A program made the position numbers and the translations under genes. Below the pieces are notes generated by a model. That model was not told where the DNA came from and did no database searches. It saw only the letters and a program-made list of their open reading frames with translations. Below are positions 1 to 64,000 of a DNA stretch of 64,000 nucleotides, piece by piece (the first letter of the stretch is position 1; every line of letters starts with the position of its first letter). The stretch is from the NCBI GenBank assembly GCA_034509925.1, contig CM067535.1:2621001-2685000 (forward strand), in the 5' to 3' direction. Source of the DNA: Hirudinaria manillensis (taxonomy: Eukaryota > Annelida > Clitellata > Hirudinida > Hirudinidae).

Positions 1-198
1 TTAGCATTGGTCATTTATATAATAGTTAGATATTTAATTAATTGCTAAGATATTTATTATTTGGATTTATTATTTTGCAAGAAGATTAAAATAAACAAAA
101 CGCCCATTGCATTCTTGCAAAATGTAATTTGTAATCTCTTAAATAATAAATAATAAGAAATATATGTTTAGGTTCATTTTAACTTAAGTTATTGTCAG

Positions 199-3100
199 TC
201 GTAAAGTTAAATTGCACGGATGGTATTTATGGAAATCTAGTTCACATTACAAGAAACGGAGGCCCGAGAACGAATATTCTTGCGCTATGCGAAGTTAAAG
301 TTTATGGTGAAATTTATCTAGAAAAAAGTGAATACATTTTTTTCTGACTTAATTAAACGTATTTAATGATTTTTTTATCGCTAATTTACAGCTAATGTTG
401 CCATTAAAAAAATGACATCACAAAGTAGAACTGTGCACGGACACGTTTCGGAAAAGGCAGTTGATGGTGATGTTGAGACCTGCTCAATTGCTCTAAGTTC
501 CGCTGAAAATTCCACACTTGCCTGGTGGCAATTGGATTTGAACGGAACTTATGAAATCGAAGATATTGTCATTCATTACTTTCCCAAAAGAGGCTGTACG
601 GTTGCAATAGATTCTAGAATTTTTCATTACTCGTTACAAAAGACTATTCTGACTAGTTGGATGAATTTCAAGTAGAACGAATAGATATAATTATTTTAAA
701 ACATATTTTGGGTATTCTTAAGTTGATATTTCAATCATACCACCATCTTCACGCATTAAGTTGTTTTCTGAAAAGGTAGTTATTATATTATGTTCTAGTG
801 AGATTATCAATATCTGACTAACTGCAGACACTGATTTTTTGCACGGAATTATTATATATATTTCAAAGACGTCCCAGAATTATGAGAAAAGAATTTGTTC
901 TACAAATGATCGTCCGCTACACTGGTATACAGGTTACCTAAATCACTGTTTGGAATCGTCATTACTAAGACTTCTTTAATAACTTGTTGACAAATTTCGA
1001 TCTAGGGTCAAAATTGAAAATAATGTGCCGAAAGAATTCTTACGGTCGATTTGTGACCATTGTGAGAGTCGGTAGAAAAGCAATGCTAGGTCTTTGTGAG
1101 GTCTTCGTCCATGGAGCACTGAATCTAGACACCAGTAATTGTATAAACATGAATTGTAATTGTAAACATGAATGATTACTAATCATCCGTATTTACAGAC
1201 AGCCGTATTTAATATGCTTCTTGAGGTATTGCTAGGCACTTAGTTTTAGTGCTGTGTTGATACAAGATAACTGATTAACGACACAATTTCCATTTTTAGT
1301 CACTTTATCGTACAAAAGACCAACATTTCAAAGCGGCATTACACACTTCAACACATCCGCATTAGCTGTCGATGGAAAACTAGAAACGTGTGCTAGGATT
1401 TACGCCCCATTCCGTTCGATGGCCTGGTGGCGCGTGGCTCTCGACAACGTCTACAGAATTTCGAACGTCAGCATTTACTACAATCCAAAGTTATACAAAG
1501 GTAGATTTTAAAGACGAATCATATGAAATTTTTCATAAACTACAGCTTGTACTAGTCGTAATACATTATATTCATTATGTCCAAACAGATCCTCGATACA
1601 TGAACAAATTTAAAGTCTTTGTTTCAATTGATTTCGACAACGATGAGGAACAACTGTGCGCCACTGTCGATAAGGAACCCAAAAAAGGTGCATTCCAATG
1701 AACCTCACCTTAAGCTGTATTTGTGTTGAAACACATCTTTAATTCCTAAACTCCTTCATTTTCAGAGGCTTACGTTAATATAACTTGTACCAATTACGTC
1801 GTTGGACAGTTTGTTACCTTAAGGAAATATGCGGGCTCCAATTCACGAGCTTTTATCTTTTGTGAGGTATACATTTATCCTGAAGATATGCCTAAAGGTT
1901 AAAATCTTTTTCAGCTGACGAATTTATATCAATTGTTTTTTATTTGCGTTTCTCAACTGATTTGAAATACAAATTAATTTAAAATATGATAATTTTTATA
2001 AATATTTTATGTATATTTTTTTATAATGAAGTTGTTATAAATAATAATGAAAATTATTATAATTTTAAATTATTATATTATAAATAAATATTATAAAATA
2101 ATAACGCTAAAGATATTTGTTTGTATTTTTTTTCCAAATGAACTGTTTCTTAGTTTGTCCTGACGATAGCATGAAATGCGAATCGGAATCCATTTGCATT
2201 CCAAAAGAAAATGTTTGCAACCAAATCAGGAATTGTGCCGATGGAAGTGACGAAATTAATTGCGGTTCTCGTTAATTTCATTATTATTTACAATTACATC
2301 AATGCATTCAGCCATGACATTTCTTACAATAGCACATCATAAATCTTAAACCTATTACTTGAGAGTAATTAATTAGGCACATTTAAGCATTAATCATCTG
2401 AAACTTATGTAATTATTCTATTGATAACTTAAAACTGCAGTAGTATGACGGAAGTTTTAAATATTATTATTATTATATATTAGTATTAAAATATTTTAAA
2501 ATATTTTCGAAGCATGTCTTCCTTACCAACACAAATGCAAAGAAGGTTTCTGTGTGCATAACGATTGGCTTTGCGATGGAACCAAAGATTGTCCATTCGG
2601 AGACGACGAGACGCATTATAGTTGTCGTAAATACCGATAATATATACAATAATAATTGATAAAATAAAATTATTAAATTGAAAAGCCATAATTTCATTTT
2701 AAAGGTAGCTGCGGATCTCACGAGTTCAAGTGTTTCAAAAATAACATTTGCAAAGACTTATCGAAACGCTGCGATGGGAATTTCGACTGTCCTGATCATT
2801 CCGATGAAATTAAATGCAGTAAGAATTATCAATACAAACATATTAAGCTAACAAATTATATATTTATTTATATATCAACAAGGAATACCTAAAAATAAAT
2901 TAAATACATGGCAACTCATTTGGATTTTGGAAACACATTTCAATTATAAATCGGCGAATTATTTGGAAATTTGTGCATCCATTAAAATTTCTTGACAGTC
3001 GAATTGAACGGTAAAACCGATTATGAAGTGAAACTCTTCAATGCAACCTTTGAGGGAGAAACAAACTTTTCGATTTGCTCAACAGATTGGACCGATGAAC

Positions 3101-4775
3101 ATAGTATCCGAGTTTGCAGTGACGTGGGTGGCGAGTGAGCAGAAAATTTATTTCATTTTAATCTTTTAAGACGTCTTTTCGTTAATAGCTGCTAATTTTA
3201 GATATATTCATAACACTTATGACCCTCTCGACACAAAGAAAATACTCAGTTTAAAAAAAAAAGTGGCTTTTGGAAATTCATCTTTCATGTCAATCTTCAA
3301 GAAAAGGTTATCATAGCTACTAATGATTAAAATTAAATATATTCACGATTTCAAGCTAGCTCCAGCACAAATTCATTTTGCAGTGAGCACTGCGAATCCA
3401 AGAAATTTGTTAGAATTACATGTTCCTCCCACTCAGGTTCGTCATCATCGTCATCTTCGTAGTCATCTTCATCATCCATCCTCTCTCTCCTCCATACATG
3501 TTTCAGTCCATTCTCTCATCGTAAGTAAGTGCACCTCCATCGTGTCATATCACGTCATGCGACTTCAAAATATTATTATTTAAGCTTCACAAAATTTGTT
3601 TAATGTCTACAATTTAGTTTTACTTATAATACTGGCATTTTATTTATATATCTTAACTTTTATTGTATTTTTTTATTGTATTTTTTATTGTATATTTTAT
3701 CGTACTTATTTTTTAGATAGATTTGACATACCAGCTTGCGGCATACGTAGAATAGATGAAAATCGCACTGGTCCCTACGTGGTCAACGGAGACGAAGCAC
3801 AATTAGGTGCATGGCCGTGGTATGTACAAATAATAGTAAATGGAAGGGTTAAATGCGGTGGAAGCCTCATATCTTACTTCTGGATAATCACTGCAGCCCA
3901 TTGTTTAATGTAAGATTTTGCATTATATACTGCTATACAGTTAAGCTATAATTATAGAATTACAATCTATCTTTTTTTAAAATGTTTTTTTTTTCAGCAA
4001 TATAAGAAATTTGACTTCATTAGTAATTAAACTTGGCACTGTTTCGTGGAACGATGAAAATGCGAGAAACCATCTGGCTTCTTATTATTCAATTCATCCA
4101 AATTACAATCAAGATACGCTTACCAACGATATTGGAATGATTAGACTTCGAGATCCAATTCTTCATAACGAATCCATAGGACCAATATGCATTGGAAATC
4201 TTGGCAAGGAAAGGAATATGACTCATAGATATTGCGTATTCGCTGGATTTGGAAGAACTGACGGGGGTGAATTTGTTTATTTAAATTTTATTTTAGAAAA
4301 ATTAATGAAATTATAAAAAAAAACGACAACAAAAATTTACATAATTCTATAGATTTGCAAAGCTCTTTTCAACCAAACCGCATGCAACAGGGTCGAATGA
4401 ATATAATGACGTCTGACGAATGTCTACGAAATTTGAAAAATGTGGAGTTTGGTAGTCTGAAAGACAAAATTAATTATTCTGATGTTCTGTGTGCTGGTTC
4501 GTTGCCTACGGCATTCGGAATCAATACATGCAAGGTACAAATTATAGATTTTCGGTGTTGATCTATTCAGAAATTGAACCACTTAATGTTTGCAGGGAGA
4601 TGGGGGAGGTCCTCTGGTGTGCAAGGATGAATATGGGGTTTGGTCACAGATTGGAATCGCCAGCGTTCCTTACTCATATAAATACCGTCGTATCAGATCT
4701 TGCACTATCAGCTTATTTGTAAAAGTGTCAAAACACTTGGACTACATCGCTAGTACTGAAAAGCAATCATTCTAG
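199..4775 (+). CDS. Unit 1: FTP-LDLa-SRCR mosaic serine protease homolog, catalytic Ser lost (5' partial)
   Basis: Seventeen exons read as one open frame of 817 codons: 199-327, 392-595, 828-932, 1006-1134, 1300-1500, 1589-1687, 1766-1897, 2154-2264, 2513-2626, 2705-2818, 2999-3134, 3202-3306, 3384-3436, 3717-3909, 3998-4266, 4353-4534, 4596-4775. Visible residues 1-43 are the end of an FTP domain (LCEV motif), 44-189 and 190-333 are two full FTP domains (AVDG, AWW, LCEV), 333-446 are three LDLa repeats (CDG/SDE), 446-544 an SRCR-like domain, and 545-817 an S1 protease. His (TAAHC) and Asp (NDIGM) of the triad are present, but the last exon reads GDGGGP instead of GDSGGP, so Ser195 is Gly and hydrolysis is not expected. 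The four usual protease disulfides and the Cys pair tethering the light chain remain. A secreted pseudoprotease is inferred. The signal exon and the first FTP exons lie before the window. Confidence 0.87.
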
Positions 4776-7700
4776 TTACTTTGCCCGAACAAAGTTATTA
4801 AAAACACCGATGTATTTGTTGACCTAACCCAGAAAATATTTCCGAAGTGCAGCATTGCCTTTAAGATCAATCTCAGGATGGTTTGCAGATAAAATGCTCG
4901 TGTCGTTTCTGAAATATTATTAATTTTCACTACACGGTATTTGGTTAATTTAACATACGTCCAGTTATCAAAATTAGGTGCAACGATAACCACTTGTTAA
5001 TCTCTTAAATGAAATAATAATTATCTTCATGAGGACATGCCATTAATAATTTCATTGCGAATATAAACAAAAGGACTGTCCTCAATGCTCGCAATAAATG
5101 AATTAAATAATAAATGACCCAATCACTTTCTGTTAATAAATCATTTTAAATCCTAATTTCAAACCGATAAGAATGTAAAGTTTGTCATTAATCACCCAAC
5201 CGACCATTCGCTTTTACAGGGTAAACATTAAAACAAAAATTATCTTCAATAATGATAATATATTAGATATAAAACTGATATTTACTGCGATATCGGAGAT
5301 CGAAAATGGACTTACAGATAAGTCTGAAGTTTGGGTTGACATTATGCTTTAATTGCTTCACTTCAAAAATGAATCATTTAATAAAATAATTACAATTTAA
5401 AATACTAATGAGCCTAACATGTTTCAAAGCGATATGATATTACACATACTTACTCTTGTCATGTCATCGAGTCTCATATATTGCCATCCATCTTCAGGTA
5501 AGATGCAAGTAAATCCTAGGCTGTCGAATATACTTGCAATTAATGAAGTTTTAGCAGAATTTCACTTAAATGTAAACATAAATTAAGGATGCTTTAATTT
5601 AATGGATATTATTTCAACTTACACCCCGTATCTTGACTTAGGGAATCATTTTAAATTTCAGTCAACTTGGCTTTCAAGAGACCAACAGTTCAAAGCAACA
5701 CATACAAGAATCAAAAGAGTGATTTGGCAGTGGATGGAAACAATAGAGACATGGTCAGTAGCTGGAGACCCTGACAATATTGTTTTACCCGATCAGTTTA
5801 GCTCCAACACGGCATGGTGGAGCGTGAAATTGAATAGCATTTATTACATTAAAAGTATCTCTTTGGACCAAGATTACAAATCGCCATGTTAGTTGTTAAG
5901 ATATTGAAAGTCTTCTTTTCCTATCTTTTAGTGGTCGATACCTGGTATAATTGTTATAATTGTAACAATTGGCTAAATACAAGCAAATAAAAATTGATCA
6001 AACATAATTAATTCCCACTTATTCACGTAAAGTTTTACACTTGTAAAAGACTTAATAAATATAAATGACTCAACTGCAAATATAGTTTGATCTGTATTAT
6101 CAATGATTTTTAAATAGATTAAATATGTTTTTAATGTAACGATTAATAAATATGTTAGTTAGATAAATTGTACATCTTAAGGTTACATCAGTAGATGCTT
6201 AGAAATGCAGTAGATGAGGACTTGAATGATCTTATTTTTAGTCGCAAAATATCTTAACACCATCATAATCTACGTTTCCATCAATTCTCGGGAATATTTG
6301 ACATGCACAACAGCTGAACGCCTCTCTAACTGTTTGGTATTTTTTTGTTTGTAAACATCTGGTCATTATTAGTCAACATTACAGCGAAATAATAAATCAT
6401 AATTTATTTTCTTCGGAAAATGAAATTGAATATTTAAGGTTTTAATAACCAATTTAAGGCTTGAATTTAACTTGCAATGAAGAACTTTATGGCAACACCA
6501 TACACAATGCGAAACATGGCGGAAATAGATTGGACATAATTACACTTTGTGAAGTTATTATCTTTGGAGAACTTTACACAGTTGAACGTAAACAACATAT
6601 TTTGTGTAGCTTGAATGTATTACATATTGTAATCTTCATAATGAATGCCTAGCTTGGAATGTAAATAATGCAAGAGTTCCGTCTAGATTTCGTTTATCAA
6701 TTTTCAGAAATTCAGCCGGTTGAAAAAAGGTTATGGTCATTTGGGTAGGGTTAGGAGTGCCCTGGTCTAGCGTATATAGTGTTCTGCGGGTTAAGTTTGC
6801 CAGATTTTGATATAAGTCGTCACGCGCTTTGGTATAAATCATAAAAGTACGAACAAATCTAAATTATAAACTAAAACCATTCAAGTTTTTGAGTTAAATT
6901 TTTCAAGGCAGAATTCTGATTTTTTTCTTATGTTTTGAATTCAAATCTGTTACTAAATGCAGATAAAAAAAAATATATATACAATGTATTTGTCAATATT
7001 GTTCACTTCCCCATTCATTTGTTCAACGATGATATTAAATGACGATTTTGTTTTTTGGTTTTTACTTGTAATTAATCAAATTAGTCGTTAACAATCTCTG
7101 ATGATTTCAGAAGATGTGGCATTAAAAAAATCGGCTTCACAAAGTGGCACGTATTCAATGCAAGGTGCCCATTTGGCAGTTGATGGAAAGGCTGAAACGT
7201 GTTCAATTGCCAAAGCTAATCAATCAACATTGACGTGGTGGCAGGTTTACCTGAATGGAATTTTTAATATTAAGGAGGTCGCGATTAGCTAGTATCCTAA
7301 AAGAACATGTATGTTATCATCCTCGTTGTGTACTACGCCTGGAAGCTATGCTATAAAAACTAGTAGCTTAATCTGATTATGATAGCCTAAATTATAATAA
7401 AATTATTATAATAATAAAATAATTCATAACTTAAGCATTGGTTTTATTAAAAATGATTTTTAAGACATTTTTCTGCAGCTATTGGAATTCTACACGGTTT
7501 TATTATTTTCGTTTCAATCAATGCCGAGTACTTTGAGCAACAGATTTGTAGTAAATTCGACGAAGCTAAGCATTATTACAATAGTGAGTTAAAAATTGAT
7601 TTTATCTCGACGTCACAAAATTGAGACGAAAGTAAAGACGAAATGAATTTTAAATTATTTTGATATTTCAAAGAATACAAATAATTACAGATTTTCAATA

Positions 7701-8497
7701 ATTAAACGAGAAAAGAATAAGAAATCAAATATCATTCGCAGGTGCGGCCTCTTAAATTTGCATTTCCATTCAGAATCACTGTTCCAAACAAGTTGTAAGA
7801 AACCTGTTTACGGTCAATTTGTTACGATAGTTAGAAGCCAGCCCTTCCAAAGTGTATTGCTGGGTCTCTGTGAAGTTCGTGCTGATCTCAACACAGTCAT
7901 TTGGATCTAAACTTTATGGCATTATTTCAAATTGTAATTATTTTTTAGAGGGTAACATCATTTTAACCTGCGACCATACAGTGGCCGGTCGATTTATAAC
8001 ATTTGAAAATCATGATGGTCCAGATCAAACTAAGATGTATTTTTGTGAAGTACTGATTTATGCTAAAGAAGTCGATAAAAGTTATTTTAATTCTTTAATA
8101 AAACTAAAATATAATTCAATTCTTCAAGTATAATTCGATTATAGTCCATTTATTTGAAATTAATTAGAATCATTTTTTAATAATTTCAACTTAATAATTT
8201 GAAAAAATCTTAAAAAGAGTGCAGATAAATTATTATATATGTATTTTTAGATTGTACGAATGCCTCGATAAAGTTGCGACTCAATTTGCGTCGCTAAAGA
8301 AAAAATTTGTGACCGAATTAAGCACTGTCAAGACGGAAGCGTTGAGAAACATTGCAGTTAGATTTTTTTTTTAATTAACAAAATTTATATTTAAATAATA
8401 AACAATTATAATAAACAGTTATAATAAAATATTGCATTTCAAATATTAAATACAAAAAGCCTGACCTCCATATCAATACAAGTGCGACCAAGGACTC

Positions 8498-8667
8498 TGT
8501 TATAACTTCAGAATATCGAGATCAACACGGTTTATTAGGATCAACGCAATACGACACAACTCGACACAGTACGACACGATACGAACACGAGCGGAATTAA
8601 AACGGAAAACAAGCGTGCCTCGTCGCACGAGGTGCACAAAACCAAAGATACGCATAATCCCACAACA
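8498..8667 (-). repeat. 3' LTR of the gypsy remnant
   Basis: The repeat has TG...CA type ends (TGTTG at 8667 and AACA at 8498 on the minus strand) and lies directly beside a polypurine tract at 8668-8680. No second copy exists in the window, so no target-site duplication can be tested. Confidence 0.7.
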
Positions 8668-9394
8668 CCTCCCCCCCCTAAACGATTAGGTATTTCTTCC
8701 TCTGGGGATCCATCTCCAGCCTTCTCGGAGGTCGGCGGTTCCTTGCGGATCTTTTCTTTGGTGTCCGAGGTTGCACTGGTGGAATGACATGCTCCACTTC
8801 GCACTCTGGAATTTCCTGTAGTTCCGGCGTGTGTATGTTTTCTGCGGTTGTCTGGGATGTCCCACTTAGTGGCAGGAATGGCAAGTCAAATGCCACACAC
8901 ATCACCTTCAGTGAATCATCCTGCGCACGCTTCCTGAGCTGGTTCGCGTGGCGATGGAGCATTTTGCCGCTTGCCTCCACTAGGTAGACTTGACGTCCCT
9001 GTCTGCGCCTGATCCATCCCTGTATCCACTTCGGGTGACTCGGGTCCTTGTAGTCTCTTACGAAGACTGCGTCTCCCTCGACGAACTCTCTCAGTCGCCT
9101 GTGGATAGGTTTCCTTTCTTCCATCTCCTGATCCGCTCTTGGGAGATGTTTTACTGGACTTTTGAGTTGGAGGTCACTCAGGGGAGTTCTCAACGGTCTC
9201 CCTAGGAGTTTCTCTGCCGGCGTCTTCAAATCCGTCAAAGACGTGCATGGCGTTGTCCGGTAAGTCAGCAGGAATTTCTGGAGCGCATCCTCCATCACCT
9301 CCTCCCCCTGCAGCTTTTGTAGTGTACGCTTGAATGTGTCCACAAAACTCTCAGCTTGTCCATTGCAGTGAGGTTGGTAGGGCGGTAGGTTACC
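8498..9394 (-). mobile_element. 3' remnant of a Ty3/gypsy LTR retrotransposon
   Basis: On the minus strand the ORF ending at 8678 encodes the end of a gypsy integrase core (a PPYQPHCNGQAE-like motif near 9385-9350) and its C-terminal domain and tail. A purine tract (about eight G then AGG) sits next to a 170-bp terminal repeat at 8498-8667 that begins TGTTG and ends AACA on the minus strand. The 5' part of the element (5' LTR, gag, protease, RT, RNase H, most of integrase) is absent: unit 2 gene sequence resumes abruptly at about 9395. The insertion therefore came with, or was followed by, a deletion that removed both the element's left half and several host exons. Confidence 0.85.
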
Positions 9395-10434
9395 TTTAAA
9401 CTAAATGCATTTTCAACATCAATTCAACAGGGACCTACTAAATGCTTCCGAAATAAATGTAAAATTGGGCACCATATTAGAAAACGACCCAATGGTCGAG
9501 AGTTATGAGGTCGAAAGCTTTTCAATTCACCCAAACCATTCCAATGAACGTAACGATATTGCCTTGGTAAAACTTAGAAAAACAATTTTTTTTCAATAAT
9601 GTCACTAGGCCAATTTGCCTGCCAGATATGAACGCAGACAAAGTGAGATTAAATTCGCACCGCTATTGTGTAATGTCTGGTCTTGGATATCAGGATTCAG
9701 GTTTTTTTACCATTAATAATTTTAATGGACATGTCACAAATAAACTTAATTTATTTTATTTTTCAGATTTTACTAATCCCCTTTCTAAGGTGCCTCGACG
9801 TTTACAACATGGGCGAACGAATTTGATATCAGATAAGGATTGTTTGGCTAACTTGAATATGAGAAAATAATGGAAAAATTATTTACGACAGGATCTGCAA
9901 GAAAAAAATAACAAATTTTGTGCTGGTTCATTACCTACAAACTATGGAATAAATGCTTGCAGGGTTAACCATTTTGAAATTGTTGAATAGATATTTAATT
10001 TCTTGTACCGGTCATAAATTTCGGTATGTTTTCGCTTGCACAAAGAACGTCTCAGAATAGCGTAATTATCTATTATAACAAATATTTGCGTCAGTAAAAC
10101 AGAAGCTAAATAGAAAATGTATCCAAAATGCCCTAAATATATTAATGCACCAACGTGTAATTTCTGTCGAATATAAACATTCCTAATTTATTTTGGAATC
10201 AAAAATGATACATTTTAAAATATAATTAATTAATCTTTTAATTCTAAATAATTAATTAATATGCAGGGTGATGGTGGAAGCCCTCTCGTCTGCAGGAATG
10301 AACACGGAATTTGTACTCAAGTAGGAATTGCAATACAATTTAAAAGTCACGTTTTTCTTGATCTCAAACAATGTCTTAGCACCATTATGCTTCGAGTCGA
10401 AAGTTATTTGAATTTTATTAATCAAATTAATTAG

Positions 10435-11410
10435 GCCATGCCACAGTGGATTTAATGCTTAAAACAGTTTCGAAAAGCATTCATATTTATGTTTATTGAC
10501 TTTTAAACAAATTGTCAACCATAGAACTTTAATTTACAATTTTTTATATTTAAATTTATTTTTGGTTGTCTGATTATCTAACAGATCATCACACCAATCA
10601 TTTGTAGTCAATCTAAATTTTTGATAAAATGAATTTTAAAAAAAAAAACTAATATTTTCATTCCTTTCATCGAAATAAATTTTGTAAATGTACACTTTGC
10701 CCAATTGTTTATTACCGATTCTATGTTTAACAGTTTCCAGACTCGTATAAAGTTAAAATTATTATTAAAATTACTATTAAAATTACAATTAAAAATTCAA
10801 AAGTTACTTAAAACATTACATTGATACCAACATTAACCAATACTTTAAATACCATGACCCCTAAGAGTTTACATCTGTACAAGAGTTTTTTTTTTAAGCC
10901 CGAATGGCGATTGTTTATGTTTTATTTGCTTTTCTTTTGTTTTTCGGAACGTGTCAGAGGCCAAGGCCCTTCGTTCGACTCGAATAAATAAACAAAATAA
11001 ATAAATAGAAAAACTCCAATCGCTAAGAGAAGAAGAACATAACATCTGCGTAACAGAGAATATCGATTTTAATTTAGACATGCAATGGTTTTCGAAATAT
11101 GTAATTGTAATCAATAGTAAATAATAAATACTCAAATGACTCAACAGAAGTGCCAAATTTTTAAAAACTAAAATTTCTAAAACTTGTAGCTTGCTTATAA
11201 ACTAATTATTTCAGGAAGTTTTTCTTTATTTGGTTTCCAAGCCCGTAAATAATTTTTGCCGAAATCAGAAAATGAAGCAATTGTAATTTAGGCACTAAAA
11301 ATCAATATTGATAATCCTCTATTAAACATTCATTACTATTAGAGGTCACACCAAAGACTTATCAGAACCTTTTGACAAGATTGAGAAATTTGTTCTAAGT
11401 GCGTTGAAAT
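10435..11410. other. Intergenic spacer between units 2 and 3
   Basis: AT-rich spacer. I see no exon of the tandem family, no other convincing coding region and no structured RNA. The only longer ORF (minus strand 10869-11156) is low-complexity and lacks recognisable motifs. Confidence 0.6.
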
Positions 11411-14400
11411 ATGAAGACATTGATGGGCATCTTCGTCTTCCATTTAGTTATTTTTGAAGGGATTTCGCGTCAAAAAAGTATTTGTTTATTTAATATCAAG
11501 TTTTCAAATTATTATATTTTGGGTAGTGGCGTGACTCTTTTCAATAAATTCCATTATTATGTAATTGATAATTATATATTTTTTACATCTCCCCTTCATT
11601 TCATTAACTCTAGTATACCTTCCTGCAATCAAAAGAACTTTTCAAAGTGCCTCAATTTCTAATAGCACAGTTTCTGATTTGGCGGTGGACAAAGACATGG
11701 AAACGTGTGCACGGGCCGTAAGTGGCCCGTCGCCAAATGATACGGCATGGTGGCGCGTGGAACTGGTTACAATATATGTAATACTTCAAATTTATATAGC
11801 TAACAATCCAAACACATCTTGTGAGTTAATTTGTTTTAAATGTTTGTATAAACATTAAATAATTTTAATGTTTAATAGCAGAATATTTTAGGGTAATTTA
11901 ATGTAAAATGATCTGTAATTTTTTAATGATTTCGTGCCTATTTAAAATATAAGCATTTCCTCAAACAGATGTAAGTTTTCTGAGCGGGCTTCAAGTTTTC
12001 ATTTCGATTGATCAAAACTTTGAGAGAAAATTGTGCTCTTCTGTCAGTCGAAAGAACAACAGAGGTAAAAACGAGTGTGATTTATTTTGTAGCGTAATTT
12101 TTTTATTATTTATATTACATTTATTTAAATCATTTATTTTATTATTTACATTATAATTTTATTTTTTTTTATTTTTAACACCAGGTTGACCTCAAATTTT
12201 TATGTGATCTCATTATAACATTAAGATGTATTACCTTATTTAGTCTGTTAAATTAATATTGCCAAGCAATTCTTAATATAAACTTGTTAAATCATAGCAG
12301 TTCGATAGCACGATTATAATATTTTATTTGGTCAAATCAAAATAAATTTACATACGACCTAATAATGAGATATCAAAATGATAAGTTGTTTTAAGGGAAG
12401 TTAATCTAAAAGAATTTATTTAATTTATTTATCTCTGATATGACACGATAAATCATATGCTTTCATAACTGACCTATTTTTTTTTTAAATTCTAGTAATT
12501 CTACAATCAATTTTATTAATTTAATTTATGTTAGGTCTTTAGAAACGAAACATTACTCAACACGCAAAAACCAGAAACAACCAGAACGCAACAATTCTTT
12601 ATTTGTTCTCCCAAACTTCGAAAGAACCCTCGCGCTCCAAAAACTATCGCTCGATCCCTCGCCCCGCCTACTCGCACATCGTCACAACACCTCCACGCCA
12701 GCCGAAAAGTTTCTCAGAGCTTTTAGGCGTAACCTCTCTGAGCGTCGAGGAAGTGTAGTCTCAGAATCCGGGACTATTGGCCGTTGGAAGTTTCTTCGTC
12801 CTTTTGGCCGACCCCTGGGTCTCCTCGGGACTGTGGTTTGCGCAGTTGTAGAAGTTGTAATGTTCCTTGAATTGGGAGTGGGACCCGGCACCATGCCCGG
12901 ATCATCGTCCTCCTCTACCCCATGTCTGGGCCTCAATTGTTCGACGTGCCTTTTCAAAGTGGGTCCTTTTGGCACTACCTGTATTAAGACATGACGAGGA
13001 CCCAAGACTTGAATCACCACTGCCGGGATCCATCTAGGAATGCGATCCTTGCCTGGACCGCTGCGTTGAACGTAGCATGGCTTCCCGACGGTGAATTGGG
13101 TGTTACTCGATCTCTTTGATGTAGGCTTGTTCTGACGGTTTTGTAGTTCCTGGGCAATGTGCGGCACTGAAGGCAAAAGCGCATCTAATTTGCTTCGTAA
13201 TTGTCTTCCGTTCAGAAGTTCACTAGGAGAGTAACCAGACTCCAAAGGAGTTCGACGATATTGAATGAGAAATTCCTGTAGCGCCTGGATAGTTGGAAGC
13301 CGCGATTTCTTCAGGGATTGTTTAAAAGTTTGGACTAATCTTTCCGCCTGCCCGTTTGTAGCTGGATGGTATGGGGCTCCTCTCAGGTGTAGAATACCTC
13401 TTTCCCTGAGATACTCTTGAAATTCTGAGGATGTAAATGTGGGCGCATTGTCCGTTACGAGAGTATGGGGATATCCAAAATGAGCAAAATCCTCCTCCAG
13501 TAATTCCATAGTCGTTCTGGCAGTTATGCTTGAAGTAGAATGGATGCATGGGTACTTAGAATAACTATCGACTACCACCAGCCAGTTCTTTCCCATGAAA
13601 TTAACTGCGTGATCTATGTGGATTCTACTCCAAGGTCTTTCTGGTAGCATCCACGGATGATTTGAGAACTTTGGTGGGTTGTTCTGATGTTCCGCGCAAG
13701 ATGTGCATTCCCTGCACATCTCCTCAATGTCGGCATCAATTCCCGGCCAGTAAACAACGGTTCGTGCCAGTTGCTTCATTCTCCTCATACCGCAATGTCC
13801 AAGGTGCAATAGACCCATAACGTGTAGTCTAAGTTTCTCAGGAACTACGATTCTGTTTCCGAAGATAAGACAATCATTTTGCACTGTCAGAGCATCTTCC
13901 AACTTTTGAAAATGTCGAATTTGTGCATCTACAACTCGAGGCCATCCCTCTTTTAAGAATCGTACGACAGTTGAAATTATCCTGTCTCTGCGCGATTCCT
14001 TTGTCAAGACCTGAGAATCAGTTGGTCGGATCTGTTTACTTATGGCACTGATTGTACAAACTGTAAGGTCGTCGTCTTCATCCTCACCGACGTCAAAATT
14101 GTCATCTTTCCCACTTGGTAACCGACTAAGTGCATCCGCGTTACCATGACTTTCGGATCGTCGGTACTCTATCGAATAATCGTACTGGTGTAGTATCAAT
14201 GCCCATCGGGCTAAACGATTTGCTGCTAATAATGGGGTGAGTTTTGAAGGGCTGAAAAGCGACAACAAAGGTTTGTGATCCGTCACTAAGATAAAGTTTC
14301 GTCCGTAAAGGTATTGATGGAATTTCTGCAGCGCGTAAATAATCGAAAGTGCTTCCTTATGTATCTGACTATAATTTCTTTGTGATGTTGACAGTGTCTT

Positions 14401-17400
14401 TGAAATGTGCAATATTGGTCGTTCACTTCCATCCGGATATCTGTGAAACAAAACTGCACCGATTCCAACATCTGATGCATCACATGCAATTCCCAAAGGA
14501 AGAGATTTGTCAAAATGTGCAAGCTGCACCTCGTTCGCTAAGATCTCCTTCAACTTTTGAAACGACCTCTCTGCTTCCAAACTCCATCTCCAGAGTGATT
14601 CTTTTCTGGTGAGGCTCGTCAACGGTTCCGCAATCGTTGAAAGGTTTGGAATGAACTTGTGGTAAAACCGAATTGAACCCAAAAACGATCGCAATGTCGG
14701 GACATTTGTTGGTCTTGGCATGCTAGTCAAGGCATCAACTCGTTTCCCTTTTCTATTCCGCTTTTTGAAACAACAAGTCCAAGGTATTCAATTGAATCTT
14801 TAGCAAAAATGCATTTCTTTTTGTTACATCTGAGACCTTTGTCTCTCAATCGTTGAAGTAATACTTTCAGGTTTTGAATATGTTCTTTGGAATTCGAACC
14901 TCCGACAAGAATATCGTCCAAATAGACTGCTACTCCTTGCAGATCGCAAGTTAGTTTGTCCATTATCTCTTGGAAATAACCCGGGGCTGAAATGATACCA
15001 AAAGGTAGTCTCGTTTGAAGAAGCACTCCTCTATTTGTTGTCAGCGCGAGCTTCTTCTGGCTCGCAGGTGCAAGTTTAATTTGGTTGAATGCGTCTGCCA
15101 AATCGATTTTACTGAAGTATCGACTTCCTCCCAGTTTTCTCATCAGATCCTCTGGAAGGGGCATTGGATATCTATGTGGTTCTAATTGTGAATTTACGGT
15201 AACAGAATAATCGCCACAGATTCTAAAATTGGCTTTCTGCTCTCCAGGTTTCAGACTCTTTCGAATCGGTACAATTGGAGTTCCGTAATCATTGAAATGA
15301 GTTGAGGTCCAAATCCCTTTCTTTACTCCTGCATCAAGAGCCTGGTTTAGATCTTCCTGAATTGCAAATGGCACTGTTCTTGCCTTGACAAAAATTGGCG
15401 ATGAGTCTGGTTTGAATTTTACCTCTAACTCGAAATCTTTCAAACAACCAAGTTCTGGCTCGAAGCATTCTTTGAAATCGTGGCAAATTTTATAACACGC
15501 TTTTTCAACGGTTTTCGAATCAAGATCTTCATCAATTTTCAAAACGTGGTTGTGTAGCAAGCTTGAAACGTCGATTTTTAATTCGACTATGGCTTTCCTC
15601 CCAATGATGTTGAGCTTTGGTAACTTGGTGACATTGAATTCTAGAGCTACGTTTTTGACGTCCGATGTCGAAACTATGACTTCGCAGACTCCTATGTTCG
15701 GAATGGGATCACCTGTTGCCGAAACATATCTTGTACTGGAAAAGTTTAGCCTGGGCTTTCCCCACTTTTTCCAAGTTTCGATTGCACAAAAATTGTCCCT
15801 GGCTCCACTATCTAATTCAAAAACAAATTCTGAATGTGCAATTTGTAGCACCTGAGTCAGAGGTGTGTGGCTCGGAATTGTGTGGATTGAATTTACATGC
15901 CTGTCTCTTTTGAACTTCTTTTTAAAACATGCCTTTTCAATGTGTCCAATGATTCCACAGAAATTACATTTAGCTTTAATATGTCTGCAGTCATTGGCGT
16001 GGTGTCCTTTGTTTCCACATCTTGGACAAGTTCCTTTCGGGAATGTAAATTTTGAAAATTGCTGTCTTTGTTGTTGAGGTTTTCGTATTGGCTTGGAATC
16101 TGCTTTGTCCGGTTTACTTTCTGTCTCTTTTGAAATTTTATTTACCAGTTCCCGATTGTCCTCTGGTGTGCCGTGTACTGTAGCTTTCGCAACTTTGGCA
16201 GACTCTTCAACTTCCATAGCAATTTCAATAGCTCGATTGAATGTTAGTTCATCTTCTGGAACTTTGAACAACGCTTTGAGCACAGCCTCGTTGTCAACTG
16301 AACACATGAATCTTGTTCTTAAAGCTTCATCTAGTGTGTCTTCTATACTAGGGAAGTCACATGTGGTGGCGGCATTTCGAATTTTCGCCGCGAGTTCCTG
16401 AATTGTTTCACCTGGTTGTCTTTTTAGCTCAGTCCAAAATTTGAATCTCTCCCGAATCACAAATCTCTTGGGGTTGAAGTTATGCATCATCACCGCTTGG
16501 ATTTCAGCAAAGTCCAATTTATTTACTTCGCACGGCGTTGGTTTTTGAGAAGCTGTTGTTTGCAAAAGTTTGTAAATAGAAGCGGACTGGTTTGTCAGAA
16601 ACACTTGCGTAATTTTCGATGCTGGAATTGAATTCGCTTCAATGAATGACTGGAAGCGGTTCATATAATCATTCCACAATTCTTTGCTAGGTTCGAAAGG
16701 AATAAAATTCGGAATGGTGTGGTGTGTAGCGTTTGTAGCTATTGAACGGACCAACAATTCCATTTGCTGTGTAAATGCTTCCAAGAACTTTGCAACGTCG
16801 GCCATTTTGGAAACTAAACAAATTTTGAACTTTCTTTTGTCGACTGCGCCAGTTGTTAGGTCTTTAGAAACGAAACATTACTCAACACGCAAAAACCAGA
16901 AACAACCAGAACGCAATTATTCTTTATTTGTTCTCCCAAACTTCGAAAGAACCCTCGCGCTCCAAAAACTATCGCTCGATCCCTCGCCCCGCCTACTCGC
17001 ACATCGTCACAACAATTTATGTTAATTTATTTTATATGAATTTATTCCTAGAGCACTCGTTAACATTATCTTGCAAAGAGCCAACATCTGGTAGGTTTAT
17101 AACCATCAAGAGAATAGGAGGAGTAAGAAAGAAGACGCTTATTTTGTGCGAAGTTTCCATTTATGTCAAAAGTGATTCCAGTAAGCTATTGTTGTTTATA
17201 CATAATGTACTGTTCATGTAGAACAAGTCGCTGTATGTCTACATAAGAAAGATGCGATTGATAGTTATTGACCAATTTAATACTTTCGTGAAAATAAATG
17301 TCCATTTTTTTTTATTTTATGAATTCAGATAAATTGAAGACGAATTAAAATTTTAGCTGCTATGACTTTCAACCAGCCGACATCGCAAAGCGGTGTATTA

Positions 17401-20400
17401 TTTTTGGAATCATCTCGACTAGCAGTAGACGGAGACATGAACACGTGCACCAAAGTTCGAGCAAAAAAGGACGACTTAGCCTGGTGGCGTATTGCACTTG
17501 ATGACTATTACGACATTTCCGGTGTCCTCATCTATTTCCGGCCAAATTCTTCGGGTATATTAATTAGTATGTCAAAAACATAAATTCACTGCCATTAAAT
17601 TATAATAATGGTTAAATTGTGATAATGATTACGATGGTTTTCTTAGTATTTTCATTTAACTTTGCAATATTATATTTTAACATTTTTTAATTAAAAATAC
17701 TTCTAATTCTAGATGCCTTCACCTTGAATCATTTTGGAATATATACTTCGACTGATGCTGAGGATTTTCAGCAGAACCAATGTGCAAAAGTTTCCGATAT
17801 GACGCGCCCATGGGGTTAATTGATTAATTAATTATTCAGAGTTAATTAATTATAACATATATATTATATTGTTATAACAAAATTCACGGTTAAGTGACAA
17901 ATAGTTTGGCCTTATTGATCACCATCTTTGCCTATTTTAATTATAAAACATTTGTTTTTCTATATATTTATGCGAACATTGTAATTACTCGTTTTACATT
18001 TTCCCTTGAATGATATTCTGAATAACTAATCAAAATTTAATTCGATTTTTTGATATGAAAATCTTGTGAATTTGTATTTCCAGCGGGATTTATAAATCTG
18101 ACGTGTTCAAGAATATTATCTGGAAAATTCTTAATCATTAAAAAGATCGGAGGTTACAAACCGAACTTGTTAATCATGTGTGAAGTTCATATTTTTGGCA
18201 TAGGAAGAACAAACAGAAGTGAAGCCTATAATCGATTTATAAAAAAAAAACTAACTTAATTTATTTAAGTAACCTCCTGATTAAATGTTTCAGCTTGCGA
18301 AAGCGATGAAATGAGATGTGAAATTTATGCCGAATGCTTCTCGAAAGATCTGATTTGCGACAGAATTGTCGAATGTCCAGATGGAAGTGACGAAAGCAAC
18401 TGCAGTATTATTAAACTAAAAATGCATTTAATATCAACAAACCTAATTACATCACTAAATGCTTTAGAAGTAGGCATGTACCGATTAAACAGTTTCAAGG
18501 GATATTGGATAGTTTTCTACAGGATCCGATTTTTCATAGTTACATTATTTTTTCATTAAGCTTTCTCAAAAATTATCTAACAATCTCTGAATAACTGAGA
18601 TGAAACGTAAAAGTAATTTTATAGATCAGAAAATGGATTGTAAAATGCTGAATAGTTCCTAAATGGTCTTCTCGTTAGAATACAAGATATCCTAATCTCC
18701 TAACATGCCTAATCTCAACGACTAATTTATTATTTTAAAAAAGATTTTTAGAAATTTAATTAGAACTAAAGTTATTGCATTTCAAAAATAAAATGTCACT
18801 AGCTTGCCTGTGGTTAGAATACAAGTGTTTGGAGGGAAAATGCATCAACAAGGAGTGGTTGTGCGACGGAGTTAAGGACTGTCCTTACGGGGATGACGAA
18901 GAAGTAGAATCATGTGGTCAGTAATTATTATACTAATATTATAATATTTGGTTTTTTTATTTTTTAATAATAAATAAATGATTAGTATGATTAGTGAAGC
19001 ACGATATTACGTCGTTTAATTTATTAAATCATTAAAGTTACGTGTCAAAAAGGAGAGTTTAAATGTTCAAAGAACAACGTTTGTATGAGCCGTCAAAAGC
19101 GTTGCGACGGAATATTTGATTGTCCTGACAAATCCGATGAATATGGATGTCGTAAGCATTTTTTTTTAATATTTGCCAACAAAATAATACTATTTAACAC
19201 CGAATTCTATACCCAGTGGAACTGGCAGATTTGAATACCAGAATACAGTTTTTAAAAGCTACGTTTAAAGGAGAAATTGGCTTTCACATTTGCGCAACAA
19301 AGTGGTGGGATAAATACAGCCTGCATGCCTGCAAAGAAATGGGTTTTAAGTGATTATTACTTAATTACGAATTAATAATTTAGAGTAGAACCAAATGTAT
19401 ATTCATGTTTTTTCCTTATTTTTGAATCTTCTTTATCAGTATCCACGAAGCAACTTTATATTCCGCAACAAATGCTTCAAAGATAATTGGACTAAAGGCA
19501 AATGTTCATCTTAAGGCTAATTTACCGTTTATGGCCTTATTTCAAAAGAGGTGGATATTTTTTTAATTTAATTCAATTAGTTTAAACATGCACGACGTAT
19601 TAATTCTCACTTTAAGTAATTGTTGATTGTTGAATAACAGAAATGAATGCGACTCAGGCAAATTTGTGAGATTACTGTGTCCTAACATCTCGTTAGAAGG
19701 TACCACATATCGTTGCTTTACCTAAATTAATTATTTATTTCATAATTAATTAGTTCTCGACTTATTTCAGAATGCGGGACTCGTGGGTTCTCAGACTCGG
19801 ACCTTGGGTCATACATTATTCAAGGAGACAGAGCCAAATACGGTGCTTGGCCATGGCATGTTCAAGTTATCGTTGTTGGGCAAGGATTTTGTGGAGGAAG
19901 TCTCATTCGGAACGACTGGGTCCTTACTGCAGCACATTGTTTAGAGTTAGATCTTTTTTTTTTAAATTATTCAGTTATTTAACCTATTAAGAAGCACTTC
20001 ATCGATATTAACAACGTACTTATTATTATTATATCTAAAAGTTAAAATCGATTAAAGGAAATCCTTCTTTGGTAGGAACGTGACAAACATGGAGCAAATT
20101 AAAGTCATAGTTGGAAGCAATATCAAGAAAGATCGCATGTCTAAAAGACACCTCGTCTCTCAGGTTGTTCTACATCCTGACTTCGTAACAGGAGGAAATT
20201 CTAATGATGTCGGACTAGTGAAGTTAAGTACTCCACTTCGGTTTACAAATGCTGTTCGAACAATCTGTTTGCCAAACAACGAAATGACGATTAAAAAAAT
20301 GACGCATTTCCGTTATTGTGTCATCGCCGGATTTGGCTTTATTGCTGATGGTACGTAACATTGTAGTACATATTAGTACATGTAATACATAATATATTAG

Positions 20401-20995
20401 TAAATTGTTTTGTTATAAATTACCATTACGGCATTTTAGAGAGTACTAATGCAATTGTAATGAATTTATTGATCAGCGCCATGCTTCATTATTGAAATTC
20501 CCAAACAGTTGAAACCTTCCAATTTGTTTTCTTTTTTGTTGAAGCTTATACCGACTCAAGATATCTGCTCCAAGGCAAAATGAACATCATGTCGCACAAA
20601 AAATGTATCAAAAATTTAGCAAACATAAGCGATATTGATGAAGAAGGCGCATTGGAAACTTTAAATAATAAGAAATTATTTTGTGCCGGTTCACCAATTA
20701 CCATGTATGGCGTTAACTTTTGCACGGTATTTCGTTTTCTTACTTTTTTTTTAAATTTCAATTAAAATGTTTTATTTTTATGAGTTTTGCATTTTTTTAA
20801 ATAAATATTTCGTTCCCCCATTCAAAGGGTGACAGCGGCAGTCCTTTAGTCTGCAAAAATGAACATGGAAGATGGACACAAGTGGGAGTTGCAGCTTTCA
20901 CCAATTACGGAAGAGATAGAAAAGATTGTGTGAACAGTCTTTTTGTAAAAGTCGATCAATTTTTAGACTTTATAATCCAAAATCTTGACACTTAG
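11411..20995 (+). CDS. Unit 3: secreted FTP2-LDLa3-SRCR-serine protease, full length
   Basis: Seventeen exons close exactly to 791 codons plus stop: 11411-11477, 11614-11820, 11969-12064, 17052-17180, 17357-17554, 17713-17814, 18084-18218, 18294-18404, 18803-18916, 19038-19151, 19217-19349, 19440-19550, 19641-19699, 19771-19945, 20076-20350, 20545-20726, 20828-20995. Residues 1-22 form a hydrophobic signal peptide; 23-166 and 167-311 are FTP domains; 312-424 three LDLa repeats; 425-525 an SRCR-like domain; 526-791 the S1 protease. The triad is complete (TAAHC, NDVGL, GDSGSP). The zymogen site is Y|IIQG rather than R|IVGG, and residue 189 is Asn (GVNFCT before GDSG), so neither a trypsin-like activation nor trypsin-like specificity is expected. 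A complete gypsy element lies antisense in the 12065-17051 intron. An AATAAA signal is at 21037-21042. Secreted lectin-protease is a domain-based call; the target is unknown. Confidence 0.9.
12529..12689 (-). repeat. 3' LTR of the gypsy element
   Basis: 161 bp copy of the 5' LTR. The pol reading frame runs a few codons into it (stop at 12682). The adjacent internal bases (GTGGAGG on the minus strand) are a weak polypurine tract. Confidence 0.93.
12682..14730 (-). CDS. Gypsy pol: RT end, RNase H and integrase
   Basis: 682 codons. The first 60 or so residues are the end of the reverse transcriptase thumb region; RNase H follows (CDASDVGIGAVL, TDHKPLL), then integrase with the HHCC zinc domain (about residues 308-345), the DDE core (IDHAVNF, TDNAPTF, YHPATNGQAER) and a basic C-terminal tail. 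It overlaps the upstream frame by four bases and has no start context of its own, so it is a displaced continuation of gag-pol. Machinery for element integration in the nucleus. Confidence 0.9.
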   Translation of the reverse strand: MTSMPRPTNVPTLRSFLGSIRFYHKFIPNLSTIAEPLTSLTRKESLWRWSLEAERSFQKLKEILANEVQLAHFDKSLPLGIACDASDVGIGAVLFHRYPDGSERPILHISKTLSTSQRNYSQIHKEALSIIYALQKFHQYLYGRNFILVTDHKPLLSLFSPSKLTPLLAANRLARWALILHQYDYSIEYRRSESHGNADALSRLPSGKDDNFDVGEDEDDDLTVCTISAISKQIRPTDSQVLTKESRRDRIISTVVRFLKEGWPRVVDAQIRHFQKLEDALTVQNDCLIFGNRIVVPEKLRLHVMGLLHLGHCGMRRMKQLARTVVYWPGIDADIEEMCRECTSCAEHQNNPPKFSNHPWMLPERPWSRIHIDHAVNFMGKNWLVVVDSYSKYPCIHSTSSITARTTMELLEEDFAHFGYPHTLVTDNAPTFTSSEFQEYLRERGILHLRGAPYHPATNGQAERLVQTFKQSLKKSRLPTIQALQEFLIQYRRTPLESGYSPSELLNGRQLRSKLDALLPSVPHIAQELQNRQNKPTSKRSSNTQFTVGKPCYVQRSGPGKDRIPRWIPAVVIQVLGPRHVLIQVVPKGPTLKRHVEQLRPRHGVEEDDDPGMVPGPTPNSRNITTSTTAQTTVPRRPRGRPKGRRNFQRPIVPDSETTLPRRSERLRLKALRNFSAGVEVL
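14727..16805 (-). CDS. Gypsy gag, protease and first part of reverse transcriptase
   Basis: 692 codons. A gag-like N-terminal region is followed by two CCHC zinc knuckles (about residues 260-273 and 280-293), an aspartic protease with the DSG active site (about 332-334) and reverse transcriptase with the YLDD catalytic motif (about 645). There is no gag-pol frameshift: both lie in one frame. The frame ends inside the RT connection and the rest of pol continues in another frame from 14730, so a single-base indel in an A/G-rich stretch near 14740 appears to have broken the polyprotein. An assembly error cannot be excluded. Confidence 0.9.
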   Translation of the reverse strand: MADVAKFLEAFTQQMELLVRSIATNATHHTIPNFIPFEPSKELWNDYMNRFQSFIEANSIPASKITQVFLTNQSASIYKLLQTTASQKPTPCEVNKLDFAEIQAVMMHNFNPKRFVIRERFKFWTELKRQPGETIQELAAKIRNAATTCDFPSIEDTLDEALRTRFMCSVDNEAVLKALFKVPEDELTFNRAIEIAMEVEESAKVAKATVHGTPEDNRELVNKISKETESKPDKADSKPIRKPQQQRQQFSKFTFPKGTCPRCGNKGHHANDCRHIKAKCNFCGIIGHIEKACFKKKFKRDRHVNSIHTIPSHTPLTQVLQIAHSEFVFELDSGARDNFCAIETWKKWGKPRLNFSSTRYVSATGDPIPNIGVCEVIVSTSDVKNVALEFNVTKLPKLNIIGRKAIVELKIDVSSLLHNHVLKIDEDLDSKTVEKACYKICHDFKECFEPELGCLKDFELEVKFKPDSSPIFVKARTVPFAIQEDLNQALDAGVKKGIWTSTHFNDYGTPIVPIRKSLKPGEQKANFRICGDYSVTVNSQLEPHRYPMPLPEDLMRKLGGSRYFSKIDLADAFNQIKLAPASQKKLALTTNRGVLLQTRLPFGIISAPGYFQEIMDKLTCDLQGVAVYLDDILVGGSNSKEHIQNLKVLLQRLRDKGLRCNKKKCIFAKDSIEYLGLVVSKSGIEKGNELMP
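16854..17014 (-). repeat. 5' LTR of the gypsy element
   Basis: 161 bp, TG...CA ends, matches 12529-12689 except for two adjacent bases in the GCAA(TT/CA)ATTC context. It is the 5' LTR because gag begins just inside it on the minus strand. Confidence 0.93.
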
Positions 20996-21358
20996 TGCTC
21001 TCCTTTTTTCCGATTCTTAATATTTTAGAAGGAAATAATAAATGAAAATAATGCATGATTTTAATCTTTAAAGAAAATCTGTCTTGTTTGATTTTTTTTC
21101 ATTTAATAATTTTAATTGATTTAATAATAATTTAATTATATAGTGTTGAACTTTATGAACGAAATCGATCCAAACGGAACCGCGTAATATGTTATAATAA
21201 AGTAATAAAGTTGAAGTACCTTATGTGCAGCATTTAAAAATAAATAAATAAGATCCAAAAAATTATGAAATAGAATTTCTTTTCTCGTTAATTTGCTTTT
21301 TTGAGATGCCAATTTTCAAATGTTACTTAAATACATTTTATTGTATAATTCCAGAAAT

Positions 21359-21395
<37 letters not shown>

Positions 21396-21987
21396 GTCAT
21401 TTATATAGCGCCGAACGCGTGAGCTACAGAGGCGCTGAAGCAAGATAATTGTCACAATTCATATGATACTAAAATTGCAAGTAGTATCCACTGTATTTCA
21501 AAACAAATCCATCTATGAAAAATCCAAACAACACGCCTTACGACGCAACCAAAGATTTAAATAAGTTTATTTAAAATTATTATTCCTCCGGATGTGAAAT
21601 TATTTTTTTTCAAACCTTCGATTATTTTATACCATTTATTGGAACAATTTTACCATCGCATTAGAATTGAGTACCGAGAGACTAATTCCCTTTAATAACG
21701 AAGCACGTATGATGATATCGGTTCAAGGTTCATTGCGTCTAACCGCGTTCATAGAATATGAGGACATGGATAGGAAAGTTTGCCTTATTATTGTTTGTTT
21801 TTCTCAAACAGACATCCTCATCTGAATGTTAGTTCTGCTCGTTCTTAAACTTATTCAAGATTCTCCTAACCCTTATAATATATAAAGTATAACATAAATA
21901 TTAAATATTATAAATTATAATAAAATTACCTTTTCTCTAAATGTTTGTCACTAATTTTTGTGATTGCATTTTAGTTTTTTTTTCCAG
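20996..21987. other. Spacer between units 3 and 4; signal exon of unit 4 not located
   Basis: Holds the unit 3 polyadenylation signal (21037-21042), a TAA tract with a GCGCC-type repeat (21361-21440), and presumably the first exon of unit 4. Candidate Met codons with hydrophobic tails lie at 21766 and 21826, but neither has a GT donor in the required phase, so I did not assign one. Confidence 0.5.
21361..21440. repeat. TAA microsatellite joined to a TTTATATAGCGCC repeat
   Basis: About eleven TAA units run into TTTATATAGCGCC and end with GAGGCGCTGAAG, giving GCGCC/GGCGC complementary ends. A diverged second copy is at 37888-37960. This layout is seen in dispersed short repeats of several invertebrate genomes; the family is not identified. 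Confidence 0.55.
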
Positions 21988-23978
21988 TTTACATTCCTAT
22001 GATAGTGAAAGCGTATCAAAGCGGTACCATGTTTAATAAAGGTCCAGAATTGGCAATTGATAAAGACATATACACTTGCTCCTTTACTAGGTCCGATACC
22101 CCCACCAGCCCCGCTTGGTGGCGTGTGGAATTGGACCAAACGTATTTAATTGCGAAAGTTTACCTCGCTAATACTCCAAATTCAACCAGTTGGTCACCTC
22201 AATTTGTCTTAGCCTGAACTTTCTAATTATCGAATTTAGATTACGAATTGTTTAACTTTTGGTTAGAATGAGTTAATGTAATTTTATTAATTGTCTCATA
22301 TTTAACATAGTACAGCAATATTATGGCACTATGTATTTTATATGGCGCAGCAATTTGTACTAGACTTGAAAGAAATGGTCTGAACTATTAAATAATTCTT
22401 TACAATCTAAAAGTATTTATGATATTTTATGAAATATATTTATGAAATACTGACAATTATTTTAGAATTTCAACGCTACATTTAAGCTTAAATTACACTA
22501 CTCTGCACTTCGTAACAGTGAATGTAACAGAGCTAACTTTGTGTCTTCAATATTTGTGCATTAATCAACATGTTACTGTATATCCTTCATAAGTTGCTAA
22601 AATTCTATGTGGTCTCAAAGTATTCATTTCACGGGATGAAAAGAAATTTGAAAGGCATGTGTGCGCATCTGTGACAGGTAGAGTAAATAGTAAGCATCAT
22701 CTTCATAATAAATAAATAAATAATTTATTGCTTGATAATAAAGTTAATAATAATAATATTATAATTGTTAATATTTTATATTATTATTATTATTATTATT
22801 TTTTTTTTTTTTCCTTTATTTTCTCGGCCAAAAAAATCATCCAACAGCAAACGCGATCATCAAACACCTCAACTAACATCCACTGTCCCCCCTCCGGGCC
22901 CGAGATCACCCCGGGACATATTGCAACCGCATTCCCCAGCGCCAACAACACCGCGCTATAAACAAGCGACATCAACCATAATCAATCACTATAGTCCAAT
23001 TCGCCGGCGCCAACGTTTATGAGTTCTGCGCTTATGGAATTTCCACATAAGGTAGGTGTCCAGCAAAACCGATGTTGCCAGGTACATCATGTCGTTTCTG
23101 GACAGACCGATGCCCCGCCATGACGAGTAAGATCTGGAGGATATCACTCCTCTGAAGTTGCATACAAAGGCGGTTACTATGATCTTCGGAAAGAGAGCAC
23201 CCCCAGGGTTATTGTTAGACATCCAGATGTGGATGTCTTTGGAGTTATATTTTCCTGTCTTGGATGAGTGGACCTCGTCCAGTGAGGCGGTATCAGAGAC
23301 AATGGTGACGTCGCATACGATTGAATCGTCCTTGCTCCATGCGACTAGATCAGGGATTCTGATGCCTTCCTCAACTTGTATCCTCGGCTCGATTTTGGTG
23401 AAGTACCCTTTCTCAGCCAACTTCGTTTCCAGCCGATGGACGAGGTTGTTGTGCCTCTCTCGTCTTGATACATCCATTCCTGGACAAACCTGGAAAATGT
23501 GATCCAGGCTCTCGGTGACTCTGCAACCGGCGTCACACTTGGTGTTTACCTCTGGATGATATCTGGAAACCCGGAGATTGCATGGGAGGACACCTGCTCT
23601 GACCTTTAAGCACTTTAAGTAGTCACTCGGGAACAATCTTGAACGCCCATCCGCGATCCATTCACTGATACCGACACCCTGGAAAAAGGACTGGAGTCCA
23701 AATCCGTCTACCGAGCTGTAAAGGCTCTCGAGAGTCTCTTCCTTAAGTCGTTTTTTGGCTGACGACTCCGAATTTAATTGCCCGAACTTCCTGTGTTCTC
23801 CAAGGACGATGCTGTTGTCCTTTAGAGTGTCGAGCAAGAATTCGTCTTCATTGCTTTTCGAGCGAGCCATCATAGATCTCATTCTGCTGGTTCTGATGAG
23901 TGGAACCCACTTTCTGAGCTGCAGTAGTCCCAATCCACCAAACTTCAGCCCCGCATGGAAGAAGGCGGTCGGCGTGTC

Positions 23979-24071
<93 letters not shown>

Positions 24072-27000
24072 ATTTAATATATCAATTTTTGAGTAAAACT
24101 ATTTTATTATGTAAATTTGTTTTGTCCAATTAATGTATATAAAGTCATTAAAAAGAAATGATTTTTGATGTATTACGATGATATATTTATGATAACGCAT
24201 ATTTTCAATCAATTTTGTCCGATTGATCAAAAGTGATAAAATCTAATCAGAATCCTTGTCGTAACTGCATCAATCAGGTTGACATGTTATCAAACGAAAA
24301 TAATATTCCTTCTGAGTTTAAGATATATATTAATGTAATTATTTTATAATAGAATTTTCTGATACTTACACTTAACGTATGGGTTAAATTAAAAAGGAAA
24401 TTGCAATATAAATTAAGCCATTTTATCATTCACCTGCATTTTCATAATTATTATTATTGTTGTTATTCAGCACCTGGCTGATAATAGAGTTAATTAATTA
24501 ATAAATATATAAATAAATTAACAGAGTTCATTTTTATTAAATTTCAGAAGAGGGCACCTTAAATTTAACCTGCACAGCACCGATTTATGGCAAATATGTA
24601 ACCATCAAGAGAAGTGTTGGAGTCCGAAAAGATCTCCTAGCCATATGCGAAGTTGTCATTGAAGTTCAAAAAGAATGGGGTAACTTGATTTAACTTTTAA
24701 TTTTTTTAACTTAACTCTATAAATTAGTCATATAATAACATTAATTTCTATTATGGTACAAGTTAGGATAGATCGCTGTACTTTTGTCCAATACGATTGA
24801 AACATAATTTACTGTTACATTCGTATTTCTAACACGAATTTAATTCTCAAAAACATTCTAAGAGTAAATGTCATTAACAAATATCAAGTAACCTATTTTT
24901 TAATAAGTAAAAAATTGTATATATGTTGAGTTTTACTGCTTCCAAAATTTACAATTCTTTCAAAGTTACAAACAAGATCAAGTGAAACGCTAAATGATTC
25001 CGTTTAGACTCCAAATCCTTCAAACAGCCAACCTCTCAAAGCGGTGCATTATTCGCCGAAACTTCTCCATTGGCGGTAGATGACAATATATCTACTTGTA
25101 CAAAAGTACGTGCAAAGAAAGGTGAGTTCGCCTGGTGGCGGGTAAGGCTTGATGACATTTCTGACATCATCCATGTGGCCATTTACTTCAATCCAAGATC
25201 TCCAGGTAAGCCAAAGTTTGAACCGTCAAAGTCTTTTAAACAGCTTCCAATTATTAGAGTAGCATTTTCTACTGCTGCTGCAAGCCTCCAGTAAAATTGA
25301 TTTAATTTGTAATACTTAATCTTTAAATTTCACATTGTCAATAAGTTATTTATTAATGTTTTCATGTGTGTGTTTTTTATTGGTTAACAGCGGCTCCTAC
25401 TATGACTCACTTTACTGTATTTGTATCATCGGAAGAAAATGATTATCAGCAAAAAATATGCGAAAGCTTTTCCAATATGTCTCTTACAGAAGGTATTTTA
25501 AAAAATAATTTATTAAAAGTAAAATAAAGTTATTAAAAACGGTTTTAGCTGGTTGGATAAACTTGACTTGTACAAGTGCAGTGTCAGGAATGTACATCAC
25601 CATCAAGAGGTTTCGTGGAATTAGGCCCAATACATTATTTTTATGTGAAGTCTATGTTGGAGGACATGGAAAAACTAACACAAGTGAATATGATTAGTTT
25701 TGTACATCGCAAACCATCAAACTATCATTGTTGGACTTTCAGAGTGTCATTCCTTAGATAACATTTTCATCTCGTTTATAAAACATTTATATGGGAAAAC
25801 GTATTTTTGGTCAAAATCATGTTATTTAATTTTATCTAAAATGTAAAATTTTTTAAAATAATTGGGTCAATTGTAATCGATAATAAGGTCATAATTAATA
25901 ATAAATGATATTGTAGATAATTATAATTTTATAGACAAATAAGTTATTATTTTTCTAAACAAAATGGAATATTCTAACGACTTTTAAGCATGCCAAGACG
26001 AACAAACGAGATGTGAAATTTTATCAAGCTGCTTACCAAAGGAGCAAATTTGTGACAGGATCACACATTGCCCCGACGGCAGTGATGAATTAAATTGCAG
26101 CAAGTTTTAATTTTATTTGTACAAATTTTTACTTTAATTAATTATTTTCTATAATTAAAATCATTTTTGTAAATGTTTCAGCTTGTTTATGGCTGGAATA
26201 CCAATGTAGAAATGGTCCCTGTATCAATAAAGAATGGTTATGCGATGGCGTTAGAGACTGTCCTTACGGCGATGACGAAGAAGCAAAATCGTGTGGTAAT
26301 TAATTTAGTTTTATTGTTACAATTTAAAAAAGAATCGATTAGTAATGTGTAATGATTTTACGATTAATCTATTTTTGATTCTCAGTTTCTTGCAAAAAGG
26401 GACAGTTTAAATGCATAAAAGACAACACTTGCATATACATTCAGAAACGATGCGATGGAATAACTGATTGTCAGGACCAATCAGACGAAAGAGGATGTCG
26501 TGAGAGTTTTTTGGGCAAAATTTAAAGAATTAAATATAGACAAATTACTCAACATTTACTAATTAACAATTAACAAATTTGTTTACTTGAAATTCATCGA
26601 AATTTCCGGAAGCAGTAAGACTGAGTAATGGAAGTGATACAGGTGACTTTTTAAAAGCCACTTTTAAGGGCGATAGCGACTATTACGTCTGCTCGTCAAA
26701 CTGGGGTGATAAATTCAGTTTGCATGCATGCCAAGAAATGGGTTCAAAGTTAGTATTAACAAAGATATACAAATAAATTTTCATATATTCTCACTCTAAA
26801 TTGCGCTCGCAGTGTTTACGAAGAAACTAGATTCACAGAAGCGAATACATCGAAAATCATAGCATTAAAATCAAATTTAAATCATAGTATACTTGAAGAG
26901 AAGTTACCCTTTATGACAATATTTGAGAAAAGGTGAATATAATTTACTGTTATTATTCTGCATAAACATAGTTAAATATATTTCTTGTGTGATGTTCTCG

Positions 27001-28184
27001 AAAGACTTTGCAAGGCAAAGAAATTTGTGGAGCTGGTTTGCCCGAGAGTAACGCGTACAGGTAATTTATTTATGAGAAATAAATTTTAGCCAACTATAAT
27101 TATCACCTATTATTTCACTTTAGAATGCGGTTTTCGCGGTTTTTCTGATGACGAACTCGGTCCATACATCGTCACTGGGATTAAGGCAAGACATGGTGCT
27201 TGGCCTTGGCACGCGCAAATAATTCATGGAAATACTATCATCTGTGGTGGCAGCCTTATACATAAGAAATGGGTTCTAACTGCAGCTCACTGTTTAGAGT
27301 TAGATTTGCCTAATTTCCTCATTAACTTCTGCAAATGCATTGCAAGAAAATGAATCATCTGGCAGGAAGATAATGGGTGACATTTATATAAAATTGGGCA
27401 CCATTATTGCAAACGACCCTCTAGTCAAGAACCACACGATTTCTCATTTCACGCTTCATCCAAATTTCAATCCTGAAACTCGTGAGAATGACATTGCTAT
27501 GATCAAGTTGAATATTTCCATTCGAATGACTAGTTCTATTAGGACCGTTTGTTTGCCTGGAGGTATAGCCAGTCTAAAAGAATTGATGTCTTTTCGATAT
27601 TGCATTGTCACCGGCTTCGGCAAGATTGCTGAAGGTTAGATATTCGTGTTTTGTCAAACAATAGTTTAATAATAAATGAAGTTGATATAAATTACTAAAG
27701 GGCAACGCTATTCAAGGTATCTATTACAAGGTAAAATGAACATCATGAATTATAAAAAATGCGCCGATAATTTACAAAACATAACTGGTGTCAGTTCCGA
27801 TACTGTTTACAATCTTTTGAAATCTAAAAAGATTTTATGTGGTGGCTCACCTTTAACGAATTACGGGACAAATATCTGTAAGGTAACTAAATCCTATTAA
27901 CTTAAGTAATTAATATGCCGAGCATGAGAATTAAAGGATTGTCATCTACAGATGCGAAAAGCTATTTGTTGTTTAGACCATAATTCACATCATGAATTAT
28001 TTCACTTTAGGGTGACAGCGGTGGTCCTTTGGTTTGCAAAAACGATTTTGGTAGATGGATTCAACTTGGTATTGCCAGCCATTCACATGCAAAAGTTACT
28101 GGACATGCTAGAGATTGTGAAGACAGTATTTTTACAAGAATCGATCAATATTTGGACTATATAAATGCCCATTTTCATAACTGA
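21988..28184 (+). CDS. Unit 4: FTP2-LDLa3-SRCR-serine protease (signal exon unresolved)
   Basis: Sixteen exons give 765 codons in frame: 21988-22188, 22594-22677, 24548-24679, 25008-25205, 25391-25492, 25549-25683, 25989-26099, 26182-26295, 26386-26499, 26616-26748, 26813-26932, 27005-27060, 27124-27298, 27366-27634, 27701-27882, 28011-28184. Residues 1-139 and 139-284 are FTP domains, 284-397 three LDLa repeats, 397-500 SRCR-like, 500-765 S1 protease. The triad is complete (TAAHC, NDIAM, GDSGGP). The activation site is Y|IVTG and residue 189 is Asn (GTNICK). The intron after LDLa1 starts with GC (26100-26101, GCAAGT), a GC-AG intron. A truncated R2/R4-type LINE lies antisense in the FTP1 intron 22678-24547. 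The closest relative in the array is unit 3 (shared LWLEY in LDLa2 and a RGFSD lead into the protease). Secretion is inferred from the family. Confidence 0.87.
22800..23980 (-). mobile_element. 5'-truncated R2/R4-type non-LTR retrotransposon inserted in a TAA microsatellite
   Basis: On the minus strand the element starts abruptly at 23980 in the RT C-terminal region, encodes the downstream endonuclease, and has a 3' region that ends in about thirteen A at 22812-22800. Both ends abut TAA/TTA triplet repeats (22780-22800 and 23981-24069). The Dong element of the R4 clade is known to insert in TAA repeats, and the endonuclease type here fits that group. It lies in the intron between FTP1 exons 2 and 3 of unit 4, antisense to it. 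Confidence 0.88.
22989..23979 (-). CDS. C-terminal reverse transcriptase and restriction-like endonuclease of the R2/R4-type LINE (partial)
   Basis: The open frame continues upstream of the Met at 23933 to the truncation point, with DTPTAFF and GGLGLLQLRKWVPLIR, typical of the end of R2-group RT proteins. A zinc finger follows (CDAGC...H....C) and then the restriction-like endonuclease with PDLVAWSKDD and a second Asp about twelve residues later (CDVTI). The tail is Arg/Lys-rich. The RT palm and any N-terminal DNA-binding domain are missing, so this copy is inactive. Confidence 0.88.
23981..24069. repeat. (TTA)n microsatellite, about 29 copies
   Basis: An uninterrupted TTA run directly at the 5' truncation point of the R2/R4-type LINE; the shorter TAA/ATT tract at 22780-22800 is at its 3' end. 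Both are best read as halves of one target tract. Confidence 0.95.
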
Positions 28185-28916
28185 ATGTATTTTTCACAAT
28201 TTGAATGTTGCTTATTTGAAAATTTGTGACGATTTATTACAGTTAATTTTGAAAACATATTTTTGAGATTTGTTGGTGACTAAGGACAAGATCTTATTTT
28301 TGTTTACAAAGTTTGTAAAGTAATGGGCATCAAATTTAGGCCTCTCGTTTTCAATCATTGTTTTTATAATTCTAAGTAGCATTAATAATAATAGTAGAAA
28401 TAATAGTATTAAGTAGATATTTTGGACTGTGTGTTATATTCTAGTCGAATTTATTGCAGTTGCAAATGTCAACAAAAAATATTTTAGAAATTATAGCCAT
28501 GTTTTAAAATGTATTCATTTATTTTTAAATTATAAAGCGAAATAGTTTCAGTTTACCAATAGTATTATTGATGAAATGGGATGAATTATACCATTTTTAT
28601 AATCGAAATCTAGCGATTGAAATATAATTGAGAGCAATTTCAAATCAATAAATACATTTTTATGTTGTTGGCACTGTTTTTTTTTTTTAGTAAATTCAGT
28701 TGGTACGGCATCTAATTAGCATTCATCAGCTTAGAACGAGCATTACGAGCAGCTAATATAAAAGCTAACTTCCGATTACATATTTACTGAGTACAGTAGA
28801 TTAGACGAAAGATTAATTGTGCAAGAAAATAAACAAATGTTAATGACAAATCTTGGCTATTTTTAAGCACGTTAATTAATCAAATTGTAGACAAGAGATT
28901 TTGTGTCCTGAAGAAA
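28185..28916. other. Spacer between units 4 and 5
   Basis: AT-rich spacer with no recognisable exon, RNA or mobile element; it should hold the unit 4 terminator region and the unit 5 promoter, but no specific site could be supported. Confidence 0.55.
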
Positions 28917-31900
28917 ATGGACTTAATTGGCTTTTGTTTGATGCTATTAGCCTTAGGCAGAGGTTCCGCTGAAAATGGCAAGATAACAATTTTGAACATT
29001 ACGTGATCAATTTTTATTTTACTGTTATCGTCGCTAAAGTAGTTAATTGAACTATATTTATTTCAAATACGAATATCATGCAATCTATTCGTTTATGTGG
29101 CCAAAGTTTTAAAACAAGCCGACATATTTATTTCAAACATCTAAATCATTTTAATGCCCTTATGAATTTCGATTACAAAATTCAGTTAAATTATTATTAA
29201 TTAAATATTATTAAATTAATATTAATTAAATATTTTTTACGTGCTCATTAGCAATTGCAACGATTCTTGGGACTCATCAAAGCGGTCTGTCCCCTACAAG
29301 TTTATTGGCTACCGACGATAACTTAAAAACGTGCACAGAAATTCTTGCTTTTCCAAGTAAAAAAGCCTGGTGGACTGCAATACTTGATGACATTCAAGCC
29401 ATTTTGAGGGTTGCAATTTTCTTCCATCCAAATGTCCACGGTCTGATTTGAGAATCTATTTTGCTAGTCGAATGATCACTAACGACTAACGAATTCACTT
29501 TTAATCGTTGCACAGCTGCCAGTTACGTGAAGCGCTTCAACGTTTTCGTTTCGAATGATGCCGAATATCCTCAGCAACAATTGTGCAACTCATTTGGAAA
29601 AGATGCCATCGCCCATAAAGGTTTGAATTGAAAATGTACTCGTAGGATCAAAGTAAAATTTCTTCTTGATTTATAAGACTTTATTCATTTATTAGGAATA
29701 TTAACTTTATTTGTTTACGAACTGTTATATATGTAATTTGTTTTTTTTTTTAATTTTTAGGGAATTACATCGACATAGTTTGTGTTGAACATGTTGTCGG
29801 TCAATACATAACCATCATGAGTAACGAGGGTCCAAGAAACCAATTCTACTTGTGCGAAGTGAAGATTTTCCTCAAAGAATACGACAGAGGTAATTTGTTT
29901 GTTTTTTTTTTTTCAAAAATTCCGATAAATTACAATATAATAATTAAAAATAATTCGAATACGGGGAGGGATTCAAAATGAACAAATTTTTGACGACGTC
30001 TTTCAAAGACCAATCCAAACACTATTCGCGACAATTGTTTATAAACCGAGTTGTATGTGATTTGTCAAAAGAAAATCATTGACAACTTGATAATTTCTAT
30101 TAACGTTACTATTAACATAGGTTGTACGGACGGCATGATGAGGTGTGAATATAGATCCGTTTGCATGCCAAAAAAAGAAATTTGTGACCGAGTGAAACAA
30201 TGTCCAGATGGTAGTGACGAAAGGCCATGCGGTAATTATTCAAGAATTTTATTTCATACTAGTGGTGCCCAGCCACGAGTTGCTGTGGCTCAATCTGATT
30301 AATTTTATAAGAAAGAAATTTTCTAATATGTTTATTTTTATAATTTCACAAATTTGCGTGAGGGTTACGATAGTTTAAGCTTTTTAATGTCTCGCTAAAG
30401 TTTATTTACATAGATCGGGCCGTGACGTTATCGTGGCAAGATGGCCGGATTTTCGAAAAAAAGCGTATTTTTAAACGCTGTGGTTGTGGCATATATATGA
30501 AACCTATACAAAAACACTCCTCTAATCGAATACTATGTTGTGCAAAATTTCAAAGCAATTGGTCAAGTACTTTCAGAGAACATCTGCATGTTACAAACAC
30601 ACATTGCATTTTTATTTATATAGATTATCTGAAAATCCAGTAAGATTTTTCCCTTTTTTTTCCACAAATTAATTTTATTAATTAGAAAACAAAATTCAAA
30701 CAAAACGAAACATTACAAGCCAATCATAAAATTATATACTAAATTAATATCTAATAGCATAACTCAAAGGGTCAGCTCTACTAATTTAATGTGCTTCTGC
30801 ACTGAAACTGATCCACTGTAATACTATTAAAACATTAAAGAACAGTAACACAATGTGGATATAGGAAAGGTTTAAGCAATTACTAATTTTTATTGATTCA
30901 AGAATTGGAAATAAATCCGCACGGTTTGTATGACTTTTTAAACAATAAATGCTAAGGAGGAAAATGACAAGATTGTCATTTGTGACACAAGCGACAATGA
31001 CGTTATAGAATATAATTTGGAAACACAGTATTGAAAGAAAGAGTTTGAAGGTACACTCTAAGAAAACGAAGGACTAAATTCATAAAATGAGTATGATGAA
31101 CAATTACAAATTATTACATTAAATGAAAAAATTACCATAAAATATAGCAGAAAAGACATTGCTAGCAAACTAATTGCACTCACAAATAAACTTAGGTCTT
31201 ATATTTTGTTTAAGCCTGTCTTGCCTTCCAATACAAATGCAGGGATGGACCTTGCATTCATGAGGATTGGGTTTGCGATGGAATCAAAGACTGTCCTCGG
31301 GGAGATGACGAAAAGCTTCCTACTTGTACGTATACCTAGGCATATATATAATACTATTTGACTTAACCAATTATTTTGGAATGTTATTCGTAAACTAACC
31401 TATCTCATCAATCGGCCATTTGTACTAGGGCGATACTGGCTGGATTACGAATAAGAAAGCATTACCATATTATGCAGAAATTAAATTATTAAATAATTTT
31501 CATCATAAGGTTCGTGTGGAGATTCTGAATATAAATGTCGCGATACAAAAGATTGCATCCCCATAACAAAGAGATGCGACGGTTTAAATGATTGTCACGA
31601 TTTCTCTGACGAGTTTAAATGTCGTAAGTTGATGTGCTACTAAAACAGACTTTAAAAAATTAGTGGATGGGAAATTGTAAATGAATAAATTAAATAAATA
31701 AATAAAATAAATTGCATTACGAATTACATTCAATTTAACATCTGATATGTTTATAATGGATCTCATTTAATCAAGTTAAAAAGAAACGATTTGGCATTTC
31801 GAGAGACAAATTTGAACTTCTGAAAGCAACTTTCAAAGGAGAAGACAACTTTTATATCTGTTCGGATCTATGGACCAAAGACCTTAGTGATCGTACTTGC

Positions 31901-33705
31901 GAATACATGGGTAGCAAACACAAGTATGTATGACTGTATATTACACATTATTATTTATAAGAAGATAAAAAAATGCCATTAAATTATAAAAAGAAAATTA
32001 ATAGAGTAGCATTGAATTCGAAAATAATTCCAAAATACATTCGCTGTGTTTTATTAACTGCAACAAAGCAACAGATTAACATTACGGCTCATTACTTTAT
32101 TTTTATTCCGTCCTCAGCTTTCTGGTTAAAACTCAATATTTGTACCTGAGTAGGAGTTCAGAGATGAATGGAGAGAATCTGGAAAGAAACTCGCATTCGA
32201 AGTTTAAAACTGAAAAAATACTTCGCGTTAAGGCAAATGCAAAAGTTAACTCCGATGTTCCCTTCATGTTTCTATTTGAGGAAAGGTTGAAATTTGAATA
32301 AATATAATTTTATTAAAAACATTAATATTTATATAATTATTTATTTAATATTTATATAATTATTTATTTAATATTTATATAATTATTGTTAAAATATAAA
32401 ATATATTAAGTCAACTAAGTAATTAGAATTTATGTTGATCTTTAGGTCAAATTGTAATTCGGAGAAATTTGTTAAAGTCCATTGCTATGCTACGTCGCCA
32501 AATGGTTTCTATTTGTATTTATATAATTTGTTTGTTGCACTAATTTCGTTGTCTGTTATCAGACAGAAAATTTTTTTTTGTTGGTTATTGATGTAAATTA
32601 CATCGGCAATTTTTAAGGCATATTACCCATAAACTCTATAATTTCAAATTTGTTTTCAATGATTGGAGCAGTGTGCGGCACAAAAGGGACGCTAGAAAAA
32701 CATTTAGAATCTGGAAGTCATTACATAATTAATGGTAATAAAGCAAGAATAGGTGCTTGGCCATGGCAAGCTCAAATAATTTCAGATGAAGTTACAATTT
32801 GTGGAGCGAGTATCATAGACCATAGATGGATACTGACTGCCGCTCATTGCCTAAGGTGATGTTAAGTGCTGAGTTACCTTGAATGTGCTCATTTAAACCT
32901 AAAATCAAACTTTTAAATGTAATCCATGTTTTCAAACAGTGATTTAAACAGTGCATCAGAAATATCAATTAAAGTGGGGACCAATATTATGAATGATGAC
33001 ATGGTCAAAAGTCATTCTGTGGAAAGTTTCATACTACATCCCGATTACACGTCTAATCCTATAAATAATGATATTGCTTTAATTAAGATTAGTTCTCCTC
33101 TATTATTCAATAATTTAATAAGACCAATTTGTCTCCCTGAATCAAATTTTGATGAAAAAAAGCTGTTGTCGTTTCGTTTCTGCGTTATTTCTGGTTTTGG
33201 ATATATTGACAGAAGTAGGTAAAATACTATCAATGCTTAATTTTCCTATTCATCATTTAAATAAAACATTTTAATTTCTCAGATATGGACGACCCACTAG
33301 AGAGTATATATTTACAACAGGGTCGAATGGACATCATGTCACTTGACAAATGTTTAACGAATCTGGAAAACCTAGGGAACAAAAGCATACAGTTTTATAG
33401 ACAGCAACTGGAACTAACGGACAAATTCTGTGCAGGATCGCCAGATACTGAAGATGGGGTCTCTCCTTGCAGAGTATGAAAATTTGGAAGTTTTAATATT
33501 ATTCAAATACATTAATTGAATTGCAAATTAGGGTGACAGCGGAGGTCCTCTGGTGTGCAAGAATGAGCATGGAATTTGGACACAAGTAGGGATTATTAGT
33601 TCTTACTACACTCACCGTTCTCCGGATAAGAAGCATTGCACAAACAGTGCATTAACTAAAGTCGGAAAATATTTGGAATTCATTCGTGACAATATAAATC
33701 GTTAA
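28917..33705 (+). CDS. Unit 5: secreted single-FTP-LDLa3-SRCR-serine protease
   Basis: Fourteen exons close to 672 codons plus stop: 28917-28977, 29252-29440, 29516-29620, 29761-29889, 30121-30231, 31215-31325, 31510-31623, 31776-31923, 32118-32285, 32446-32504, 32672-32855, 32940-33214, 33283-33473, 33532-33705. Residues 1-20 are a signal peptide, 21-161 the only FTP domain, 162-273 three LDLa repeats, 274-398 SRCR-like, 399-672 S1 protease with full triad (TAAHC, NDIAL, GDSGGP). Activation site Y|IING; residue 189 is Ser (GVSPCR), more like chymotrypsin or elastase. The first intron starts with GC (28978-28979). The last Cys of LDLa2 is made by a codon split T|GT across the intron, as in units 7 and 9. 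The SRCR exon could instead start at 32151; 32118 fits the homologs better. AATAAA lies at 33751-33756. Confidence 0.88.
30256..30640. mobile_element. Possible short dispersed element in the LDLa1-LDLa2 intron of unit 5
   Basis: This intron (30232-31214) is about 1 kb where relatives have 200-400 bp. Part of it has a base composition unlike the surroundings, starting ACTAGTGGTGCCCAGCCACG with a GCCAC/GTGGC pair, continuing through a GATCGGGCCGTGACG block and ending near TTTATATAGAT. It has no protein-coding content that I trust. A SINE-like or small transposon insertion is inferred; no family assigned. Confidence 0.4.
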
Positions 33706-33949
33706 TTTACAGTTACATTTGTCTTACTGGTTATTTATAATGATTTACAAAATAAACACTTCAAGGCCTCATCGTTTTTGAGAAACTAAGCATTGGAAAT
33801 GTAGCGATTTATATTCCGGATCTGTTGGCTTGGATTTATAAAAACATTGCGTTGATTTAAATCCTTTTGCATTAATCTTACAACGAAATCATACATTATT
33901 GCAATATGCTTTGTTATTTTCAAATAGGGACATACATAATGTATCTACA

Positions 33950-34698
33950 TTAACTATCAAGATAACCCAAGAGCTGAGAGATATTATGCTTGTCGCCTTG
34001 TAATACACCTGAGTTTTTCTAAAACTAAGCGGGGCGACGACGTTGCCTTGATTAAAACTGATAGAGTCCTTCCTAAAGGATCTCCGATATTTCCTATTTG
34101 TTTGCCTGACAAGGTTTACAATGACGTCAAGTTGAGGAGACACCGCTATTGTGTTGCAACTGGTTTTGGACGAAATAATAGGGGTATAAAAGTTTTTAAA
34201 TGATTTAAACGATTTTTGTCGGTTTTATTATGTAATAATTTTTATTTATTCTACAGATGATAATCGAAAACCTCCAGTAAAATTGCTGCAGGGACGGCAA
34301 AATTTAATGACGAATGAAGAATGTCTGAAAAATATGTTAAATGACACAACGAAAAATATATAGATAGTAAGCTGAATACGATGAAATTTATTTGCTCCTG
34401 TTCCACACCAACAACTTATGGAGTGAACCTTTGCAATGTCAGGAATGTTGAAGGCAAAGTTGGAACTTATAAAGTGTAACTTTCTTTATCTATGACATAA
34501 CATTTCATTTATAATTGTTATATCAAGGGTGACAGTGGAGGTCCTTTGGTCTGCAGGAATGAAAATGGGATATGGACTCAAATAGGAATTTCAAAGTCCA
34601 CTTATGCAAGTAAAATACACAAAATGTGCACTAACACTGATTTAATGAGTGTTGATTATTACTTGGATTTCATCAGAAGTATTATCTACAACTTTTGA
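33950..34698 (+). pseudogene. Unit 6: protease-only fragment
   Basis: Only the three last protease exons are recognisable: part of exon 2 (about 33950-34182, VALIK and PICLP motifs, catalytic Asp in GDDVAL), exon 3 (34258-34437, LLQGRQNL and NEECL) and exon 4 (34529-34698, GDSGGPLVC). Exon 3 has an in-frame TAG near 34363 after NDTTKNI, and the CAGS motif is changed to CSCS. No FTP, LDLa, SRCR or His-bearing exon precedes it, so it is a dead partial duplicate. Its neighbours suggest an origin by unequal exchange within the array. Confidence 0.82.
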
Positions 34699-34889
34699 AA
34701 TTCTGAAAATAAACAAATAAATAAACCAAATCAATAAACAAAATTGAAATTACGAAGATTTCTGTAGCACTGATATAAATTTTAATACAGGAATTATTGG
34801 AAATTTCATTGAAAAAGCTATTCAAAAGATAAGTTATGCGATGAATAAAGTGAAAAATTTGAATAAAGTGATAAGAGTCATAACGAACC

Positions 34890-34975
34890 AGGGCCTAAGT
34901 AGGGGTTATTCGCTTCATATTAATTATTATTCATCAATCTCCGGATAAGAAGAATTGTACAATTAGTATATTTAA
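34890..34975 (+). pseudogene. Remnant of another last protease exon
   Basis: The stretch shares the SPDKK-C region with the last exon of unit 5 (33600-33660): both carry TCTCCGGATAAGAAG followed by a Cys codon and a similar tail. Frame is not kept. It marks one more lost family member between units 6 and 7. Confidence 0.6.
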
Positions 34976-35186
34976 AAAAGAAAGGAAAATAATTTTATGA
35001 TATCATGCCATTAAATTTAGAGAAAAGTCATTTAGTCCAGCATTAAAAATGTAACAAAAACAAGAACAGGCATTTAAAATAAATTTTGTATTATATGAAG
35101 CCTTATGGTAATATATATTTAATGAAAAGTTAATAAATAAGTTAAATAAATAAATAGTAATAATAATAGCACTTTCATTATATTTT

Positions 35187-35860
35187 TCACTTGTCTATCC
35201 CTACCTAACTTACTGTAATATCATATGGGCTTCTACTTACAAGACACACTTACATCAGTTATCATTATTACAAAAACGGATTGTGCGCGTCATTTTCCTG
35301 CTGCCGCCTCTATCATCGACTGTCTCTGCCTTTACAAACAATAATCTACTAAGTGTAACCCAAATTCATGACTTCCAAACTGCCCTTTTTATGTTTGCCT
35401 ATCACTTCAATTCTATTCCTAAAATATTTTCAGATTTTTTCATAACAAGCAATACCTATAACAATCCTTCTTATTTCTTACGTAACACTCACGAATACAG
35501 TCCTACCTTTGCTAAATCTACTTTGAAATTATTTTCTATACAGTGTTATGGGCCCAGATTATATACTTCAATTCCAGATTCAGTTAGGGAATTAACTTGT
35601 TTACATTCATGTCCTTTTGAATTATTGTTTTTATTGTTTAAGAAATTGTATAAATCTCATCTGGTGAGAGCTATTTGAGTTTACATGGTTGTATTTATAT
35701 ATGTTATGATTTCCAGGGCCAGTCTGTTTAGCGGAAGCGTGCGCTTCCTTAAGACTGACCCTATGAGTTTATTTTGTATTTTAAGTTTAATTTGTTTCGT
35801 TGGTGTACATAATTGTTTGTTCAATTGTTTGTTCAATAAACTCTAAACTCTTGAAAAAAA
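35187..35860 (+). mobile_element. 3' end of a jockey/CR1-like LINE
   Basis: The frame from about 35187 to 35678 encodes the region after the RT domain, with YCNIIWASTYKTHL and LLQKRIVRVI, a signature of the C-terminal end of many non-LTR reverse transcriptases. A short 3' UTR follows and ends with an A-rich tail at about 35850-35862. The endonuclease and catalytic RT parts are missing (5' truncation). It lies between units, in the same orientation as the genes. The exact clade is not determined. Confidence 0.85.
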
Positions 35861-35929
35861 AAATAATATTAACAATAATAATAATAATAATAATAAATAA
35901 ACAAAATCAGGAAAACAATTTATTACACA

Positions 35930-36420
35930 TATTCTAGTTAATATTCTAAAGAACCATCTAGCGAATAAAATTTAAATTGACAATTAGACTTGATCATTTA
36001 TTATTAAAGAAAAACGAAATGATAAAAAATATAAATATGAAAAAATAATTATAATGAGTTATATAATTTACCCCATTCAAATCAAAACAATTTTTAATTT
36101 AAGTAGCCATCTTGCGAATAAAATGAAATTGGTAATTTAAAATGATTTTGCTATCTAAAGAATCATCATTTAAGTGCGATAAAAAATAAATAAAAATCAG
36201 TAACATAATTTAAAAACAATTCCATCTTCTATTATAAAGAGACATCTGGCGAAGAAAAATAAAAACGGTGATTTGAAATCATTATTTTATCATAAGAATC
36301 AACATTTAAATATGACCAAAATAAATAAAATCAGTAAATTAATTTAAAAACATAATTACAGTTTTCAATATGCAGAGCCATCTAGCGAATGAAATGAAAA
36401 TAGTCATTAAAATTAAAGAT
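35930..36420. repeat. Diverged tandem repeat of about 135 bp, four copies
   Basis: A CCATCTAGCGAATAAAAT-like core recurs at about 35954, 36107, 36242 and 36378 (spacings 153, 135, 136 bp), each followed by similar AT-rich text ending in a run such as AAAATCAG. Copies are diverged. Function unknown; possibly satellite or remains of a repeated transposon terminus. Confidence 0.7.
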
Positions 36421-36499
36421 AAAGTTATAAGTAAAGTAACGCTATTCAATTGTCGTCCTTATTAAGGAAATAATCAAAATATTGTTAAATATTCATATT

Positions 36500-36570
36500 G
36501 TTAACCCTAATTGTTAAATATTCATATTGTTAACCCTAACCTAACCCTAACCCTAACTATAACCCTAAAC
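36500..36570. repeat. Short interstitial telomere-like tract (CCCTAA type)
   Basis: Isolated and tandem TTAACCCTAA, CTAACCCTAACCCTAACTA and ACCCTAAAC units occur here, i.e. TTAGGG on the other strand, next to a duplicated GTTAAATATTCATATT phrase. About five near-perfect hexamers are present, too few to call a telomere. Confidence 0.65.
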
Positions 36571-36962
36571 TTTTTAGTTCCCATAAATCAATCATAAAAC
36601 AAATCAACTGAAACTATATTGTTATACTGGGACCTCTTGATATTGCAAATGCATTAATAAATTACTGATAATGCAGACCACTAAGTCAGATAAAAACAGA
36701 GTAAATTGATGTGATAAAATTAATTAGGTAATAAATAATGTCTCAACAAATAAAACCATCAACCGTTAAGTCTCATTAAGATAATTCTTAGCTTGATCAA
36801 CTTATGATCGGCTTCAAATCCTCCTGTTGCAAATAACTAATTTTGATTATCGATACCGATCGGAACTAGCTTTCGTGAATTATCAGGTGCATAAAGTTGC
36901 TACACAGGAGATGAACTTGCACTAACTGGCTCGTATTAATAACTTCAACAACTACTCCGATT

Positions 36963-39900
36963 ATGAAAGCGAAACTAAGAAAATTGATGCTGGCATTTTT
37001 TTTATTAGAAACATGCTGCTCACCATTAGGTAAGTTTACAATCGTAACATTATCAAATATAAATACTATCTTAACTGTTAAACATCAAAATGTTGTCCAA
37101 TTTATTTATTAAATATGTTTGCCAAGTGAAAGACAATTTAGCCTACATGAGACCGACATTCGAAAATGGCGTTAAGCGAAAAGCTAATGATAAGGCCGTT
37201 GACGGAAAAAATAGATCCTGCATCCTCCTTGAGACATCTCCAGATTCAGGAAAATCATTCCTGCCGTGGTGGAGCGTGCAATTGAATGGAACTTATTCTA
37301 TAAAAACCGTCACGGTGTTCTATAATCCCATATACTCAGGGGGTTACTTCTATTTCCCATTCCAAATTTATTTTAATGAATAAACATTTAAAATAATGTT
37401 AATAATAATATGGAATGGTTTCATTAAAACGCGTTAGCAATAATAATGTTATTATAATGTATATCAAATATTATATATATTTATAATTCATTAAAAATAA
37501 TAATATTATTGTTATTATTGTTACATCATAATTGTCACCATCGCATAATCTAACTAACCATTTTGATCGTTGAAATCCAAATTGTTCAATTATCAACAAA
37601 AATTAGCAATCAGCATTATTTGCAAACCTGCGACCCTTTAAAAATGGTTTTGACCAAAAAAGTTGTACTTTTCAATACAAATGCTTTCAAATGCAGACGA
37701 ACTTCATCTTGAAAATTTTGCAATCCTTACCTCATTAGATTCTTATGAACATTTAATAAAGTGTGGTGTCGTTAAACACAAGGCTTCGAAACGCGTTGGT
37801 GCGTTATTATTAGTTTTAAACTTTTAAAATTTTGACTATAATAAAATAATAAACAAATGTCAAATGCGATGTGATACATACATGTATTAATAATAATAAT
37901 AGTTATTTTATAAAGCGCCATATGCATAGCGTCAGAGGCGCTTTGCGTGATCTTATATCCCTAGTATTAACAGCTTTAAATTGTTAACTGATGGATTAAT
38001 TAATAACCGAATTACTAACCCTTTTATGAACATGAAATGCCGGTATAGTTTTAATGAAAAGTTTAAGATAAATTTGCGTTATATTTAGTCGATCACGTTA
38101 ATGTCACCTGTCTGGACAACGCATATGGCAATCTTGTGCATATTATAAAAAGTAGAGGACGAAGTCATAACATACTGTCAATCTGCGAAGTTTGTGTCTA
38201 CGGGGAAGTTAACCTGGATAAAAGTAAATAATTTCTTTATTTTTATTCTTATCCGATAAATTTCAAACGCAAATTAGAAAAAAAAAATTCTTAATTTGAA
38301 TATGAGATCGAATTTCATAAATTTTTGTCAATGCAATAAATTTCAGTCACACTGTCTTACAAGAAACCGACAGAGCAAAATGGTGTGTTATTCAGCGACA
38401 TATCACATTTAGCTGTTGATGGAAATTTGGAAACATGTACCAGAGTGCGTTCTTCAAGAGAAAATGCATGGTGGAGTGTGATGCTTGATGATATTTATGC
38501 AATTTCGGGTGTCCACTCAGTTCTCAATCCACACAATAATGGTTATTCAACGTGTCTATTCATTTTTTGACGATGATGATTATGCCAATGTGATTTTAAA
38601 TTATTTTAGACGTAAAAGTGAGTAATATTGGCATTTATATTTCAAACGATGTGGATATTTTGAAACAACAATTATGCGATTCCATTCTTGAAAATCGCAT
38701 GGCCACAGGTTTAAGAATCTTTATATTTAGAAACAATTTTTAAAATTTCATAACTTGAAATGTGATATTTAATACAAATTTTAAAATGAATTTTGATATT
38801 TATGTTTAACGTTTTTAGGCGGATATCTGAATTTGACCTGCATTACTTATGTAGCAGGTAAATATGTTACGATGATGAAAACTGGAGGTCATGATGTGAA
38901 ATCTTTGTTTTTATGCGAAGTACTTGTGACGGAAAGTCAGGCCAATAAAGGTATAACATAATTAATTGCAATTACACTATTTTTATTTCTATTTGAATTA
39001 ATAAGCTAATAATTATAATAAGCTTCAAATACGTGCTTATGTTGCAACACCATTAAGATTGCTCTAATGGCGGAATGAAATGTTCATCAAGCTCTGTGTG
39101 CATATCGAAAAGAAACATTTGTGACAGGGTCAAGCAGTGTGATGATGGCAGTGATGAATTACATTGCGGTCGGTTACAAAATTGAATTAATTTATCTAAA
39201 CAAAATGGGACAATATTTGTATTTTGTCATTGCAAAAAATATAGCCATTTATAAATTGTTCCTCCTAAACTACTGTTTCTATTGTCCTTATAATAGATTT
39301 CTTTTAAAACCATCTTAAGCTAAAACATTATGTTGTAGACATTCATAATTCTGTTACTAATCACAGAGTGCCTATCTTATCAATACAAGTGCATTGAAGG
39401 GTTATGCATACACAACGATTGGCTTTGTGATGGCACTAAAGATTGCCCAAAAGGGGATGATGAAAAATTAGACCTGTGTAATAAATATTTATTCTCTTCT
39501 TTTTATATCATCCACGATTACAAAATTTTAAGGCAAATGTATTTTCCGAAACTGATTCAAATACAAACTTTCTAAAGGTCGGTGTACGCCGAATCAATTC
39601 AAGTGCTTCAAACACAGACAGTGCATTGACAACTCGAAGAGATGCGATGGAATCATCGATTGTCCTGATTCATCGGACGAGTTTCATTGCCGTAATAAAA
39701 TTATTTTCTCATAAATTGCTTATATTACAATTTATTTGAGTAGCAAATGGTTTTATGAAAATTTAAATGTAAATAAATTGTAAACATCAGTCATTTTCCT
39801 CTCTAAATAGTGTATCTTGAGAAAGGAAATCCCAAAACGCCAGTTTTCATCAGAGGCATCTTCCAAGGAGTGGATAATTATTACATATGCAGTGCTTTCT

Positions 39901-41792
39901 GGACAACTACGAATAGTTTTCAAGCTTGCGAACATATGGGTAGAGGGTATAAGAAAATAATTAAATTAAATGCTACAGGATTCCTTTGCAATGCCACTAT
40001 TATTAGCATAACATATACCATATTTAACTTTAGAAGATCCATACGTTACCATAATATATATCAATACTTTATTACATATAATATTCTTGTACATAGTAGT
40101 ACAGAAACTCTTATACATATGTCTATAAACATAACCCCCTTTGTTCATGAATTTAAATGATTTTGAAAGATTTCCAAGCACCACACTGCGCATACCGTTT
40201 ACAGCATCAAACATTCTTGAATTAAAATCCAATGAAATACATAATGACAAGCGTAATCCTGTAATGACTCAGTTTGTGAAGAAGTAAGCTATTTCAATTC
40301 AAAGCGATTACCTTACTTTAAATGTATTACAACAAATAACTTCGTAATAAACAGAAATGCTTGTGGTACTGGCCTATTTGTCAAACTTTCATGTTTTTTG
40401 GAACCCACAGATGAAGGTCAACTTATCTGCATTATACAAGTTATTGTATGTTATCACACTGTAACTCACACTTCACTCTAACTCATTCCACAATGCTTAC
40501 GCTCTAAAGGCAAGATTCCATGCATGACTCGCAGTGTGATTCCAGCGTCTCTAATTTCGAGCTCAGTTTAAAAAGAAATTACATTAATAAAAATTAATTC
40601 TTAATTCTACATTCATCCTAAATCACCCATGTTTCACATAATTTTAATAAAGGTACTTTATTTCTCCAAATCGGAGAGATAATAAGTGACACTGACATCA
40701 TTGCAGATTGTGGTCGGCGTGGTAAATTTGATTATTCTGAATCATTTCTACAATATATAATCAATGGAGATGTGGCCAAAAGAGATGCCTGGCCATGGCA
40801 TGTTCAAGTGATTGTGGGAGAAACGAATGTTTGCGGAGGGAGTATATTAGATTATTACTGGATTCTCACTGCGGCACATTGCATATTGTAACCAGTTTTA
40901 TTAAAATAGTTTAAATAAATTAATTAAATCATAAAAATTTCTAAATTTATTAAACAAATTTGAAACAGTGACTTAAATAATATCTCTCATGTGACCGTCA
41001 AATTTGGCACCAATTTAGACAACGACCCCGGTGTTGTGGGTCGTGAAGTGTCTAAATTTTTCATCCATCCAAATTATACAGAGTATTCCAGTCTTGATGA
41101 CATTGCCCTATTAAAACTCGAACATCCAATAATGTTTAACAATTTCTTCAAGCCAATTTGCTTGCCAAAAAAGAATCATAATGACACAAAGTTAAAATCG
41201 TATCGCTACTGTATTATAACTGGATTCGGAAGTTTTGAAAGAGGTTTAGATTCATTCTTTTTTAGAAGTGCGAATATTAATTATGTATTAATTTATTTTA
41301 TAGCCTATGGTTCCAGAAAGCCACATCGATTGAGACAAGGACGAATGGATTTAATGACTAATGACGAATGTCTAAGAAATCTCCTAAATGTCACTGGTGT
41401 GAATTTTGAAACTATTCTGGCAACAAACAAAATTGTCTGTGCAGGTTCAATGCCGTCAACATTCGGAATTAATAGCTGCATGGTTAGAATTTTGTTGATG
41501 TTTCTAGTTCTCTAATTTTTTAACTTTTCAAGGTTTACTTATAATTTTACATCCGCTATAAAACTCTCTGGTTCCCGATTCATTTTCTGAAAGGGTTTAG
41601 AGTTTGCCAATTTCTGGTCCTCAGGGTGACAGCGGTGGTCCTCTGGTCTGTAAGAATGAAAATGGGGTCTGGACTCAAATTGGAATTATGATGTCTTATT
41701 ATGAAAGAAGTACTGCAGTACACTGTTCAAACAGTATATTTGCAAGAGTCAGTCATCATCTCGATTTTATCAGACACGTTATCCTCACGTGA
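36963..41792 (+). CDS. Unit 7: secreted FTP2-LDLa3-SRCR-serine protease, full length
   Basis: Seventeen exons close to 795 codons plus stop: 36963-37029, 37127-37342, 37697-37798, 38089-38223, 38347-38541, 38610-38708, 38819-38950, 39058-39168, 39367-39477, 39578-39691, 39811-39946, 40179-40283, 40355-40416, 40707-40887, 40969-41243, 41304-41482, 41625-41792. Residues 1-22 signal peptide; 23-173 and 174-315 FTP; 316-427 three LDLa; 428-528 SRCR-like; 529-795 S1 protease with full triad (TAAHC, LDDIAL, GDSGGP). Activation site Y|IING, residue 189 Asn (GINSCM). The FTP1 second exon (37697-37798) is the least certain, but its phase and [16 protein letters not shown] pattern fit. LDLa2 and LDLa3 are joined by a split Cys codon. 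AATAAA at 41848-41853. Closest relative: truncated unit 8. Confidence 0.88.
37888..37960. repeat. Second TAA plus GCGCC-type repeat
   Basis: A TAATAATAATAA run leads into TTTTATAAAGCGCC and then GAGGCGCTTTGCG, the same layout as 21361-21440. It lies in the FTP1 intron of unit 7. Confidence 0.55.
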
Positions 41793-42338
41793 ATAGGATG
41801 CTAGTTCAGAAAATTACTGAAAATTTGATTAGTAATTTTGACATTCAAATAAATTGCATAGTGGAAAATGTCTTTGTTATAGCCACGTGATAAATAAAAA
41901 TTTATGATTTAAAATTATATTTTAAAAAATCTGCCATTGGCCACGAACTTGTCGTAAGTTTGCAGCAATTCACTCGATATAAATTCAAATTATTTCATAA
42001 ATATATTATACAATTAAATATAAATGTCGCGCATTTTCATATTTTGCTTAAAACCTCATTTTCGACTCTTTAATAAATAAATCTACGGAAAAAGAATTAC
42101 GAGAATTCAACTTTAATCATATTAGACATGGCCTTAATGAAATTAAATGCTTCGAAATCCACGACCATTAAATGCGAAATGTGTCCATATTTGATCAAAT
42201 TTATCCTATTATTAATTTGGAGATAGGCAGTATCTGTCTTATCAAATAAAATAAATTTCACTCAAGCCTTGCACTTCAATAATTTTAACAACTACTCTGT
42301 TCGTGAGAGCAATTCTTATTACCATTGATCGAGTAAAA
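41793..42338. other. Spacer between units 7 and 8
   Basis: Short AT-rich spacer with the unit 7 polyadenylation signal; no other feature recognised. Confidence 0.55.
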
Positions 42339-44548
<2,210 letters not shown>

Positions 44549-45221
44549 AAAGGATGTCATTGAGAATGTTACTGAAAATATAATTCATAATTTTGTATAA
44601 TTAAAATAAATTGCTTAAAGAAAACTTGTGCTTGTTATCTCTCAAATCAAAATGAAAGTGTAAATTTTAAGTTTTAAATTATATAGAAAAGATAAATACA
44701 TTTGCCGATTATCTTTGAAGTAAGGCAGCTTTTTGTTAAACATTTAATAATTAATTTAATATATTTGATGATTTATTTCGTTAATAAAATATGAAATAAA
44801 ATATGTTACTTATAAATATCTCTTATTTTTAGATTTTATTTACATTTAAATGTACTAGCTATATAAAGCTTTATTAAAATTGAACGCTATTGAAAATTAG
44901 TTATGCCCAATTTAGAAAAACAAAATCTGTTAAAGTGTGACCTAATTCATTCAATTATTATTTTGAAGCGATGACTATCTTATCAATTTATAACGAATTA
45001 CGTACAATTAGAAACAAAGATAAATAAACTATTGTTTATTTACATCTCATAAATCATAATTTATTTGCTCATTGAGATCCAGTATAGTCTAGAATTTATA
45101 TTTAAGAATTTGTTGAGTCTAGTTTACCAGAATCAGTTTAAAGCCAATCAAATCATTATTAACGATATAGTCATTTTTTTAAATCATATAATCTAAAGCA
45201 ATCTTCTGTAAATAATACAAA
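44549..45221. other. Spacer between units 8 and 9
   Basis: AT-rich; contains the unit 8 polyadenylation signal at 44605-44610. No exon or element recognised. Confidence 0.55.
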
Positions 45222-48200
45222 ATGAGGGTGTTAGCCGTACTGGTGATATTTTCTGCTATCAAAAGTGGCAATACGCAGTCTGGTTATTATTTTATACAAA
45301 TATTATTAATAATATTAATAATAATATATTTTAATATATAATAATAATATTAATATTATTAATAATTTTTATACAAATATTATAAATATTATTAATATTT
45401 ATTAAATACTTATTAACCTAATAGTTTTTTTGAAGTATAGGGTTATGCAATGTTTTTGAAGACATACCATTACACATAACACAAATATTAACAATTTTGC
45501 AATTTCAGCAAATCTGGCATTTAAAAGGCCAACTTATCAAACTCAGCCTTATAAAGAGAAAGTATCTGATTTAGCGGTTGATGGAAATATCAATACTTGT
45601 GCTTACCTTGTTGTTAACGATTCAAGAAAGATGGCATCTTGGAATGTCCAACTGGATGAAACGTATGACATAAAGACTGTAATCATTTACTACGACCTCG
45701 GATTGCCATGTTAGTTCGTATTTCAATAATGTAATAATGACCAATGCAGCTATAATTGAGGCAACTTAATATCATATCACATCTTAAACATTTCATTCAA
45801 TTTTAGTTTATGCTCCAAGTAATGCTGATGTCGTTCATTAACAATAAGAATTTTATTTATTCTATTTGAAACAGATTTAAGTCATCTCAACGACATCGTC
45901 ATATATGTCTCTAGTGACGCAACAAATTACGAAAATTGTGCCTACTTTAGAATTACAAATGCAAGTCAAGGAATTAATTTTCTTATTAGAGGTATGAATT
46001 AATATGAATTAATTACGTAACAACTTAAACAAAAATGCAGCATAAAATTATTTGATAATTATATTTTATTATATATTATTATATATTATTATATATTATA
46101 TTATATTATATTATATTATATTATATTATATTATATTATATTATATTATATTATATTATATTATATTATATTATATTATATTATATTATATTATATTATA
46201 TTATATTATATTATATTATATTATATTATATTATATTATATTATATTATATTATATTATATTATATTATATTATATTATTAAGAAGCACGAAATTAGTCC
46301 TTAATATTTATTAATAATTATCGTAAATAAATGTAAAGTAAAATGTCTGATAAAATAAATTTTAAGAGCCATAAAAAAAATTCTAGCTGGTAAAACTATT
46401 TTTCAGGCCGATTTTTAAACTTATCGTGTTCAGAAAATGTTTTTGGAAACATGGTCCACATCGTCAAAAACGATGTCACAGACCTCAATAATCTTGTAGT
46501 CTGTGAAGTTTACATTTACGGGGAAGTCAATCGTGACACAAGTGAGGACGTTACAAAGTGCAAAAAAAAATTTAAATGAATTAGTTTTTAAAACGTATAA
46601 ATTATGTTAGCATTTGCAAAGTTAAAGCGCTTTTTTCTTAATAAATGTAATGTAGTAAAACAAGTCAACAGTTCTTTCAATAGACTTTATTCAATCAACT
46701 GCATCCTCAAATTAGCCCACGTGAGCTTTTAAAAATATTGTAATGCATAATTATTTGCTATAATACATGGCCGTCTTCCCGATCATTTTAAATGTGCTTC
46801 AGACAAAATTCAAATTTAATTTAATGGATATTAGTCCTTTTTTTTTGCCTAATAAATAAAATTTAGAACTTAATATTAAACGCATTAAATTCCAATATTA
46901 ATAACGAAATTATAAAATCGTATATTTTGCTACTATTGCTTGTATAGTCACTCTGTCATACAGAAGACCGACAGAACAGAGTGGAATGCTATTTAGGAAC
47001 TTATCGTCTTTAGCTGTTGACGGCAAATTGAAAACATGTACACGAGTTCGTGCGTCTAAACATCATGAGGCATGGTGGCGTGTCACATTGAATAACATTA
47101 ATGCAATTTCGGGCATCTCAATACATTTCTATCCAAACAATCGTGGTTGGCACTAATAATATTAATGATAATGATAATAAATGGATTTAATGCTATAGAT
47201 ATTTGTGAATCGGCATTGATTTTGTTTTCTAATATGATCTTCCTATTCAGAAGTTGGTTATTTAAATAACTTCAAGATATACGTCTCAAATGATATTGAC
47301 AATTTCGAACAGCAGCTTTGTTTTTTCCTTGAGGGCAATGTGACAACATCAGGTTAGAACGATACGTCTAGAATAGAACTTCAAAAACACTTTAATGTGA
47401 TTAAAGTGTAACTTAGTTTGATTTATTATATTAAAACATTAATTTCAAAATCTATTGATTATCTTAATCTAGATAACTACATCAACTTGACTTGTTTTCA
47501 TCATGTTGTTGGAATGTACGTCACAATAAAAAAATCCGGAGGACATATGCCAGAACGATTATACTTCTGTGAAGTGTTCATTTATCCTAAAAAAATCGAT
47601 CAAAGTTTGATGTCATTTAGTTCATGTACTTATATCTTATACGTATATTTGCTTAAAGTTGTGAAATCTTGCATTGCAAGATTGCACTGATGGATCTATG
47701 CCATGTAAATCGAATTGCATTCCAAAGGCGAAAATCTGTGACAGAGTCAAAGATTGCTACGATGGAAGAGATGAATTAAACTGCGGTCAGTCTCAAAGTT
47801 TATTTATTTTTGATAAATTAGTTTTAAATATAATTTAATTATTTATAATTAGTTTTAAAGAAGCAGAAATAAAAAGATTTCTCAACCAATTTTATCAGAT
47901 GGTCGTTTAATTTCCTATCATATCAGGGAAATGTAACTAAAATATACATTTATGCTAACTGCAACCAGCCAATTAACATCAGATGAATGCTTTTAAATAT
48001 TAGATTCTTTAAAAGTGTACTTCTATATGTTTAAGAACTTTCATTTGTAAAACATTGTGCCTATAATGAATTTGATTTTCTTAACTTGAAGCCTGTCTTT
48101 CTCACCAATTCAAGTGCGACAATGGTTTATGCATACCTTTTGAATTGACTTGCGATGGAACGAAAGACTGTCCGAACGGTGATGATGAGCAAACACCCCT

Positions 48201-50193
48201 GCAATGTAAAATTTACTTTATTTCACTTTATTGTCTGTCATAAAAGAAAAGTTAATTATTGGATTAATTACAAATCTGAAAGGTTCATGTCCAAAGAATA
48301 AGTTTAAATGTCTTAAATTTTCACACTGCGTTCCGAAGTCGCAGGTTTGTGACGGTCTCATTCATTGCAATGACTCATCGGACGAGCTTCGTTGCTGTAA
48401 TAAATTTGGTTTTTGTTTTTTTTTTAATAATTACTTTATTTATTTTTCATTATTTTTATTATTTCTTATCTTTAAATAATCCATTGTAGTCATTTAAAGG
48501 AATCCGGTAAGCACAATTAGGTGTTTGTCTTTTGCTTAGTGAAATTTGAGAACGAGTCTCTTACTTCGAGTTTGGTCAAAGCCACCTTTCATGGAGAAGA
48601 TGATTTTTATATATGCAGTACTCACTGGAATAACTTGATAAGTTTTAGAGTATGCAAGTACTTGGGGAGAAGGTATGTAGTAACATTAAGTAGGTCACAT
48701 TAATAAGAATCTATTTAAATATTTTATTGACAGTCTTGCAGTCACTTCGAATTACGTATGGCTTCAAACGTCTAAAATACTCAAATTTATACCAAACCAA
48801 ACTGTCAAGGATGTGGCCACACCGATTATGTTTTCATTCCAAAAAAGGTATTTGAATCTGTCTCGGAGTTCATTTAAAGGATCAATATTAAATGCTTTTA
48901 ACTAACAGCAATTACTGTGAATCTGGACATTTCATTACTCTCGAGTGTTCACAGTTTCCAGGTTAGCCGAATATAGGTTCATTCTCTTACATTCCGTAAC
49001 ATGCATGTATGGCTATAGCAATGTGAAAGAAATGCGAGCCCTTACTTTCAATGCTGCCAAAGTGGAATACCATTAACAAAATAAAGAATAAGTTAAAAAG
49101 ACTTATTCGAAAGGCAGGAGTAATGAAAAAGTTTAAATGCTAATACTTTTTTTAAATAATGTATTCACGTTTATGATTCAGACTGCGGTGTAAGCGGTAC
49201 CGATGAAACTTACCTGCCCTACATAATCAACGGAGACGTGGCCAAGCCAGATGCATGGCCTTGGCATGTTCAATTGGTTGAAAATGGATTTACTTCATGT
49301 GGAGGAAGTATTATCAGCAATAACTGGATTCTTACAGCAGCCCATTGTGTCGAGTAATGAAAATTAAGTGCACCAATTTTATTTATATGATTGCATTTGC
49401 TGATGCATTTTCTAACAGAAAAATAAAAAATATATCACGAATATTAATTACGGTCGGAACGAAAAGAATGAGAAATAATCCAATGGCTATCAGTTACCCT
49501 GTGGCCCGCCTTGTTATACACCCGGAATTTTCCAATGTAAGCCGTGACGATGACATTGCCATGATCCAAACTAGGACTCGCATAGCATCTACCCCCATCT
49601 GCTTGCCTAGCGAATATTACGATGAGAAACAATTAATGTCTTATCGTTACTGCATTATAACTGGCTTTGGGCGTATTAGCCGAGGTCAGTATTTTTGTTT
49701 TACGAGATCAGTATTCCATCATAATTTATGCAATCTTTTGAAATATAATTTTTTTTTCTGCAGACGGTACATTTTCAGATCAATTAAGACAAGGCCGGTT
49801 AAATATAATGTCAAAAGAACAATGCCTGAGGAATCTACTAAATGTTACTACTTTAAGAAACGCGAGCATAAACGTTGTCCTAAAGTCAAAAAAAAAACTT
49901 TGCTCTGGCTCCGTGCCAACGACTTACGGTGTGAACTTATGTAAAGTAAGATTTTTTATTTGAAGTTTAACATTATTTAGTAATATAAAGATTTGGTCTC
50001 TTAATTTTAGGGTGATAGTGGTGGCCCTTTTGCTTGCAAAGATGAACATGGAATTTGGACACAAATAGGAATTGTGGAAAGTTTTTACAAAAGCAAATTG
50101 AATATTAGTTGCACCAATAATAACATTGTGAGGGTCGATTTTTATCTGGAGTTCATAAGAAATATCATCCATACTTATCAGGATATCACATAA
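45222..50193 (+). CDS. Unit 9: secreted FTP2-LDLa3-SRCR-serine protease, full length
   Basis: Seventeen exons close to 793 codons plus stop: 45222-45282, 45509-45709, 45875-45991, 46407-46541, 46948-47145, 47251-47352, 47473-47604, 47681-47785, 48092-48205, 48283-48396, 48540-48672, 48734-48847, 48909-48961, 49182-49353, 49419-49684, 49764-49945, 50011-50193. Residues 1-20 signal peptide; 21-171 and 172-315 FTP; 316-426 three LDLa (the first has RDE instead of SDE); 427-526 SRCR-like; 527-793 S1 protease with complete triad (TAAHC, DDDIAM, GDSGGP). Activation site Y|IING, residue 189 Asn (GVNLCK). FTP1 has WN in place of the usual WW, so its core may be altered. The C-terminus extends a few residues beyond relatives. 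A 5-bp microsatellite expands the FTP1 intron 45992-46406. Confidence 0.89.
46069..46280. repeat. (TTATA)n pentanucleotide microsatellite, about 40 copies
   Basis: Near-perfect run inside the FTP1 intron of unit 9. The tyrosine/isoleucine-rich frame through it is an artefact. Confidence 0.96.
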
Positions 50194-50619
50194 TAATATG
50201 TCGCCGTAATAATTTGGAGAAAAATATTAAAAATATAAATGCAGTCTTAAACACCATTTGTTTTTGTTTGTTTTTTTTTTAACAAAAGTTGTATAATTTT
50301 GTTTGTGAAGAATTGAAACATCCAAAACGACAAATGGCTTGAAATGATTGTGGAACAAGTCTAAACCCTAGAATGTTCAGTAATTAATTGCCACAAAAGA
50401 ACTTAAACTCCACCCAACGTAGTTATAAATAACCTTATCCTTATGATAATTTACGTTACGTGTTGCGAAAATTTCTTTGCATTTTGCATGCTATGTAAAT
50501 CGTATTTATAAAGTTAGGCATAGAAGTTGGTTGAATATTAATTTCACATTAACCATAGAATTTTCGAAACGTATTTTTGAGGTGATAGGAATTTGTCAAT
50601 AACAGTTAATAATAAAAAC

Positions 50620-50770
50620 CTAGTGAAAGAGGTGGTCCTCTGATCTGTAAGAATAAAGATGGGATTTTGACTTAAATTGGAGTTATTTTGGATTAAATTG
50701 GAGGAAAAAATGCAGTTTATTGTTATAAAAGTACATTCTCCAAATTTTTAGCTATCATCTGAATTGTAAT
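50620..50770 (+). pseudogene. Remnant of a last protease exon between units 9 and 10
   Basis: The text reads as RGGPLICKNKDGILT, then a stop, then IGVI, matching the [20 protein letters not shown] start of the family's final exon; the catalytic GDS is destroyed. A CTATCATCTGAAT end resembles the VSHHLDF tail of units 7 and 8. No other exon accompanies it. Confidence 0.7.
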
Positions 50771-50984
50771 TTAATATTTTAAAGGTTTAAATTGTCGTTG
50801 TTTTTAATATTTATGCCCATCAAAATAATATTCTAATTCAAAGATATGTGTTCGAGGGTCGACCCAGAATCCCATTTACAGTGCATTCCATTCATCTTAA
50901 TTCATAATGATAATTATTGAGTTGATAAGAGCAAGATAAGAAACAACAAACCATTTGCAGCTGGATCAGTTCGTGTCTCAACAA

Positions 50985-53900
50985 ATGGACTTCTTACTAA
51001 TGTTCACAATTATATTCCCAGGCGCACTTTGTAATAAGTGCTGTCACGGTTTGAAATATAACTTTTTTCCAGGCACGGTTATATTTGCTGTATTTTATAA
51101 TTTTTTCTGCAATTTAAACAAAATCACGTTCATTTTCCAATTATAGTAGTTCTGCCTTTAAAGAAAGCTGTCGTGCAAAGCCGCACTGTTAATAATCAGA
51201 GTGCCTATCTAGCTATTGACGGAGATGTTTATACCTGCTCTTTTACTGGGGATCTAAAAATGAGATTCTCGTGGTGGAGAGTTGAACTTGATGGAATATT
51301 TGAAATAACAAATATCGTTTTGTATTTTATTCCAGGAACACCGTGTAGGTTTAGTTTTTCAACAAATACTTTGAACGTGTTCTTAGAGAAGAGTTGACAA
51401 TTAATTAAGACATTAAGAAAATAAAGATTCTTTCTAAAGAATGATTTTGTTTCACTCAAGGCAGATAGTCGGTTTGTGAATAATCTCAAGATTTACATCT
51501 CTCTGGATAACGAAGATTACGAGCAGAACTTGTGCACTTCTTATGGAAGAACCGATTCAATTCTTCATGGTAAAAACTGTTAAAAAATCTATTATAATTT
51601 ACATTTATTTCTTAAGAATAAACGTGACCTTGTTGAGAAAATATTTTTTTATCCGCTACATAAATTATAGTTTAACGTAAATATTTAACTTTGATAAATA
51701 TTTAATAGACGGATCACACAGAATTAACGATAATAAATGATTGCCTCTCCTCAGCAATTGAAATGATTGAAATTATTTAATAATTTACTATTAAAAATTA
51801 CGTCATTAAAAACATCCAATTGAAAGTTGACCCATTTTCTATTAAGAGTCCCCTCTAACTTTGTATTGCCAAACACCTATCTTCGGTAAGTTTTTGACTA
51901 TAAGAAGAGATGGAGCCTATTGGGCAGGTCACCTCAGTCTTTGTGAGGTGAACATTTATGGTGGAGGTCAGACAGGTATATTGCATCTACTCGCTAATAA
52001 AGTTAATCTTTTGTTATTTTATCATATTTTTGGTTTTTGGTTTCCTTTAAGAGCCATTTTTCAGTTTTGCTTTTATATTTATATGAAATATGTATTGTGG
52101 TTGCATGGTTAACAAATTAATGAATTCAGAATTTAGTGATATAATGAATGAAAAAAAAACAGAAATTAAAAAGAAAAAAAGTAAAGAGATTTTAAATAAT
52201 TCCGATTTTATAGATAGAAAATATATATTTCCAAGGCGCAATCACCTAACATTTGAAATCGCATAAGTTGCTGTTACAGCTTATTAAATATAAACATAGA
52301 TTGCTATTTTTTTTTTTTAAATTTAGCACTAAATGTATAATTATCATTAAATGCTTACATAAGCCAGCTTGTCTCTCCATAAACCGACGACCCAAAATGG
52401 CATCTTGTTCCTAGAAAGTTCTCATTTGGCTGTGGATGGAGATGTCAAAACTTGTACGAGGGTCCAAGCAAACAAAAATCAAATTGCTTGGTGGCGGGTG
52501 ACTTTAGAAGACATTTATTATATTTCAAATGTGACAATTTTTTACGACCCAAATTTAAGTGGTTTGTATAATTGTATAACTTCCCTTTTTAAACATTATA
52601 AAATGTATTATGTATTATGTAATCATTAAGATTTAAGTATTAAAATTGAGCGATAATTTTTTTTTAACTTTTTTTATAGCTTCTTTAACGCTGAATAATT
52701 TCGAAATTTATGTATCAACCAATGCCGAGGATTTACATCAACAACTATGCGCCGTGTTTTATGATTTCAAAAACAATTTCCATAGTGAGAAATTCCAGCC
52801 ATTCTATTAGCAAATGAATATTTTTAATTTCAATTAAATTCAATTGATTTCCATTAGATGGATCGCTGTCACTTTCGTGCGGCAACGTACAATCTGGACG
52901 TTTTGTAACCATACAGAAATTTGGAGGTAATAAACGAGATAAACTGTTTTTCTGCGAGGTGTTGGTCTGGGGAAGCGAATACAAGTTTTCAAACGGTGTT
53001 TAAATTGAATTAATTATTTCTTTCGCAACTATTGTTCGCTATTTTCGCTCCGTTTATTTATTAAATAATCACTATTTGAAAATAACGAATGTCAGAAAAG
53101 ATATTTAAAGATGTTATCTAATTATATTTTATTTAAGTTTGCCTAAGTGAAGAATTAGTTTGTTTGGAGGATGGTGTTTGCATTCCAAAGTCTAAAATTT
53201 GCGACGGCGTCAGGGATTGTTCAAGTAATATCGACGAAGCAAACTGCGGTAATTGGCATAACTTGTTAATTAAATGTTTTTTTTGGGGCGTCAGGAATAA
53301 CTTAATATTAAAATATAGTTTCGTAACGATTATGATAAATGCTGAAATAACCAAAGTTTTGCTTTGCTTGAACTAGAATCATACCAAAACGATTTTTAAT
53401 ATAGTAAAGAAAAAAGTATAATAACATATAATCAGTAATATAATAAAATTCGTAATCAAAGCTTGCTCAGAGTTCCAATATCGGTGCAGTGAAGCACAAT
53501 GTATTCATAAAGATTGGTTGTGCGACGGTACTGCAGATTGTCCAAAAGGAGATGATGAAGAAGTTAATTCATGTGGTACGTTTGTTTTTTTAATTATTGT
53601 TTATTTATTTTGAAAAATTTATAAAATTATTACAAAATACTCTGATTTTGTTTTAATGTATATTCAATGTGTCCAAAAGTAACGTGCGATTCGACCAAAT
53701 TTAAATGCCACAAGAACAATGTATGCATTGGTCTCGCACTAAGATGCAATGGCATCATTGACTGCTCGGACTCCTCAGATGAAATTGGATGTCGTGAGCA
53801 AATAATATTCTTTTTAAATTTATTGTATTTTATTGACCACAAATAATACTAAAACAGTTGAACTCCAAAACTCGTTCGTCCGTCAAAATATCCCAAGATT

Positions 53901-56900
53901 CTTGATAGCCACTTTCAGAGGACAGAAGAATTTTTATGTCTGCGCAGACAACTGGAAGCCTCTGGATAATCTTTATGCTTGCTTGGAATTGGGTAAAACG
54001 TAAACAAATTTGCATATTTCAGCAATTACAAAATTATTTTTAATGTATTGTAATAACCCGGGGTCCTCAAACTAATTATAGAAGGTCAGGTTTATTGAAA
54101 GTTGTTAGATGGCTTGGAAGATGCACGATGCTTCAAATGTCTAAGTCTTGAAATCTGCTGTTCTCTAATTCTCGCTCTCTTTCCGAGATAAATCCATTTG
54201 TCAAGGTACATAACCAAAGAGTCTGAATAGCAACAATTAATTAATTCTCAAATTATATTGCCACTAAATTTAATTAATTATTAAATTAATTAATCGGCAA
54301 TATAATTTTAATTATTATTCAATTTATTGGATCTAGGGATCCAACACTGCCCCTCCTTAAATCTGTTCGTCCCGAACAGACATCTATTCCCATTTTCATT
54401 TTTACCCTAGGAATAGGATCCGATCTTCCAACAATCTCATGGCTGCAAATCCCAGATCCATTTGCTTTGCCATCTTCTGGGATTTCTGTTTCCTCCCTTT
54501 TGCTTCTGTGTCCCGCAAGTTTCAGTCGCGTAACATCGCCATTTCTATGCTCAACCTCCTGCTCCACCATGCCGCCAGATCTCAGACTCTCTACAGGATC
54601 ACCTGCTCCATTTTCCTTGCTAGGCACTCCCCCGAAATCCCGAGCACTCCCTTCTGTTATTTCCAATGGAGCCAAAACATCAGCTGGTAAATCCATGGGC
54701 TGTTCTGTAGACTCTACTTGTTCCACTATCAAGTCCGTGCGCTCCACCGGCAACTCCACGTGACTCATCAGTAACTCCTCGGGCTGCACCAACAACTCCA
54801 TATGATCCACCGGCAATCCCACAGGCTCCTCCGAAAGTTCCACTTGCTCCACTAAAACCTCCGTGAGCTCTCTGGGCCCTGCTGACGACTCGACCTGATC
54901 TGATAACTCTATGGGCGCCAACGTCGAGTTCTCTAAGTCTGCCATCACGCACAGAGTTTCTGGAGACACGCACGCACTGTGGTTGGATGTGCCTTCTAAT
55001 GACTCCATCCCAATGCTGCCAGAAACGGTACTTGGAACATCAGAACTCTTCTCAGTAGAGTTTCCACCAGAAACCAAAGAGGCATCCTGACGCGGAATCG
55101 CTGTGTTTTCCAAATCGCCCCTAATAGTCCTCCTAGAGTTCTCTACAAACTTTCTCCGCCACTTACTATATTCGGACTCGAATTCAAAAGAACCAACAGG
55201 ACTCTTCTCGGTAGAGTTTTCACCCGAAACCAGCGAGACATCCTGACATGGAATCGCTGTGTTTTTCAAATCGCCCCTAATACTCCTCCTCAACTCATCT
55301 ACGGACTTTTTCATAAAATCAAGAAATTCTTCCATTTTTTTATGGGATGGATTCTCGAATTCGTATTCCTCTGGGTCATGGCCATTCTCTGTCAGCCATG
55401 TCCCAAGTCGCTCTCGTATCTCAGCTTTCGTGCCTTTCCAATCCAGGCCACGATCTCTCAATTCTTGTCTCAATCGAGGCACGTACAATTCATCCAAGTA
55501 CTTCGGCATCCTTCACTTTTCAATTAAACAAGCTTCTACCTTAGTTGCTTTTGGACACCCTTTAACTCTAAATCCCACTCCCGACACCAATGTAATAACC
55601 CGGGGTCCTCAAACTAATTATAGAAGGTCAGGTTTATTGAAAGTTGTCAGATGGCTTGGAAGATGCACGATGCTTCAAATGTCTAAGTCTTGAAATCTGC
55701 TGTTCTCTAATTCTCGCTCTCTTTCCGAGATAAATCCATTTGTCAAGGTACATAACCAAAGAGTCTGAATAGCAACAATTAATTAATTCTCAAATTATAT
55801 TGCCACTAAATTTAATTAATTATTAAATTAATTAATCGGCAATATAATTTTAATTATTATTCAATTTATTGGATCTAGGGATCCAACAGTATTATAAATC
55901 TCAATCAAACAGATATTAAAACTTAAGTCTTTCCAACAGCATCCATAAAGAGACGTCTCTAGCATCACTTTCAACTTCAAAATTTCTGGGAAAAAAATAT
56001 AATGCAAATTACCAGAATGGAAATTTTTATATGAAAATGTTTGATGAAAGGTAATAATTTGGTAAAATAATTAATTTAATAAACAAGAATCGATCGCATT
56101 GACCAATTAAGTAATGTTGCAGCTCATACTGTATTACTCAAAAATTCGTCCAAATTACTTGCGCTGAGATATCAGATTCTGGTTAGTTCGCGCATCATTA
56201 AACATTACGATGTATGTCATATCTACATAAATAATAGATATTTATGAATATTATGAGCGATAAATGGGAATGTTGCAAGTTAACCGAGCACAAATTCATT
56301 TGATTTTCAATTTAAATGCTATTCTTAACATCCTTAACTGAAAGAAAGTTGTTCAGTTATTTATTAAAATCAATTATTAAAATTTTCCAACCGCTAAATT
56401 CTTTAATTACTAATTTCATAATCATATTCGAACATCATTCGATTATCAAATTTAGATTGTGGTGCTCGTGCATTTCCTGACAATGTCCTCGGACCCTACA
56501 TAATCAACGGAGAAAGAGCCAAAGTGGGAGCCTGGCCATGGCACGTTCAAATATTTAACCTCGTTAGTCCAACCATTTGTGGTGGAAGTTTGATAAGAAA
56601 TAATTGGGTGCTGACCGCAGCTCATTGTTTAGAGTAAGTAAGTGTTGAAGCACAAATTTTTGTGAACTCTCAAGGGTTTCTTATAATTCTTTTCTTATAT
56701 ATTCTTTATAAATGATGAAATTATTAGTCAGAAATGAAAACAATTTACCTGCAAGTTTCATTTGAACGCTTTCATTTGCAGAGACATAACCTCTGTTTCT
56801 CAATTAAAATTCAAATATGGGAGTATAATAAGCGATGACCGCTCAACTCATATAAATTCTGCAGTACGATTCATAGTTCATCCCAACTATAAAAAGTCCG

Positions 56901-57600
56901 GTTTTCCATACGACATAGCACTCATACAACTAAAATATGTAATTGCATTTGACAAAGTCAAAAGACCAATATGTCTGCCGAAAGAAAGTCTGACGGACGT
57001 TGAGTTACGCTCTTTCAAATACTGCGTTTTCAGTGGATTTGGAAACATTAACAGATGTAAATTAATTCCATTTATAACTTTTAAATCAAATAAATGTTCA
57101 CGTTCTCTTAGAATAGCTGTCACATTTGGTAATTTATTTTTGAAAACTTTTAATTTATATTTTTAAATCACGACACTTCTTTTAGCAAAATGGAAAACAA
57201 ATTATCTCCTGCAAGGACGAATGAATTTAATGACTAATGAGGAATGCATTTCAAACTTGAAAGTTGTTGGGAGAGATCCCGAGAAAGTATATCGAGATTT
57301 ATTTGCAGACAACAGTACCATTTGTATAGGTTCTCATCCAGCAAACACTGGAACAACACCCTGCTCGGTTGTTTCAATTATTTAAAACAACTTTTATCAA
57401 ATTACTTAATTAATTTGTAAACGTTTTAGCAAGACAGCGGTGATCCGCTAGTCTGCAAAGACCAACATGGGATATGGACACAGGTCGGAATTATAACCTC
57501 CACCTTAAAGGATATTAACGGAAAGATTTGCGGAAACGCAGTAATAACCCGAGTGGATCATTACCTGAGCTTTATTGACCTCAGCATAGATGACGCTTAA
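50985..57600 (+). CDS. Unit 10: secreted FTP2-LDLa3-SRCR-serine protease with altered oxyanion loop
   Basis: Seventeen exons close to 791 codons plus stop: 50985-51030, 51147-51344, 51465-51569, 51847-51975, 52364-52561, 52680-52784, 52858-52995, 53138-53248, 53462-53575, 53680-53793, 53858-53999, 55940-56050, 56123-56181, 56456-56633, 56782-57056, 57186-57367, 57430-57600. Residues 1-15 signal peptide (short); 16-159 and 160-306 FTP; 307-419 three LDLa (the first ends NIDE instead of SDE); 420-523 SRCR-like; 524-791 S1 protease. His (TAAHC), Asp (YDIAL) and Ser are present, but the catalytic loop reads QDSGDP: Gly193 of the oxyanion hole is Gln and Gly197 is Asp, so activity is doubtful. Activation site Y|IING, residue 189 Thr (GTTPCS). 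A gag-only LTR element lies antisense in the SRCR intron 54000-55939. Confidence 0.89.
54049..54346 (-). repeat. 3' LTR of the SAP-ORF element
   Basis: 298 bp copy, preceded on the minus strand by a purine-rich tract. The ORF stop codon (54319) lies inside this LTR. Confidence 0.92.
54319..55509 (-). CDS. SAP-domain gag-like protein of the LTR element
   Basis: 396 codons. Residues about 1-40 fit a SAP motif (YVPRLRQELRDRGL, GTKAEIRERL), a short helix-turn-helix known to bind DNA. Two direct repeats of about 50 residues follow, each with RGDL-NTAIP and SLVSG-NSTEKS. Residues about 195-290 are an acidic, Glu/Leu/Pro-rich stretch with a roughly 11-residue repeat (VEL-PVE type). The C-terminus is Gly/Arg/Lys-rich. 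No zinc knuckle is seen, so calling it gag is based on its place in the element, not on homology. Confidence 0.8.
   Translation of the reverse strand: MPKYLDELYVPRLRQELRDRGLDWKGTKAEIRERLGTWLTENGHDPEEYEFENPSHKKMEEFLDFMKKSVDELRRSIRGDLKNTAIPCQDVSLVSGENSTEKSPVGSFEFESEYSKWRRKFVENSRRTIRGDLENTAIPRQDASLVSGGNSTEKSSDVPSTVSGSIGMESLEGTSNHSACVSPETLCVMADLENSTLAPIELSDQVESSAGPRELTEVLVEQVELSEEPVGLPVDHMELLVQPEELLMSHVELPVERTDLIVEQVESTEQPMDLPADVLAPLEITEGSARDFGGVPSKENGAGDPVESLRSGGMVEQEVEHRNGDVTRLKLAGHRSKREETEIPEDGKANGSGICSHEIVGRSDPIPRVKMKMGIDVCSGRTDLRRGSVGSLDPIN
55591..55888 (-). repeat. 5' LTR of the SAP-ORF element
   Basis: 298 bp with TG...CA type ends; assigned as 5' because the candidate primer-binding site and the ORF start lie just inside it on the minus strand. 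Confidence 0.92.
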
Positions 57601-57835
57601 ATCATAACAACATATTTTTATATATTAGAGTTTGAGAAATATAACTTATTTAATGATAAATAAGGTTTGCTTAACATTAACAACCAAATAATAACAATTT
57701 GTTGCCCAAGATTAATCTACTTAAAATAAGTCCAAGGGGACAGGCCATTTTGAATGATAAATGACCATATATAGAGATAAGAGAACGATTATCTGCGTAT
57801 AGAGAAGTTGACATTTCACCACACGAGTGATTTTG

Positions 57836-59815
57836 AGATTAGAGTCATTTTTGATACTTCTTGGGAATATTTATGCTCGTGGAGCTAAGATGACGCTATG
57901 AAACAAAACATTGACTGAAATTAAAAACTAAAGTTTATAGTGTAATATATATATCATAATTATTTATATAGTAATGTGATGTTTAAAGATATAATGAGTA
58001 ATATAATGTGTTAATGCATCTTAATTTCAAGTAACTTTGCCTATGACGAAGGCCACCATGTTCATTTAGCAATCGACGGAGTCATTAATACCTGTTCATA
58101 TGCACTAGATAATAAAAATAAGTGGTCTTGGTGGAGATTTGAGCTGGATGAAATCTTTGACATAGCATCATTAATTTTATAAATGTAACATTTTGTAAAT
58201 CGGTGAATTAGCATATTTATTTTGTTAACGTTCAATAGTAAATAGTTGTTTTGAATGATAATTAGCTTTTGACTTAAATTAGATAGCCAACTCATAAATA
58301 ATCTGAAAGTTTATTTTTCCTTGGATAACGAAGATTACGAGCAAAATTTGTGATGTTCATACCAGAGGCCCAATTCAATACTAAGCGATATGTGTACGGT
58401 TTTTCAATTTCTTGCATAATTTTCGAGAGTCATGAAACGTAAACGAAAAGTAAAGTTTAAACACGCAGAGTCAAATGTTCATTTCATTCAAGATTTATTG
58501 ATTTATTTTCTTAGAGTCTCCTTTGAATTTGTTCTGCAAAACGCCCATCGCTGGTACGTTTGTGACGATAGAAAGAGATGGAGTTATGTGGCCTGGTTAT
58601 TTGTTTATCTGTGAAGTGAATATTTGCGGTGGTGGAGAATCAGGTTGTCAAGCATAAAATTGTTTTTAATTTATAAATTATATACTATAATGTTCTAAAA
58701 TCACATTCTAGATTAAATTTACAAAAAAATTTTTAAATTAGAAATTGTATTTGGATATGGCCTAATTTCTTCATTTATTCTTTTATTAAAAATTTTATTA
58801 GATGACCACTTCGGAGATTGTAAATATTTGATTTGTTAGAGAGCGATTTTGTATATAGTTCGTTAGTTTTTGTTGAAAGTTTTCTGATTTTGTTCAGGCG
58901 AAGGGTTCGCCCGTGCCTTTATCTTTTAATAAGATTAAAAAATTGTATGAGTGATAATGTTAATTAGGTTCATGTCATGTTAAAAGTACCGCGATTAAAT
59001 TCATAAATACAAAGAATTAAAATAAAAAAATTATTAATTCTATAAATATTAGTAACTAGTACCTTTATTAGATAATTATAACTTGTTAACTCTGTAAATA
59101 TTAAAAACTTCATATAATCTATCAATCATAAGGCAGTTTGTCCCTTGCGAAGCCGACGTCTCAAAATGGCCTCTTCCAAGAAAGGTCACATTTAGATGTG
59201 GATGGAAACATTAGCACTTGTGCCAAAGTTATCGCAGGAAGCAGCCAAATTGCCTGGTGGCGAGTAGCATTCGATGACATTTATTACATTTCAAATGTAA
59301 CAATTTATTACGATCCTCGTGATGTCAGTGTGTTTACAAAAATAAATAAATATATATATCTTTTAAAGGCTATGTCTCATGATTTTTTAAGTAAATTTGT
59401 ATTTTAAATAACTTTAATCTTTTAGTTGGATTTTGAACGATGCAAAGGAATTCTATAATAATTACAATTAGGCACAATCGATCGCAGCACGTTCAAAATA
59501 TATTTGTAACACATTTTCCATTTGTTCAGATTCCTATTGACTGAATAACTTCGAGATTAATGTTTCAACTAATGCCGAGGATGTTTATCAATAACTTTGC
59601 GCTAAATTTTACAACTTAACAGACACGTTTAAATGTGAGAACTCTGCAGAAAATGGGATCCATTTTGATCTCTTTGTTTTCAAGAACGAACAGGGAATAT
59701 GGACCCAAATAGGTATTATGAGTGGCAGTTTCTATGGAAAACGCAACAATCCTTGTCAAAACAGTATTCTTTCAAGAATGGATAAATTCTTATTTTTTAT
59801 TGATTCCTTTATATT
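57836..59815 (+). pseudogene. Unit 11: decayed, deleted copy related to unit 10
   Basis: A signal-like stretch (57836-57893, FLILLGNIYARGA) has no Met. FTP1 exon 1 remains at about 58030-58190 (LAIDG, SWWRFELD) with a TAA at its end; exon 2 at about 58290-58385 (NNLKVYFSLDNEDYEQNL) has TGA at the Cys position; exon 3 (58515-58643) is intact. FTP2 exon 1 (59133-59327) is intact; exon 2 (about 59530-59635) carries TGA and TAA stops. It then runs directly into a piece of the last protease exon (about 59665-59815, [15 protein letters not shown]) without GDSGGP. All LDLa, SRCR and other protease exons are gone. Similarity to unit 10 is highest in the FTP1 second exon. Confidence 0.85.
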
Positions 59816-62585
59816 GTCTGCAAGAAACGAAACGCTATGAATTTAGCTTCAAAGCAGCAAAGGAAAAAAAAATTTTTTATTTATCTGGGTCTTGCTATTT
59901 ACTTTTTAACATTGATTCAATTAGAGACATAATAAATTTCCCAAACAAAATTTCACAACATGCTGGAAAGTAATCTAGCAAAAGCCCAAAAAATGCATGT
60001 TGGAACTGCAGACGTCTTTCAATATCATTCTTTTCTTACCATTCTTCTCAAGCGAAATGTCACATCGTGTGTTTCGCTAATGGGAGGTAATTTATCAAAA
60101 GCCCAAGAAATACAGTTTCGTCAGCAAAATTCTGGAACTTTAAAAGCCTACATTGAGCTCATTTTTTTGGCTTAAAATCAAAGATTCATGTAACAATAAA
60201 TTTAAAAAAAAAGTGAAATTAGTAAAATATTTTAATGTATAAATGTATAATTAATAAATAACAATTTAAATGAAATAACGAGACCTCGCGTTCTGGTGAC
60301 GAAAGTATTACCAGCCATATTTAATAGTACAGTTACAGATTAAATTAATATTCCAATCACTGATTGGCTGAATGGGCTGCATTACTGAAATATGACTGTA
60401 AATAAATTTTAGGACAATATTTAATAATATATTTATAATTTATTATCTTTAGGGCAATAGTCATCATAGATCGTGTTCGTAATCTCAACTTATAACCTCA
60501 GTGACATAATTGAACCTGCATATCGTGAGTCAATATGTTTTTGTCATCATCATCATCACATGTTGCGTAACACTTTAAATTTTGAATTCAACAAAATTGT
60601 TTCCAAAAATTATTACCTGAAAAATTTTCCAGGGGAATAGTTTTTTTTTAATTCGGCAATTTTGAAAATTTGGATGTTCCAGAAAACTGAAAAATAATTT
60701 TTAAAACAAGTTTTGAAGAGCTAAAAGTGAAAAAAAAATAGCAAAAAACTTACCAACCAACCATTCAACCGATCAACCAATGACCCACTCACTCAACCAA
60801 CCAATCAACAGCCGATATTTCCATCTGGAGGTCATCGGTGTAGAAATAACGAGGAGTTTGAAGCATTCCGTGCGTGAAATTTTCATGCATATACTTGCGA
60901 AATGCTACATTTTTAATTATGTGGACCAAAATGTTGTGGTTGTTGCAGACAAAACATGATTTTTATTGCAATTTCAATTGTTTTTATTTTATGGTAACGT
61001 TAAAAAAAAACTCAATTTCTTACCGATAAACACCTGAAAACTATGCAAGGTCACGTTGAAGTGATTTTTACAATCACGAATCTGTTGAACCATATTTAAC
61101 CTTGGCACTTGATAAGCAACATCTACATTCAAACGTGTGCCAATCATATTCAGAAGATTTTTAGATCCCACGTTGAAGGCAGGTCATAAATTTATATTGA
61201 AACATTGAATTATTTATTGTCAAGGTTGGAGTCGCATTTCTCAAGCGACAAATTTTTTTTATAAAAAGTTCAATGACAGTAACTTTAGTAGTAGTTCTAA
61301 AGTTAATCTCGAAAAACATGGAAAAGCAGGAATTTTCTGAATTAAATCTAAAAAACCTGCAATTAACGCGACAATACTAAATATTAAAAAATTATTTGTT
61401 CGTTATTTGCAGGAAAAAGTCGCTTAATTACAGAAAATTCTTCAGTCTCTATAAAAAAAAAGATAATAAGTTCAATGCCCTTCTAATTGAGTGAATAGGC
61501 TTTATTCCAGTCTGGAACCTTTTTATTTTCTGTCAATCTTAATAGCAACAAAATGATACACTGAATGATATTATTTATTTATAAATATCATTTGCGATAA
61601 ATAATTATTATTTTGTATTTACTTTTATATGTTATTATTAACAATAAAAATTGCTATTACTATTGCTAATATTATTATTATTATTATTATTAATATTATT
61701 ATTATTATTTGAGCTACTTTTAAGAAACGAAATTAGTTTTTTGTCTTCCATTCCGATGATGAATGGTCTAACATTTGCTGATTTCCCAGGTACAAAGGAT
61801 GCCGTAAATCTACGTTTCAGGCAGGCCTTCCAGCTTCAATTTAATGCTTCGATTTCAGTAGAAAAAAAGTATATATTGCCTTTTCGTTAAGATGTGGTGA
61901 TGGCACAAATTAATATATGAGACGCCCTGTTAACGGATATTGAAAAGAAGGTTGCGAAGCCCCTGATTTGATATATATTTTTAAAATTTCATTTCTCTTT
62001 TCTTTCTTTCCATCGATTTTCTTAAAATAAATATTGCTACCCGGTTTAAATTATATGTAGAATATTTAGAAATAATTGCATAATAATTAAGAATGATTTA
62101 TACTTAATAATCACGAACACCAATTGATACAAATCGAGTCTTTATCATGTCATGTCCAGAGGACACCATTAATTTTAGAGGAGACTACTTATTTTTATTT
62201 TTCACGAGTATTATGTTATACCAACGAACTCATAATTTTTTGACTTTTTAAAGAAGAAGTTGCAATGACAAATTTCGTCGTTTTTTTTATGCGCGATTTC
62301 ACAAAATTAAATAAAAAAAAAGTGAGATTCCATCATTTACTTGGAAATTTTAATTTCCATCATGATTGAATTCCTTCAAAAATCGTTCCATCAGTTTTTA
62401 TAGTTTCGATTCTAACTTTTCTCACGATAATCGAGTGAAACAATACAACTTTTTCTACAACGCAAATAAACTTTTCTTTAGCATTCAACTTCTCAATAAT
62501 CACGCAATAAATTAATTCACAACAAGAACGTGCAATAAATTAATTCGCAACAAATCTCTCGATGGAAATGTTTGAAAACACTAAT
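59816..62585. other. AT-rich intergenic region ending the array
   Basis: No further family exons found. Notable only for two similar AT-rich phrases (AATCTAGCAAAAGCCCAA at about 59972 and AATTTATCAAAAGCCCAAG at about 60089), a CCAA-rich simple stretch (60745-60815) and short TTA runs near 61675. The AAAGCCCAA pair lies in a weak ORF (59960-60175) without homology I recognise. Confidence 0.55.
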
Positions 62586-64000
62586 CTATGAACCTCGTCT
62601 ATCGCCGTATGGCTGATCGCACATTCCAGGAGTTTCCAGTCCTGTGACGATCAAATCCACAACCAGTTTATTCCCCTCATCGTGTTCAGGCAAACATTCC
62701 TGTTGGCAATCGATGATCCCGAAGTCATTGAAGTTTCTTTTGCGTCTTTCTGATGATTTTTGTCCTTCTCCATTCCTTTTCACTTGCTGATTCTGTTTAG
62801 AGTCCATGGCAATGAGCTCGACTTGCCTGGGAGACTGCTTTCGTCGTAAGGTTATCCTGCACTGCCAATTGTTACTTTGTCGATTCGAGAAACAACAAAA
62901 GCAGCTGCGTCTCAGAGGATCAGAATTGTTGAAACGTCCAAAACACCTTTTCAGTTCACTTCTGAATTTCTGTCTGAGGAAGCAGTAGAGATAAAAGTTG
63001 ACAGCGTGGTTGACGTACATTAAAAAGAAGCAGATAAGTCGAATTTTGGTCTCCTTGCTGAAAAGCCTCACTTCACTGTCGAGAAGAGAATATGGAAAAC
63101 TAAAAAAGAGCCAACAGAAAGAAAGGGTGAGTAGGGTTAGAGTCAGTCTCTGCTGACTGCATTCTTTTGATCGTCTTCTCGTGATTCCCTGACGATTTAC
63201 TATGACGTGCTTCTGAAACGTGGCAATCGAGTTTCTCTGAACACCTGGATTACAGCAACCCTGATGAAGTGAGATTAAACACTTTTTTGATTGACATTTG
63301 TCGTCAAGTCTTTGTTTCGGAGAATCAACCATGGCAGGATTGATGCGAGCGGTTGTACGTTTCGAGCATTCTCCAGACTGTTGATTTTTTAAATCACTGC
63401 TACAAAGTTTGTCATGGATAGTAGTGATCCGGGTGGTAAAGAATGACGCAACAATCTTAGTTGTCCGAATAATAGCCATGTTAAATGAAAATAAAAGAAT
63501 CGACGGTAAGAGAGAATAAATAAAAAGGTTTATATTTGTAATCAAAGTGTTTCTTTTGGCTGAGCAAACTAAAGACTTCAGAGTCACGTTTTTTCTATCA
63601 AAATTTGAAAGATTGGAAAGGGAATTTATTTCTAAGTTTACATTGGAGGAGTTCAAAAAATAATGAGATGCTTGTGGCGAGATAACATAATAAGCTAACT
63701 CTGCCGTGTACAAGATGTTAGTGTTTATGACTAGTATTACAAAGATGAGTATTGAAACTGTAAGACATGGACGTCTAACCAGCCAAGTATGACCGGCCTT
63801 CAGAGGCCAATGGACAACCAGAAAACGTTCCGCTGTCACGAGTACAAGTATCCAAGCAGAGATGTGAGTGGCCGAATAGAATCCGTAGAGAATCAGTCTA
63901 CAGGAGCAATCGCTGGTGTGTAGAAGTTCGAATCCTGTGGCCAGTTTCAGCCAGGTTTTAAATCCACTGAGACAGAGAACTGTCGTGTCTGCTATCGCCA
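62586..64000 (-). CDS. Class A (rhodopsin-like) G-protein coupled receptor, 5' partial
   Basis: The minus-strand frame is open from the window edge (64000) to a stop at 62586, at least 470 codons without an intron. It starts in TM2 (AIADTTVLCLSGF), has the Cys before TM3 (TSDCSCR), TM3 ending in ERF (the DRY motif position; 63837-63829), TM4, a long second extracellular loop with a Cys (SLVCSAK) and Asn-glycosylation sites, TM5, a long basic third loop of roughly 100 residues, TM6 with FCW, TM7 with NFYLY in place of NPxxY, and a tail of about 130 residues with a CFCCF palmitoylation-type cluster. The pattern fits protostome peptide receptors; the ligand is not inferable. TM1 lies outside the window. 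It is unrelated to the protease array and transcribed towards it. Confidence 0.85.
   Translation of the reverse strand, partial: AIADTTVLCLSGFKTWLKLATGFELLHTSDCSCRLILYGFYSATHISAWILVLVTAERFLVVHWPLKAGHTWLVRRPCLTVSILIFVILVINTNILYTAELAYYVISPQASHYFLNSSNVNLEINSLSNLSNFDRKNVTLKSLVCSAKRNTLITNINLFIYSLLPSILLFSFNMAIIRTTKIVASFFTTRITTIHDKLCSSDLKNQQSGECSKRTTARINPAMVDSPKQRLDDKCQSKKCLISLHQGCCNPGVQRNSIATFQKHVIVNRQGITRRRSKECSQQRLTLTLLTLSFCWLFFSFPYSLLDSEVRLFSKETKIRLICFFLMYVNHAVNFYLYCFLRQKFRSELKRCFGRFNNSDPLRRSCFCCFSNRQSNNWQCRITLRRKQSPRQVELIAMDSKQNQQVKRNGEGQKSSERRKRNFNDFGIIDCQQECLPEHDEGNKLVVDLIVTGLETPGMCDQPYGDRRGS

What the first reader, a model, noticed from the sequence alone, without database searches (positions are those of the whole stretch)
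1..59815. Tandem array of a mosaic lectin-protease family: FTP(1-3)-LDLa3-SRCR-S1
At least eleven head-to-tail copies of one architecture fill 60 kb. Seven give long models whose hand-built exons stay in frame through 14 to 17 exons, which strongly supports real genes. Each domain type is well known, and LDLa-SRCR-S1 alone resembles type II transmembrane proteases, but here fucolectin-type domains replace the membrane anchor and the protein is secreted. I do not know a described family with this order. A glycan-targeted extracellular protease set for immunity, venom/salivary or reproductive use is inference.
Basis: partly seen in the sequence, partly recalled or inferred. Interest (0 to 1): 0.88.

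Follow-up and report, generated by a model that had tools for sequence, protein, structure and literature searches.

The report
Leech fucolectin-like protease gene megacluster
The window is one stretch of a very large leech gene cluster whose proteins join fucolectin-like, LDL-receptor and scavenger-receptor modules to a trypsin-like domain that often looks altered or inactive; I did not find this combination described.

Summary
Eleven same-strand copies or fragments of FTP/discoidin(1-3)-LDLa3-SRCR-S1 fill window 1-59,840. Pfam finds all four module types, SRCR just under its cut-off. Two copies (E, 14 exons; H, 17 exons) give clean open models; several others are disrupted. The organism is a leech: COX1 is 97% identical to Poecilobdella javanica and 96% to Hirudinaria manillensis, and the assembly resembles the published H. 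manillensis genome. The window is a small part of the family: one genome search gave 64 S1 clusters in 739 kb of this chromosome, mostly in two opposed arms, and 5 on C4. Far-arm units are FTP4-LDLa2-SRCR-S1. Two intronless relatives lack FTP. The proposed function is only partly supported. The fucose-binding His is absent in 59 of 59 FTP exons placed. All 25 multi-exon copies compared have Tyr, not Arg/Lys, at the zymogen cleavage site. Residue 189 is Asp in 0 of 22. A triad residue or Asp194 is lost in 12 of 25. In the young arm most adaptor exons look constrained while the active-site exon changes fast. Best reading: a leech-lineage, probably secreted, mixed protease and pseudoprotease family on an enteropeptidase/TMPRSS2-type core. 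Its biological role is inferred.

The parts
1..4775 (+). Copy A: third FTP set, LDLa3, SRCR, S1; begins upstream of the window; Ser195 replaced by Gly (GDGGGP)
5419..10434 (+). Copy B: truncated; FTP exons and one LDLa kept, then a transposon fragment where LDLa2-3, SRCR and S1 exon 1 would lie; Ser195 to Gly
11411..20995 (+). Copy C: FTP2-LDLa3-SRCR-S1, triad intact; LTR-retrotransposon pol inside the first FTP intron
21709..28184 (+). Copy D: FTP2-LDLa3-SRCR-S1, 16-exon model from 21999, triad intact; unidentified apparent insert in an FTP intron
28917..33705 (+). Copy E: hydrophobic first exon, FTP1-LDLa3-SRCR-S1, 14 exons, 677 aa, clean open frame, triad intact
33906..34698 (+). Fragment E': S1 exons b-d only
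37090..41792 (+). Copy F: FTP2-LDLa3-SRCR-S1, 13 exons, triad intact; S1 exons b and c read as one open stretch
42513..44548 (+). Copy G: short; FTP N-half, SRCR end and S1, no LDLa found; S1 exon b is split between two frames
44903..50193 (+). Copy H: FTP2-LDLa3-SRCR-S1, 17 exons, 809 aa, clean open frame, triad intact; first exon uncertain
50985..57600 (+). Copy I: FTP2-LDLa3-SRCR-S1 with hydrophobic first exon; QDSGDP in place of GDSGGP; unidentified repeat-bounded insert (about 54.0-55.9 kb) in an SRCR intron
57979..59840 (+). Copy J: degenerate remnant, FTP exons and the last S1 exon without the GDSGGP motif
12688..14787 (-). LTR-retrotransposon pol piece (RNase H, integrase) inside an intron of copy C; not part of the gene family

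Best explanation
SHOWN: in a Hirudinaria-type leech a multidomain S1 gene family has at least 64 S1 clusters over 739 kb of one chromosome and 5 on another. Full units read carry 1-4 fucolectin/discoidin-type domains, 2-3 LDLa, one SRCR and an S1 domain. Nearly all FTP and LDLa exons are bounded by phase-1 introns, so modules can be gained or lost in frame. The LDLa-SRCR-S1 core is nearest in sequence to enteropeptidase and TMPRSS2; two intronless relatives lack FTP. INFERRED: the proteins are secreted zymogens and zymogen-like cofactors. Their N-terminal FTP/LDLa stalk docks on a surface or partner, not through the classical fucose site. The S1 domain is switched by a cut after the invariant Tyr15, made by a chymotrypsin-like enzyme or by a neighbouring molecule after clustering. 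Copies with an intact triad act as restricted-specificity proteases; copies without Ser195, His57 or Asp194 act as non-catalytic partners or decoys, much as clip-domain proteases and their homologues work together in insect haemolymph. The most likely setting is a humoral recognition and proteolytic network of the leech; salivary or crop use on vertebrate blood is the main rival.
For: Copy number and extent. Module identity. Same order on C4 and at distal C10. Core kinship: enteropeptidase over query 403-803, 2.7e-40, and TMPRSS2. Intron phases. Tyr15 in 24 of 24 S1 first exons and 25 of 25 copies, against Arg/Lys in 5 of 6 other S1 genes of this genome. Residue 189 Asn/Ser/Thr/His, never Asp, in 22 sites, against Asp in 4 of 4 other S1 genes where the site was read. 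Mixed catalytic states. Constraint: median dN/dS 0.39 over 37 non-independent pairs; pN/pS 0.11-0.33 in most adaptor exons against 0.88 in the Ser195/pocket exon. Precedents seen in passages: LDLa-bearing initiator proteases autoactivate and one has Leu at the activation site (PMC7215089); Tyr/Phe/Leu sites are read as chymotrypsin-type, 16 of 177 in a moth (PMC10036332).
Against: No transcript, protein or tissue evidence. Signal peptides are weak guesses and absent from H and F as modelled. Some break-down of copies could simply be decay. FTP-i a (pN/pS 0.65) does not fit a constrained adaptor. Vertebrate-blood modules of the same types are reported in medicinal-leech saliva (PMC7191736), which favours the rival. 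A role in immunity is argued only by analogy.
Confidence: 0.42

Rival explanations
1. Salivary or crop arsenal: the proteins are secreted during blood feeding, bind platelets, endothelium or blood lipoproteins through discoidin/LDLa modules, and cleave or sequester haemostatic or immune factors of the prey.
For: The leech is of a blood-feeding genus (PMC10671345). In Hirudo saliva F5/8-type and secreted four-LDLa proteins are reported and read as possible haemostasis modifiers (PMC7191736 sections 25, 26). A fast-changing active-site exon fits an arms race.
Against: The same paper names M12, M13 and M28 metalloproteases as the major salivary proteases (section 10). PMC10087013 and PMC10494388 main texts hold none of the terms trypsin, serine prote-, scavenger receptor, lectin or LDL/low-density lipoprotein searched.
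Confidence: 0.25
2. Binding scaffold family: the S1 domain is mainly a docking or decoy module, and the Tyr15 site is not cut in most copies; the selected function is recognition by FTP/LDLa/SRCR.
For: 12 of 25 copies lack a triad residue or Asp194; pocket residues are non-standard; the Ser195 exon is the least constrained in the close far-arm group (0.88).
Against: 19 of 25 keep His-Asp-Ser and 13 of 25 also Asp194; Tyr15 and an Ile/Val16 are kept in 25 of 25, which is unexpected if never cut.
Confidence: 0.2
3. Gamete recognition or another reproductive use, as for oyster F-type-lectin bindins.
For: F-type-lectin review links some members to fertilization (PMC5712786 passages); tandem arrays and fast change are common for such genes (recalled).
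Against: No evidence here; oyster bindins are not joined to proteases in the passages seen.
Confidence: 0.07
4. Artefact: FTP, LDLa/SRCR and S1 belong to separate genes, or the array is an assembly duplication.
For: Gene models come from my own finder with no RNA; first exons are weak.
Against: The same order with matching exon phases recurs in the full units read, on both strands and on a second chromosome. L033 and L034 join LDLa repeats and S1 in one open frame. Window copies D, E and I are only 38-44% identical to H, so they are not duplicated contigs.
Confidence: 0.04

Closest known systems
Type II transmembrane serine proteases with an LDLa-SRCR-S1 stem (enteropeptidase, corin, TMPRSS2)
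   Same: LDLa then SRCR then S1; sequence nearest to enteropeptidase and TMPRSS2 among solved chains with this stem; Cys before the activation site and Cys122 kept in 5 of 5 aligned models.
   Different: No membrane anchor detected; FTP domains N-terminal; Tyr, not Arg/Lys, at the activation site; no Asp189; many copies catalytically altered.
Insect corin-like and modular serine proteases (OfuSP29 Fz-LDLA-SR-PD; HP14/ModSP)
   Same: Secreted layout with repeated LDLa before S1; non-basic activation site in an initiator (PMC7215089, PMC10036332; passages).
   Different: No Frizzled, Sushi/CCP or Wonton domain; FTP instead; far larger copy number.
F-type lectins (fucolectins)
   Same: Domain kinship: nearest solved chains are fucolectin-related proteins 2j22 (0.0018) and 2j1r (0.014); repeated FTP domains; lineage-specific expansion.
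   Different: Fucose-binding motif lost; fused to a protease core. The review searched has no mention of 'protease'.
Salivary F5/8 type C and secreted LDLa proteins of Hirudo (PMC7191736)
   Same: Same module types in a related blood-feeding leech.
   Different: Described as separate proteins; the sections read mention no link to S1.
Clip-domain protease / protease-homologue sets of insects
   Same: Large mixed sets of proteases and inactive homologues (43 of 177 in one moth, PMC10036332).
   Different: No clip domain; unrelated adaptors.

Membership tests
Type II transmembrane serine protease | LDLa-SRCR-S1 order | tested here: met
   Pfam (H, E, I); SRCR_2 slightly under its cut-off
Type II transmembrane serine protease | N-terminal membrane anchor | tested here: not met
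   Hydropathy of 5 models, highest 19-residue mean 1.5; first exons uncertain
Type II transmembrane serine protease | Arg/Lys activation site | tested here: not met
   Tyr in 24 of 24 exons and 25 of 25 copies
Type II transmembrane serine protease | Trypsin-type pocket, Asp189 | tested here: not met
   0 of 22 pattern-matched sites
Active S1 protease | His57-Asp102-Ser195 plus Asp194 | tested here: inconclusive
   Met in 13 of 25 multi-exon copies compared; triad alone in 19 of 25
F-type lectin | F-type / discoidin-like domain | tested here: met
   Pfam F5_F8_type_C and F5_F8_type_C_2; 2j22 at 0.0018
F-type lectin | Fucose motif HX24RXDX4(R/K) | tested here: not met
   0 of 5 models; His absent in 59 of 59 placed exons, 3 of 62 not placed
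F-type lectin | Cation motif h2DGx | tested here: inconclusive
   35 of 62 exons by a strict pattern, 7 of 19 in the window
HP14/ModSP-type modular protease | Sushi/Wonton domain after LDLa | tested here: not met
   No Sushi family in Pfam results of models H, A, E, I, m2766
HP14/ModSP-type modular protease | Autoactivation on a recognition partner | not testable with these tools
   Needs protein work
Complement factor I | FIMAC-SRCR-LDLa2-S1 order (recalled) | tested here: not met
   LDLa precede SRCR and no FIMAC-type hit

The most novel reading that the evidence does not exclude
A leech-specific recognition-protease repertoire of at least 69 loci: conserved fucolectin-like/LDLa/SRCR adaptors carrying a fast-evolving S1 active site, gated by an unusual invariant Tyr zymogen switch, with proteases and pseudoproteases intermixed. 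It would be an annelid counterpart of the insect clip-protease/homologue networks, evolved independently from a corin/enteropeptidase-type core.
Probability: 0.28. Interest if true: 0.8.

Novelty: new variant of a known kind. Interest (0 to 1): 0.6.

Why it matters
If the genes are expressed as read, a medicinal leech devotes about three quarters of a megabase to one multidomain protease family that the passages of six leech papers I saw do not mention. It gives a testable case of how an adaptor-protease gene becomes a large mixed protease and pseudoprotease repertoire. It also offers new immune or blood-contact candidates in an animal studied mainly for its anticoagulants.

Tried and rejected
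The organism was first guessed as other small-genome invertebrates; settled as leech by COX1 and a weak hirudin Pfam match with a stop inside. 18S rRNA was never obtained. tRNAs: none by a bacterial-code scan. SRCR_2 searched genome-wide gave 5 matches, none in this array, because the domain is split over three exons here; no help for counting. Early gene models fused neighbours or read transposon frames as exons; region-wise models replaced most of them, but C still carries transposon-derived exons and F and I some read-through at exon ends. Homologue searches gave only LDLa-driven hits, so absence of the architecture elsewhere is limited to shared five-residue words and to proteins 0.55-1.75 times the query length. 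dN/dS of window copies is saturated and was not interpreted; one search used 23 of 32 grouped S1 loci (9 lacked an exon) and reports 37 pairs with dS 0.05-1.2, 36 of them within the far arm. One search left out one unplaced FTP exon and one group of 3. Residues 214-228 were judged by eye with recalled numbering: the five alignments printed stop near residue 214, but other rows of that table (plasma kallikrein, elastase) run to the end, so that call alone does not show a lost pocket. Structure prediction was not run: the spliced proteins are not given letter for letter by the DNA, as its rule asks. No other leech genome could be searched here.

Papers: PMC7191736 (passages, outline, sections 10, 25, 26), PMC10671345 (passages, section 11); PMC10087013, PMC10494388, PMC5712786, PMC7215089, PMC10036332, PMC5117596, PMC12651989, PMC6977106 (passages only); all others in search listings only.
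Full report
WHAT IS THERE. The window is C10:2,621,001-2,685,000 of a 148.4 Mb, 23-contig genome, 32% GC. A small gene finder of my own (codon bias, splice sites, homology between copies) gives spliced models. Pfam finds F5/8-type domains, three LDLa, SRCR_2 (just under its cut-off) and Trypsin in H and I; A showed no SRCR_2 and E no F5/8 hit at 0.1. There are 11 copies or fragments in the window. E and H are clean. C carries a retrotransposon piece inside an intron, and D and I carry unidentified inserts in introns. A and B have lost the catalytic serine. B, E', G and J are broken or partial.

WHOSE GENOME. Contig 23 is mitochondrial, and its COX1 reads through with the invertebrate code. The nearest proteins are Poecilobdella javanica 97% and Hirudinaria manillensis 96%; the next named leeches are Haemopis, Hirudo and Whitmania at 86-88%, with one further Whitmania laevis record at 81% (best 120 of 8000 scored are listed). 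PMC10671345 describes an H. manillensis assembly of 13 chromosomes (147.43 Mb), 9 small scaffolds and a mitochondrial genome, 23 sequences in all, 148.59 Mb in scaffolds (section 11). The match is close but the species call stays an inference. A hirudin Pfam match on C4 agrees, with a stop inside it.

HOW BIG IT IS. Flanking DNA shows + strand units upstream of the window and, after a gap from about 2.681 to 2.717 Mb, a second arm on the opposite strand, so the two arms face each other. Far-arm units read FTP4-LDLa2-SRCR-S1: the m2766 model has 4 F5_F8_type_C_2, 2 LDLa and a full Trypsin domain in Pfam, with SRCR incomplete in that model. A genome search with one far-arm S1 domain gave 176 matches, of which 150 are listed. 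Those fall into 71 clusters: 64 in C10:2.518-3.257 Mb, 5 on C4:10.62-10.66 Mb and 2 at C10:4.01 Mb. Two + strand clusters lie within the far arm at 3.05-3.06 Mb. Some clusters are single exons; some known copies (for example G) are not in the list; so 64 is a rough lower bound on S1 loci, not a gene count. An FTP query gave 70 exon matches, 63 in the same C10 region, 5 on C4 and 2 elsewhere. A C4 unit has at least two FTP, then LDLa3-SRCR-S1; a distal C10 unit is FTP2-LDLa2-SRCR-S1. The two genes at 4.01 Mb are single open frames of 517 and 507 residues with LDLa and S1 and no FTP; an SRCR-like stretch between them is my reading by eye, as Pfam on one of them found only Trypsin and LDLa.

HOW IT WAS BUILT. 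In models E, H, D and m2766 the FTP and LDLa exons run from phase 1 to phase 1, except the first FTP exon of H and D (start exon uncertain) and two exons of the first FTP in m2766. That permits in-frame module gain and loss and fits 1-4 FTP and 2-3 LDLa. A 27-row S1 tree, with 5 of 24 inner branches well supported, groups nine far-arm units together and separates the intronless pair; the deeper order is unresolved. I infer that FTP was added to an LDLa-SRCR-S1 core; the reverse, FTP loss in a retrocopy, is not excluded.

DOES THE PROTEASE WORK. In 25 multi-exon copies (23 of 32 grouped loci in the fetched stretch, plus one C4 and one distal copy) residue 15 is Tyr in 25. Six other S1 genes of this genome have Arg in four, Lys in one and Ser in one; one intronless relative has Tyr, the other Ala. 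Residue 189 is Asn 19, Ser 1, Thr 1, His 1 of 22 pattern-matched sites; four ordinary leech S1 genes have Asp. His-Asp-Ser is kept in 19 of 25, and with Asp194 in 13 of 25; of the 7 window copies in that table (A, C, D, E, F, H, I) 6 keep the triad. The far arm mostly reads GNSGN or GDSGN. The motifs SWG (214-216) and GVY (226-228) of ordinary S1 enzymes are not seen in these exons (by eye, numbering recalled). I read this as altered or restricted specificity in some copies and loss of catalysis in others.

DOES THE LECTIN PART BIND FUCOSE. The nearest solved chains are fucolectin-related proteins 2j22 and 2j1r. The published fucose motif (PMC5712786 passages) is absent from 5 of 5 models. The His is missing in 59 of 59 exons that could be placed, 3 of 62 not placed. 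Two exons, both outside the window, have an Arg-X-Asp string near the right place. The cation motif is kept in 35 of 62, 7 of 19 in the window. Other ligands remain possible.

SELECTION. S1 exons give a median dN/dS of 0.39 (0.28-0.87) over 37 pairs that share lineages, 36 within the far arm and one upstream pair; this argues against wholesale pseudogenes there. It says nothing direct about the window copies, whose synonymous sites are saturated. By exon in the close far-arm group, FTP exons give pN/pS 0.11-0.33 except FTP-i a at 0.65, LDLa 0.25-0.26, SRCR 0.22, S1a 0.43, S1b 0.33, and the exon with Ser195 and the pocket 0.88. Most adaptors are kept while the active-site exon drifts or diversifies. 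Groups hold 5-9 sequences and pairs are not independent, so this is suggestive only.

WHAT IS KNOWN. PDB searches point to enteropeptidase and TMPRSS2 for the LDLa-SRCR-S1 core, and to prostasin, TMPRSS2 and plasma kallikrein for the S1 domain alone. Insect corin-like and modular proteases give precedents for layout, for inactive homologues and for a non-basic activation site. Two protein-database searches found nothing with this order. Ten paper searches and passages of six leech papers showed no description of the cluster; main texts were not read in full and supplements were not available. An annelid transcriptome paper notes SRCR domains combined with trypsin or LDL-receptor domains among others (PMC5117596 passages), so the core is not new to annelids.

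VERDICT. Real, far larger than reported, and a new variant of a known kind. The mechanism is inferred; the role is undecided between humoral defence and feeding, with defence slightly preferred by analogy.

Noticed in passing
window 62586-63998, - strand: Open frame of 470 aa, cut by the window end, that reads like a rhodopsin-type 7-transmembrane receptor; Pfam 7tm_1 at 7e-4, below its cut-off.
   Followed up: partly
window 43719-44056 and 46058-46279: A perfect 84-copy TTAT array and a 44-copy ATTAT array, the first in an S1 intron of copy G and the second in an FTP intron of copy H.
   Followed up: no
L027, C9:3026446-3027786: A second COX1 with the same score as the mitochondrial contig, inside chromosome C9: a nuclear mitochondrial insert or an assembly join.
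   Followed up: no
G000 C11:1.70-2.66 Mb: A run of F5/8-type C exon matches on another chromosome, some stronger than those of this window; another discoidin-type gene cluster may lie there.
   Followed up: no
L033 and L034, C10:4.014-4.018 Mb: Two neighbouring single-exon LDLa-S1 genes related to the array core but without FTP; retrocopies or an old sister gene.
   Followed up: partly
window 36531-36568: Short interstitial TAACCC repeat, a vertebrate-type telomere unit.
   Followed up: no
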